Source of the DNA: Aristolochia californica
Taxonomy: Eukaryota > Streptophyta > Magnoliopsida > Piperales > Aristolochiaceae
DNA length: 64,000 nucleotides
Assembly: GCA_029961685.1 (NCBI GenBank)
Contig: JARWKL010000006.1
Coordinates: 10,608,748 to 10,672,747 of the forward strand
Direction: 5' to 3'
Under the pieces are notes generated by a model, which was not told where the DNA came from, searched no databases, and worked only from the letters and a program-made list of their open reading frames with translations. This document shows, in pieces, positions 1 to 64,000 of this stretch (within the stretch, counting starts at the first letter, position 1; the number at the start of each line of letters is the position of its first letter). A program made the position numbers and the translations under genes.

Positions 1-1156
1 CTGATAGTATCCTGAATGGAGGTCAAGTTTTGTGAATAACCACGACCCATGTAACTCGTCCAGGAGCTCATCCACTAGCGGAATTGAAAACTTGTCTTTT
101 ACTGTCTGCACGTTCAACTCCCGATAATCCACGCAGAACCTCCATGTCCCATTATGTTTCTTCACAAGTAAGAAGGGTGAAGATAATGGGGAGCGATTGG
201 GACGAATAAGACCCTATTTCAACATCTCCTGGCACTGACGTTGTATCTCATCCTTCTGAAGGTGTGGGTAACGGTACGGTCGCACGACCACTACCTCAAA
301 TCCTGGTTTCAGACAGATCCTATGGTCATAGTGCCTCAGGGGAGGAAAACCCGACGGCTCCTGGAAGAGGTCAGAGAACTCCTCAACCAGACCATCACTA
401 GTACTGTCAGGCTATTCCTGTGTCTACAAAGTGTGCATGCAGTGAGCCCTGTAAGAGCACCCGACTCCCGGCCAAATCAAAGCTCATGGTTAAAGCCGAA
501 AAGTCCCACAGAATGGGCCCCAATGTTTGTAATCATTTATTGCCTAATACCATATCAAATCCCGCTAGGGGAATAACAAAAAATTCAGCATTAAACAAAG
601 TAGAGCCAATGGAAAAAGTTACCACCTTACTAATCCCATAGCTAGGGACCTTCTCGCCATTGGCCACTGAGACGGTGGCTATTAGATGAGTATGTATCTG
701 AAGCTGGAGATGTTGTGCGGCTGTCAAACTCAAAAGATTGTGTGTACTCCCCGAGTCAACTAATCCCACCAGTTCTCGATCGATGACATGAGCTCGGACT
801 TGCATTGTATTAGGCGATTTCTGCCCAGTAATAGCATGAAAGGATATCTCCGGTGGTTCCTCCTCAATAATATCCTCTGGATCCTCTGAATCCTCCACCT
901 TGAGCCAAAACAATCGTTTACATTGGTGCCCTACCCAATACTGCTTATCGCAGTTATAACATAAATTTTTGGACTGCCTTTCTACCATCTCAGCAGTCGT
1001 TAATTTTTTTATATAGTTCGGTAGGGGATTACCAGGGCAGGGATCGGCTACATGAGTCGTAGTCGGAGTGTGTCTGGATGGGGCTGCTGGAGATGCTCCC
1101 TGATATGAAGTATAGCGGCACCCTTGCCTGCTGGGGGAAGTGTTCATCTCACCCAA
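1..1156 (-). pseudogene. gypsy zinc knuckle, aspartic protease and 5' part of reverse transcriptase
   Basis: On the minus strand, 1156-533 is one open frame of 207 codons with the nucleocapsid zinc knuckle followed by a retropepsin-like domain (LVDSGSTHNLLS active site, FDMVLGNK near the end). From about 532 down to 1 the frame is broken but the RT N-terminus is readable: [47 protein letters not shown] and [10 protein letters not shown] at the very edge. The RT catalytic YxDD motif, RNase H and integrase would lie left of the window. Polyprotein processing and reverse transcription are the family roles; this copy cannot perform them. Confidence 0.88.
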
Positions 1157-1186
1157 CCAATCCGGCTTACATTGCTACAAATGTTG

Positions 1187-1632
1187 TCATTGTTCCATTG
1201 CTTGGGCCATATTCATTGCATGAGCTAAATTCGTAGGCATAAGGAGTTCTACCTTTAGCCGCAGAAACTCATTGAGACCTGCTGTGAATAGGGAGACCTG
1301 TTGGTCAACCAATACCCTCTCACAAGCATGAGCCAACTTTTCCTGGAATAGTTTTTTATATTGTTCCACCGAACCAGTTTGTCTCAATAGGACTAACTCC
1401 CCCAGGGGATTGCTGTTGGCAGGAGGGCCAAATCTAACTGTGCATAGATTTTTAAATTCTCCCCAAGTCATCCCTGGTCTCTCTTTCTCTACTTGAGTAG
1501 CCCATAACATGGCTTCATCTGTCATATGGAAAGAAGCTAGTTGCACCTAATCCCATTCAGTAGTCCCTTGGTTCAAAAAGAAAATTTCACATCTATGCAA
1601 CCAAATTAAGGGATCAACTGAACCATCTCTTT
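1187..1632 (-). pseudogene. gypsy gag (capsid) fragment
   Basis: Gag packages the retrotransposon RNA. The minus-strand frame contains DPLIWLHRCE near its start, LASFHMTDEAMLWA, an RFGPP segment and NPLGELVLLRQTGSVEQY, all typical of the plant Ty3/gypsy gag core. The open part is 119 codons (1546-1187); the upstream portion (1632-1547) is in the same register apart from a stop. The N-terminus is missing at the junction with pararetrovirus DNA. It is closely similar in kind to the gag at 18870-19260 but on the other strand, so the two could be copies of one family. Confidence 0.85.
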
Positions 1633-2100
1633 TGGCATCTTCTCCAAAACCGATAAATAGGTGGAGTGAATCATTATCTACTTTATGAATCCATATGCGT
1701 AAAGTATGGATGCATATTTTGAGTCTATCTCATGACGTCGTTTCACTTAATTCCAACTATTGCTGGATTCAGTGGTGAAAAAGGGAGTGTTCATCCCTTG
1801 TCCGATTTGCTCATTCCATCGCTGGAATTGAACAGTATGATCGGATTCAATTTTTGAACGAACGTTGTCCACCTTTTGAGGGCGTAGCGAAGGTTCTTCA
1901 GACATAATGTCTGATAGTTTCAAAGGTTGAATTTTCTTCAAAAACTCAAACTCATTAAAACTTGTTTTGTCTGGCTTATTTAGGCATTGCAACCTTGTAA
2001 ACTCAGACGGGGTAACCAATTTTTTCTTGAATGAAAATTTATTCTTAAACAAGTCTGTTTCCATCAAAGATGGATCCATTGTGACTTCTTGTCCAACTTG
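1633..2100 (-). pseudogene. Pararetrovirus segment A: N-terminal half of ORF P
   Basis: This minus-strand fragment matches the middle of ORF P as seen in the other viral copies (at 7318, 45009 and 48356 on plus and 11000 on minus): MDPSLMETDL, VTPSEFTRLQ, LKLSDIMSEEPSLRPQKVD and VQFQRWNEQIGQGMNTP. The open part is 2079-1747 (110 codons). It is truncated on the right by a switch to plus-strand leader sequence of segment B and on the left by fusion to gypsy gag. The protein's function is unknown; see the intact-length entry at 44478. Confidence 0.85.
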
Positions 2101-2207
2101 AGTAATAGATTTGGCTCTTTTCTATTTAGGTATACATACTCCCAAAACATTTACGACCCAAAACCGATCACATCCCAAATCACATTTGTATTCCACAAAT
2201 GTATTAA
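2101..2207 (+). promoter_or_regulatory. Pararetrovirus leader remnant just downstream of the primer site
   Basis: The stretch TTTAGGTATACATACTCCCA and the following ACGACCCAAA..CGATCACATCCC are also found about 105 bases downstream of the tRNA-Met primer site in C (39826-39880), D and, inverted, E. So this is the end of the viral leader. The primer site itself is absent because the segment starts at the junction with segment A. Confidence 0.75.
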
Positions 2208-2891
2208 ATGTACCAAAGACCTCAGTTGGTCAGTCAGAAGGAACTTAACGGTCCTTCATATGACATGGTGTTAAAAACTGGACATACCCATGTGTGTCCA
2301 ATAATAGGCTATCCACATGGATGGCATGACAAAAATAATCCAATATTAAACAATATAATGGATTTGGTTGGTGATATGCATCACAGTTTCTTTATGAAAA
2401 TTTGTTGTGAAAAATACACCGGAGAATACATTGTCTTCCTATGCGTAGGAATAGAAAGCGCAGTAAATGATCACATACAAAGAATCAAGAGAAGCATTAA
2501 TGCCCATCTTGAGGTACTAAAAATAGGAAATACTAATGAAACAGTAAAATTCCTCACTGACCTACAAAGTTTTTTAGATCAAGAAATAAATCACACTAGG
2601 ATCTTAGCACTGATTCGAGAGATGAAAAATAAACTAGTTAATAAAAAACCAAGTAGAAAAGATTTACAAGTAGTCATTTGTAAAATAGCTTCTGTAAAAA
2701 ATCAACATGATACACATAAAGATCGTCTTATACGAGACATCTGCATCATAACTCAAAATGGTGAATTAAGAGAACTTGTTATCCAGCATACCTCTCCATT
2801 CATCACTTTGTACCAATTGGAACGACTTATTGAAATTCTGTTCCGAAAATTAGAAGAAACAACGTCTCAACTAAAATTCCTAAATGTCTGA
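2208..2891 (+). CDS. Pararetrovirus ORF 1, unknown function, upstream of the movement protein
   Basis: An uninterrupted 227-codon frame, rare in this relic, directly after the leader. It has no domain I can name. It begins with YQRPQLVSQKELNGPSYD and the conserved TGHTHVCPIIGYPHGWHDK, is mixed helical in the middle and rich in Lys/Ile/Leu towards the C-terminus. The same frame, including residues before the internal Met at 2265, is recognisable on the minus strand in segment E, which favours the upstream start. Its stop overlaps the start of the movement-protein frame (ATGTCTGA, 2884-2891), the usual coupling of caulimovirid genes on a polycistronic RNA. It occupies a position where other genera carry small accessory genes; a role cannot be assigned. 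Confidence 0.6.
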   Translation: MYQRPQLVSQKELNGPSYDMVLKTGHTHVCPIIGYPHGWHDKNNPILNNIMDLVGDMHHSFFMKICCEKYTGEYIVFLCVGIESAVNDHIQRIKRSINAHLEVLKIGNTNETVKFLTDLQSFLDQEINHTRILALIREMKNKLVNKKPSRKDLQVVICKIASVKNQHDTHKDRLIRDICIITQNGELRELVIQHTSPFITLYQLERLIEILFRKLEETTSQLKFLNV

Positions 2892-3600
2892 ACAAATAAG
2901 TATAGAATGTACTTCTCTTCAAAACAGTGTTCATGTACATCATGAAACACAGGGAGAATACGATGAACATCCTCATCATATGCAGGATGGACAAAAGTGG
3001 ACAATAAGTATCCCTAGGATAACTTAAGTCTATAATTAAGATTAGATTGAATTCCAAAAGAAATCCTTCATCTTCCAAAAGTAATTATCAGTAGAAATAT
3101 AGGATACCGACTCAGGTACCTTATGCTACAGATTGTTAAGTGAATCTGACTTAGCAAAGCCAAAATGATTCAAATAGATCCATTATGGACTAGTTCGTAT
3201 AGGATTAGACCCCTTGATATGAATCAATCAGAATTTACCCTTCATCGCAGCTATCATGGATAACTCACTAATGAATAATTTTTAAAAAGCCCTATTCAGA
3301 GGAGTTAAAGTAAATTTAGGATTAGACCCAGTTTCCTTTAAAATCTTGCCCAATATACAAATAGATTTAAAAGACAAGCATATTCAAGATACCTTGTCCT
3401 TAAAAATATACATAGACAACTGGTCAAAAAATGGAATTCAACGAGGACGAATTGTTATGCGCATACTCATATGCGTAGTAGCCCGAGGAATCCACATTGG
3501 AAAGGTTCCAATTAAAGATTCAAAGAAAACCATAGAATTAGCCAAAAACATTGGTTATTCTGAAAACATGACCATAGAAAACTCGACCCCCGAGAGTTAA
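2884..3600 (+). pseudogene. Movement protein, 30K superfamily, broken by in-frame stops
   Basis: Movement proteins of this superfamily make tubules or widen plasmodesmata for cell-to-cell spread. The frame starts at ATG 2884 (MSEQISIECTS) and returns to the same register at 3346-3600, so the copy has several nonsense codons but no net frameshift over 239 codons. Recognisable blocks are IHYGLVRIGLDPL in the middle and LPNIQIDLKDKHIQDTLSL later, which align with the two conserved blocks of caulimovirus movement proteins. It is shorter than the ~320 residues usual in Caulimovirus. Only B and the first ~60 codons in E carry this gene; C, D and F do not. The assignment rests on motif resemblance by eye. 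Confidence 0.72.
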
Positions 3601-3765
3601 CATGGCCAACCCAGACATCTTCCCCTCTCCCAAAAAACCATCAAGGGCATAGAAGGAAAACTAGTGATTACAAACGCTAGGCCCAACTTTTCCCTCAAAT
3701 AGGATAGACCCTCTACCTCTACCAGTAGAGCCTGAACCAATTACCATTTCGAAGTAAAAGGAGAC
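3601..3765 (+). other. Pararetrovirus sequence between movement protein and TRIM
   Basis: No frame is open here beyond short runs. It presumably holds the C-terminal tail of the movement protein or a short intercistronic stretch, continuing after the TRIM at 4104. No other copy of this stretch exists in the window to compare with. Confidence 0.5.
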
Positions 3766-3848
3766 TATTAAGCACCTAGCCAATACTACCCAAAAGACCG
3801 GCCTATTAGGAGTGGAAGACAAAGGTACTTAACCCCAGGACCATAATA
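3766..3848 (-). repeat. TRIM long terminal repeat (3' LTR on minus)
   Basis: It matches 4024-4103 almost base for base, with a few indels; its terminal TG and CA are mutated to TA in both cases. The 83-bp repeat at 60881-60963 on the plus strand belongs to the same family. Confidence 0.88.
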
Positions 3849-4023
3849 GTACACCCCACCTTCGAGAGCTGACGTCCACGACGACTTAACACTCAATGAC
3901 AGGGGACGGGTCAAGAACCCATAATCCCTTACGCCCACCACGTCCAGGGCTTGTGACACCCGCGCTGGGGAACTCCCCTCGGGGGTTCGAACTCGTGACG
4001 TGGGAGCCTGCTCTGATACCAAA

Positions 4024-4103
4024 TGTTAAGCACCTAGCCAATACTACCCAAAAGACCGGCCTATTAGAGTGGAAGGCATAGGTACTTAACCAGGACCATA
4101 ACA
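4024..4103 (-). repeat. TRIM long terminal repeat (5' LTR on minus)
   Basis: An 80-bp repeat with short inverted ends TGTTA/TAACA, immediately next to the tRNA-Met primer site at 4010-4021. This arrangement defines the 5' end of the element. Confidence 0.88.
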
Positions 4104-4145
4104 GAAACCCAAGGCCCAGTGCATGTGTTCCACTTAACATCGAAG

Positions 4146-4486
4146 ATGGCTCATAGCCCATACAAAGCCTTAGGACCATCTATAGGAAACAGTGAAACGT
4201 TCACCTATTCCAACCAAACCTTAGAGTCTTATGGGAAGACCCTTAATAGATTAGAAAATGTTGTTGACAATCTATAGCAAAAAATTGAGTTTCTCTATGA
4301 TGAACATAAACATAGAGAAATAATAAAATGTCTAATCATCTTAGAAAACATTTTAGAGAAAATTGACCAAGGAAATAGTCATGTGTTCTTTACAGAATTA
4401 ACAGAACTAAACAAAGGTTGGATAATTTAAACAAAGATAAATTGCATGAACTTTTCATCGAAGTTTTAGCATTCAAGAACGTCTAA
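4146..4486 (+). pseudogene. Coiled-coil ORF at the position of the virion-associated protein
   Basis: The frame starts MAHSPYKALGPSIGNSE at ATG 4146, has one TAG at about codon 44 and a frameshift near 4430, and ends at TAA 4484-4486, about 113 codons in all. The middle has a leucine/isoleucine heptad pattern (LESYGKTLNRLENVVDNL, then EIIKCLIILENILEKI), suggesting a coiled coil. In caulimoviruses the gene between movement and coat proteins encodes a ~130-residue virion-associated protein that tetramerises through an N-terminal coiled coil. Size, position and coiled coil fit, but there is no sequence motif to prove homology. Only segment B carries this gene. Confidence 0.5.
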
Positions 4487-4538
4487 GTTCTTCCGGTCCA
4501 ACAAGGTATAAAACTCCTTTTACACCTTGGACTCTAGA

Positions 4539-4754
4539 ATGATCTACAAGAAGAAACTTTTAGATCGTTTAAAATTAAAAAGAGAAGGCCTTGAATTTGC
4601 CTTACTCCAAAGAAACACTCTTCAACCTGAAGATGAAATGATCCCGGCAATGGTATGGTATTATTACTATTGGGATAGATATACTGATCGCATCTATAAC
4701 CTAAGATGCAAGATCAAGAGAATCAAACAAAAGCTAAATTTTTTAGCTTTGTGA
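4539..4754 (+). CDS. Small ORF S1 (71-codon class), segment B
   Basis: A small basic frame starting MIYKKKLLDRLK and ending IKRIKQKLNFLAL, strongly helical with many Lys, Arg and Leu. The same gene stands upstream of the coat protein in C (40541), D (51530) and, on minus, F (15361), always with the same length and ends, which supports real coding. In C and D its ATG overlaps the stop of the viroplasmin-domain ORF; here that ORF is missing and S1 follows about 90 bases of unassigned DNA. Function unknown; a short nucleic-acid-binding or virion protein is a guess. Confidence 0.65.
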   Translation: MIYKKKLLDRLKLKREGLEFALLQRNTLQPEDEMIPAMVWYYYYWDRYTDRIYNLRCKIKRIKQKLNFLAL

Positions 4755-4756
4755 AA

Positions 4757-4961
4757 ATGATCTATAGAGAAAGACTAATAGATCAAATTCTTATGGTACG
4801 CACAATGAAAAATAGAAATTGGCAAGCCAGAGAAAATCTCAGACCCATAAATAGCATATCAAGCTTATTTGGTTGAATGGTGGAGATTAACCCATAGAGA
4901 AATTCTACTACGACACATGCTAAAAAGACTTCAAAGAAAGCTTCAAGAATTATCTCTATGA
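4757..4961 (+). pseudogene. Small ORF S2, diverged duplicate of S1, only in segment B
   Basis: Two bases after the S1 stop a second frame starts MIYRERLIDQIL and, after stops and a frameshift, ends LKRLQRKLQELSL followed by TGA at 4959-4961. Start, end and length (about 68 codons) parallel S1 (MIYRQK.LDRL ... IKQKLNLLAL), so I read it as a tandem duplicate that diverged. Its TGA overlaps the coat-protein ATG (ATGA). C, D and F have nothing between S1 and coat protein, so the duplication separates the B-type genome from the C/D type. Confidence 0.6.
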
Positions 4962-6657
4962 CAAAGTTTTTCTATTTAATGGAAATGGAACTCCATTACC
5001 ATTAGGCCTTCCTGACATTACCAAATGGCTTAAAAACCTAGTGTACATTGCAACACCTTACATAGAACCTAGGAAAAAAGATCCAAAATAATCTGCTTTT
5101 AGGATCACTTCAAAAACATCATCCTCTATAGATGCTAAAGTTTACGCAGAATATAATACTTTCGGTCGCCAACCGATTTATTATGTTCAAGAGGGAAAAC
5201 ATTCCTCTTGTAAACAAAAGGAGCAACAAGACAGTGAACCAAAGGCATGGGAATCTAATGAAGTTGCAATAGAAAATAACAAGAAAACAAACTACTCTTC
5301 TAAAGATAAAAAGGCAGATGATCTTGGTAAAAGATTTCGAATGTTTCGCGGTAGTAACTAACATCAAGCAGAAACTTCAAGGGTACGCGATGCCCACATG
5401 GAAGATAGCTTTCAAGATAACTTCCGAAATCGCACAACATTTCACTCTCAAGAAAGAGAGAGTTTCTCCCACTCCAAAATATCTCGGGGAGAACAAAAGT
5501 ATTCTACAAAATACACAAATGTCGATCCATCACATACTACTAAGGGACACCAAACCATGGATAGCATAAACCCTTTTGGATTTTTTCTCAACTTGGATTG
5601 CCCCAAGGATGGAGAAAAGGTCCTTAAAGAATGGGAAAGAAGCATGAGCAATGCCGCAAACATGAATGAATTTTGGGATAAGGATTCTGCATTTAATTTC
5701 TTTACCCATGCTTTATAGGGTAATGTAGCTCATTGGTGGGACAACCTTTCAGAGACCAAAAAAGAGCAACATCAACATCTATTGCCCCAATACTAATAGG
5801 ATTAGTGACTAAGATATCAAAATAATTTCTAAGAATACATCCAATCCTAGAAGCTCACAATGAGAGTACTAAACAAAGAAAATGTTTGGAAACTCTTCAA
5901 AAACTAAACAAGTTACAAATCTGTAACATTTTTTTAAGAGAAGTATTACTGCGAATTTGCAAGTTACTTCTATAAATTGCAAAAGGATGATTAGAAAACC
6001 TTATCTGTCTATCTTTTATGCAAAATTGCTAGAACCTTTTGCACATGTAGCTAAAAAAGACTACATTTCGAAATATTGGCAAAATAATCCAGAACTTGTT
6101 ACTTAACCATGGATAACTTCCTAAATTTTGATACTCTAGGAAGATGACATAGATTTGTACAAGACATGTTGGCAAATCTCTATAAGCACAAAAACTACAA
6201 AAGAAAAGTAGTAAGGCATAGAAACAAACATTATGTTGCTCTAACCAGAACAAAAATGTTGGAGCTTATGGTTGTAAAACCAACTATCATAAGCAAAGAA
6301 AATATCCTAAAAAATTTCATAAGAAAAACTTTAGGATACAACCAAGTTCAAAATCTAGGTATACTCCGCAAAAGAGATACTTTTGAAAAATAATGCATAT
6401 ATCCCATAGGGGAAACCCCCAAGCAAATTAAATACTGGATATGCCAGAAAGAAGGACATCTCGCACGGGATTGTCCAAACGATAATAAAAAATGGTAGTA
6501 TAATACCTACATGATACTAGCTGAAGAAAACGGATTGGAAATCATCCATTACGATGACATCTAGTCAGAAGATGAAGTTTATGAACTTCATCCAGAGACT
6601 GAGTCCTCCACCACAGAAAACTCAGAAAATATGTCAGACTCTTCAAGCATTGACTAA
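4958..6657 (+). pseudogene. Coat protein, segment B, multiple frameshifts and stops
   Basis: Homologous throughout to the coat protein of D: FFYLMEME and LPLGLPDIT at the N-terminus, an acidic Gln/Glu-rich part, INPFGFFLNLDCPKDGE, GNVAHWWDNL, a basic Lys-rich stretch, a CCHC knuckle whose first Cys is changed to Tyr (YWICQKEGHLARDC) and the acidic tail IIHYDDI. Several stops and indels break it. The changed cysteine would damage zinc and RNA binding. It closes at TAA 6655-6657, where C and D show the ATGA overlap with polymerase; that overlap is lost here. Confidence 0.85.
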
Positions 6658-6866
6658 GTTTACACCTAAAAATAGAGCATGTAGCCTCAGCAAACTTAAC
6701 ATATCCAGAAATGCTTCCATTTTCCAGGTATACAACAATGCAACCACCGTGGTGATTTTCCATTTTGTCATAGTCGTACTAAATTCTGTCCTTTATGTTA
6801 AGGAGAAATAATTGATTTACCTGATACTCTTACTCAAGAATTTTCTTATGTTATAGAAAGGTAAAA
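6658..6866 (+). pseudogene. Residual polymerase: protease start joined to RNase H end
   Basis: Where C and D carry about 1.97 kb of protease-RT-RNase H, B has about 200 bp. Its start (GAGCATGTAGCCTCAG) resembles the beginning of the protease frame (AEHVASG in D). Its end encodes LPDTLTQEFS, the last residues of RNase H in the other copies. The middle (about 6700-6800) is not recognisable. Either a ~1.8-kb deletion removed polymerase from this copy, or this genome type never carried it. Confidence 0.6.
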
Positions 6867-8249
6867 ATGGATCCCCTCAGTAGCACATTGAAGGACCTAG
6901 CAGTAGTAATTGCCACTCTCAAGGTATTGCTCTCAACTTTACAAACTCTATTTCACAGTCTTTTAGTTCCCTCTGAACGAGGAGACATATCTGAGAACTG
7001 TGCCCGTTACGGGTTAAGTGGAGAACGTTTACAACTTAAGGTTAACGAATTAAACGAAGAGTTAAAAGAACTCACCAAAAGGCATAATAGGCCAAGCTCC
7101 CTCCGGGATTTCTACCGGATCTCCATCGCAAGAAAAGAAAGCAACAACATCCGCTAACAAGCAGACGAATGACTGTAGTGTTTTGATAAACACAGGTAGA
7201 CCTGGGATTTCTACTGGTCATGCCAGGCATGAGAAGGAAACCACAACCCAGTCTTCTTTGAAGATAGGGAAATCATGGATTTCTACTTGCCAGTCTAGAG
7301 CAAGACAGAAAGTCACAATGGATCCATCTTTGATGGAAACGGACTTGTCTAAAAAAAAAATGGTTACCCCATTTGAGTTTACAAGGTTGCAAAGCCTAAA
7401 TAAGCCAGACAAAACAAGTTTTAATGAGTTTGAGTTTTTGAAGAAAATTCAACCTTTAAAAATATCGGACATTATGTCTGAAGAACCTTCGCTACGCCCT
7501 CAAAAGGTGGACAACGTTCTTTCAAAAATTGATTCCGATCATACCGTTCAATTCCAGCGATGGAATGAGCAAATTGGACAAGGGATGAACACTCCCTTTA
7601 TCACTAATGAATCTAGCAACGGTTGGAATCAAGTGAAACTGAGTCATGAGATAGACTCAAAATATGCATCCATACTTTATACCTATGGATTCATGAAGCA
7701 GATAATGATTCGCTCCACCAATTTATCAATTTTAGAGAAGATACCAAAAGAGATTATCGAAAGTTTTATCTCCATAACAAAAGTAAAGGAATTCGAATTA
7801 ACTGTGTTTCCTGTATTGCTGAAATTGTTACTGACATCAAAATGTTCTCAAACATTTATGTTGTGACACTTGAAGGCATCAACGAAGATGAAGCTACAAA
7901 GGAATATGATCCCAGACATATTCCAAAGGCGAAGCCATGCCCCGAAGCAGTATGGCCAACCAGGCGTATCCAAGGGCTCAAGAATCTGACATAGCTCATA
8001 CAACAGCTGGTTCAGAAAAAGAAAAGCTTTGTCTACAAGACATCCGTCCCACTAACGATTGTCGCGAAAAGCTACAAGGAGACTCCTGCACCTGTTCAGA
8101 AAAGTCTCGAATAAATGTTGAAGAAACTCCTCAAAGGAAATATTCCCTTTAGCAAAAATGAAAAGGAAAACTTCTGCAAGAAGGCACATAAGATGTTTCC
8201 AAAAGAGCACACCTGTAGATTGTGCATAGAAAGACAGTTGTCCGAATGA
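6867..8249 (+). pseudogene. ORF P, segment B
   Basis: It starts MDPLSSTLKDLAVVIATLK right after the RNase H remnant and ends RQLSE before TGA 8247-8249. Open pieces are 6867-7157 and 7183-7866, joined by a frameshift near 7110 and followed by another near 7866. The layout equals the 490-codon copy at 44478: N-terminal heptads, a Ser/Thr-rich repeat part (GISTGHARHEKETTTQ), then the conserved domain with VTPFEFTRLQ and IPKEIIESF. Function unknown. Confidence 0.8.
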
Positions 8250-9480
8250 ATAGTCAGCAGCCATGTCAGCAGACACTACAGCTGACAAGTCAGTAGCCAC
8301 TCAGGCAAAAGACAAAATCAAAGGTCAACAAAGGTGGCTACAAAAGATTCATGTATGTCAGCATGATGATGTCACAAGAAGAAAAGTCTTTACTACCCCT
8401 GCTTTCGGTGTCGAAAGGTAATAATGCAAGGGCAGAAAAGGAAAACCAAAAAGATAAAAGTTACCCTTTGTCTTTAAACACAGACCCTTCAATTAAGAGT
8501 AGAAGAGGAAAGAAAAAAAAACCCGCGGCTACAGAACCGAAGCTCTCCCAATGGTTGAGACATTCAAAAAACACTCCACTCTTTCATTCGAGAAAGAAGA
8601 AGAAGGCGATTTTCGACGAGCATCCTCCAGCAAGTTCCTTAAAGCACGTTATGTGAAAAATAACCGTAATGGCTTAGTAAAGAGGGAACCAACGGTCGCA
8701 CGGACGGTAACTTCGGGAGTTATGTAGTTATGTAGTTTTTATTTTCCATTTTTAAGGATATGTATTTTTTTTATTTTTTGTCAAAAAATATTTTATATTT
8801 CTGCATGTTTGTAATATTTCAATTGGTACAGTGAATGTTTATATTGTTCATCTTCTGCATATGAATCTTCGTAGTGTTTGTTTTTACTATTCTAAAGTTA
8901 TTGTTCAAAAGTTATTGTTCATTTTATTGTTCATGATTACTATTCATGTTTACTATTCATATTTACTATTCATGTTTACTGTTCACTCGTACATAGTAAT
9001 AGTTTCGAAATAGTGCCAAATAGGACAGTAGCTAGAGACTTGAAATTATTCAGCTACGCTCTGAGGTAGAAAATGAAACGGAGTTGTGCTCTACCCTGCT
9101 GAAGAAGCCATGGAGCTGCAATGGTTTACATGCAAGGGCTTGGGGACCTCTAAAAACCGTGAGGACGTATAAATGATTGCCCATGTGGTTGTAAGCCAGC
9201 AGGACCCAAAAAAGTTCTAAGTAGCAACAAAAGTCATGTTGGGCCTATTAGATAGCTATTAAAATTAGAGACAAACGAGTAAATAGTAGTGACATGTGGT
9301 AGGAACTAGCGGTAATATTAATGGTAAAATGATAGGAATATATGAATAGTATTGTGTGAGTCATTGTTATTTTTCACTGCCCATCTCCTTTCATAAATGT
9401 CAATGTGGTCCCGTTGTTTGAAAATAGGATCATAGCAATGGTGCTTTTGGTATCATATTAGGCTGATATAGTCCCGTTGT
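8250..9480 (+). promoter_or_regulatory. Pararetrovirus intergenic, promoter and leader region, segment B (degenerate)
   Basis: It follows ORF P as in C and D. Visible parts are about two copies of the ~24-bp GGTGGCTACAAAAG-type repeat (8310-8345), GATGTCACAAGAAG and GTGTCGAAAGGTAATAATGC, then a mutated TATA site (GGCTACAGAAC at ~8525 where C and D have GCTATAAAT). A long run of ACTATTCATGTTT-like microrepeats fills 8880-8985. A degenerate leader sORF lies around 9100-9250. The primer site is not recognisable. With the TATA site destroyed, promoter activity from this copy is doubtful. Confidence 0.7.
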
Positions 9481-9744
9481 TTTAAAATGGTAACATGCGC
9501 CGACAAACCCGAGACCGGTTCAAGTATTGCATCCATTGGGAACTATCGCTTGTGATGTGTGTAGCGAAGCAAGACTCTCCGTCCTTGGGTGTTGGCATCC
9601 CTTAGGTAAGGATGGCCAGTCAGGCTGGTTGGTACCATTTGCTACTGCACTATCGTGCCCTCCTTTGTGACCTCATTGGAGCATTTATGGCAGCCCCAAC
9701 CTGTGTCATAGAATTGGTAGTATCTAGGTGAAAGGGATAGTCAT
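9481..9744. other. Unassigned spacer between segments B and F
   Basis: About 260 bp with no gene and no clear similarity to the other viral copies. A 12-bp direct repeat GTCCCGTTGTTT occurs just before (9412) and at its edge (9468). It is more GC-rich than its surroundings. It forms part of the loop between two oppositely oriented viral segments. Confidence 0.4.
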
Positions 9745-10063
9745 AGAGGCTTTTTTTCCCCTCTTTTATGCTTAATTGAAGGGTTTGTGTTTAAAGACAA
9801 AGGGTAACTTTTGTCTTTTTAGTTTTCTTTTTCTGCCCTTGCATTATTATCTTTCGACACTGAAAGCAGGGGTCGTAAAGACTTTTCTTCTTGTGACTTC
9901 ATGTTGTTGACGTATAGGAATCTTTTGTAGCTGCCTTTGCTAACCTTTGTGTGGCCGCCTTTGCTGACTTTAGTAGGCACCTTTGCTGACTTTGATTTTG
10001 TCTTTTGCCTAAGAGGTTGTTGACTTGTCGATTGTGGTGTCTACTGACATGCCTGCAGACTGT
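9745..10063 (-). promoter_or_regulatory. Start of the intergenic region, segment F
   Basis: After the ORF P stop (10064-10066) the minus strand shows three copies of the ~24-bp repeat around AAAGGCGGCCACA (9920-10005), then TCACAAGAAGAAAAGTC and the TAATAATGCAAGGGC block that precedes the TATA box in C and D. It ends before the TATA box. Confidence 0.7.
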
Positions 10064-11515
10064 TCATTCGGACAGCTACCTTTCTGTGCACAATCTAAAG
10101 GTGTGCTCTTTTGGAAACGTCTTTTGTGCCATCTTGCAGAAGCCTTCCTTTGTATTTTTGCTGAAGGGGAGATTTCCCCTGAGGATTTTCTTCAACATTA
10201 CTATGAGACTGGTCTGAACAGGTGCAGGAATCACTTTATAACTCTTTGAGACGAACGTTGATGGGATGGATGTCTTGTATTCTACAGAACCAGTTATTGT
10301 ATGAACTGTGTCAAAAGTTTGAGTCCTTGTATTCATATGGTTTGCCAGACTGCTTTGGGGCATGGCTTCGCCTTCGGAATATGTCTGGGATCATATTCCA
10401 GTGTAGCTTCACCTTCTTTGATGTCTTCAAGAGTTATGATAGAAATGCTTGGAAACATCTTGATGTCAGTAACAATCTCAACTATGCAAGATACGAAATT
10501 AATTTTGATTCCTTTTCTTTTTGTTATGGAGATTGACCTTTTGCAAGCCTCCATAATCTCCTTTGGCAACTTCTCCAAAACTGATAAATCGGTGGAGTGA
10601 AGCACTATTTGCTTTATGAATCCATAGGAATAAATTTTGGATGCATATTTCGAGCCTATGTCTTGACTCAGTTTCACTTGATTCCAACTGTTGCTGGACT
10701 CGGTCGTGAAGAAGGGAGTATTCATCTAATTTGCTCGTTCAATCTTTGGAATTGAACGGTGTGGTTGGACTCTATTTTTGAACAAACACTGTCCTCCTTT
10801 AGAGGGCATAGCGAGGGTTCCTCAGACATGATGTCCGAAAGGTTCAAAGGTTTAAATTTCTTTAACAACTCAAACTCATCAAAACTTGTTTTGCATGGTT
10901 TATGTAGGCTTTGCAACCTTGTAAACTCAGACGGGGTAACCAATGTTGTCTTGAATGAAAATTCTTTACTTGACAAGTCCATTTCTATCAGAGATGGATC
11001 CGTTATGACTTCCTTTCCAGCTTGAGACTGGCAGGTAGAAGTCTCTGATTCTGATTTCGATGAAATCGTTAAGGTTTCCATTCCAGCTCTGGATTAGCAG
11101 GTAGAAATCCCTGATTCCCCTATCTTCAAAGAAGATTAGGTTGTGGTTTCCTTCTCATGCATGGCATGACCGATAGAAATCCCGGGTCGACCTGTGTTTA
11201 TCCAAACACTACAGTCATCCGTCTGCTTGTTAGCGGACGTTGTTGCTTCCTTTTCTCGCGATGGAGATCCGTTAGAAGTCCCGGAGGAGCTTGGCATATC
11301 ATACCTTTTGCTGAGTTATTTTAACTCTTTGGTTAATTCCTTAACCTTGAGTTGTAAGATTTCTCCACTTAACCTGTAACGGGCACAATTCTCAAATATG
11401 TCTCCTCATTCAGAAAGAACTAAAAGTTGAAGAGGTGTTATAGGATTGAGAGCAATACCGTGAGTGTGGCAATTTCTGCTGCTAGGTCTGTCAGTGTGTT
11501 GCTGAGGGGATCCAT
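10064..11515 (-). pseudogene. ORF P, segment F
   Basis: It runs from MDPLSS (ATG at 11515) to RQLSE and TGA at 10064. Open pieces are 11081-10722, 10725-10333 and 10363-10076, with frameshifts between them. It contains the Ser/Thr-rich repeat part (SETSTCQSQAGKEV), VTPSEFTRLQSLH, TTESSNSWNQVKLSQDI and YGFIKQIVLHSTDLSVLEKL, and the C-terminal CXLCTERQL. The usual overlap region with polymerase has lost about 26 bases, so RNase H reads directly into this ORF's start. Confidence 0.82.
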
Positions 11516-13457
11516 TCTCGACTAAGAGTTTTAGGTAAATAATTTTTATCTCCTTTACTATGTTCAACAATAAAAGAGAATTGGAAGAACCAGTGTTGCC
11601 AACGAAGTAATCTACCTCAGCAAAGTGAATCTTCTAAATTTCTTATCATAAAACCGACAAAATTTTTACAGTCAGTTCTAACCAGAAATTCTTTTGGGGC
11701 AAGATAAATGTAAAATTTCTTTATCCCATTTTTTACTGCTAAAATTTCCTTTCCATAAGAATGATAGTTTATTTCAGCAGAAGAAAATGTTCCTAAGGTA
11801 TATTTACATTTTTGTCTCAGAATCATTGGTTTTACATTTTAGTATTGCTGCCCAAGTATGATCTGAGGTGTCAGTTTCTAAAATTAGTTTTGCATCTAGA
11901 TCTGGTAGAGTTAATGCTGGTAGGCATTTCATCATTTGTTTGATCTGAATAACTTCTGTACTGTCTGTGGGAATCCATTCCCATTTGACATCTTTCTTTA
12001 ACTTCGGTTGAAAGGGTTTCCAAATACCTGCTAAATTCTTTATGAATTGTTCAGCATATGTTAGGCATCCTAAGAATTATTGAAGGTTTTTTACATTTTC
12101 TATCTCATTTGAAAAAGTTGCTAATTTTTCCAGAATATGATTTTGAAGAATGATTTCTCCTTTTGAGATGTTTAATCCATAGAAATCTATCTTAGTTTTA
12201 AAAATTCTGATTTATTTTTGTTGAGTGCTATCCCTGCATTTTTTAAGGCATTTAATACCTTAAGTAATTTCTTTTTATGTAGATCCTTTGTTTCCGAAAA
12301 GACTAGAATGTCATCAACATAAACTAAGCATAATTTAAAGAATGGTTTGAGGATGTCGTCCATTCTTCTTTGAAATATGTTGGTTGCTTGTTTTAACCCA
12401 AAGGGCATAACAAGCCACTCATAATGTCCCGAAGGACAATTGAATGCAATAAGGGGAATAGCTCTTTCAGTGAGATGAATTTGCCAAAACCCTGACTTGC
12501 AATCGAACTTGGAAAAACATCATTTTCCTCGTATTGAATCTATTAACCTTTCTTTGTTGGGATGGTAGTAGCCGCCCTTTTTTGTGGCTTCATTAACCTT
12601 TTTATTGTTAATGATCATTCTTGCTTTTCCACGTTTTATCTCTACATGATTCCTAACAAGGAAAGTTGGAGAAGTATATGGAGAATAACTTGCACTTATT
12701 AATCCTAGAGTGAGCAAGTCATTTATCTGTGTTGAAAATTCTTCAACATCAGAAGGAGTGTACACCATAGGTTTTTCTCGAATTTCTTTTTCAAGATTAA
12801 AAAGTTCAAGGTCGGTATATGGTTTTTGTTTACTCCAGCATTCTAAAGGTTTCTCAGAACAAGTGGAATCCAGAAGTTGCTAAACTTCTGAGTCACAGGA
12901 TTTTGCGAGTAGGAGAGATTCCAATGGGGAAACCTCATCACCACGCTTGCTGTGTTTTTTGAAGACCTAATGGAGAACGGCTCCATATCCAGAAATGGCA
13001 AAGGCTTCAGAGGGTTTTACTGCGTAAAAAAATACGGCAAAATTATCTATTTTGCATCGAGTACGCCAATGAAGTTTATAGTATGCTGGCATTTGTTCAA
13101 CATGGGCATGGAACACGAGCCATTCATTTCCGAGGACTAAATCTGCTCTTGAGTTTATGTTTGGTCCAAAACTAATGAATTTTGGGATCATAAAATTTTC
13201 ACCTCCAATGTCGAGATGAATGTTTTGGGCCTCCGCTGGAAGAGAAATATTTTCTCTTGAGCCGACTGTTACTTGAAGGGATACTTCAAGTGGTTTCCAT
13301 AGATCTGTGTGAAGAAATTTTTTCTGGCTAGACAATATGAACTTCATGTGTCTATGAGAGCATGTATATGGAATTTGATATATCCGGGTAGCTTAAGCAT
13401 GACCGTGATATAAGAATTTCCAGAAGCTACATGGTCTGTGTTTATTCGGATACTCAT
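11516..13457 (-). pseudogene. Protease-reverse transcriptase-RNase H, segment F
   Basis: The minus-strand frame begins at ATG 13457 within an ATGAG overlapping the coat-protein stop. Recognisable are the protease region (13347-12967: LGNEWLVFHAHVEQ), RT (12768-12520: SPYTSPTFLVRN; 12408-12187: MPFGLKQATNIFQRRMD and VYVDDILVFSE with the YVDD catalytic motif) and RNase H (11826-11617: YTLGTFSSAEINYHSYGKEI and LVRTDCKNFVGFM). Several frameshifts and stops separate these. The gene would copy viral RNA into DNA and process the capsid precursor. Confidence 0.88.
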
Positions 13458-15144
13458 TCAGAGAAGGTGCCTGAAGAGTCCGACATGTTTTCTGAGTTCT
13501 TCAAGGGGGAAGACTTAGTTTCAAGATGAAGTTCATATACTTCATCACCGGACCAGATTTCATCTTGATGGATGATTTCCAAGCCTTTGTCTTCGGCGAG
13601 TAACATGTAAGGATTGTACTGCCATGTTTTTTGAGTATTCGGACAATCTTGATCGAAATGTCCTTCTTTTTGGCATATTCAGTATTTGCATTTGCTTGGG
13701 GATTTCCCCTTTGGGCAATATGCATTTGACCCTTTACCTGATGTGGTGGGGCCAGAGTTTGTTCTTTTTCTGAAGTATCTCTTTTGGGGAGTATACCTAG
13801 ATGTTGAACTTGGTGGTATCCTAATTTTTTTCTTATGAAATTTCTTAGGATATTTTCTTTGCTTATGATAGTTGGTTTTACAACCATAAGCTCCTACATT
13901 TTTGTCCTGGTCACAACAACATAATGTTTGTTTGTGTGCCTTACTACTTTTCTTTTGTATTTTTTGGGCTTCACAGAGATTTGCCAACATGTCTTGTACA
14001 AAATTGTGTCTTCTTCCTAAAGTATCAAGGTTTAGGAAACTATCTATGGTTATAGTACCGTAATCTGGATTATTTTTCCAATATTTTATAATGTAGTCTT
14101 TTTCAGCTACATTTGCAAAAGGTTCTGGCAATTTTAAATACAAGATGGGCAGGTAAGGTTTCTGATCATCTTTTGTCTCATAAAACAAATGTTACAAATT
14201 TGTAACTTGTTTAATTTTTGAAGAGTTTCTAAACTTTTTCTTTGTTTAGGACTCTCATTGTGAACTTCTAGGGTTGGATGTATTCCTAGAAATTCTTTTG
14301 ATATATTAGCCACTAATCCTTTCAAGATATTAGCTATATTTGTTGAGGTAGCTCGCTTTTGGTCTTCGGGAAGGTTGTCCCACCAATGAGCTACATTACC
14401 TTGTAAAGCATGGATAAAGAAATTAAATGCAAAATCCTTATCCCAAGATTCAAACATGTTTGCGGCATTGCTCATGCTTCTTTCCCATTCTTTAAGGACT
14501 TTTTCTCCATCCGTGGGGCAGTCCAAGTTGAGATAAAATCCAAAAGGGTTTATGCTATCTATGGTTTGGTGTCCCTTAGTAGCATGTGATGGATCGACAT
14601 TTGTGTATTTTGTCGAATACCTTTGTCCTCCCTGAGATATTTTGGGGTGGGAGAAACTCTCTTTCTTGAGAGTGAACCACAATGTGGTTTCGGAAGTTAT
14701 CTTGAAAGCTATCTTCCATGTGGGTATTGCGTACCATTGAAGTTTCTGCTTCATGTTGCTTACTACCGCGAAGCATTCGAAATATTTTACCAAGATCATC
14801 TGCCTTTTTGTCTTTATCAGAGTAGTTTATTTTCTTGGTATTTTATATTGCAACTTCATCAGACTCCCATGCCTCTGGGTCACTTTCTTGTTGCCCTTTT
14901 TGTTTACTAGAGGACTGTTTTTCCTCTTGACATTAATTGATCAGTTGGCGATCGAAAATATTATATTCTGCGTAAAATTCATCATCGGTAGAGGATGATG
15001 TTTTTTATGCGATGCTAAAGTCCGAAAGTTTGGGATCTTTTTTCCAAGGTGTTAGGCATGACACTTTTTAAGCCATCCGGTAATGTCAGGAAGGCTTAAT
15101 GGTAATGGGGTTTCAATATCTGTTAGATAGAAAAACTCATTCAT
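13454..15144 (-). pseudogene. Coat protein, segment F
   Basis: It starts at ATG 15144 (MNEFFYL) and ends at TGA 13454-13456. Pieces are INPFGFYLNLDCPTDGEKV and GNVAHWWDNLPEDQK (14799-14134 frame), then LGRRHNFVQDMLANLCEAQK and the basic region (14188-13679), then a knuckle ICQKEGHFDQDC in a shifted frame with a stop inside. Frameshifts near 14200 and 13680 break it. An 80-base region near 15040 differs from D, where the N-terminal part is disrupted. Confidence 0.85.
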
Positions 15145-15148
15145 TTTA

Positions 15149-15361
15149 TCAAGCTAATTGGTTTAGCTTTTGTTTAATTCTTTTGATTTTACATCTAAAT
15201 CTGTAGATGCGATCATTATATCCTGCTAAAATGAAATAGTACATTTTCATTGCTAGGATTGAGTCATCTTCAGGTTGAAGCATTTTTTTTAGTAAAAGAA
15301 TCCAGGAAAGGCCATCTCTTTTACTTTGTAAATGATCTAAAAGTTTTTGCCTATAGATCAT
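15149..15361 (-). CDS. Small ORF S1, segment F
   Basis: An intact 70-codon frame, MIYRQKLLDHLQSKRDGL to IKRIKQKLNQLA, one codon shorter than C and D because the stop came early. It is basic, helical and of unknown function. Its ATG overlaps the TGA of the viroplasmin-domain ORF (ATGA) as in C and D. The coat-protein ATG follows its stop closely. Confidence 0.7.
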   Translation of the reverse strand: MIYRQKLLDHLQSKRDGLSWILLLKKMLQPEDDSILAMKMYYFILAGYNDRIYRFRCKIKRIKQKLNQLA

Positions 15362-15526
15362 TTATTTCGGGATGATGTCCAAGCTTGTTTAGCATCTTTC
15401 TATGTCCGGAATTTTCCATGAGAATTTCCAGGGAATCCTATGACTTATGCTTGAGCTTCTTCCCATCTGTCATATATTCCTATTTGTCTTCCAATGAAGA
15501 CATCGTACCAGTACTTTGTACCGGCC
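15358..15526 (-). pseudogene. Viroplasmin/RNase H1-N domain ORF, C-terminal part, segment F
   Basis: On minus this reads KYWYDVFIGRQIGIYDRWEEAQ and ends near SRNK before TGA, aligning with the C and D copies (40236, 51225). It is cut at about 15526 by unrelated DNA and contains internal stops. The aromatic and Gly-Ile-Tyr residues typical of the hybrid-binding fold are mostly kept. Confidence 0.7.
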
Positions 15527-16140
15527 TCTCCTCAAACAATTGTACCCTATACTGTGGAAACTCTTCAACCCCCTGAAGCATTGACCAATACACACCTATG
15601 GTGTTTATGGATCCCATCAAGGTAAGTCCATCACTCCATGTTACATTTGGACCACCAAATGATACTTGACCTATCGCCTTAAGGAAAGAACCCAGAACTT
15701 GCACTAGGCCCTCTACTTCTCACCCCATATCCAATTTGTTGTCTCACCATCATTTGTTTTCTTCATCTTAGAAGATGGGCTCAAACCCACAAGTCCAAGA
15801 GGTGACATCTTGGTAAATAAAAAGACTTCTCATAAAGATGACTTGAAGATATAGAGGCCCTTGGCTATATATGTCTCTTCTCTTGTAAAGGTTGTAGTCC
15901 TAACAACATTGTAGTGAGTGTAACATACACTCAAAAAACAAAAAATAGAGGCCCTTGGCTAAGAGGTAGAATATTAAGTTCTCTCTTCTCTTCTCAAATT
16001 CGCCAAGTTGTCCTCTCCCTCTATCGGAATTAAAGCTCTAAACTATCTTTCTTTCTCTCATCTTCTCTTATTCTTCTCCTTCTTCTTCTTCTCCTCTCGC
16101 TCCTTGGCTGAAGATCAATATGAAGGAGTCCTAAATTCTA
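15527..16140. other. Unassigned DNA with polypyrimidine stretch, LTR-like
   Basis: I recognise no gene. A 17-bp direct repeat ATAGAGGCCCTTGGCTA occurs at about 15850 and 15944. 15975-16110 is a strong CT-rich run (TTCTTCTCCTTCTTC), as is common in the R-U5 part of plant LTRs. At 16143 ATGGCATCAAAGC resembles a degenerate tRNA-Met primer site, which would put an LTR end just before it. No matching second LTR is seen. Confidence 0.35.
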
Positions 16141-16840
16141 TATGGCATCAAAGCTTAGGATTTAGGATTCCCACGTTTATGTGATGCTCAAGTACCTTTG
16201 AAGGTCTCATGCAAGGTTCTATTGAAGGAAGAGATTCAAACATAGAAAGATAAGTGATTTCTAGTTATTGTTTTCATACATTCATGCTATGTACCAAGCC
16301 TTTATTCTCCATATTACATCAAGAAACAATGTGTTCGAAGATAAGCTCAAGACCAAACGACCAAGGAAGGCCCACATATATAAGAGTATTATAATATGGG
16401 CCACACAACCAAAGAAGGCCCAAAAGATGGGCCCAAACCCATCACAATGATTACCATGAGCTGGCATCCTTATCACATCAGTTGGAAGATCAAGAAGGAC
16501 TCACAAAAGTATCTTTATCTTAGGGTCACGACCAAGGAGAGTTTTAGTTTTAGTTATGTTTGTCTTTTATTAATATTGAGTTACTTAATTATGCTAGGAC
16601 TTATCTTTAAGTGTTAGAGTTTGGATGTAATTGGGACAATGGTAGTTTTATTGTAACTAGACTCTACTACCTTCCTCTATTATAAATAGCTGTTCATGTA
16701 CTTTGATTACAACAAGTTATTGAAGTCAATAAAGTATTTCACTTTTCCATAAATTCAAAATGGCAACATATCAGGTTCTTTGAGTTGACTTGGTCAACTC
16801 ACAAAGGTAATGTGATCCTTTTCTCTAAATCCTAAACCCT
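16141..16840 (+). other. Retroelement-like non-coding DNA with TATA and AATAAA signals
   Basis: No coding frame of note. A TATA box (TATTATAAATAG, ~16679) followed 45 bases later by AATAAAG (~16728) is the spacing of an LTR U3-R region. A 9-bp dyad TGAGTTGAC-TTG-GTCAACTCA lies at 16781-16801. The direction would be plus. Without a second repeat the LTR reading is tentative. Confidence 0.3.
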
Positions 16841-18130
16841 AGGTCTAGGTTTGAAGTTATTTTTTTCAGTCCCTATAGCCGTATTTGTTTTTGCGATTTT
16901 CACATCTATAAGTAATTTTTCATATTGCAAGTTATATATGGACAGAAATATATTTGAGTCTACTTTCCAACAAAGAATGATTTCTTCCAATAGGAGTTAT
17001 CTACAGAGATATATCTATATTTTAATGAGCAAATGTCAGATTGTAAAAAGGTTCAAGCACCATCAACAATCTTCAGATTTCGAGGTAATTTTTTACTATC
17101 AAGAACTAGACTTTATATGAAAAAAAAAAAATATATATATATATATATCAAAATAAATATCTGTAAGTCTATTATTTTACTTATTCAACCAATTTTTTAT
17201 CTGAGTTATCTACAAAGAGAAATCGATTTTTGAAGTAGAAAAGGTCAGATTGAAAAAGATGTTCAAGCGGCAGCACAAAGCATTAACTTCCGAGGTATAT
17301 TTTATGCTATAAAGAAAGAGAGTTTATATGAAAGATTAGATATAAAAAAAAATATACGTAAGTCTATTTTCTTAACTATTCAACCAATTCTCGGTATGAT
17401 TTTTTTATAAGTAGATATTGATCTTGAAAGAGTCAATGGTTATTATGGAAAAACAGAAGAAACAAAACTTAGTTCGGCCAGATGACAGAGACCGAAACCT
17501 ATCAGATTATTTATCTTCTGATAATTATATCTTATGAAGAGATGTTAAACTTTGATGAAATTTATTTAAGTCAACTTTCAGAAGGAAAAAATTTCATGTC
17601 AATCCGATCTATTTTGAACGATATATTCGAATTGGAAGAATCAAGTGTCATGCTGGTATTCTATTGTATTAAAAAATCTGAATTTATGCCAATTGTTTGC
17701 GTCACTTTTTAAGTTGATATATCAGGAAAATATCTCACTTCTCAATGGTTTAAGGGCTTATTTATACATATTTTTTATTTGGACTTATTGCCACATCTAT
17801 GATATTTGGTTCACGTTGGGATCACTACCATTACCTCCCAGTTTGAGGGGGAGAAGTACAAGAAGTACAAGAAAGAGGTATTTTATTCCTTGTGTTGTGG
17901 ATAAATTTATATGACCAAAATATTAAAGAAAGGTGGAGTACAAAAGATGAAGCTTGTGCATCAATGAAGAAAATTTTATATCAGATTATTTCATGAGTTC
18001 TTTTACAAAGTTTATTATTTGGTTCGTGTTATATGTGTTGGAAGATGATCGTGTTATATTGAGCTGCAGCTATTATGTCTCTTTGGGGACATTATTATTG
18101 AATAAGAGGTAGCCTCATGTCATCATTTAT
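16841..18130 (+). other. Non-coding retroelement-like interior with possible polypurine tract
   Basis: No coding frame is convincing. Two diverged copies of a ~120-bp segment stand at about 17000-17120 and 17205-17325 (shared GAGTTATCTACA, GTCAGATTG, GTTCAAGC, TTCCGAGGTA and TTTATATGA blocks). An A-run followed by (AT)n lies at about 17119-17148. TTTGAGGGGGAGAAG at ~17842 looks like the polypurine tract of plant LTR elements. A non-autonomous LTR element (LARD-like) would explain this, but I cannot delimit it. Confidence 0.3.
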
Positions 18131-18136
18131 TTTTCC

Positions 18137-18308
18137 TCGTCAAAAAAGATCAAAAGTGTTTGTGGTTGGGAGTCCATGACGAAGGAACTTCATCCCCATC
18201 AAAAAGATTAAAATTTTTGTGGTTGGAAGTCCATGACGGAGGAACTTCATCCCCTTCAAAAAGATGAAAATTATTTGTGGTTGGAAATCCATGATGGAGG
18301 AACTTATG
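18137..18308 (+). repeat. Three-copy tandem repeat, 57-58 bp unit
   Basis: TGTGGTTGG recurs at 18161, 18218 and 18276, each followed by a GTCCATGACGGAGGAACTTC-like block and a CCCATCAAAAAGAT-like block. The first two copies differ at few positions; the third is slightly more diverged. No function is evident; such minisatellites are common inside plant LTR elements. Confidence 0.85.
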
Positions 18309-18869
18309 ATTACATCTATGTTATCCCCCCTTGTAATGGATTTTATGACTCCTACCACTTGAGAGTCGTTGTCCTGTAGAGGGACCTGGTGGTGGACACT
18401 TCAAAGCAATGTCGATAGACACACTACCGATAGCAGTGGAGTATTCCCTACTTCCAGCATTAATACTGGAGTATGAAGCAATGGCTTACTGGCTAGGAGT
18501 GAGTTTTAATGTTATAGACTCAATAGCCGAACGAGTCATCTAAAGGCGTCGTAGTTGAAGTGTTTATGGAAGTGTTTTGTATTGGAATTAATTCAGCATT
18601 CTCAGCAACTATTTCAGCAGCTCATCATATTCAGCATGCTGAGCGTGTAAGCCAAGATGGCTATTTTTTTTAATTCTGATTGATGCAGCAACTTAGCTCA
18701 ATTTGTGTGTTTCAGCTTTAGACATGTAAGCCATATAATGGCAATGTATGTAATTATTTTGCCTCCTCTTCGAACAGCTTAAGAAAGGGCAAGTGGGAAT
18801 GAAAGCCATCGAACATTTGAACCCAGAAACAGAACACGAATAGGGAGGTTCCCCTCTTGACGAACCAGG
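18309..18869. other. Unassigned DNA upstream of gypsy gag
   Basis: No gene. The CAGCATTCTCAGCAAC..CAGCAGC region (18590-18650) and the T-rich run near 18665 are LTR- or leader-like. It may be the remains of the LTR and untranslated region of the gypsy copy that follows, but no primer site or paired LTR is visible. Confidence 0.3.
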
Positions 18870-19267
18870 TTGATGTCTCCCTTCACGAGCAGTAGGTTAC
18901 GGTCTCCCTCAAAGGACCCTTTAATTTGGATCTACCGAAGCGAGAAATTTTTTCTCCATCAACGTATTGTTGTAGTGGACAGAGCGGCGTTGGCCACCTT
19001 CCACATGCTCGACGAAGCGCAGTTGTGGGGCCAACAACTGGAAAGAGAGCACCCGGGCATCGGTTGGCCAGAATTTACAGAACAATGCACTATCAGGTTT
19101 GGGCTTGAGTGATCTCATCTTCTTAAAACAGACCGGCAGTGTTGCTTAGTACCAGAAAAATTTTCGGGAGAAGTTATCTCGAGCTAGCAATGTGGTCCAA
19201 GTAGATCAGCAAGTTAGCTTCTTCACAACAGGATTAAATGAGGCCTTGTGGTTGGAAGCAGAACTAA

Positions 19268-19300
<33 letters not shown>

Positions 19301-19690
19301 ACCCCAACCCGATTTGGCCCGAGGTATGAATTTCACTCGCACTTTGGAGGCCAAAAACAAATTTCAAAACAAGAAGCCCATCGGGGAAAACCACCTCAGG
19401 AGGGTCATCCAACGCCTCTCATTGGCGCAGCAGTCCTTCCTCCCACCCAAAACACCCTCAAGCCTAGCAACCAGCAATCAAAAAACTCACGGAATAGAAA
19501 TTGAAGCCTAGAAAGAACAAGGTTTATGCTTCAATTGTGATGAACACTATACCAGCGGTCACCGCTGCAAGAAACGTTTTTGGGTGGAACTGGAAGAAGA
19601 AGAAGAGGAGGAAGCACCGCCGGTGGAAGAGGTTGCTACTGACAAACCAGAGGTCTCCATCCGTGCCATTACCATCCTTTAGACCACCAC
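18870..19690 (+). pseudogene. gypsy gag with zinc knuckle, interrupted by poly-C
   Basis: The first frame (18870-19112) shows KDPLIWIYRSEKFF and FHMLDEAQLWGQQLEREHPG, the gag core. After a frameshift, SFFTTGLNEALW (~19220) continues into the poly-C tract at 19270-19300, which reads as prolines. Downstream MNFTRTLEAKNKF and a zinc knuckle CFNCDEHYTSGHRC (~19530) complete gag. An acidic Glu-rich linker follows. Several stops and shifts make it non-functional. Confidence 0.85.
19270..19300 (+). repeat. Poly-C homopolymer, 31 bp
   Basis: An unbroken run of 31 C (then ACCCCAACCC) inside gag. It replaces the residues expected between VELM and the LAxxMNFTRTLEAKN block. It could form an i-motif or, on the other strand, G-quadruplex structures. 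Homopolymers of this length are also prone to sequencing or assembly length error. Confidence 0.95.
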
Positions 19691-19694
19691 CACA

Positions 19695-20132
19695 ATGAAG
19701 CTCTGTGTGCTGGTTGATACCCAGCCACTGGTGGGTCTAGTGGACTCCGGCAGCAATCACAATTTCATTAGCCTTACCACTACCAAGTATTTGAAACTTC
19801 CAGTGCAATCCCAGCCAACCGCTTCAATGTCCATTGCCAATGGGGACAAGGTACCAAGCTATGGGGTTAGCAAGTCTGTCCAGTTTGCCATTGATGGACA
19901 TTGCTTTTTAGCAGATTTTTATATCATATCATTCACTAGTTTTGATCTCGTGCTCGGTGTGAGGTGGCTCCAGACATTAGGGCCAATTTTATGGGGTTTT
20001 GCTGCCCTTACCATGAGCTTTGAATGGCAGCTCACAAGGCCCTCCTACCGAAGGTGCAACACAACTGCATACCATCCAACAGCAGAAGCCCACTGTCCAC
20101 ACATTGGACTCACTGCTAGAAGCATTTGCTGA
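19695..20132 (+). pseudogene. gypsy aspartic protease
   Basis: The 145-codon open frame holds a retropepsin-like domain: LVDSGSNHNFISL active site at about residue 15, then MSIANGDKVPSYG and FDLVLGVRWLQTLGPI near residue 85-95, the conserved end of the plant gypsy protease. The last ~40 residues drift out of register (frameshift near 20010). It would cleave the Gag-Pol precursor. Confidence 0.85.
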
Positions 20133-20508
20133 TCTATTCCTCCCACCCAGCAGCCTACCTCCCTTGCGCCACTGTGATCACAGAATCCATTTGAAGGCTG
20201 GCTCCAAAGTTGTGGTGGTGCGGCCCTATTGATACCCCCACCTTCAAAAAGATGAGATTGAAAGGCAATGTGTTGTCATGCTTGACCAGCGCCTCATAAG
20301 GCCAAGCACCTCTCCATTCTCTTCCCATGTCTTGCTGGTGAAGAAAAAGGACCACACATGGTGGTTTTGTGTTGATTACTGGGAATTAAATGCCAAGACA
20401 GTTAAGGACAAGTTTCCCATTTCGGTGGTGGATGAACTCCTAGATGAACTCCATGGGGCAAAAATTTTCACCTAGCACGACTTGCTGTCCGGCTATCATC
20501 AGGTCTGC
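20133..20508 (+). pseudogene. gypsy reverse transcriptase N-terminal part
   Basis: It reads CDHRIHLKAG, HLQKDEIERQ, RLIRPSTSPFSSHVLLVKKK, FCVDYWELNAKTVKDKFPIS and [16 protein letters not shown], then LLSGYHQV, with a few stops. These are fingers and early palm motifs of plant Ty3/gypsy RT. The frame is cut by the satellite just before the catalytic part, so the satellite junction post-dates insertion of the element. Confidence 0.87.
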
Positions 20509-23500
20509 ATTACTTTGGAATTTTATAAGAAAGAGATTTCTAATTGATCCTGCACATGTGCATTTGTGCATTTCAAATTTAGATGTATACCTTTTTCATA
20601 AATCAAAACCTGAGTTTTCACTTTTCCCTTTATCTCGTAAACAAAAAGATAAAAAGGCAAATAGATAACAACATAATGAAAATTTTAGAGTTTATGTATG
20701 CAAAAAATTTAAAACAACAAAAAATGTAAGTAAAAAAAAATTCACACACCACAAATGAAGACAACTTTACATCCAAGTTTGAGAACTACCACTAGTTCAA
20801 TCCTAGTAGTTTGGAATTTTATAAGAAAGAGATTTCTAATTGATCCTACGCATGTTTTAAATATGGTTATGCATGCTTGAAATATGTTAAAGATGCAAAA
20901 GATTTATAAGATCCAAACCTCATTAAATTCTCAAGTGAACGTGCGATGGGATATGTACCCGAGTCAAACAAGCCATTATTTTTTCCATTTACAGAAAATT
21001 TGACCAAACAATCATAAATGATTGTAAAGTGTTTTATTGGTTAATCGTGCGTAACGGGCTGTCTTTTTATAAAAAATGAGTTATGGATATGGAGTCAACA
21101 CTCAGTTAAAAATCCCCCGCTTTCCCCTTTTACCGACAATTGCAAAACCTAATATATAAAAACAAGAAAGAGTTTGCAATCCCTAAAACTTACGGGCACT
21201 TTTTGGAATTATCACTCTCTACATTTCTGAATTTTTATTTTAGATGTATACTTTTTTTTTAAATCAAAACTTGTGTTTTCACTTTTCCCTTTATTTCGTA
21301 AACAAAGAGATAAAAAGGCAAATAGATCACAACAAAATCAAAATTTTATAGTTTATGTATGAAAAAAATTTAAAACAACAACAAATTTAAGTAAGGAAAA
21401 TTTATTCTCACACCACAAATGAATACAAAAGTTTTGATATCCAACTTTGGGAAATTCCACTACTTCAACCCTAATAGCTTGGAATTTTAGAAGAAAGAGA
21501 TTTCTAATTGATCCTACACATGTTTGAAATATGGATATGCTTGCTTGAAAAATGTTAAAGATGCAAATGACCTATGGGATCCAAAGCTCATTAAATTCTC
21601 AAGTGAACGTGCAGTTGGATAGTTACCTGAGTCAAACAAGCAATTATTTTACCCATTTAAAAAAATCCGCCCTAACTATCATTGATGATTGTAAAGTGAT
21701 TCATCGGTCAATCAAGCGTAACGAGCTATATTATTTTAAGAAATGACTTATGGATTGGGAGTCAACATTCAGTTAAAAATTGCCTACCTCCCCCTTTCCC
21801 CAACGATTGCGAAACCTAATACATAAAAACAAGAAAGAGTTTGCAATCCTGAAAAATTACAAGCACCTTTTGGAATTATTTCTCTCTAAAATTGTACATT
21901 TCTATTTTAGATGTATACTTTTTTCTTAAAACAAAACTTGAGTTTTCACTTTTCCCTTTATCTCGTAAACAAAGAGATAAAAAGGCAAATAGGTCACAAC
22001 AAAATGAAAATTTTAGAGTTTATGTATGCTAAATATTTAAAACAACAACAAATGTAAGTAAAGAAAATTTATTCACACACCACAAATGAACACAAATTTT
22101 TTTATATCCAAGTTTGGGAAATTCCACTAGTTCAACCCTAATAGCTTGAAATTTTATCAAAAAGAGATTTCTAATTGTTCCTGCACATGTTTTAAATATG
22201 GATAAGCATGCTTGAAACATGTTAAAGATGCAAATGACTTATGGGATCCAAACCTCATTAAATACTCAAGTGAACATGCGGTGGTACATTTACCCTAGTC
22301 AAACAAACCATTATTTTGCCCATTTACAAAAAACCTAACCTAACAATCATAGATGATTGTAAAGTGATTTATTGGTCAATCATGCGTAAAGGAATATAGT
22401 TTTGTTAGAAATGACTTGTGGATTGGGAGTCAACACTCAGTAAAAAATCCCCTGCCTCCCCCTTTTTCCGACGATTGCGAAACCTAATATATAAAAAATA
22501 GAAAGAGTTAGCAAACCCTAAAACTTACAGAAACTTCTTGAGATTATCTCTCTCTACATTAGTGCATTTCCATTTTAGAATTATACTTTTTCCATAAATC
22601 AAAACGTGAGTTTTTACTTTTCCCTTTATCTCGTAAACAAAGATAAAAAGGCAAATAGATCACAACAAAATGAAAATTTTAGAGTTTATGTATGCAAAAA
22701 AACTAAAACAACAGCAAATGTAAGTAAAGAAAGTTCAACCCTAATAGCTAGGAATTTTATAAGAAAGAGATTTCTAATTGACCCTACACATGTTTTAAAT
22801 ATGGATATGCATGCTTGAAACATGTTAAAGATGCAAATGACCAATGGGATCCAGACCTCATGAAATTCTCAAGTGAACGTGCGGTGTGTTATTTACCTGA
22901 GTCAAATAAGAGATTTTTATGCCCATTTACAAAAAAAGCTGACCTAAAAATCATAGATGATTGTCATGTGATTTATCAGTCAATCATGCATAATGGTCTA
23001 TATTTTTGTAAGAAATGACTTATCGATTAGGAGTCAACACTCAGTTAGAAATCCTCCGCCAGCCCCTTTTCCCGACGATTGTGAAACCTAATATATAAAA
23101 ATTAGAAAGAGTTTGCAATCCCCAAAAATTACAGACACTTTTTTGAATTATCTCTCTCAAAATTTGTGCATTTCCAATTTAGATGTATACTTTTTTTTAA
23201 AATCAAAACCTGAGTTTTCACTTTTCCCTTTATCTCGAAACAAAGAGATAAAAAGGCAAATAGATCACAAAAAAATAAAAATTTTAGAGTTTGTGTATGC
23301 AAAAAATTTAAAACAATAACAAATGTAAGTAAATAAAATTTATTCACACATCACAAACGAACATAAAAATTTTGATATCCAAGTTTTGGAAATTCCACTA
23401 GTTCAACCCTAAGAGATTTCTAGTGGTTCCTACACATGTTTTACATATGGATATGTATGCTTGAAACATGTTAAAGATGCAAATGACTTATGGGATCCAT

Positions 23501-23591
23501 ACCTCATTAAATTCTCAAGTCAACGTGCGGTGGTATATTTACCCTAGTCAAATAAGCCATTATTTTTCCCATTTACAGAAAAGCTAACTTG

Positions 23592-24147
23592 GACCGGCCA
23601 ACTCGAAAAAAAAAAATCCAGTTTTGGATGTCCAGAAGGTGGACATAGGTATTGCAAATGCTATTTGGGCACAGGTGGAGACGTCGGCATACAAACCCTA
23701 CTTTCCAGCATGAGGACAAGCTCATTCTTCCGGGGGGTGTAATGTTATGAATACAATAATATTATTATTTTAATTGTTTTTCTTTAATTTACTTTATTTT
23801 ATTTCAGTTTTAGGCCACATGGGTATTTTTAGAATATTTTATTATAGGGGTAATTTTGTAATATTTTATTTATAGGGGTATTATTGTAATAATTGATCTT
23901 AAGCCCTAACCAGGTGAACCCTATTTAAGGGGTAAGAGTAATGAGAAGGACAAGCATTGATTTTACATCAATTTTAGGTTAAACAGACTGAGAGATCTCC
24001 TCAACGAGCTCTAAGGTTTTCAAGTTTCCCTTTGGTATGATCTTCGTTCTCTATCTCCCTACGAATCCACCATGTTATTCAACAATTCCCCAAGGCCGAA
24101 TCGGAACGTCAACAACGAATCCTTGTGTCAGATCCGGGACCGTAACA
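23592..24147 (+). mobile_element. Gypsy-type 3' end with LTR inside the satellite
   Basis: The plus strand shows the end of a gypsy-type polyprotein (FQHEDKLILPGG-like residues near 23705-23735), a G-rich polypurine tract CGGGGGGTGTAA (23731-23742), then an LTR from TGTTATG (23743) to CGTAACA (24147). The element is truncated on its 5' side. The satellite stops at GCTAAC (23591) and resumes at CTAACAATC (24152), in phase with the monomer. Confidence 0.82.
23743..24147 (+). repeat. LTR of a gypsy-like element, 405 bp
   Basis: Starts TGTTATGAATAC and ends CCGTAACA, with short inverted ends TGTTA/TAACA. It contains CTATTTAAGG as a likely TATA site (~23930). It lies directly after the polypurine tract, so it is the 3' LTR. 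No partner LTR is present in the window. Confidence 0.82.
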
Positions 24148-27100
24148 TATCCTAACAATCATAGATGATTGTAAAGTGATTTATCGGTCAATCATGCGTG
24201 ACAGGATATAATTTTATTAGAAATGAATTGTTGATTGGGAGTCAACACTCAGTTACCCCAATTGCTTGGAATTTTATAATAAAGAGATTTCTAATTGACC
24301 CTACACATGTTTTAAATATGGATACGCATACTTGAAACATGTTAAAGATAGAAATGACCTATGGGATCCAGACCTCATGAAATTCTCAAGTGAACGTGTA
24401 GTGGGATATTTACCCGAGTCAAACAAGCCATTATTTTCACCATTTACAAAAAAGCTGACCTATCAATCATAGATGATTGTCATGTGATTTATCGGTCAAT
24501 CATGTGTAACGGGCTATATTTTTGTGAGAATTGGAAGTCAACACAATTAAAAATCCCCCACCTCCCCTTTTCCTAACGATTGCGAAACCTAATATATAAA
24601 AACTAGAAAGAGTTTGAAATCCCTAAAAATTACCAACACTTTTTGGAATAATCTTTCTCAACATTTTTGCATTTCCATTTTAGATGTAAACTTTTTTCTT
24701 AAATCAAAACTTGAGTTCTCACTTTTCCCTATTTCTTGTAAATAAAGAGATAAAAAGCAAATAGATCACAACAAAATGAAAATTTTAGAGTTTATGTAAG
24801 CAAAACATTAAAAACAACAACAAATGTTAGTAAAGAAAAATTATTCACACACCACAAATGAACACAAAAGTTTTGATATCCATGTTTGGGAAATTCCACT
24901 AGTTCAACCCTAATAACTCGAAATTTTATAAGAAAGAGATTTCTAATTCTTCCTACACATGTTTTAAATATGGATATGCATGCTTGAAACATGTTAAAGA
25001 TGCGAATGACTTATGGGATCCAATCCTCATTAAATTCTCAAGTGAACATGCGGTGGTATATTTACCCTAGTCAAGCAAGTCATTATTTTACCCATTTACA
25101 AAAAAGCTAACCTAACAATCATAGATGATTGTAAAGTGATTTATCGGTCATTCATGCGTAATGGTCTATATTTTTGTAAGAAATGACTTATCGATTAGGA
25201 GTCAACACTCAGTTAGAAATCCTCTGCCACACCCTTTTCCAGACAAATGCAAAAACTAATATATAAAAATTAGAAAAAGGTTGCAATCCCTAAAAATTAC
25301 AGACACTTTTTTGAATTATCTCTCTCAACATTTGTGCATTTCCAATTTAGATGTATACTTTTTTCGTAAATCAAAATCTAAGTTTTCACTTTTTCATTTA
25401 TCTCAAAACAAAGAGATAAAAAGGCAAATAGATCACAATAAAATGAAAATTTTAGAGTTTATATATGCAAAAAATTTATTCACATACCACAAATGAACAC
25501 AAAAGTTTTGATATCCAAGTTTGTGAAATTCTACTTATTCAACCCTAATAGTTTGGAATTTTAGAAGAAAGAGATTTCTAAATGATCCTACACATATTTT
25601 AAATATGGATATACATGTTTGATACATGTTAAAGATGCAAATTACCTATGGTATCCAAACCTCATTAAGTTCTCAAGTGAACGTGCGGTGGGATATTTAC
25701 CCGAGTTAAACAAGTCATTATTTTGCCCTTATATATAAAAGCTAACCTAGCAATCATTGATCCCTAAATATTTCGGCCACTTTTTGGAATTATCTCTCTC
25801 TATAATTGTGCATTTCCATTTTAGATGTATAATTTTTTCTTAAATCAAAACTTCAGTTTTCACTTTTCCGATTATCTCATAAACTAAAAAATAAAAAGTC
25901 AAATAGATCACAACATAATGAAAATTTTAGAGTTTATGTCTACAAAAAATTTAAAACAACAACAAATGTAAATAAATAAAATTTATTCACACACCACAAA
26001 TGAACACAAAAATTTTTATATCCAAGTTTGGGTAATTCCACTAGTTCATCCCTAATACCTTGGAATTTTATAAGAAAGAGATTTCTAATTGATCCTTCAC
26101 ATATTTTAAATATGGAAATACATGCTTGAAACATGTTAAAGATACAAATGACCTATGGGATCCAAAACTCATTAAATTCTCAAGTGAACATGCGGTGGGA
26201 TATTTACCTGAGTCAAACAAGTCATTATTTTTCCCATTTAAATAAAAGCAGACCTAACAATCATAAATGATTGTCATGTGCTTTATCTGTCAATCATGCG
26301 TAATGGGATATATTTTTGTAAGAAATGACTTATGGATTGGGAGTCAACACTCAGTTAAAAATCCCCCGCCTCCCCCTTTTCCCAACAATTGTGAAACTGA
26401 ATACATAAAAACAAGAAAGAGTTCACAATCCCTAAACATTTCGAGCACTTTTTGGAATTATCTCTCTCTACAATTGTGCATTTCCATTTAAGATGTATAC
26501 TTTTTTCTTAAATAAAAACTAGAGTCTTCACTTTTCCCTTTATCTCGTAAACAAAAAAATAAAAAGGCAAATAGATCACAGAAAAATGAAAATTTTAGAG
26601 TTTATGTATGCAAAAAATTTAAAAAACAATAAATTTAAGTAAAGAAATTTTATTTCACACACCACAAATGAACACAAAAGTTTTGATATAGAAGTTTTGG
26701 AAATTCCACTCGTTCAACCCTAATAGCTTGGAATTTTATAAGAAAGAGATTTTTAAATGATCCTACACATGTTTTAAATATGGATATGTATGCTTGAAAC
26801 ATATTAAAGATGCAAATAACTTATTGGATCCATACCTCATTAAATTCTCAAGTGAACGTGCGGTGGTATATTAACCTAGTCAAACAAGCCATTGTTTCGC
26901 CCATTTACAAAAATGCTAACCTAACAATCATATATGATTGTATAGTGATTTATCGGTCAATCATACGTAACAGGATATATTTTTGTAAGAAATGACTTTT
27001 GGATTGGGAGTCAACATTTAGTTAAAAATCCCCTGCCACCCCCTTTTCCTAACAATTGCCAAACCTAATATATAAAAATTAGAAAGAGTTTGAAAACCCT

Positions 27101-30100
27101 AAAAATTACAGAAAATTTTTGGAATTATCTCTCTCTATATTTGTGCATTTCCATTTTAGATGTATACTTTTTTCATAAATCAAAACGTGAGTTTTCATTT
27201 TGCCCTTTATCTAGTAAACAGAGATAAAAAGGCAAAAAGATCTAAACAAAAAGAAAATTTTAGAGTTTATTTATGCAAAAAATTTAAAACAACAACAAAT
27301 ATAAGTAGAGAAAGTTCAACCCTAATAACTTGGAATTTTATAAGAAAGAGATTTGTAATTGACCCTACACATGTTTTAAATATGGATATGCATGCTTGAA
27401 ACAGGTTAAAGAAACAAATGACCTATGGGATCCAGACCTCATGAAATTCTTAAGTGAACGTGCAGTGGGATATTTACCCGTATCAAACAAGCCATTATTA
27501 TGCCCATTTACACAACACAGACCTAACAATCAAAGATGATTGTCATGTGATTTATCGGTCAATCTTGAGTAATGGGCTATATTTTTGTAAGAAATGACTT
27601 ATGGATTGGGAGTCTACACTCAATTAGAAATCCTGCACCTCCCCCATTTCCTAACGATTGTGAAACCTAATATATAAAAATTAGAAAGAGTTTGCAATCC
27701 CTAAAAGTTACAAACACTTTTTGGAATTATCTCTCTCTACATTTGTGCTATTCATATTTAGATGTATACATATTTCTAAAATCAAAACCTGACTTTTCAG
27801 TTTTCCCTTTATCTCTAAACAAATAGATAAAAAGGCAAATAGATCACAATTAAATGAAAATTTTTTATTTAACGTATGCAAAAAATTTAAAACAACAACA
27901 AATGTAAGTAAAAAAAATTTATTCACACACCACAAATGAGGACAAAAGTTTTGATATCCAAGTTTGGGAAATTCGACTAGTTCAACCCTAATAGCTTGGA
28001 ATTTTTTAAGAAAGAGATTTATAATTGATCCTACACATGTTTTAAATATAGATATGCATGCTTGAATCATGTTAAAGATGCAAATGACCTATGGGATCCA
28101 AACCTCATTAAATTCGCAAGTGAACGTGCGGTGGTATATTTATCCTAGTCAAACAAGCCATTATTTTGCCCATTTAAAAAAAACTAGCCTAACAATCATA
28201 GACTGTAAAGTGAGTTATTGGTCAATCATGCGTAATGGGATATATTTTTGTTAGAAATGACTTGAGGATTGGGAGTCAACACTCAGTTAAAAATCCCCGC
28301 CTCCCCCTTTTCCCGATGATTATGAAACCTAATATATAAAAACTAGAAAGAGTTAGCAATCCCTAAAAATTATAGAAAGTTTTTGGAATTATATCTCTCT
28401 TCATTTGTGTATTTCCATTTTTTATGTATACTTTTTTCATAAATAAAAATGTGAGTTTTCACTTTTCGCTTTATGTCGTAAACAGAGATAAAAAGGCAAA
28501 TAGATCACAACAAAATGAAAAGTTTAGATTTTATGAATGCAAAAAATTAAAACAACAACAAATGTATGTAAAGAAAGTTCAACCCTAATAGCTTGGAATT
28601 TATAAGAAAGAGATTTCTAATTGACCCTACACATGTTTTAAATATGGATATGCAGCTTGGAACATGTTAAAGATGCAAATGACCTATGGGATCCAGACCA
28701 CATGAAATTCTAAAGTGAACGTGCGGTGGGATATTTACCTGAGTCAAACAAGCCATAATTATGCCGATTTAAAAAAAAAAGATGACCTAACAATCATAGA
28801 TGATTGTCATGTAATTTATCGGTCAATCATGTGTAATGGTCTATATTTTTGTTATAAATAACTTATCAATTAGAAGTCAACACTCACTTAGAAATCCTCC
28901 GCCTCCCCCATTTCCCGACGATTGCAAAACCTAATATATAAAAATTAGAAAGAGTTTGAAATCCCTAAAAAATACTGACACTTATTGGAATTATCTCTCT
29001 CAACATTTGTGCATTTCCCATTTTTATGTGTACTCTTTTCTTAAATCAAAACGTGAGTTTTCACTTTTCCCTTTATCTCGAAACAAAGAGATTAAAAGGC
29101 AAATAGATTACAACAAAATAAAATTTTAGAGTTTATATATGCAAAAATTTTAAAACAACAACAAATGTTAGTAAAGAAAATTTATTCACACACCACAAAT
29201 GAACACAAAAGTTTTGATATCCAAGTTTGGGAAATTCCACTTGTTCAACCCTAATAGCATGGAATTTTAGAAGAAAGAGATTTCTAATTGATTCTTCACA
29301 TATTTTAAATATGGATATATATGATTGAAACATGTTAAAGATGGAAATGACCTATGGGATCCAAACCTCATTAAATTCTCAAGTGAACGTGCGGTGGGAT
29401 ATTTACCCGAGTCAAAGGTGTCATTATTTTGCCCATTTAAATAAAAACTGACCAAATAATCATAGATGATTGTAATGTGATTTATCGGTTAATCATGCAT
29501 AACGGGCTATATTTTTATAAGAAATGACTTATGGATTGGGAGTCAACACTCAGTTAAAAATCCTTTGCCTCCCCCTTTTCCCGACATGGTGAAACCAAAT
29601 ACATAAAAACAAAAAAAAGTTTGCAATCCCTAAAAATTTCGGGCACTTTTTGGAATTATCTCTCTCTACAATTGTGCATTTCCATTTTAGATGTATACTT
29701 TTTTCTTAAATCAAAACTAGAGTTTGCCCTTTTCCCTTTATCTCATAAACAAAAAAGGAAAAAGTCAAATATATCACAGCAAAATGAAAATTTTAGATTT
29801 TATGTATGGAAAAAATTTAAAACAACAACAAATGTAAGTAAAGAAAATTTTTCCACACACCACATATGAACACAAAAGTTTTGATATTCAGGTTTTGGAA
29901 ATCCACTAGTTTTTTATATCCACTAGTTCAACCCTAATTGCTTGAACTTTTTTAAGAAAGAGATTTCTAATTGTTCCTACACATGTTTTAAATATGGGTA
30001 TGCATGCTTGAAACATGTTAAAGATGAAAATAACTTATGGGATCCAATCCTCGTTAAATTCTCAAGTGAACTTGTGGTGGTATATTTACCCTAGTCAAAT

Positions 30101-33100
30101 AAGCCATTATTTTGCCCATTTACAAAAATGCTAACCTAACAATCATAGATGATCCTAAAGTGATTTCTCGGTCAATCATGCGTAACGGGATATATTTTTG
30201 TTTGGAACGACTTGTGGATTAGGAGTCAACACTCAGTTAAAAATCCCTTGCCTCCCCCTTTTCCCGACGATTACAAAACCTAATATATAAAAACTAGAGA
30301 GAATTAGCAATCCCTAAAAATTACGGAAACTTTTTAGAATTATCTCTCTCTACATTTGTGCATTTCCATTTTAGATGTATACTTTTTTCATAAATCAAAA
30401 CATGAGTTTTCACATTTTCTTTTATCTCGTTAACAGAGATCGAAAGGAAAATAGATCAGAGCAAAATGTAAATTTTAGAGTTTATGTATGCAAAAAAATT
30501 TAAACAACAACAAATGTAAGTAAAGAAAGTTCAACCCTAATTGCTTGGAATTTTATAAGAAAAATATTTCTAATTGATCCTACACAAATTTTAAATATGG
30601 ATATGCATGCTTGACACATGTTAAAGATACAAATGACCTACGGGATCCGGACCTCATGAAATTCTCAAGTGAACATGCGGTGGGATATTTACCGAGTCAA
30701 ACAAGCCATTATTTTCACCATTTACAAAAAAACTGATCTAACAATCATAGATTATTGTAAAGTAATTCACCGGTCAATCATGTGTAACGGGCTATACTTT
30801 TGTTAAAAATGACTTATGGAATTGGAGTCAACACTCAGTTAAATATCCCCCGCCTCCCCCTTTTCCCGACAATTGCGGAACCTAATATATAAAAAGTAGA
30901 AATATTTTGCAATCCATCAAAATTACGGAAATGTTTTGGAATTATCTCTATTTAAATTTGTGCTTTTCCATTTTAGATGTATTATTTTTTCTGAAATCAA
31001 AACTTGAGTTTTCACTTTTCCCTTTATCTCGAAAACAAATAGATAAAAAGGTAATTAGATCACAACAAAATTAAAATTTTAGAGTTTATGTATGCAAAAA
31101 ATTTCAAACAACAACAAATGTAGATAAATAAAATTTACTCACATACCACAAATGAACACAAAAGTTTTGATATACAAGTTTTGGAAATTCCACTCATTCA
31201 ACCCTAATTGCTTGGAATTTTAGAAGAAAGAGATTTCTAATTGATCCTACACATACTTTAAATATGGTTATGTATGCTTGAAACATATTAAAGGTGCAAA
31301 TGACTTATCGGATCCATACCTCATTAAATTCTCAAGTGAACGTTCGGTGGTATATTAACCTAGTCAAACAAGCCATTATTTTGCCCATTAAAAAAAAAGC
31401 TAACCTAACAATCACATTTGATTGTATAGTGATTTATCATTCAATCATACGTAACGGGATATATTTTTGTAAGAAATGACTTTTGGATTGGGAGTCAACA
31501 CTTAGTTAAAAATCCCCAGCCGCCCCCTTTTCCCGATGATTGTGAAACCTAATATATAAAAACTAGAAAGAGTTTTCAATCCCTGAAAATTACGGAAACA
31601 TTTTGGAGTTATCTCTCTCAACATTTGATCATTTCCATTTTAGATGTGTAATTTTTTCATAAATCAAAACGTGAGTTTTCACTTTTCCCTTTATCTCTTA
31701 AACAGAGATAAAAAGGCAAAAAGATCTCATCAAAATGAAAATTTTAGAGTTTATTTATGCAAAAAAATTAAAACAACAACAAATGTAAGTAAAGAAATTT
31801 CAACCCTAATAACTTGGAATTTTATAAGAAAGAGATTTGTAATTGACCCTACACATGTTTTAAATATGGATATGCATGCTTGAAACAGGTTAAAGAAACA
31901 AATGACCTATGGGATCCAGACCTCATCAAATTCTGAAGTGAACGTGTGGTGGGATTTACCCGAGTCAAACAAGCCATTGTTACGACCATTTACACAAACG
32001 CCGACCTAACAATCATAGATGATTGTCATGTGATTTATCTGTCAATCTTGAGTAATGGCCTATATTTTTGTAAGAAATGACTTATGGATTGGGAGTCAAC
32101 ACTCAATTACAAATCCTGCACCTCCCCCATTTCCTGACGATTTCGAAACCTAATATATACAAATTAGAAAGAGTTTGCAATCCTTAAAAGTAATAGACAC
32201 TTTTTGGAATTATCACTCTCTACATTTGTGCAATTCCAATTTAGATGTATACATTTTTCTTAAATCAAAACTTGACTTTTCACTTTTCCCTTTATCTCGA
32301 AACAAATAAATAAAAAGGCAAATAGATCACAATAAAAAGAAAATTTTAGAGTTTATGTATAGAAAAACATTAATACAACAACAAATGTAAGTAAAGAAAA
32401 TTTATTCACACACCAAAAATGAACACTAAAGTTTTGATATCCAAGTTTGGGAAATTCGGCTAGTTCAACCCTAATAGCTTGGAGGTTTTTAAGAAAGAGA
32501 TTTCTAATTGATTGTACACATGTTTTAAATATGGATTTGCATGATTGAATCATGTTAAAGATGCAAATGACCTATGGGATCTAAACCTCATTAAATTCTC
32601 AAGTGAACGTGCGGTGATTTATTTACCCTAGTCAAACAAGCAATTAATTTTCACATTTAAACCCTTTAAAAAAAAAAAGCTAACCTAACAATCATAGATG
32701 ATTTTAAAGTGATTTATCGGTCAATCATGCGTAACGTGATATATTTTTGTTAGAAATGACTTGTGGATTGGGAGTCAACACTCAGTTAAAAATCCCCTGC
32801 CTCCCCCTTTTCCCGACGATTGCGAAACCTAATATATAAAAACTAGAAAGAGTTAGCAATCCCTAAAAATTACAGAATTTTTTTGGAATTATATCTCTCT
32901 ACATTTGTGTATTTCCATTTTTCATTCATACTTTTTTCATAAATCAATAAAGTGATTTCTCGGTCAATCATACGTAACGGGATATATTTTTCTTTTAAAC
33001 GACTTGTGGATTGGGAGTCAAGACTCAGTTAAAAATCCCCTGCCTCCCCCTTTTCCCGACAATTACAAAACCTAATATATAAAAACTAGAGACAGTTAGC

Positions 33101-36100
33101 AATCCCTAAAATTTACGGAAACTTTTTGATATTATCTCTCTCTACTTTTTTGCATTTCCATTTTAGACGTATACTATTTTCATAGATCAAAACGTGAGTT
33201 TTCAGTTTTCCCTTTATCTCGTAAACAGAGATAAATAGGCAAATAGATCACAACAAAATGAAAATTTTGGAGTTTATGTATCCAAAAAATTATAACAACA
33301 ACAAATGTAAGTAAAGAAAGTATAACCCTTTTAGCTTGGAATTTTATAAGAAAGAGATTTCAAATTGACCCTACACATGTTTTAAATATGGATATGCAAG
33401 CTTGAAACATGTTTAAGATAAAAATGACCTATGGGATGTAGACCTCACAAAAGTCTCAAGTGAACGTGCGGTGGGATATTTACCCGAGTCAAACAAGCCA
33501 TTATTTTGCCAATTTACAAAAAAGCTAACCTAACAATAATAGATGATTGTAAAGTGATTTATAGGTCAATCAAGCGTAATGGGAAATATTTTTGTTAGAA
33601 ATGACTTGTGGATTGGGAGTCAACACTCAGTTAAAAATCCCCTGCGTCCCCCTTTTCCCGACGATTGCGAAACCTAATATATAAAAACTTGAAAGAGTTA
33701 GCAAACCCTAAAAATTACAGAAAGCTTTTGGAATTATCTCTCTCCACATTTGTGTATTTCCATTTTTTATGTATACGTTTTTCATAAATCAAAACGTGAG
33801 TTTTCACTTTTCCCTTTTTCTCGTAAAAAGAGATAAAAAGGCAAATAGATCACAACCAAATGAAAATTTTAGAGTTTATGAATGCAAAAAACTTAAAATA
33901 ACTAAAAATGTATGTAAAGAAAGTTCAACCCTAATAACTTGGAATTTATAAGAAAGAGATTTCTAATTGACCCTACACATGTTTTAAAAATGGATATGCA
34001 TGCTTGAAACATGTTAAAGATGCAAATGACCTATGGGATCCAGACCTCATGAAATTCTCAAGTGAACGTGAGGTGGGAAATTTACCTGAGTCAAACAAAC
34101 CATAATTAAGCCGATTGAAAAAAAATTTGACCTAACAATCATAGATGATTGACATATAATTTATCAGTCAATCATTCGTAATGGTCTATATTTTTGTTAG
34201 AAATAACTTATCTATTATAAGTCAACACTCAGTTAGAAATCCTCCGCTTCCCCCATTTCCTGACGATTGCAAAACCTAATATATAAAAATTAGAAAGAGT
34301 TTGAAATCCCTAAAAATTACAGACACTTTTTGGAATTATCTCTATCAAGATTTGAGCATTTCCAATTTCTATGTATACTTTTTTCTTAAATCAAAACATG
34401 AGTTTTCACTTTTCCCTTTATCTCAAAACAAAGAGATTAAAAGGCAAATAGATTACAACAAAATTAAAATTTTAGAGTTTATATATGCCAAAATTTTAGA
34501 ACAACAACAAATGTAAGTAAAGAAAATTTATTCACACACCAAAAATAAACACAAAAGTTTTGATATCCAAGTTTGGAAAATTCCAATTGTTCAACCCTTA
34601 TAGCTTGGAACTTTAGAAGAAAGAGATTTCTAATTGATCCTTCACATATTTTAAATATAGATATATACAGGCTTGAAACATGTTAAAGATGGAAATGACC
34701 TGTGGGATCCAAATCTCATTAAATTCTCAGGTGAACGTGCGGTGGGATATTTACCCGAGTCAAAGAAGTCATTATTTTTCCCATTTAAATAAAAGCTGAC
34801 CAAACAATCATAGATGATTGTAACATGATTTATCGGTCAATCAAGTGTAACAAGCTATATTTTTATAAAAAATGATTTATGGATTGGGAGTCTACACTAA
34901 GTTAAAAATCCCTCGCCTCCCCCTTTTCCTGACTATTGCGAAATCGAATACATAAAAACAAGAAAGAGTTTGCAATCTCTAAAAATTTTGGGCACTTTTT
35001 GGAATTATCTCTCTCTACAATTGTGAATTTCCATTTTAGATGTATAATTTTTTCTTAAATCAAAACTAGAGTTAGCACTTTTCCCTTTATCTCATAAACA
35101 AAAAAGTAATGAGTCAAATAGATCACAGCAAAATGAAAATTTTAGAGTTTATGTATGCAAAAAATTTAAATAAACAAAAAATGTACGCAAAGAAAATTTA
35201 TTCACACACCACAAATGAACACAAAAGTTTTGATATCCAAGTTTTGGAAATTCCACTAGTTCAACCCTAATTTCTTGAATTTTTTTAAGTAAGAGATTTT
35301 GAATTGTTCCTACACATGTTTTAAATATGAATATGCATGCTTGAAACATGCTAAAGATGAAAATGATTTATGGGATCCAAACCCCATTAAATTCTCAAGT
35401 GAACGTGCGGTGGTATATTTACCTTAGTCAAACAAGCCATTATTTTGCCCGTTTTCCAAAATGCTAACCTAAAAATCATAGATGATTCTAAAGTGATTTC
35501 TCGGACAATCATGCATAACAGGATATATTTTTGTTTGAAATGACTTGTGGATTGGGAGTCAACACTCAGTTAAAAATCTCCTGCCTCCCCCTTTTCCCGA
35601 CGATTATGAAATCGAATATATAAAAACTAGAGACAGTTAGAAATCCCTAAAATTTATGGAAACTTTTTGATATTATCTTTCTCTACTTTTTTGCATTTTC
35701 ATTTTTGATTTATACTTTTTTCATAAATCAAAACGTGAGTTTTCACTTTTCCCTTTATCTCGTAAACATGGATAAATAGGCAAATAGATCACAACAAAAT
35801 GAAAATTTTAGAGTTTATGTATGCAAAAAAATTATAGCAACAACAAATGTATGTAAAGAAAGTTTAACCCTTTTAGCATGAAATTTTATAAGAAAGAGAT
35901 TTCAAATTGAACCTAAACATGTTTTAAATATGTATGTGCATGATTGAAACCTGTTTAAGATACAAATGACCTATGGGATCTAGACCTCATGAAATTCTCA
36001 AGTAAACGTGAGGTGGGATATTTACTTGAGTCAAACAAACCATTATTTTCACCATTTACAAAAAAGCTGACCTAAAAATCATAGATGATTGTCAAGTGAT

Positions 36101-38480
36101 TTATCGGTCACTCATGCGTAACGGGCTATATTTTTGTAAGAAATGCCTTACTGATTGGGAGTCAACACTCAGTTAGAAATCCTGCATCTCCCCCATTTCC
36201 CGATGATTGCGAAACCTAATATATAAAAATTAGAAGGAGTTTGCAATCCCTAAAAGTTACAAACTCTTTTTGGAATTATCTCTCTCTACATTTATGCAAT
36301 TCCAATTTACGTGTATACATTTTTCTTAAATCAAAACCTGACTTTTCACTTTTCCCTTTATCTCAAAAAAATAGATAAAAAGGAAAATAGATCACAATAA
36401 AATGAAAATTTTAGAGTTTATGTATGCAAAAAATTTAAAACAACAACTAATGTAAGTAAAGAAAATTTATTCACATACCACAAATGAAGACAAAAGTTTT
36501 GATATCCAAGTTTGGGAAATTCGACTACTTCAACCCTAATAGCTTGGAATTTTTTAAGAAAGAGATTTCTACTTGATCCTACACGTGTTTTAAATATGGA
36601 TATGCATGCTTGAATCATGTTAAAGATGCAAATGACCTATGAGATCCAAACCTCATTAAATTTTCAAGTGAACGTGCAGTAGTATATTTACCCTAGTTAA
36701 ACATTCCATTATTTTGCCCAATTTAAAAAAAAAGCTAACCTAATATTCATAGAGGATTGTAATGTGATTTATCAGTCAATCAAGCGTAATGGGATATATT
36801 TTTGTTAGAAATGACTTGTGGATTGAGAGTCAACACTCAGTTAAAAAGCCCCCGCCTCTCCCCTTTTCCCTACGATTGCGAAACCTAATACATAAAAACT
36901 TGAAAGAGTTAGCAAACCCTAAAAATTACATAATTTTTTTGGAATTATCTCTCTCTACATTTGTGTATTTCTATTTTTTATGTATACTTTTTTCATAAAT
37001 CAAAACGTGAGTTTTCACTTTTCCCTTTATCTCGTAAACAAAAATAAAAAGGCAAATAGATCACAACAAAATGAAAATTTTAGATTTTATGAATGCATAA
37101 AACTTAAAACAACTACAAATGTATGTAAAGAAAGTTTAACCCTAATAGCTTGGAATTTATAAGAAAGAGATTTCTAATTGACCCTACACATATTTTAAAA
37201 ATGGATATGCATGCTTGATACATGTTAAAGAGGCAAATGACCTATGGGATCCAGACCTCATGAAATTCTCAAGTGAACGTGCGGTGGGATATTTACCTGA
37301 GTCAAACAAGCCATAATTATGACGATTGAAAAACAAGACGACCTAACAATCATAGATGATTGACATGTAATATATCGGTCAATCATGACGGTCAATCATG
37401 CGCAATGGTCTATATTCTTGTTAGAAATAACTGATCTATTAGAAGTCAACACTCAATTAGAAATCTTCCGCCTCCCCCATTTTCCGATGATTGCAAAACC
37501 TTATATATAAAAATTAGAAAGAGTTTGAAATCCCTAAAAATTACTGACACTTTTTGTAATTATCTCTCTCAACATTTGTGCATTTCCTATTTATATGTAT
37601 ACTTTTTTCTTAAATCAAAACGGGAGTTTTCACTTTTCCCTTTATCTCAAAACAAAGAGATTAAAAGGCAAATAGATTACAACAAAATGAAAATTTTAGA
37701 TTTTATATATGCCAAAATTTTAAAACAACAACAAATGTAAGTAAAGAAAATTTATTTACACACCACAAATGAACACAAAAGTTTTGATATCCAAGTTTGG
37801 GAAATTCCTCTTGTTCAACCCTTATAGCTTGGAATTTTAGAAGAAAGAGATTTCTGATTGATCCTTCACATATTTTAAATATAGATATACATGATTGAAA
37901 CATGTTAAAGATGGAAATGACCAACGGGATCCAAACTTCATTAAATTCTCAAGTGAACGTGTGGTGGGATATTTACCCGAGTCAAACAAGTCATTATTTT
38001 GCCCATTTAAATAAAAGCTAACGAAACAATCATAGATGATTGTAATGTGATTTATTGGTCAATCATGCATAACGGGCTATACTTTTATAAGAAATGAGTT
38101 ATGGATTGGGAGTCAACTCTCAGTTAAAAATCCCTCGCCTCCCCCTTTTCCCGACGATTGTGAAACCGAATACATTAAAACAAGAAAGAGTTTGCAATCC
38201 CTAAAAATTTCGGGAACTTTTTGGAATTATCTCTCTCTATAATTGTGCATTTCCATTTTAGATGTATACTTTTTTCTTAAGTCAAAATTGGAGTTTGCAC
38301 TTTTCCCTTTATCTCGTAAACAAAAAAATAAAAAGTCAAATAGATCACAGCAAAATGAAAATTTTAGAGTTTATGTATGCAAAAAAATTAAAACAACAAA
38401 AAATGTAAGTAAAGAAAATTTATTCACACACCACAAATGAACACAAAAGTTTTGATATCCAAGTTTGGGAAATTCCACTA

Positions 38481-38660
38481 TGACGTCACAAGAGGAAAAA
38501 TCATTTCTACCCCTGTTTTCGGTGCCGAAAGGTAATAATGCAAGGGCAAAAATGAAAAGCCAAAAAGACAAAAGTTACCCTTTGTCTTTAAACACACACC
38601 TTTCAATAAAGTGTTAAGGTGGAAGAAATGAAATATCTTCAGCTATAAATTCGACGCGCC
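38481..38660 (+). promoter_or_regulatory. Pararetrovirus promoter, copy C
   Basis: A TGACGTCA bZIP/as-1-like element at the very start, a conserved GGTGCCGAAAGGTAATAATGC block at ~38520 and a TATA box TATAAAT at 38644-38650. The upstream repeat enhancer is missing because the copy is opened here. The same order is seen in D and, inverted, E. It would drive the pregenomic RNA. Confidence 0.7.
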
Positions 38661-39216
38661 TCCAAAGGTTGAGACATTCGGAAAACGGAGAAGCATTAGC
38701 TAATTCGAAAAACCAGCATTCAAGAAGAAGAAGGCGATTTTCGGCGATCTTCCTTCAGCAAGTTCCTTAAAGCACGGTATGTGCTTAATAGCCGTACTGG
38801 CTGAGTAGAATAGAGGGAATCGACTGATGGCACGGTCGGTAACTTCGGGAGTTATGTAGATAAGTAATTTTTCTTTCCCTTTTTTAAGGGTATGTATTTA
38901 GTTGTTTTATTTTGTTTGGACAATTTTTTATATTTTCCGCATGTTTGTAATATTGTGATTCGTATAGTTGTTGTTATCACTGTTCATGTTCCGCATCTAT
39001 ATATACGATCTCCACAGTGTTTGTTTTTACTGTTCCAAAGTTACTATTCAAAAGTTCTATTCCTTTTTACTATTCATGGTTACTATTCATGGTTCTATTC
39101 ATGTTTACTGTTCAAAATAGTGCCAAATAGGACAGAAGCTAGAGACTTGGAATTATTTGGCTACGCTCTGAGGTAGAAAATGAAACGGAGTTGTGCCCTA
39201 CCCTGCTGAAGCAGCC

Positions 39217-39375
39217 ATGGAGCCGCAACGGTTAATAGGAACGGCTTGGGCCCCTCTGGAGACCATGAGGACCGCATTGACGGATTGCCCACGTGGTGGT
39301 AAGCTGGTAGGAATAGGGTCAAACCCCAAAGAAGTTCTAAGTAGCAACATAAGTCATGTTGGGCCTATTAGATAG
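39217..39375 (+). CDS. Leader sORF, copy C
   Basis: A small frame MEPQRLIGTAWAPLETMRTA ending SHVGPIR, 52 codons from its ATG and open for several codons upstream. The same frame stays open in D (50204) and E (minus, 55292) with only substitutions, although neighbouring viral genes are broken. Long caulimovirid leaders usually contain several short ORFs that act in ribosome shunting or reinitiation. Whether this one encodes a useful peptide is unknown. Confidence 0.4.
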   Translation: MEPQRLIGTAWAPLETMRTALTDCPRGGKLVGIGSNPKEVLSSNISHVGPIR

Positions 39376-39717
39376 CTATGAATAAACACAAACGAGTACA
39401 TAGCAGTGACATGTGGCAGGAAGCAGTAGAAATATGATGGTGAAATGATAGGATGTATGAAGTGTGACTGTAGGAACAGTATTGTGTGAGTCATCATTGT
39501 TTTTCGCTGCCTGTAGACAGTGTGTAGGTAGAAATTCCTCGGATTCTAATTCCACTGCCCTCATCCCTAGGTTCACTCTGTCATCCGCTGTTTAGGCTGT
39601 TGAATCTGCTAGAGACTTGTTGTGTGTTTTTATGGTATCTGGCAATAGTGCTTTTGGTACCATAATCCGTTGTGTCTCTATGTTGAAGTCTAGTAGAGAC
39701 TCAGTATGTTTTTAAAT

Positions 39718-39729
39718 TGGAATCAAAGC
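39718..39729 (+). promoter_or_regulatory. Minus-strand primer binding site, copy C (mutated)
   Basis: TGGAATCAAAGC, two changes from TGGTATCAGAGC, which is complementary to the 3' end of plant initiator tRNA-Met. It is followed by CAAGTATTAGACTTGG as in D. Caulimoviridae use this primer to start DNA synthesis. Confidence 0.85.
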
Positions 39730-39919
39730 CAAGTATTAGACTTGGTCCATACAGAGCCATGGAATCAGTTTCCTGGCATTAATGTGTCAAAGAAGTCAAA
39801 GGTTAACTTTACTACTTTCTGTTTAGGTATACATACTCCCAAATAGTTACGACCCAAACCGGTCACATCCCATGTAACATTTGTAAGGAACAAAAGTACA
39901 AACACTTAAAACTTCTTAT

Positions 39920-40246
39920 ATGGAACAAAATAGGTCTAATCCAGCGTTAAGACTTATAAACTATTCGCGATTGCGAGAAGAAATCATGCCCAGAAGGTAT
40001 GATAATCAAATCCAATTCCAGAAGGTCTGGATTTGACAATTAAAAGATCAGCTCTTACTAGTTCAAGCCAAACTCAAAGAGTTAGAAGAAAATCCCTTAG
40101 TTGTAGATTATAACAACGAAGGAAGAAGGATAATCTGAGATGGACGATTATTAGGACTCGGTCCAGTAGGTTTAAAACAAGTTATCAAAGACCTGAAACA
40201 CCAAATCAGGATTGAACAACTTGAACTTCAAGAATATGCTATCTAA
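39920..40246 (+). pseudogene. ORF X (108 codons), copy C
   Basis: It starts at ATG 39920 (MEQNRSNPALR) and ends QLELQEYAI before TAA 40244-40246. In-frame stops are TGA at 40034-40036 and another in the GRRII.DGR region. The protein is charged and helical (QAKLKELEENPLVVDYNNEG in the middle, LKQVIKDLKHQIRIEQLEL at the end) and may form a coiled coil. Its end overlaps the ATG of the viroplasmin-domain ORF (40236) by 11 bases. No family recognised. The internal Met codon at 39957 in D is ATA here. Confidence 0.55.
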
Positions 40247-40544
40247 GCAATTCTTAGAAGATTTGGTAATCATTCTGCAAAGAGAAATCTACAGAATGAC
40301 CCAAGAAGAAACCGTATCTCAACCTGTAGACACCGCTTCAATAGGAGAAGCCTCTACAAGTATATATGGAAAACCAGAAAAAACAAAATACTGGTATGTT
40401 GTCTTCATAGGAAAAGAAACAGGAATATATGACAGCTGGGAAGAAGCCCAAGCACAAGTCATAGGATTTCCTGGAAATTTTCACAGGAAATTTCGGACAA
40501 AGGAAGATGATGAACAAGCATGGACAGTATCTCGAAATAGATGA
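40236..40544 (+). CDS. Stand-alone viroplasmin / RNase H1 N-terminal-like domain ORF, copy C
   Basis: A complete 102-codon frame from ATG 40236. Residues ~50-95 read YWYVVFIGKETGIYDSWEEA, then QVIGFPG and FRTKEDDEQAW, the signature of the caulimovirus viroplasmin domain, which is homologous to the N-terminal hybrid-binding domain of eukaryotic RNase H1. In caulimoviruses this domain is embedded in the ~520-residue transactivator/viroplasmin encoded after polymerase. Here it is a small separate protein encoded before the coat protein. The N-terminal ~45 residues are of unknown fold. The stop overlaps the S1 start (ATGA). Confidence 0.85.
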   Translation: MLSKQFLEDLVIILQREIYRMTQEETVSQPVDTASIGEASTSIYGKPEKTKYWYVVFIGKETGIYDSWEEAQAQVIGFPGNFHRKFRTKEDDEQAWTVSRNR

Positions 40545-40756
40545 TCTATAGGCAAAAAGTTTTAGATCGTTTACAAAGAAAGAGAGATGGCTTTGCCTTC
40601 ACTCTCTTACTAAGCAACATGCTTCAACCTGAAGATGATACAATGTACTCCATGGAAATGTACTATTTCCATTGGGAAAGATATACGAATCGCATCCATA
40701 GACTACAATGCAAGATCGAAAAAATTAAACAAAAGCTAAACCTCTTACCTTTGTAA
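40541..40756 (+). CDS. Small ORF S1, copy C
   Basis: An intact 71-codon frame, MIYRQKVLDRLQRKRDGFAF to IEKIKQKLNLLPL. It is basic and helical with a Met/Tyr/Phe-rich middle (YSMEMYYFHWERY). The ATG lies in ATGA with the preceding stop, and its TAA precedes the coat-protein ATG by two bases. It is conserved in all four copies, so it was a real viral gene. Function unknown. Confidence 0.72.
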   Translation: MIYRQKVLDRLQRKRDGFAFTLLLSNMLQPEDDTMYSMEMYYFHWERYTNRIHRLQCKIEKIKQKLNLLPL

Positions 40757-40758
40757 AA

Positions 40759-42509
40759 ATGGATGATTTATTCTATTTAATGGATATGGAAACTCCATTA
40801 CCATTAGGCCTTCCTGACATCACCGGATGGCTTAAAAACCTAATGTACTTTGCAACACCTTGCATAGCACCTAGAAAAAGGATCCAACAGCACCTACTTT
40901 TAGGATCGCTTCCAAAGCATCATCCTCCACCGATGATGAAGTCTACGCAGAATATAATACTTTCGGTCTCCAACCGATTTATTATGTTCAAGAAGAAAAA
41001 CCTTCTTCAAGTAAACAACAAGGGCAAAGAGATATTGAACTAGAGGCCTGGGAATCTGATGAAGTTGCAGAAGAAAATACCAAGAAAACAGACTACTCTG
41101 CTAAAGACAAAAAGGTAGATGATCTTGGTAAAAGATTTAGAATGCTTCGTGGTAGCAACCATTTTGAAGTCGAAACATCAAGGGTACAAGACACCCACAT
41201 GGAAGATAGCTTTCAAGATAACTTTTGAAATCGTACTGCGATTGACCTGCAAGAACGAGAAAGTTTCTCCAACTCCAAAATATCCCTGGGGGGACCAAGG
41301 TGTTCAACAAAATACACAAATGTCGATCCTTCAAATACTACTATGGGATACCAACCCATAGATAGCATAAACCCTTTTGGATTTTATCTCAACTTGGATT
41401 GCCCCAAGGAGGGAGAAAAGGTCTTTAAAGAATGGGAAACAAGCATGAGCTATGCTGCAAATATGCATGAATCTTGGGACAAAGATTCAGCATTTAATTT
41501 CTTTACCCATTCTTTAAAGGGTAATGTAGCTCATTGGTGGGACAACCTTCCCGAAGACCAAAAACGAGCTAATACCTCAATATCTATAGCCAATATATTG
41601 AAAGGAGTGGTGGCTAAGATATCAAAGGAATTTCTAGGAACACATCCAACCCTAGAAGATTATAGTGAAAGTACTAAACAACGAAAACGTTTAGAAACTC
41701 TTCAAAAATTGAATAAGTTACAAAACTGTAACATCTGTTTTTTTGAGAAGTATTGTTGTGAATTTGCAAGTTACTTCTATAAACTGCAAAAAGACGATCA
41801 GAAACCTTATCTGTATATCTTTTATGCAAAATTGCCAGAACCTTTTACACATGTAGCTGAAAAAGACTACATTACAAAATATTGGCAAAATAATCCAGAA
41901 CTTGGTACTTTAACCATGGATAATTTCCGAAACTTTGACACTTTAGGAAGAAGACATAGATTTGTAGTAGACATGTTGGCAAATCTTTGAGAAGCCCAAA
42001 AACTACAAAAGAAAACTAGTAAGGAAAATAAACAAACATTATGTTGTTCAAACCAGAACAAAAATGTGGGAGCTTATGGTTGTAAAACCACCTACCATAA
42101 GCAACGAAAATATCCTAAGAAATTTCAACAGAAAAAATTTAGGATACAAAAAAGTTCTACAACTACGTATACTCCTAAGAAGAGATACTTTAGAAAAAGA
42201 ATAAATTCTGGTCCTACCACATCCAGTAAAGGGTCAAATGCATATTGCCCAAAGGGGAAAACCCCAAGCAAATGCAAATGCTGGATATGCCAGAAAGAAG
42301 GACATTTTGCAAAAGATTATCCGAATGATAAACAACAACGGAGGTACAGTACCTATATGTTACTAGCTAAAGAAAATTGATTGGAAATTATCCATTATGA
42401 TGACATCCAGTCAGAAGATGAATTATATGAACTTCATCTAGAAACTGAATCCTCATCCTCGAAAAACTCAGAGAACAAGTCGGACTCTTCAGCCACCTTC
42501 TCTGAATGA
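40759..42509 (+). pseudogene. Coat protein, copy C
   Basis: It starts MDDLFYLMDMETPLPLG and ends at TGA 42507-42509. A one-base indel at the AAAAAGG run (~40880) moves the frame. Later parts read INPFGFYLNLDCPKEGEKVF, GNVAHWWDNLPEDQK, LGRRHRFVVDMLANL, then a stop, a Lys/Arg-rich region and the knuckle CWICQKEGHFAKDY with the last Cys changed to Tyr. An acidic tail follows. It packages the viral genome; the knuckle is inactivated here. The stop overlaps the polymerase ATG at 42506. Confidence 0.88.
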
Positions 42510-44476
42510 GTATCCGCATAAACGCAGAGCATGTAGCATCTGGAAATTATTATATCACGGTCATGCTTAAATTATCCGAATATATCAAATTCCATATACA
42601 CGCTCTCATAGATACAAAAAGTTCATATAGCCTAGCCAGACAAAATCTACTTCCCACGGATCTAAGGAAAGCACTTGAAGTACCCCTTCAAGTAACAGTT
42701 GGCTCAGGAAAAAATGTATCTCTTCCTGTAGAACCCCGAAACATTCATCTCGACATTGGGGGTGAAAATTTTATGATCTCAAAACTCATTAGTTTATGAC
42801 CAAACATAAACTCAGGACCAGATTTAGTCCTAGGAAATGAATGGCTCATGTTTCATGCTCTTGTAGAGCAAACACCAGCCTACTATAAACTTTGATGTCA
42901 CACTCGATGCGAAATCAATAATTCTGCTGTATTTGTCTATGAAGTAAAACCCACTGAAGCCTATGCCATTTCTGGTAATGGAGATGTTCTCCATCAGGTC
43001 TTCAAAAAACGCAACAAGCGTGGTGATGAGATTCCTCCCTTAGAAACTCTACTCCTCGCTGAATCCTGCGAAACTGAAGTTCAACAAGTTCAGCAACTTC
43101 TAGAATCCACTTGTTCTGAGAAACCCTTAGAATGGTGGCATAAACAAAAATCATATGCCGACCTTAGACTTCTTGATCCTGAAAAAGAAATTCAAAAAAA
43201 CCTATGGTTTACACTCCTTCTGATGTTGAAGAATTCTCAACACAAATAAATGACTTGCTAACTCAAGGTTTAATCCGTGCAAGTTATTCTCCACATACAT
43301 CTCCTGCTTTCTTGGTTCGGAATCATGCAGATATAAAATGTGGGAAAGCTAGAATGGTCATTAACTATAAAAGGGTTAATGAAGCCACAAATATGGATGG
43401 CTACTATCTTCCTAACAAAGAAAGATTAATAGCTGCCTTAAGAGGAAAACAATGGTTTTCTAAATTTGATTGCAAATCCGGGTTTTGGCAAATTCGTCTA
43501 ACCGAACGAGTTATTCCCCTTACTGCATTCATTTGTCCTTCAGGACATTATGAGGGTTTGTAATGCCCTTTGGGTTAAAACAAGCACCCAACATATTTCA
43601 AAGAAGAATGGATTATATCCTCAAATCATTCTTTAAATTTTGCTTAGTTTATGTTGATGACATCCTAGTCTTTTTAGAAACCAAGGATCAACATAAAGAG
43701 CAATTACGTAAGGTATTAAATGCCTTAAAAAATGTTGGGATAGCACTCAGCAAAAAGTAATCAGAGTTATTTAAAACCAAGATAGATTTCTTAGGTCTAA
43801 ACATCTCAAAAGGAGAAATCATTCTCCAAAATCATATTCTAGAAAAACTAGCAACTTTTCCAAATGAAATTGAAGATATAAAACAGCTTCAACGTTTCTT
43901 AGGATGCCTAACATATGCTGAACAATTCATAAAGAATTTATCAGAAATTAGGAAACCCTTTCAAAAGAAACTAAAGAAAGACGTCAAATGGGAATGGACA
44001 CCCACTGATAGTTTAGAAGTAATCCGGATCAAACAAATGATGAAAACCTCCCAGTGTTAACTCTACTAGATCCAGATGCAAAAATGATTTTAGAAACTGA
44101 CGCCTCGGATCATACTTGGGCAGCAGTCCTAAAATGCAAAATAAATGGTTCTGAAAGAATATGAAAATATACATCAGGAACATTTTCATCCGCTAAAACA
44201 AACTGTCATTCTTATGAAAAAAAAATTTTAGCAGTAAAAAATGGGATAAAAAAGTATATTTATCTTGCTCCCAAAAAATTTCTGGAAAGAACTGACTGTA
44301 AAAATTTTGTCGGTTTTATGACAAGAAATTTAGAAGATTCACTTTGTCGCGGTAGATTACTCCGTTGGTAGCAATGGTTCTTCCAATTTTGTTTTACTGT
44401 TGAACACATAAAAGGAGATAAAAATTATTTACCTGATACTCTTACTAGAGAATTTTCTTGTGTTCCAAACAGGTAA
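42506..44476 (+). pseudogene. Protease-reverse transcriptase-RNase H, copy C
   Basis: The ~656-codon polymerase gene starts MSIRINAEHVASG. The protease active site is altered to IDTKSSYS (DTG in D). RT carries HTSPAFLVRN, CKSGFWQIRLTERVI, FGLKQAPNIFQRRMD and VYVDDILVFLETKDQ with the YVDD motif intact. RNase H has LETDASDHTWAAVLK and RTDCKNFVGFM, ending FSCVPNR before TAA 44474-44476. Frameshifts lie near 43200, 43560 and 44045, and stops elsewhere. The next gene starts one base after its stop. Confidence 0.9.
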
Positions 44477-44477
44477 A

Positions 44478-45953
44478 ATGGATCCCCTCAGTAGTACCTT
44501 GACGGACCTAGCAGCAACAATTGCCACACTCAAGGTATTGCTCTCAACCCAACAGTCACTATTCGACAGTCTTTTAGTTCTCTCTGAACGAGGAGACATA
44601 CAGCAGAATTGTGCCTGTTACGGGTTAAGTGGAGAAGTCTTACAACTCAAGGTTAAGGAATTAACTGAAGAGTTAAAAGAACTCACCAAACAGCATGAAA
44701 TGCCAAGCTCCTCTGAGACTTCTACCGGATCTCCATCGCAAGAAAAGGAAGCCACAACGTCAGGTAATTAGCAAACGGATGACTTTAGTGCTTTGATAAA
44801 CACAAGTGGACCCGGGATTTCTACTGGTCATGCCAGGCATGAAAACGAAATCACAACCCAGTCTTTTTTGAAGATAGGGGAATCAGGGATTTCTACTTGC
44901 CAGTCTAGAGCTGGAAAGGAAACCTTAACGATTTCGATGAAATCGGAATCAAGGACTTCTACCTGTTAGTCTCGAGCTGAAAAGGAAGTCTTAACGGATC
45001 CATCCCTGATGGAAACGGACTTGTCTAGTAATGAGAAATCATTCAAGACAAAATTGGTTACCCCGTCTGAGTTTACAAGGTTGAAAAGCCTAAATAAACC
45101 AGATAAAACAAGTTTTACTGAGTTAGATTTTTTAAAGAAATTTAAACCTTTAAAACTTTCGGATATTATGTCTGAGGAACACTCTCTACACCCTCAAAAG
45201 GTGGACATCGTTCGTTCAAAGATCGAATCCAATCATACTGTTCAATTCCAAAGATGGAATGAACAAATTGGACAAGTGATGAACACTCCCTTTTTCACCA
45301 CTGAGTCCAGCAACAGTTGGAATCAAGTGAAGCTGAGTCATGAAATAGACTCAAAATATGCATCCATGCTTTATTCATATGGATTCATAAAATAGATGGT
45401 ACTTCACTCTACCGACTTATCAGTTTTGGAGAAAATGCCAAAAGAGATTATGGAGGCTTGCAAAACTTTCATCTCCATAACAAAGAGTAAAGGAATTCGA
45501 CTTCATTTTGTTTCCTGTATTGCTGAAATTGTAACTGACACAAAGATATTTCCGAGCATTTCTGTCGTGACACTTAAAGGCATCAAAGAAGGTGACGCGA
45601 AGATGGAATATGATCCCAAACATATTCCAAAAGCCAAGCCTTGCCCAGAAGCATTATGGCCAACCAGGCGTATTCACAGGCTCAAGAACATGATACAACT
45701 CATACAACAACTGATTTAGAAAAAGAAAAGCTTTGTCTACAAGACCTCTGTCTCACTGACGATCGTCTCGAAAAGCTATAAAGAGACTCTGGCACTTGTC
45801 CAGACCAGTCTCAAAGCAACACTGAAGAAATTCCTCAGAGGAAATATCCCCTTCAGCAAAGCAACCAAGGAAATTTTCTGCAAGATGGCCCAGAAGACTT
45901 TTCCAAAGGAGCATACCTGTAGATTGTGCACAGAAAGGCAGTTGTCCGAATGA
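44478..45953 (+). pseudogene. ORF P (~490 codons), copy C
   Basis: The gene directly after polymerase, the place of the transactivator gene in caulimoviruses. It starts MDPLSSTLTDLAATIATLK (ATG 44478) and ends CTERQLSE before TGA 45951-45953. Three parts are visible: an N-terminal ~90 residues with heptads (LQLKVKELTEELKEL), a Ser/Thr-rich middle with repeated GISTCQSRAGKE-like units (residues ~110-170), and a C-terminal ~300-residue part (VTPSEFTRLKSLNKPDK, TDLSVLEKMPKEIMEA, IRLHFVSCIAEIVTDTK) ending in a basic tail with a CXXC. Stops at 44769, 44967 and 45393 and a frameshift near 45700 break it. I do not recognise the family. Confidence 0.8.
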
Positions 45954-46123
45954 GCAGTCAGTAGCCATGTCGGTAGACAAGTCAGCAGCCATTAAGGCCC
46001 AAGACGAAATCAAAGTCAGCAAAGGCGGCTATAAAAGTCCACAACGGCGGCTACAAAATTCATCAAAGGTGGCTACACAAAGTCATCAATAGTGGCTCAA
46101 AAGATTCTTGCACGTCAGCATCA
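45954..46123 (+). promoter_or_regulatory. Enhancer-like repeats, end of copy C
   Basis: Four imperfect copies of a ~24-bp unit around AAAGGCGGCTACA (about 46015, 46040, 46063 and 46088) followed by CACGTCAGCATCA with an ACGT/TGACG bZIP site. In a circular genome this lies directly upstream of the TATA box at 38644. Promoter-proximal repeats with bZIP sites are typical of pararetroviral promoters. Confidence 0.65.
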
Positions 46124-47823
46124 AACTCATTAGTTTGGGACCAAACATAAACTCAGGACCAGATTTAGTCCTAGGAAATGAATGGCTCATGTTTCATGCT
46201 CCTGTAGAGCAAACACCAGCCTACTATAAACTTCGATGTTTCACTCGACGCGAAGTCGATAATTCTGCTGTATTTGTCTATGCAGTAAAACCCACTGAAG
46301 CCTATGCCATTTCTGGTAATGGAGATATTCTCCATCAGGTCTTCAAAAAATACAGCAAGCATGGTGATGAGATTTCTCCCTTAGAAACTCTACTTCTCGC
46401 TGAATCCTACGAAACTGAAGTTGAGTAAGTTCAACAACTTCTAGAATCCACTTGTTCTGAGAAACCCTTAGAATGATGGCATAAACAAAAACCATATGCC
46501 AACCTCGAACTTCTTGATCCTAAAAAAGAAATTCGAGAAAAACCTATGGTTTACACTCCTTCTGATGTTGAAGAATTCTCAACATAGATAAATGACTTGC
46601 TAACTCAAGGTTCAATCCGTGCAAGTTATTCTCCACATACATCTCCTACTTTCCTAGTTCGGAATCATGTAGAGATAAAACGTGGAAAAGCTAGAATGGT
46701 CATTAACTATAAAAGGGTTAATGAAGCCACAAAAATGGATGGCTACTATCTTCCTAACAAAGAAAGATTAATAACTATCATAAGAGGAGAACAATGGTTT
46801 TCTAAATTTGATTGCAAATCTGGGTCTTGCCAAATTCATCTAACCGAAAGAGCTATTCCCCTTACTGCATTCAGTTGTCCTTTAGGACATTATGAGCATC
46901 TTGTAATGCCCTTCGGGTTAAAACAAGCACCCAACATATTTCAAAGAAGAATGGATGATATCCTCAAACCATTCTTTAAATTTTGCTTAGTTTATGTTGA
47001 TGACATCCTAGTCTTTTCAGAAACCAAGGATCAACATAAAGAGCAATTAATTAAGGTATTAAATACCTTAAAAAATGCTGGGATAGCACTCAGCAAAAAG
47101 AAATCATAGTTGTTTAAAACCAAGATAGATTTCTTAGGTCTAAACATCTCAAAAGGAGAAATCATTCTCCAAAATCATATTTTGGAAAAACTAGCAGCTT
47201 TTTCGAATGAAATTGAAGATATAAAACAGCTTCAACGTTTCTTAGGATGCCTAACATATGCTGAACAATTCATAAAGAATTTAGCAGAAATTAGGAAACC
47301 CTTTCAAAAGAAACTAAAGAAAGACGTCAAATGGGAATGGACACCCACTGATAGTCTAGAAGTAATCCGGATCAAACAAATGATGAAACACCTCCTAGTG
47401 TTAACTCTACCAGATCCAAATGCAAAACTGATTTTAGAAACTGATGCCTCAGATCATACTTGGGCAGCAGTCCTAAAATGCAAAATCAATGATTCTGAAA
47501 GAATATGCAAATATACATTTGGAACATTTTCATCTGCTGAAACAAACTAACATTCTTATGAAAAAGAAATTTTAGCAGTAAAAAATGGGATTAAAAAGTT
47601 TTATATTTATCTTGTTCCCAAAGAATTTCTGGTAAGAACTCACTGTAAAAATTTTGTCGATTTTATGACAAGAAATTTAGAAGATTCAATTTAGCACGGT
47701 AGATTACTCCGTTGGCAGCAATGGTTCTTCCAATTCTCTTTTACTATTGAACACATAAAAGGAGATAAAAATTATTTACCTAATACTCTAACTAGAGAAT
47801 TTTCTTGTGTTCCAAACAGGTAA
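46121..47823 (+). pseudogene. Protease C-terminus, reverse transcriptase and RNase H, copy D (3' part of gene)
   Basis: One reading frame is kept for the whole 1.7 kb and is interrupted only by nonsense codons (about 46426, 46474, 46585, 47107, 47548 and 47692), with no frameshift. It shows LGNEWLMFHAPVEQ (protease end), SPHTSPTFLVRN, VINYKRVNEATKMDGYYLP, FGLKQAPNIFQRRMDDILKP, VYVDDILVFSE (catalytic YVDD) and RNase H LETDASDHTWAAVLK. Comparison with C indicates CAA to TAA and TGG to TGA changes at some stops. The 5' 250 bases of this gene are at 53495-53742. Confidence 0.9.
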
Positions 47824-47824
47824 A

Positions 47825-49299
47825 ATGGATCCCCTCAGCCGCACCTTGACGGACCTAGCAGCAGCAATTGCCACACTCACGGTATTGCTCTCAACCCTAC
47901 AGTCACTATTCGACAGTCTTTTAGTTCTCTTTGAACGAGGAGACATACAGCAGAATTGTGCCCGTTACAGGTTAAGTGGAGAAGTCTTACAAGTCAAGGT
48001 TAAGGAATTATTCGAAGAGTTAAAAGAACTCACCAAACAGCATGAAATGCCAAGCTCCTCCAGGACTTCTACCGGATCTCCATCGCGAGAAAAGGAAGCC
48101 ACAACGTCAACTAATTATCACATGGATGACTTTAGTGTTTTGATAAACACAAGTCGACCCGGGATTTCTACCGGTCATGCTAGGCATGAGAAGGAAATTA
48201 CAACCCAGTCTTCTTTGAAGATAGGGGAATCAGGGATTTCTACTTTCCAGTCTAGAGCTGGAAAGGAAACCTTAACGATTTCGATGAAATCGGAATCAGG
48301 GACTTCTACCTTTTAGTCTCGAACTGAAAAGAAAGTCTTAACAGATCCATCCCTGATGGAAACGGACTTGTCTAGTAATGAGAAATCAGTCAAGACAAAA
48401 TTGGTTACCCCGTCTGAGTTTACAAGGTTGAAAAACCTAAATAAACCAGATAAAAAAAGTTTTAATGAGTTTGAGTTTTTAAAGAAATTTAAACCTTTAA
48501 AACTTTCAGACATTATGTCTGAGGAACCTTGCTATGCTCTCAAAAGGTGGACAACTCTCACTCAAACATCGAATCCGATCATACTGTTCAATTCCAGAGA
48601 TTGAATGAACAAATTGGACAAGGGATGAACACTCCCTTTTTCACCATTGAGTCCAGCAACAATTGGAATCAAGTGAAGCTGAGTCATGAAATAGACTCAA
48701 AATATGCATCCATGCTTTATTCATATGGATTCATAAAACAGATGGTACTTCACTCCACCGACTTATCAGTTTTGGAGAAAATGCCAAAAGAGATTATGGA
48801 GGCTTGCAAAAGTTTCATCTCCATAACAAAGAGTAAAGGAATTTGACTTCATGTCATTTCCTGCATTGCTAAAATTGTTACTAACACAAAGATGTTTCCG
48901 AGCTTTTCTGTCGTGACACTTGAAGGCATCAAAGAAGGTGACGCGAAGATGGAATATGATCCCAGATATGTTCCAAAAGCCAAGCCTTGCCCAGAAGCAT
49001 TCTAGCCAACGAGGCGTATTCACGGGCTCAAGAACCTGATACAGCTCATACAACAGCTTATTCAGAAAAAGAAAAGCTTGGTCTACAAGACCCCCGTCCC
49101 ACTGATGATCGTCTCGAAAAGCTATAAAGAGACTTTGGCACCTGTCCAGACCTGTATCAAAGCAACGCTGAAGAAATTACTCTGAGGAAATATCCCCTTC
49201 AGAAAAGCAACCAAGGAAAGCTTCTGCTAGATGGCCCAGAATAATTTTCCAAAGGAGCAGACCTGTAGATTGTGCACAGAAAGGCAGCTGTCCGAATGA
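47825..49299 (+). pseudogene. ORF P, copy D
   Basis: It starts MDPLSRTLTDLAAAIATLT and ends RQLSE before TGA 49297-49299, the same length as in C. The first 235 codons are in one frame with a single TAG (48314), so the repeat part belongs to the same protein as both ends. A frameshift near 48530 and stops at ~48844 and ~49003 break the C-terminal part. The coiled-coil N-terminus (VKVKELFEELKEL), repeat middle and VTPSEFTRLKNLNKPDK block are clear. Confidence 0.82.
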
Positions 49300-49660
49300 G
49301 TAGTCAGTAGCCATGTTAGCAAACAAGTCAGCAACCATTAAGGCCCAAGACAAAATCAAATTCATCAAAGGCGGCTATAAAAGTCCGCAATGACGGCTAC
49401 AAAAGTCATCAAAGGCGGCTACACAAAGTAGACAATGGTGGCTCAAAAGATTCCTACACGTGAGCATCATGATGTCACAAGAGGAAAAGTCATTTCTACC
49501 CCTGCTTTCGGTGCCGAAAGGTAATAATGCAAGGGCAAAAATGAAAAGCCAAAAAGACAAAAGTTACCCTTTGTCTTTAAACACACACCTTTCAATAAAG
49601 GGTAAAGGCGGAAGAAATGAAAGATCTTCAGCTATAAATTTGACGCTCCTCCAGAGGTTG
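49300..49660 (+). promoter_or_regulatory. Enhancer-like repeats and promoter, copy D
   Basis: The complete promoter region. Four ~24-bp repeats around AAGGCGGCTACA (49360-49450) come first, then CACGTGAGCATCATGATGTCAC (G-box and TGATG/bZIP-like sites, 49458-49480), the TAATAATGCAAGGGC block and TATA box TATAAAT at 49633. Transcription of the pregenomic RNA should start about 30 bases later, some 1,040 bases before the primer site. Confidence 0.72.
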
Positions 49661-50203
49661 AGACATTCGAAAAACAGAGAAACATTAGCTAATTAGAAAA
49701 CCAGCATTCAAGAAGAAGAAGGCGATTTCTGGCGATCTTCCTCCGGCAAGTTCCTTAAAGCACGGTATGTGCTTAACAGCCGTAATGGCTGAGTAGAAAA
49801 GAGGGAACCGACCGGTGGCACGGTCTGTAATTTTGGGAGTTATGTAGATAAGTAGTTTTTCTTTCCCTTTTTTAAGGGTATGTATTTAGTTGTTTTATTT
49901 TGTTTGAAAAATGTTTTTATATTTTCTACTTGTTTGTAATATTGTGATTCGTATAGTTGTTGTTATCACTTTTTATGTTCCGCATCTATATATATGATTT
50001 CCATAGTGTTTGTTTTTACTGTTCCAAAGTTACTATTCAAAACTACTGTTCATTTTTACTATTCATGTTTACTGTTCACTCGTCAAAAAGAAATAGTATC
50101 AAAATAGTGCCAAATAGAACAGAAGCTAGAGACTTGGAATTTTTGGGCTACACTCCGAGGTAGAAAACGAAACGGAGTTGTGCTCTACCTTGCTGAAGGA
50201 GCC

Positions 50204-50362
50204 ATGAAGCCGCAACGGTTAATAGGAACGGCTTGGGACCCTTTGGAGACCATGAGGACCGCATTGATGGATTGCCCACGTGGTGGTAAGCCGGCAGGAA
50301 TAGGGTCAAACCCCGAAGAAGTTCTAAGTAGCAGCAGAAGTCATGTTGGGCCTATTAGATAG
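50204..50362 (+). CDS. Leader sORF, copy D
   Basis: MKPQRLIGTAWDPLETMRTA to SHVGPIR, 52 codons. It differs from the C and E versions by a handful of substitutions without frameshift. It sits about 340 bases upstream of the primer site. Role unproven. Confidence 0.4.
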   Translation: MKPQRLIGTAWDPLETMRTALMDCPRGGKPAGIGSNPEEVLSSSRSHVGPIR

Positions 50363-50704
50363 CTATGAAATAAACACAAACGAGTACATAGCAGTGACAT
50401 GTGGTAGAAAGTAGGAGTAATATGATGGTGAAATGATAGGATGTATGAAGTGTGACTGTAGGAATAGTATTGTGTGAGTCATCGTTGTTTTCTGCTGCCT
50501 GTAGACAATGTGTAGGTAGAAATCCCTAGGATTATATTTTTGTTGCCCTCATCCCTAGGTTCACTCTGTCATACGTTGTTTAAGCTGTTTGGTCTGTCAG
50601 AGACTCGTTGTGTGTTTTTTATGGTATCTGGCAATAGTGCTTTCGGTACCATAATCCGCTGTGTCTGTGTTGAAGTCTAGTAGAGACTCGGTATGTTTTT
50701 AAAT

Positions 50705-50716
50705 TGGTATCAGAGC
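50705..50716 (+). promoter_or_regulatory. Minus-strand primer binding site, copy D
   Basis: TGGTATCAGAGC is an exact complement of the 3' end of plant initiator tRNA-Met, followed by CAAGTATTAGACTTGG. It is the only fully intact primer site of the viral copies here and sets the conventional map origin of the virus. Confidence 0.93.
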
Positions 50717-50908
50717 CAAGTATTAGACTTGGTCCATACAGAGCCATGGAATCAGTTTCCTAGAATTAATATGTGTCAAAGAAGTCAAAGCTTAACTTTA
50801 CTTCTTTCTATATAAGTATACAAACTCCCAAATAGTTACGACCCAAATCGGTCACATCCAATGTAACATTTGTAAGGAACAAATGTACAAAAATATAAAA
50901 CTTCCTAT

Positions 50909-51235
50909 ATGAAACAAAATAGGTCTAATCCAGCGATAATACTTATGAACTATTCGCGATTGCGAGAACAAATCATGCCCAGAAGATATGATAATCAAAT
51001 CGAATTCCAGAAGGTTTGGATTTGACAATTAAAAGATCGGTTCTTACGAGTTCAAGCCAAACTCAAAGATTTAGAAGAAAATCCCTTAGTTGTAGATTAT
51101 AACAACGAAGGAAGAAGGATAATCCAAGATGGACGATTCTTAGGACTTGGTCGAGTAGGATTAAAACAAGTTATCAAAGACCTGAAACACCAAATCAGGA
51201 TTGAACAACTTGAACTTCAAGAATATGCTATCTAA
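50909..51235 (+). pseudogene. ORF X, copy D
   Basis: It runs from ATG 50909 (MKQNRSNPAIILMNYSRLRE) to TAA 51233-51235, 108 codons. A single in-frame TGA at 51023-51025 interrupts it, at exactly the codon that is TGA in copy C. It is charged and helical with a likely coiled-coil C-terminus. It follows the leader directly, where B and E carry ORF 1 instead. Unknown function. Confidence 0.58.
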
Positions 51236-51533
51236 GCAATTCTTAGAAGAATTGGTAGATATTCTGCAAAGAGAGATCTACAGAATGACCCAAGAAGAAA
51301 CCGTATCTCAACCTGTAAACACCGCTTCTATAGGAGAAGCCTCTACAAGTATATATGGAAAACCAGAAAAAACAAAATACTGGTATGTTGTCTTCATAGG
51401 AAGAGAAACAGGAATATATAACAGTTGGGAAGAAGCCCAAGCACAAGTCATAGGATTTCCTGGAAATTCTCACAGGAAATTCCAGACAAAGGAAGATGTT
51501 GAACAAGCATGGATAGCATCTCGAAATAGATGA
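51225..51533 (+). CDS. Stand-alone viroplasmin / RNase H1 N-terminal-like domain ORF, copy D
   Basis: An intact 102-codon frame. The N-terminal part reads MLSKQFLEELVDILQREIY and a Ser/Thr-rich linker follows. The domain YVVFIGRETGIYNSWEEA and QVIGFPG ends with FQTKEDVEQAW. It aligns with the caulimovirus viroplasmin/RNase H1 hybrid-binding domain (conserved Y, F, G-I-Y, W, V-x-G-F and K-F-x-T). It overlaps ORF X at its start and S1 at its stop (ATGA). A role in binding RNA or RNA-DNA hybrid is the family expectation. Confidence 0.86.
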   Translation: MLSKQFLEELVDILQREIYRMTQEETVSQPVNTASIGEASTSIYGKPEKTKYWYVVFIGRETGIYNSWEEAQAQVIGFPGNSHRKFQTKEDVEQAWIASRNR

Positions 51534-51745
51534 TCTATAGGCAAAAAATTTTAGATCGTTTACAAAGAAAGAGAGATGGCCTTGCCTTCACTCTCTTACT
51601 AAGAAACATGCTTCAACCTAAAGATGATGCAATCTACTCCATGGAAATGTACTATTTCCATTGGGAAAGATATACGAATCACATCCATAGACTACGATGC
51701 AAGAATGAAAAAATTAAACAAAAGCTAAACCTCTTAGCTTTGTAA
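51530..51745 (+). CDS. Small ORF S1, copy D
   Basis: An intact 71-codon frame MIYRQKILDRLQRKRDGLAF to NEKIKQKLNLLAL. It is nearly identical to the C copy and keeps both tight junctions (ATGA with the upstream stop, two bases to the coat-protein ATG). Unknown function. Confidence 0.72.
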   Translation: MIYRQKILDRLQRKRDGLAFTLLLRNMLQPKDDAIYSMEMYYFHWERYTNHIHRLRCKNEKIKQKLNLLAL

Positions 51746-51747
51746 AA

Positions 51748-53498
51748 ATGGATGAGTTTTTTTATTTAATGGATATGGAAACTCTATTACCAATAGGCCT
51801 TCCTGACATCACCGGATGGCTTAAAAACCTAGTGTACTTTGTAACACCTTGCATAGCACCTAGAAAAAAGGATCCAGCCCCACCTACTTTTAGGATCGCT
51901 TCCAAAGCATCATCCTCCACTGATGATGAAGTTTACGCAGAATATAATACTTTTGGTCTCCAACCGATTTATTATGTTCAAGAAGAAAAACCTTCTTCAA
52001 GTACACAACAACAGCAACAAGACAGTGAACCAGCGGCTTGGGAATCTGATGAAGTTGCAGAAGAAAATACCAAGAAAATAGACTACTTTGCTAAAGACAA
52101 AAAGGCAGATGATCTTGGTAAAAGATTTAGAATGCTTCGTGGTAGCAACCATTTTGAAGCAGAAACATCAAGGGTTCAAGACACCCACATGGAAGATAAC
52201 TTTCAAGATAACTTCCGAAACCGTACTGCGGTTGACCCACAAGAACGAGAAAGTTTCTCCCACTCCAAAATATCCCTGGGAGGACAAAGGTATTCGAAAA
52301 AATACACAAATGTCGATCCTTCAAGTGCTACTAAGGGACACCAACCCATAGATAGCATAAACCCTTTTGGATTTTATCTCAACTTGGATTGCCCCAAGGA
52401 GGGAGAAAAGGTCTTTAAAGAATGGGAAAGAAGCATGAGCAATGCTGCAAATATGCATGAATCTTGGGACAAAGATTCAACATTTAATTTCTTTACCCAT
52501 GCTTTACAGGGTAATGTAGCTCATTGGTGGGACAACCTTCCCGAAGACCAAAAATGAGCTAATACCTCAATATCTATAGCCAATATCTTGAAAGGAGTGG
52601 TGGCTAAGATATCAAAGGAATTTCTAGGAATACATCCAACCCTAGAAGCTTATAATGAAAGTACTGAACAACGAAAACGTTTAGAAACTCTTCAAAAATT
52701 GAACAAGTTACAAATCTGTAACATCTATTTTTATGAGAAGTATTATTGCGAATTTGCAAGTTACTTCTATAAACTGCAAGAAAAAAATCAGAAACCTTAT
52801 CTGTCTATCTTTTATGCAAAATTGCTAGAACCTTTTGCACATGTAGCTGAAAAAGACTACATTACAAAATATTGGAAAAATAATCCAGAACTTGGTACTT
52901 TAACCATGGATAATTTCCTAAACTCTGACACTTTAGGAAGAAGACATAGATTTGTACAAGACATGTTGGCAAATCTTTGTGAAGCCAAAAAACTACAAAA
53001 GAAAAGTAGTAAGGCAAATAAAAAAACATTATGCTGTTCAAACCAGAACAAAAATGTAGGAGCTTATGGTTGTAAAATCACCTCCCATAAGCAACGAAAA
53101 TATCCTAAGAAATTTCAACAGAAAAAATTTAGGTTACAAAAAAGTTCTACAACTAGGTATACTCCTAAGAAGAGATACTTTAAAAAAAGAACAAATTCTA
53201 GCCCTACCACATCAAGTAAAGGTCAAATGCATATTGCCCAAAGGGGAAAACCCCAAGCAAATGCAAATGCTGGATATGCCAAAAAGAAGGACATTTTGAA
53301 AAAGATTGTCCAAATGATAAACAACAACGGCGGTACAGTACTTATATGTTACTAGCCGAAGAAAATGGATTGGAAATCATCCATTATGATGACATTCAGT
53401 CAGAAGATGAAGTATATGAACTTCATCTAGAAAATGAGTCCTCCTCCTCGAAAAACTCAGAGAACATGTCGGACTCTTCAGGCACCTTCTCTGAATGA
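51748..53498 (+). pseudogene. Coat protein, copy D (one stop, one late frameshift)
   Basis: The best-preserved coat gene, ~583 codons. Residues 1-40 read MDEFFYLMDMETLLPIGLPD, 80-115 are acidic and Gln-rich (QQQQQDSEPAAWESDEVAEE), and ~205-270 hold INPFGFYLNLDCPKEGE and GNVAHWWDNLPEDQK. TGA 52555-52557 then interrupts, and the same frame continues with FLGIHPTLEAYNESTEQ, LGRRHRFVQDMLANLCEAKK and a Lys-rich tail. A one-base loss near 53220 shifts the frame before the CCHC knuckle. The acidic end has IIHYDDI. It overlaps polymerase by ATGA. Confidence 0.9.
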
Positions 53499-53742
53499 GT
53501 ATCCGCATAAACGCAGAGCATGTAGCATCTGGAAATTCTTATATCACAGTCATGCTTAAACTACCCGGATATATCAAATTCCATATACACGCTCTCGTAG
53601 ATACAGGAAGTTCATATTGCCCAGCCAGACAAAATCTACTTCCCACGGATCTATGGAAAGCACTTGAAGTACCCCTTCAAGTAACATTTGGCTCAGGAGA
53701 AAATATATCTCTTCCTGCAGAAGCCCGAAACATTCATCTCGA
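53495..53742 (+). pseudogene. Protease N-terminal part, copy D (5' part of polymerase gene)
   Basis: Starts MSIRINAEHVASG and keeps the aspartic protease active site HALVDTGSSYC with DTG intact. It is cut after EARNIHLD at 53742 and joined to an inverted movement-protein fragment. It is the missing 5' end of the polymerase gene at 46121-47823. Confidence 0.88.
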
Positions 53743-53933
53743 CTGGATACCAATTTCTTTTGGAACTCAATCCAATCTTTGTTGTAGACTTCAATTATCC
53801 TAGGGATACTTATTTTCCCTTTTTGTCCACCATGCATAAGATTAGGATGTTCATCATATCCTCCCTGTGTTTCATGATGTACATGAACACTGTTTCGACG
53901 AGAAGTACATTCTATTCTTATTTGTTCAGACAT
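53743..53933 (-). pseudogene. Movement protein N-terminus, segment E
   Basis: It starts MSEQIRIECTSRRNSVHVHH at ATG 53933 and runs to IEFQKKLVSS before the junction with copy D protease. It has no stop here, unlike B, where this stretch has several. The ATG overlaps the stop of ORF 1 (ATGTCTGA). The diagnostic 30K motifs lie further on and are missing, so identity is by match to segment B. Confidence 0.7.
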
Positions 53934-54607
53934 TTAGGATTTTTAGATGAGTTGAGGTCTCTTCTAATTTTTGGAACAAGATTTCGATAAGTCATTCCAA
54001 TTGATACAAAGTGATGAAAGGAGAGATGTGTTGTATAACTAGTTCTCTCAATTCTTCATTTTGAGTTATAGCACAGATGTCTCGTATAAGATGATCTCTA
54101 TCTATTCCTTGATGAGATTTTACGGTAGTTATTTTTCAAATAACTTCCTGTAATTCTTTTTTACATGGTTTGTTGTTAACCATTTTAATTTTCGCTTGTC
54201 GGATAGGTTCTAAGATCCTAGAAGGATTTATTTCTAGATCTACATAGCTTTGTAGATCTGTAAGGAAACGTACTGTTTCTTCAGTATTTCCTGTTTTAAG
54301 TACCTCAAGATGGGCATTAATTCTTCTCTTGAGTTTCTGTACTTGTTCATTGACATCACTCTCTATTCCTACGCATAGGAAAGCAATGTTTTCTGCGGTG
54401 TATTTTTCCCAACATCTTTTCTTAAAGAAGCTGTGATGCATATCACCAACTAAATCCATTATATTATTTAATATTGGATTATTCTTATCATGCCATCCAT
54501 GTGGATAGCCTATTATTGGACAAACATTTGTGTGTCCAGTTTTCAACACGGTGTCATAAGAAGGACCGTTGAGTTCCTTCTGACCTACTAGTTGGGGTCT
54601 TTGGTAT
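53926..54607 (-). pseudogene. ORF 1, segment E
   Basis: It matches ORF 1 of B throughout: YQRPQLVGQKELNGPSYD, TGHTNVCPIIGYPHGWHDK, NPILNNIMDLVGDMHHSFF, AHLEVLKTGNTEETVRFLTD. It is open from at least 54549 to 54136, then shifted. The upstream in-frame part has no ATG in this copy (the B start codon position is ATA). Function unknown. Confidence 0.62.
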
Positions 54608-54779
54608 ATTAGTACATTTGTAGTATACCAATGGTACAGATGTGACCGGTTTGGGTCATAATTGTTTGGGAGTTTATATACCTAACAGAAAGAAGTAAAG
54701 TTAAGCTTTAACTTCTTTGACACATATTAATGCCAGGAAACTGTTTCCATTGCTCTGTATGGACCAAGTCTAATACTTG

Positions 54780-54791
54780 GCTTTGATACCA
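54780..54791 (-). promoter_or_regulatory. Minus-strand primer binding site, segment E
   Basis: On minus TGGTATCAAAGC, one change from the initiator tRNA-Met complement, again followed by CAAGTATTAGACTTGG. It shows that the movement-protein genome type uses the same primer site as C and D. Confidence 0.88.
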
Positions 54792-55133
54792 ATTTAAAAA
54801 CATAAAGTCTCTACTAGACTTCAACACAGACACACAGTGGATTATGGTAACGAAAGCACTATTGCCAGATACCATAAAAAACACACAATGAGTCTCTAGC
54901 AGACTGAACAGCCAAAACTGCTGATGACAGAGTGAACCTAGAGATGAGGGCAACGAAACTACAATCCTAGGGATTTCTACCTACACACTGTCTACAGGCA
55001 GCGGAAAACAATGATGACTCACAAAATACTATTCCTATAGTCAGACTTCATACATCCTATCATTTCACCATCATATTACTCCTGCTTCCTATCACATGTC
55101 ACTACTATGTACTCGTTTGTGTCTATTTCATAG

Positions 55134-55292
55134 CTATCTAATAGGCCCAATATGACTTTTGCTACTACTTAGAACTTCTTCGGGGTTTGACCCTATTCCT
55201 GCCAGCTTACCACCACGTGGGCAATCCGTCAATGCAGTCCTCACGGTCTCTAGAGGGCCCCAAGCCGTTCCAATTAACCGTTGCGGCTCCAT
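55134..55292 (-). CDS. Leader sORF, segment E
   Basis: MEPQRLIGTAWGPLETVRTA to SHIGPIR, 52 codons, open as in C and D. This is the third copy without frameshift. Confidence 0.4.
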   Translation of the reverse strand: MEPQRLIGTAWGPLETVRTALTDCPRGGKLAGIGSNPEEVLSSSKSHIGPIR

Positions 55293-56167
55293 GGCTACTT
55301 CAGCAGGGTGGAGCACAACTCCATTTCGTTTTCTACCTCGGAGCGTAGCCGAATAATTCCAAGTCTAAAGCTTCTGTCCTATTTGGCACTATTTCAATAC
55401 TATTTCTTTTTGACGAGTGAACAGTAAACATGAATAGTAACATGAATAGTAAAAAAGGAACAGTACTTTGAATAGTAACTTTGGAACGGTAAAAACAAAC
55501 ACTGTGAATATCATATATATAGATGCGGAACATGAACAGTGATAACAACAACTGTACGAATCACAATATTACAAATATGCAGAAAATATAAAAACAATGT
55601 TTAAACAAAATAAAACAACTAAATACTTACCCTTAAAAAAGGGAAAGAAAAACTACTTATCTTTATATAACTCCCGAAGTTACCAACCGTGCCACCGGTC
55701 AGTTCCCTCTTTTCTACTCAGCCATTTTGGCTGTTAAGCACATACCATGCTTTAAGGAACTTGCCGGAGGAAGATCGTCGGAAATCGTCTTCTTCTTCTT
55801 GAATGTTGGTTTTCGAATTAGGTAATGCTTCTCCTTTTTTCGAATGTCTCAACCTCTGGAGGAGCGTCGAATTTATAGCTGAAGATCTTTCATTTCTTCC
55901 ACCTGTACCCTTAATTGAAATGTGTGTGTTTAAAGACAAAGGGTAAATTTTGTCTTTTTAGCTTTTCATTTTTTTCCCTTGCATTATTACCATTCGGCAC
56001 CAAAAGCAAGGGTAGAAATGACTTTTCCTCTTGTGACGGCATGACACTGACATGCAAGAATCTTTTGAGCCACCATTGTTGACTTTGTGTAGCCGCCTTT
56101 GATGACTTTGATTTCATCTTGGGCCTAAATGGCTGTTGCCTTGTCTGCTGACATGGCTGCTGACCGC

Positions 56168-56808
56168 TCATTTGGATAGCTGCCTTTCTGTGCACAATCT
56201 ACAGGTGTCGGAGTCTCTTTATAGTTTTGGAGACGATCGTCAGTGGGATGGAGGTCTTGTAGAAAAAGCTTTTCTTTTTCTGAATCAGATGTTGTATGAG
56301 CTGTATCAGGTTCTTGAGAACGTGAATACGCCTGGTTGGCCAAACTGCTTCTGGGCAAGGTTTGGCTTTTGGAACATGTCTGGGATCTTATTCCATCTTC
56401 GCGTCACCTTCTTTGATTCCTTCAAGTGTCACGACAGAAATGCTTGGAAACATCTTTGTGTCAGTAACAATTTCAGCAATATAGGAAATGAAATGAAGTC
56501 GAATTCCTTTACTCTTTGTTATGGAGATGAAACTTTTGCAAGCCTCCATAATCTCTTTTGGTATTTTCTCCAAAACTGATAAGTCGGTGGAGTGAAGTAC
56601 CATCTTTTTTATGAATCCATATGAATAAAGCATGGATGAATATTTTGAGTCTATCTCATGACTCAGCTTCACTTGGTTCCAACTGTTGCTAGACTCAGTG
56701 GTGAAAAAGGGAGTGTTCATCCCTTGTCCAATTTGTTCATTCCATCTATGGAATTGAACAGTATGATCGGACTCAATCTTTGAACGAACGTTGTCCACCT
56801 TTTGTGGG
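56168..56808 (-). pseudogene. ORF P C-terminal half, segment E (internal deletion)
   Basis: The minus frame from 56798 reads VDNVRSKIESDHTVQFHRWN, TTESSNSWNQVKLSHEID, YGFIKKMVLHSTDLSVLEKI and IRLHFISYIAEIVTDTKMF. Near 56215 about 110 bases before the final CRLCTERQLS are lost. The stop is at 56168. The N-terminal half is cut off at the satellite junction. Confidence 0.8.
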
Positions 56809-59800
56809 CTAGTTCAACACTAATTGCTTGAATTTTTTAAAAAAAGAGATTTCTAATTGTTCCTACACATGTTTTAAATATGAATATGCATGCTTGAAAC
56901 ATGATTGGTCAATCATGCCTACGGGCTATATTTTTGTATGAAATCACTTATGGATTGGGAGTCAACACTCAGTTAAGAATTCCTCACCTCCCCCTTTTCC
57001 CGATGATTACGAAACCTAATATATAAAAACTATAAAGAGTTTAAAATCCCTAAAAATTACGGACACTTTTTGGAATTATCATTCTCTACATTTGTGCATT
57101 TCCATTTTAGATGTATAACTTTTTCTTAAATTAAAACTTGAGTTTTCACCTTTCCCTTTATCGTGTAAAAAAAGAGATAAACAAGAAAATAGATCGCAAC
57201 AAAATAAAAATTTTAGAGTTTATGTATGCCAAAAATTTAAAACAACAACAAATGTAAGTAAGGAAAATTTATTCACACACCACAAATGAACACAAAATGT
57301 TTTATCTCCAAGTTTGGGAAATTCGACTAGTTCAACACTAATAGCTTGGACTTTTATAAGAAAGAGATTTCTAATTGATCCTATACTTGTTTTAAATATG
57401 GATATGCATGCTTGAAATATGTTAAAGATGCAAATGACCTATGGGATCGAAACATTATTAAATTCTCAAGTGAATGTGTGTTGGGATATTTATCGGAGTC
57501 AAACAAGCCACTATTTTGCCCATTTACAAAAACGTTGACCTAACAATCATTGATGATTGGAAGGTGATTTATCGGTTAATCATGTGTAACGGGCTATATT
57601 TTTGTAAGAAATGACTTATGGATAGGGAGTCAACACTCAGTTGAAAATCCACCGCCTCCCCCTTTTCCCTACATTTGCAAAACCTAATATATAAAGACTA
57701 GAAAGAGATTGTAATCTCGAAATATTACGGACACTTTTTGGAATTATCTCTCTCTACATTTGTGTATTTCCATTTTAGATGTATACTTTTTTCTTAAATG
57801 AAAACTAAAGTTTTCACTTTTCCCTTTATATCATAAAAAAGAGATAAAAAAAGCAAATAGATCGCAACAAAATGATAATTTAGAGTTGATGTATGCAAAA
57901 AATAAAAAAACAACAAATGTAAGTAAGGAAGAATTATTCACACCACAAATGAACACAAAATTTTTGATATCCAAGTTTGGGAAATTCCACTAGTTCAACC
58001 CTAATAGCTTGGAATTTTATCAGAAAGAGATTTCTTATAGATCCTACACATGGTTTAAATATTGATATGCATGCTTGAAAGATGTTAAAGAGGCAAGTGA
58101 CCTATGGGATCCAAACCTCATTAAATTCTCAAGTGAACGTGTGTTGGGATATTTACTCAAGTCTAACAAGCCACTATTTTGTCCATTTTCAAAAAAGTTG
58201 ACCTAACAATCATAGATGATTGTAAAGTGATTTATTGGTCAAACATGTGTAACGGGCTATATTTTTGTTAGCAATGACTTATGGATTAGGAATCACTCAG
58301 TTAAAATTCCCCCACCTCCCCCTTTTCCCTATGATTGTGAAACCTAATATATAAAAACTAGAAAGTGTTTGCAATCCCTAAAAATTACAGACACATTTTG
58401 GAATTATCTCTCTCTACATTTGTGCATTTCCATTTTAGAAGTATACTTTTTCATTAAATTAAAAATTGAGTTTTTACTTTTCCCTTTATATCATAAAAAA
58501 GAGTTAGACAGGCAAATAGATTACAACAAAAATAAAATTTTAGAGTTTATTTATGCAAAAAAAATTTAAAACAACATCAAATGTAAGTAACAAAAATTTA
58601 TTTACACACCACAAATGACCACAATTTTTTTTATATCCAAGTTTGTCAAATTCCACTAGTTCAACTCTAATAGCTTGGAATTTTATAAGAAAGAGATTTC
58701 TAATTAGTCATACACATGTTTTAAATATGGATATGCATGCTTGAAATATGTTAAAGATGCAATGACCAATGGGATCCAAACCTAATTAAATTTTCAAGTG
58801 AACATGCGTTGGGATATTTACCCGAGTCAAACAAGCCACTATTTTTCCTATTTACAAAAACGTTGACCAAACAATCTCAAATGATTGTAAAGTTATTTAT
58901 TGGTCAATCATCCATACGGGCTATATTTTTGTTTGAAATGACTTATGGATAGGGAGTCAACACTCTGTTAAAAATCTCTAGCCTTCTCCTTTTCCCAACA
59001 ATTAAGAAACCTAATATATAAAAACTAGAAAGAGTTTGGAGTCCCTACAAATTACGGACACTTTTTGAAATTATCATTCTCTACGTTTGTGCATTTCCAT
59101 TTTAGATGTATACTTTTTTCTTAAATTAAAACTTGAGTTTTCACCTTTCCCTTTATCTCGTAAACAAAGAGATAAAAAGGCAAATAGATCACAACAAAAT
59201 GAAAATTTTAGAGTTTATGTATGCTTAAAATTTAAAAAAACAACAAATGTAAGTAAAGAAAATTTATTCACACACCACATGTGAACACAAAAGTTTTGAT
59301 CTCCAAGTTTTGGAAATTCAACTAGTTCAACCCTAATAGCATGGAATTTTATAAGAAAGAGATTTCTAATTGATCCTACACATGTTTTTAATATGGATAT
59401 GCATGCTTGAAATATGTTAAAGACGCAAATGACCTATGGGATCCAAACCTTATTAAATTCGCAAGTGAACGTGTGTTGGAATCTTTACCCGAGTCAAACA
59501 AACCACCATTTTGCCTATTTACAAAAAAGCTGACCTAACAATCATTGATGAGTAAGGTGATTTATTGGTTAATCATGTGTAACGGGCAATATTTTTGTAA
59601 GAAATGACTTATTGATTGGGAGTCAATACTCAGTTAAAAATCCCCTGCCTCCCCCTTTTCCCGACGATTGTGAAACCTAATATATAAAAACTAGAAAGAG
59701 TTTACAATCCCTAAAAATTGTGCGCACTTTTTGGAATTATCTCTCTCTACATTTGTTCATTTCCATTTTAGACGTATACTTTTTTCTTGAATCAAAACTT

Positions 59801-60880
59801 GAGTTTTCACTTTTCCCTTAATCTCATAAACAAAGCGATAAAAAGGCAAATAGATCAAAACAAAATAAAAATTTAGACTTGATGTATGCAAAAAAATTAA
59901 AAAAAAAACAAATGTAAGTAAAGAAAATTTACTCACACATGACAAATGAACGCAAAAGTTTTGATATCCAAGTTTGAGAAATTCCACTAGTTCAACCCTA
60001 ATTGCTTGGAATTTTATCAGAAAGAGATTTCTAATAGATCCTACTCATGGTTTTAATATTGATATGCATGCTTGAAAGATGTTAAAGAGGCAAGTGACCT
60101 ATAGGATCCAAACCTCATTAAATTCTCAAGTGAACGTGCATTGGGATATTACTTGAGTCTAACAAGCCACTATTTTGCTCATTTACAGAAAAAGATGACC
60201 TAACAATTATAAATGATTATAAAGTTATTTATCAGTCAATCATGCATAATGGGTTGTAGTTTTTTAAGAAATGACTTATGGATTGGGACTCAACACTCAG
60301 TTAAAAATCCCCCGCCTCCCCCTTTTTTTGATGATTGCGAAACCTAATATATAAAAACTAGAAAGTGTTTGCAATCCCTAAAAATTATAGATACTTTTTG
60401 TAAATCACACTCTCTCTACATTTGTGCATTTCCATTTTAGATGTATACTTTTTTCTTAAATAAAAAATTGAGTTTTTACTTTTCTTTTTATCTCATAAAA
60501 AAAAGAGATAAAAAGACAAATAGATCAAAACAAAAAGAAAATTTAAGAGTTTATTTATGCAAAAAAAATTAAAACAACATCAAATGTAAGTAAAAAAAAT
60601 TTATTTACACATCACAAATGAACACAAAAGTTTTGATATCCAAGTTTTGGAAATTCCACTAGTTCAAACCTAATAGCTTGGAATTTTATAAGAAAGAGAT
60701 TTCTAATTGATCCTACACATATTTTAAATATGGATATGCATCCTTGAAACATGTTAAAGATGCAAATGACCTATGGGATCCAAACCTCCTTAAATTCTCA
60801 AGTGAACGTGCATTGGGATATTTACCCGAGTCAAACAAGCTAGTATTTTGTCCATTTATAAAAAAGATGACCTTACAATC

Positions 60881-60963
60881 TGTGATAGTCCTGGGGTTAA
60901 GTACCTATGCCTTCCGCTCCTAACAGGTCGATCTTTTGGGTAGTATTGGCTATGTTCTTTACA
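60881..60963 (+). repeat. 83-bp LTR related to the TRIM
   Basis: Starts TG and ends CA (TTTACA), directly followed by the primer site. It is the 5' LTR; no 3' LTR remains because the element is cut at 61430. Confidence 0.78.
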
Positions 60964-61430
60964 CCTTGGTATTAGAGCAGGTCAATATGGGAGAATTATC
61001 CACCAACGCCTAGTTTCTTGCTAGCTTCAGAGAATTGATGCACGCTGAAAGAGAATAGAGCTACGCCAAAGCAGCAACAGCGAGAGAGAAATCAGAAGAG
61101 CTTTTGGTTACATTGCTGGATAGTAGAGTCGCCCAACAGGTACAATTACAATTTGAAAATTTGTCTCATTGATTATATGACATAGTTGGGGAAGAAGCCC
61201 CAACCCACGGGATGGGTAAAGGGGCCCTACGCACAGATATGGGCACCAGTATGTTGGGCGCACAGAGCCTCTAGCGACAGGGGGAATTTTAGTGAGGAAG
61301 AAGGGACAATCCCGAGATAAACTAAATTGGAATTTTCAATTTTTAAGGGATCAGAGGACCCACTGATATGGCTCTACAGATGTGAGAAATGTTTTTTCTC
61401 ACCAACGAACTGCAAACAGTGACAAAGTGG
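60881..61430 (+). mobile_element. Short-LTR retroelement with gag, truncated, in satellite array 2
   Basis: It begins TGTGATAG with an 83-bp LTR (60881-60963) of the same family as the TRIM LTRs at 3766-4103 (shared TTAAGTACCTATGCCTTCC and TTTTGGGTAGTATTGGCTA). Next comes a tRNA-Met primer site, TGGTATTAGAGC at 60967-60978, with one change. Then follow an ATG at ~60987 and a broken gag with PLIWLYRCEKCFFSPTN near 61370-61405. It ends at satellite at 61431. A Ty3-type gag behind an 83-bp LTR suggests a TR-GAG-like or larger partner of the TRIM. Confidence 0.78.
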
Positions 61431-63685
61431 TAATAGCTTGGAATTTTATAAGAAATAGATTTCAAATTGATCCTACACATGTTTTAATTAAGGATATGCA
61501 TGTTTGAAACATGTTAAAGATGAAAATGACCTATAGGATCCAAACCTCATTAAATTCTCAAGTGAACGTGTGTTGGGATATTTACCCGAGTCCAACAAGT
61601 CATTATTTTGCCCATTTACAAAAAAACTGACCTAACAATCATAGATTATGGTAAAGTGACTTATCAGTAAATCATGCATAATGGGCAATATTTTTGTAAG
61701 AAATGACTTATGGATGGGGAGTCAACACTCAGTTAAAAATCCCCCACTTCCCCCTTTTGCCAATGCTTGTGAAACCTAATATATAAAAACCAAAAAAAAT
61801 TAGCAATCCCTAAAAATTACGAACACTTTTGGGAATTATCTCTCTCTATATTTGTGCATTTCCATTTTAGATGTATAATTATTTCTTAAATCAAAACTTG
61901 AGTTTTCAATTTTCCCTTTATCTTGTAAACAAAGATATAAAAAGGCCAATAGATCTCAACAAAATGAAAATTTTAGAGTTTACATATGCAAAAAATTTAA
62001 AACAACAACAAATGTAATAAAATAAAATTTATTCACACACCACAAATGAACACAAAAGTTTTGATATCCAAGTTTTGGAAATTCCATTAGTTCGACCGAA
62101 ATAGCTTGGAATTTTATTGGAAAGAGATTTCTAATTGATCCTACACATGTTTTATATATATATATATATGCATGCTTGAAACATGTTAATGATGCAAATG
62201 ACCTACAGGATCAAACTTTATTAAATTATGAAGTGAAAGTGTGTTGGGATATTTACCTGAATCAAACAAGCCACTATTTTGTCCATTTACAAAAAAGGTT
62301 ACCTAACAATCATAGATGATTGTAAAGTGATTTATCGGTCAATCATGCGTAACGGGCTATATTTTTATAAGAAATGACTTATGGACTGGGAGTCAACACT
62401 CAGTTAAAAATCCCCCGCCTCCCCCTTTTCCCAATGATTGCGAAACATAATATATAAAAACTAGAAAGTGTTTTCATTCCCTAAAAATTACGGATACTTT
62501 TAGGAATTATCTGTCTCTACATTTGTGCATTTCCATTTTAGATGTATACTTTTTTCTTAAATGAAAACTTGAGTTTTCACTTTTCCCTTTATCTTGTAAA
62601 CAAAGAGATAAAAAGGCAAAAAGATCACAACATAATGAAAATTTTAGAGTTTAAGTATGCAAAAAATTTAAAACAACAACAAATGTAAGTAAAGAAAATT
62701 TATTCACACAACACAAATGAACACAAAAGTTTTGATATCCATGTTTGGGAAATTCCATTAGTTCAACCCTAATAGCTTGGAATTTTATAAGAAAGAGATT
62801 TCTAATTGATCCTACTCATGTGTTAAATATGGATATGCATGCTTGAAATATGTTAAAGTTGAAAATGACCTATGGGATCCAAACCTCATTAAATTCTCAA
62901 ATGAACGTGTGTTGGGATATTTACCTAAGTTAAACAGCCACTATTTTACCCATTTTAAAAAAAAAAAGCTGACCTAACAATCATTGATGACTGTAAAGTG
63001 ATTTATCGGTCAATTATGTGTAACTGGCTATATTTTTGTAAGAAATGACTTATGGATTGGGAGTCAACACTCTGTTAAAAATACCTCACCTACCCCTTTT
63101 TCCGACAATTGTGAAACCTAATATATTAAAACTAGAAAGAGTTTGGAATCCCTAAAAATTACGGACACATTTTGGAATTATCTCTCTCTACATTTGTGCA
63201 TTTCCATTTTAGATGTATATTTTTTTCTTAAATCAAAACTTGAGGTTTCACTTTTCCCTTTATCTCGTAAACAAAGAGATAAAAAGGAAAATAGATCACA
63301 AAAAAAAGAAAAATTTAGAGTTTAAGTATGCAAAAAATTAAAAACAACAAAAATAATAAGTAAAGAAAATTTAGTCACACACAAATGAACAAAAAAGTTT
63401 TGATATCCAAATTTGGGAAATTCCACTAGTTCAACCCAAATAGCTTGGAATTTTATAAGAAAGAGATTTCTAATTGATCCTACACATGTTTTAAATATGG
63501 ATACGCATGCTTGAAACATGTTAAAGATGCAAATGACCTATGGAATCCAAACCTCATTAAATTCTCTAGCGAACGAGCATCGGGATATTTACCCTAGTCA
63601 AACAAGCCATTATTTTGACCATTTACAAAAAAAAGTTGTCCTAACAATCATAGATGATTGTAAAGTGATTTATCGGTCAATCATG

Positions 63686-64000
63686 TGTTGTGGACTCCAT
63701 AGTACAACAAGTAGTCCAGAGGCAACGAGGACGAGTCTGGACTCAGTGGAGTAGTTCAATAGCTTAGCCAGTTTAGGTCATTTTAATTGATTATTGTTAA
63801 ACACGTAGGCCGTCTGATGGTAGAATTGTAATAATTCAAAACTATTGCTCGAGCCTTGACTTATTAGGCGTCGGGAATGAATGGAAAGAGAAATAAGAAA
63901 TTTTTATGGGATCTGTGTTCTCCTTCAATGAACTAGGGTCGGTGTTCCTCTGGAACCCACTGTGTAGACTCCCGTCGACGAGTCTAAATCCCCATTCCGG
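63686..64000. other. Non-satellite DNA at the right edge, possible LTR start
   Basis: The satellite stops at GGTCAATCATG and a new sequence starts TGTTGTGGACTCC. No coding frame beyond short runs. A TG start and an abrupt junction suggest the 5' end of an LTR, but the window ends before its 3' end. Confidence 0.4.

What the first reader, a model, noticed from the sequence alone, without database searches (positions are those of the whole stretch)
38481..56808. Two complementary gene sets behind one shared promoter and leader: a possible bipartite pararetrovirus
Copies C and D are each a complete turn of a ~7.64-kb circular genome with coat protein, polymerase, viroplasmin domain and ORF P, yet neither has a movement protein. 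Segments E and B have the same leader and (E) the same promoter and primer site, but are followed by ORF 1 and a 30K movement protein, plus a VAP-like ORF in B. B in turn lacks ORF X, the viroplasmin-domain ORF and nearly all polymerase, and has an extra S2 gene. A shared control region with exchanged gene sets is what a two-component genome looks like. Bipartite genomes have been proposed for some endogenous florendoviruses, so there is precedent in the family. The alternative is two different deletions from one ~9-kb ancestor.
Basis: partly seen in the sequence, partly recalled or inferred. Interest (0 to 1): 0.92.

Follow-up and report, generated by a model that had tools for sequence, protein, structure and literature searches.

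The report
Two-part fossil plant virus
A plant genome holds many dead copies of a DNA virus that seems to have split its genes over two similar-sized circles, one carrying the copying enzyme and one the movement gene, a layout known so far from only one other group of its kin.

Summary
C and D are each one whole turn of a 7.64-kb circle with polymerase but no movement protein (MP). E has the same control region (92% identical, as C and D are to each other) but runs into ORF1 and MP. Of 39 further MP places (capped list), 27 can be read past the coat protein: 23 have no polymerase but a homologous ~175-nt linker, 4 have polymerase. Of 38 further viroplasmin-domain (CVI) places, 24 were fetched and 21 can be read: 18 have polymerase, 3 the linker. 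All 17 near-complete CVI pieces follow ORF X. One MP locus is a tandem with a 7.68-kb period. Coat-protein trees mix the classes, so they recombined. Best reading: a bipartite caulimovirid. The exceptions matter: two loci share one VAP:CVI fusion, one is a broken join, and one divergent locus holds the MP set and polymerase in register, perhaps a one-piece parent. No copy holding every gene was seen. Bipartite florendoviruses are known; this virus has separate ORFs, so it is a new variant of a known kind.

The parts
38481..46121 (+). Copy C: one whole turn of the Pol component (component A class)
46122..53743 (+). Copy D: one whole turn of the Pol component, opened inside Pol, about 27 bp lost
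53753..56812 (-). Copy E: ORF P part, control region, leader, ORF1, start of MP (MP component class, truncated), joined directly to D
2119..9381 (+). Copy B: near-complete turn of the MP component (lineage I), Pol replaced by a linker
9751..15519 (-). Copy A: CVI (3' part), S1, CP, Pol, ORF P and start of control region (Pol component class, lineage I)
1625..2102 (-). Fragment of ORF P, lineage I (90.5% to B over 263 columns), fused to B
49469..50704 (+). Shared control region of D (C: about 38481-39717; E: about 56109-54792 minus; B: about 8366-9381)
50705..50716 (+). Methionine-tRNA primer binding site, exact in D (C 39718-39729 with 2 mismatches, E 54791-54780 minus with 1)
50705..50908 (+). 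Leader of D
50909..51235 (+). ORF X of D, 108 codons with one in-frame stop (C: 39920-40246), found only in the CVI class
51225..51533 (+). CVI ORF of D, 102 aa with a C-terminal Cauli_VI domain (C: 40236-40544)
   Evidence: Pfam PF01693, E 3.8e-15; 1.2e-13 in C
51530..51745 (+). S1 of D (C 40541-40756; A about 15361-15149 minus; B 4539-4754)
51748..53498 (+). Coat protein ORF of D, broken
53495..53743 (+). Start of Pol (protease) of D, overlapping the CP stop by ATGA; the rest of D's Pol is at about 46122-47822
46588..47109 (+). Reverse transcriptase piece of D
   Evidence: RVT_1 1.1e-29; CaMV RT 8r0s 7.2e-58
47825..49395 (+). ORF P of D (end approximate), unknown function, present in both classes
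2208..2891 (+). ORF1 of B, 227 aa (E: about 54612-53922 minus), found only in the MP class
2884..3600 (+). Movement-protein-like ORF of B, broken (E: 53933-53753 minus, start only)
   Evidence: no Pfam hit for two pieces
4146..4542 (+). VAP-like ORF of B, broken; its stop overlaps the S1 start
   Evidence: no Pfam match at or above cut-off
4757..4958 (+). S2 of B, a paralogue of S1
6645..6802 (+). Linker in B in place of Pol: ~86 nt of decayed Pol start plus ~60 nt not alignable to the Pol end

Best explanation
These are integrated remains of a caulimovirid with two circular DNA components of nearly equal size. Component A (7.64 kb): control region, leader, ORF X, CVI, S1, CP, Pol, ORF P. Component B (about 7.68 kb): the same control region and leader, then ORF1, MP, VAP, S1, S2, CP, a ~175-nt linker in place of Pol, ORF P. 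Inferred working: each circle makes one polycistronic RNA from the shared control region; A's polymerase copies both RNAs, B's MP spreads both, and each supplies CP and ORF P. Template switching during reverse transcription keeps the shared parts alike and sometimes makes hybrids. The split probably arose from a one-piece virus with ORF1-MP-VAP-S1-S2-CP-Pol: B lost Pol, and A exchanged ORF1-MP-VAP (and S2) for ORF X-CVI. Shown: the two classes, fixed junctions, sizes, shared control region, exchange of CP. Inferred: trans-complementation, separate packaging and the direction of evolution.
For: (1) C and D are each a whole turn without MP. (2) In control region and ORF P, E is as close to C and D (91.7-92.8%) as they are to each other (92.5-92.6%), yet carries the MP set. 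(3) 23 of 27 readable MP-class places have CP-linker without Pol; 18 of 21 readable CVI-class places have Pol. (4) The linker is homologous in 17 loci plus window B, in two lineages whose synonymous divergence is about 0.3-0.6 in CP, ORF1 and ORF P part 2. (5) ORF1 precedes MP in 21 of 24 MP pieces (the other 3 show neither gene); ORF X precedes CVI in 17 of 17 pieces over 90% complete. (6) L011 is a head-to-tail MP-class tandem with a 7,676-7,677-bp period. (7) CP trees mix the classes: 7 label changes in CP1, 4 in CP2, at least 3 forced by starred branches in each. (8) Both components lie in compound insertions: D/E here; in L017 a B unit is followed by an A unit. (9) dN/dS between lineages: ORF1 0.24, RT 0.24-0.26, CVI part 0.28-0.32, 14 of 15 CP comparisons 0.20-0.51. 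(10) In B the Pol start decayed before integration: 30 of 86 columns are B-private changes against 38 of 663 in CP.
Against: 4 of 27 readable MP places have Pol downstream on the same strand: L053/L071 and L043/L072 carry one VAP:CVI fusion whose ORF is open in L071; L048/L074 is a join lacking the protease; L041/L073 is a divergent lineage with MP set, CP end and Pol start in register. 3 of 21 readable CVI places carry the Pol-less linker. The copies are not all independent (L009/L010 duplicate B; L012/L014 and L020/L027/L028 look like duplicates, by shared flanking arrangement). The first 59 codons of MP show no third-position bias (4/8/7); CP1 of A against B gives dN/dS 0.77, and S1 (0.34-0.60) and the first part of ORF P (0.51-0.71) are only weakly constrained. 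The 3' Pol remnant of B is not accelerated. Searches list only the best 40 or 41 of 324-566 candidates, so rarer classes may be missed; 14 of 38 CVI places were not fetched. MP has no Pfam hit. No episomal circle, transcript or virion was examined.
Confidence: 0.78

Rival explanations
1. One-piece virus with helper-dependent deletion or exchange derivatives: a full-length ~9-kb virus always did the work, and the two 7.6-kb classes are defective genomes that were packaged and integrated often.
For: The divergent locus L041/L073 has VAP, S1, S2, CP end, PR and the first part of RT in register downstream of MP (S2 start to CP end about 1.94 kb against 1.95 kb in L011). Hybrids show that recombination happened repeatedly.
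Against: Among 27 readable MP places, the only lineage II ones with Pol are the VAP:CVI fusion (2 loci) and the join lacking the protease (1 locus). Both classes are old: homologous linker and constrained genes in two lineages. The CVI class has ORF X and CVI; in L073 nothing lies between VAP and S1.
Confidence: 0.15
2. The Pol component without MP was a self-sufficient, vertically inherited element that needed no movement, and the MP class was a separate defective by-product.
For: The Pol class is repeated in the genome (RT query: 40 scored of 563 candidates) and carries its own CP, Pol and ORF P.
Against: The MP class is also repeated (40 scored of 450 candidates), its ORF1 evolved under constraint, and its CP is interleaved with that of the Pol class in trees.
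Confidence: 0.05
3. Chromosomal decay or assembly error: Pol or MP was lost after integration.
For: Copies are broken and often rearranged.
Against: The same junctions at many places on different contigs; C and D are separately opened whole circles with the same leader-ORF X join; 7.68-kb tandem of the Pol-less class.
Confidence: 0.02

Closest known systems
Bipartite florendoviruses (VvinBV, VvinDV, OsatBV and others; Geering et al. 2014, PMC4241990, passages read; VvinDV from PMC9719215, passages)
   Same: Component B has MP and CP but no RT and ends in a homologue of component A's last ORF; intergenic regions over 90% identical; compound insertions of A and B; a potential one-piece parental form, VvinAV, was identified (PMC10377300, passages).
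   Different: Florendovirus ORF1 is a polyprotein with MP, CP, AP, RT and RH; here MP, VAP, S1, CP and Pol are separate ORFs, a stand-alone Cauli_VI ORF and ORF X occur only on the Pol component, MP is absent from it, and both circles are near 7.65 kb (5.5-6.9 kb reported for florendovirus components).
One-piece caulimovirids with separate ORFs (caulimovirus/soymovirus type; gene orders recalled, from no call)
   Same: MP, VAP-like, small ORFs, CP, Pol and a last ORF in tight succession; RT closest in the PDB to cauliflower mosaic virus RT.
   Different: Genes divided over two circles; Cauli_VI domain in a small ORF upstream of CP, with none found by Pfam in the ORF P pieces tried.

Membership tests
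Caulimoviridae | Caulimovirid-type RT/RNase H with Peptidase_A3 | tested here: met
   RVT_1 1.1e-29, Peptidase_A3 4.7e-8, RT_RNaseH_2 1.1e-11; best PDB relative CaMV RT, 7.2e-58
Caulimoviridae | Met-tRNA primer site at the start of the leader | tested here: met
   Exact 12-mer in D, near matches in C and E at the same place; by count alone not beyond chance in the whole window (8 of 100 shuffles reach 6 matches)
Caulimoviridae | Coat protein with zinc knuckle | tested here: met
   zf-CCHC 5.8e-5, above cut-off; CP domain 9.6e-5 and 1.1e-3, below its cut-off
Caulimoviridae | 30K movement protein | tested here: inconclusive
   Position and a recalled motif fit; no Pfam hit for two pieces (the E piece runs partly beyond E); fold model too poor to use
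Florendovirus (tentative genus) | ORF1 polyprotein holding MP, CP, AP, RT and RH | tested here: not met
   CP and Pol are separate ORFs overlapping by ATGA in D; MP, VAP, S1 and CP have their own starts
Florendovirus (tentative genus) | RT falls in the florendovirus clade | not testable with these tools
   No plant-virus RT collection could be searched: protein search off, no relative found in viral contigs
Bipartite caulimovirid (criteria of Geering et al. 2014) | Complementary, partly redundant gene sets with fixed structure in many copies | tested here: met
   23 of 27 readable MP places without Pol; 18 of 21 readable CVI places with Pol
Bipartite caulimovirid (criteria of Geering et al. 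2014) | Intergenic region over 90% identical between components | tested here: met
   C-E 91.7%, D-E 92.1%, C-D 92.5% over 844-866 columns; the leader of D and E is 87%
Bipartite caulimovirid (criteria of Geering et al. 2014) | Shared MP domain over 87% identical between components | tested here: not met
   C and D carry no MP; conspecificity rests on control region, CP and ORF P
Bipartite caulimovirid (criteria of Geering et al. 2014) | Compound insertions of both components | tested here: met
   D/E junction at 53743-53753; B then A head to tail in L017
Multipartite virus | Both components needed together for infection and separately packaged | not testable with these tools
   No living virus or virions examined

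The most novel reading that the evidence does not exclude
A bipartite reverse-transcribing virus that arose independently of the florendoviruses in a separate-ORF caulimovirid. MP and polymerase are split onto two ~7.65-kb circles; the Pol circle gained its own two-gene module (ORF X and a stand-alone Cauli_VI protein). The same host genome preserves the candidate one-piece parent (L041/L073), both daughter components and recombinants that rejoin them in both directions.
Probability: 0.55. Interest if true: 0.82.

Novelty: new variant of a known kind. Interest (0 to 1): 0.72.

Why it matters
Geering et al. (2014, PMC4241990, passages) found no divided genome in living caulimovirids and proposed one only for endogenous florendoviruses. 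A second case with separate genes and a cleaner division of labour would show that genome splitting recurs in reverse-transcribing viruses. Hundreds of first-look candidates in one host, with parent-like, two-part and recombinant forms side by side, make the step from one piece to two directly testable by phylogeny and dating.

Tried and rejected
Readthrough idea: codon 39 of ORF X is TGA-CAA-TTA in both C and D, like a leaky stop (the context follows 29 of 3679 stop triplets in the window), but most of the 17 other ORF X pieces show no stop at codon 39 (one of them, L008, is C itself and L001 is D); dropped. Post-integration loss of Pol in B: rejected by the decayed Pol start and by the same junction elsewhere. 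Against early decay, the 3' Pol remnant of B is not accelerated (39 of 45 and 37 of 45 identical to C and D). Homology of the linker's second half to the Pol 3' end: not supported (154-417 of 1000 shuffles as good). Leader folds: z -0.8 to -1.8, weak. Structure models of an RT piece and an MP piece had mean pLDDT 33 and 37 and were not used. Viral-contig scans and a phage-collection search found no relative.

Wrong-frame rows: MP_N (redone) and RH2 (reread) were discarded. In one search each row's class was set by the nearest upstream class gene, so hybrid L029 counted as B and hybrid L034 as A. In one search CVI pieces under 90% coverage were left out, among them the truncated CVI of L071, which follows VAP.


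Full report
What is there. Self-BLAST of the window gives five caulimovirid copies and one fragment. C (38481-46121, plus) and D (46122-53743, plus) are 92.8-93% identical and circularly permuted. C's two ends are adjacent on the circle; D is opened inside Pol with about 27 bp lost. Each is thus one whole turn of a 7.64-kb circle: control region, leader with a Met-tRNA primer site, ORF X (108 codons), CVI (102 aa with a Cauli_VI domain), S1 (71 aa), coat protein, Pol (Peptidase_A3, RT, RNase H) and ORF P. A (15519-9751, minus) is a further, 5'-truncated copy of this class. E (56812-53753, minus) and B (2119-9381, plus) carry ORF1, an MP-like ORF and, in B, a VAP-like ORF, S1, its paralogue S2 (0-8 of 2000 shuffles as good), CP and ORF P, but almost no Pol. 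D and E are fused directly, and the C-D-E block is flanked on both sides by arrays of a ~667-bp satellite.

Boundaries. In both classes the ORFs are tightly coupled: ORF1/MP, VAP/S1, ORF X/CVI, CVI/S1 (in A, C and D) and CP/Pol overlap by a few bases. C, D and E are about 92% identical over the aligned 844-866 columns of the control region (80-98% in 45-nt windows); the leader of D and E is 87%, and similarity falls away in the last ~65 nt before the first start codon. I saw no relic of the other class's genes at these joins.

Two lineages, each with both classes. Lineage II: C-D, C-E and D-E are 92.5, 91.7 and 92.1% in the control region and 92.6, 92.8 and 92.4% in part of ORF P; B is 81-82% and 84-86% to them. 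A is closer to B than to C/D at the start of the control region (88-89 against 78-84% in three windows; the window before it, at the end of ORF P, is 75 against 82%), and A, B and L009 are set apart from the rest by starred branches in the CP1, CP2 and P2 trees. Between lineages dN/dS is 0.24 for ORF1, 0.24-0.26 for RT, 0.28-0.32 for the CVI part and 0.20-0.51 in 14 of 15 CP comparisons (A-B in CP1 is 0.77); S1 gives 0.34-0.60 and the first part of ORF P 0.51-0.71. C against D is 0.56-1.42 in 8 of 11 pieces, with 0.16, 0.28 and 2.32 outside. So most divergence between lineages arose under constraint and much of that between C and D after integration. The first 59 MP codons show no third-position bias.

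Genome survey. The host genome answered (G000, 659.6 Mb; window = C478:10608748-10672747). The MP query gave the window and 39 other places (40 scored of 450 candidates). All 39 were looked at, in 20 loci of about 10 kb (L016 holds two of the places) and 18 windows of 1 kb at the expected CP end. Among the 20 loci, 15 can be read past CP and all 15 have the linker and no Pol at that join (L009, L011, L012, L014-L017, L019-L022, L025-L028). In L025 the unit breaks off in ORF P and is joined to a separate Pol-class piece. L010, L013, L018, L023, L024 and the second place in L016 are cut before the join. Among the 18 windows, 8 have the linker (L042, L044, L045, L046, L050, L051, L052, L054), 4 have Pol on the MP strand (L041, L043, L048, L053) and 6 cannot be read. 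The CVI query gave C, D and 38 other places (40 scored of 324); 24 of the 38 were fetched. 21 can be read: 18 have Pol after CP, 3 have the linker (L029, L034, L069); L060, L061 and L065 cannot be read. Of 17 CVI pieces with over 90% coverage (two of them C and D), 17 follow ORF X; of 24 MP pieces, 21 follow ORF1 and 3 show neither; none is followed by ORF X or CVI within 400 nt.

Size and linker. L011 is a head-to-tail tandem of the MP class with a period of 7,676 bp by ORF1 and 7,677 bp by MP, against 7,641 for C. The linker between CP and ORF P is homologous in 17 loci and window B. B keeps the first ~86 nt of Pol: 30 of 86 columns are B-private changes against 38 of 663 in the CP alignment (Fisher p 3e-13), while the 3' remnant is not accelerated. 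Pol was therefore probably lost before integration and before the two lineages parted, unless the linker was exchanged between them.

Exchange between components. In trees of CP1 (13 Pol-class, 19 MP-class rows) and CP2 (10, 18) the classes are intermingled: 7 and 4 label changes, at least 3 forced by starred branches in each. L017 holds an MP-class unit followed head to tail by a Pol-class unit, and their CP1 pieces are each other's nearest (support 88). L029, L034 and L069 join the CVI set to the Pol-less half.

Exceptions, told in full. L053/L071 and L043/L072 share one junction joining VAP residues 1-82 to CVI residues 54-102, in frame, with a short microhomology, followed by S1, CP and Pol. 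Both lie on contig C1 and may be one event duplicated. L048/L074 has VAP, S1 and S2 of the MP class but jumps from CP into the RT region without protease. L041/L073 is a third lineage, 70-89% to all others in the pieces compared, with VAP, S1, S2, CP end, protease and RT start in register: S2 start to CP end about 1.94 kb against 1.95 kb in L011. Its S1 is closer to MP-class S1 (78-81%) than to CVI-class S1 (72-76%). It is either a one-piece virus like the presumed parent or a homologous recombinant.

Reading. Two discrete, old and recombining classes with one control region and nearly equal circle sizes fit a bipartite virus best. Trans-complementation and separate packaging are inferred; no virion, transcript or circle was examined.

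Known or new. Bipartite florendoviruses are described (PMC4241990, PMC10377300 and PMC9719215, passages), including a potential one-piece parental form. The florendovirus polyprotein is not met here, and MP is fully separated from Pol in the two main classes. As far as the listings of paper searches and the passages read show, no bipartite caulimovirid outside florendoviruses turned up in this library; subscription papers are not held. PMC13308828 (abstract, outline and passages) has no occurrence of the word bipartite in its main text; PMC5766536 (passages) mentions it only for florendoviruses. The virus's genus, its host's name and the 30K identity of MP remain open.

Noticed in passing
window 3766-4105: TRIM/SMART-like miniature element inside copy B, between MP and VAP: two ~80-nt direct repeats and a Met-tRNA primer site on the minus strand at 4021-4010.
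   Followed up: partly
window 20561-38480 and 56904-63688: Arrays of a ~667-bp satellite repeat flank the C-D-E viral block.
   Followed up: partly
window 533-1543 (minus) and 19683-20132 (plus): Ty3-type gag and aspartic protease pieces flank the A-B viral region.
   Followed up: no
window 18143-18305: 57-bp tandem repeat, 2.8 copies.
   Followed up: no
window 40034 and 51023: ORF X of C and D shares a TGA-CAA-TTA stop that looks like a readthrough context, but most other copies show no stop at that codon.
   Followed up: yes
G000 contig C478 near 7.7, 8.0, 9.5-9.6, 10.6 and 15.1 Mb: Clusters of similar viral copies on the window's own contig; L009 and L010 look like segmental duplicates of the B locus.
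   Followed up: partly
L071:153-536: Open 127-aa ORF fusing a VAP part to the Cauli_VI domain at a short microhomology; the same junction is in L072.
   Followed up: partly
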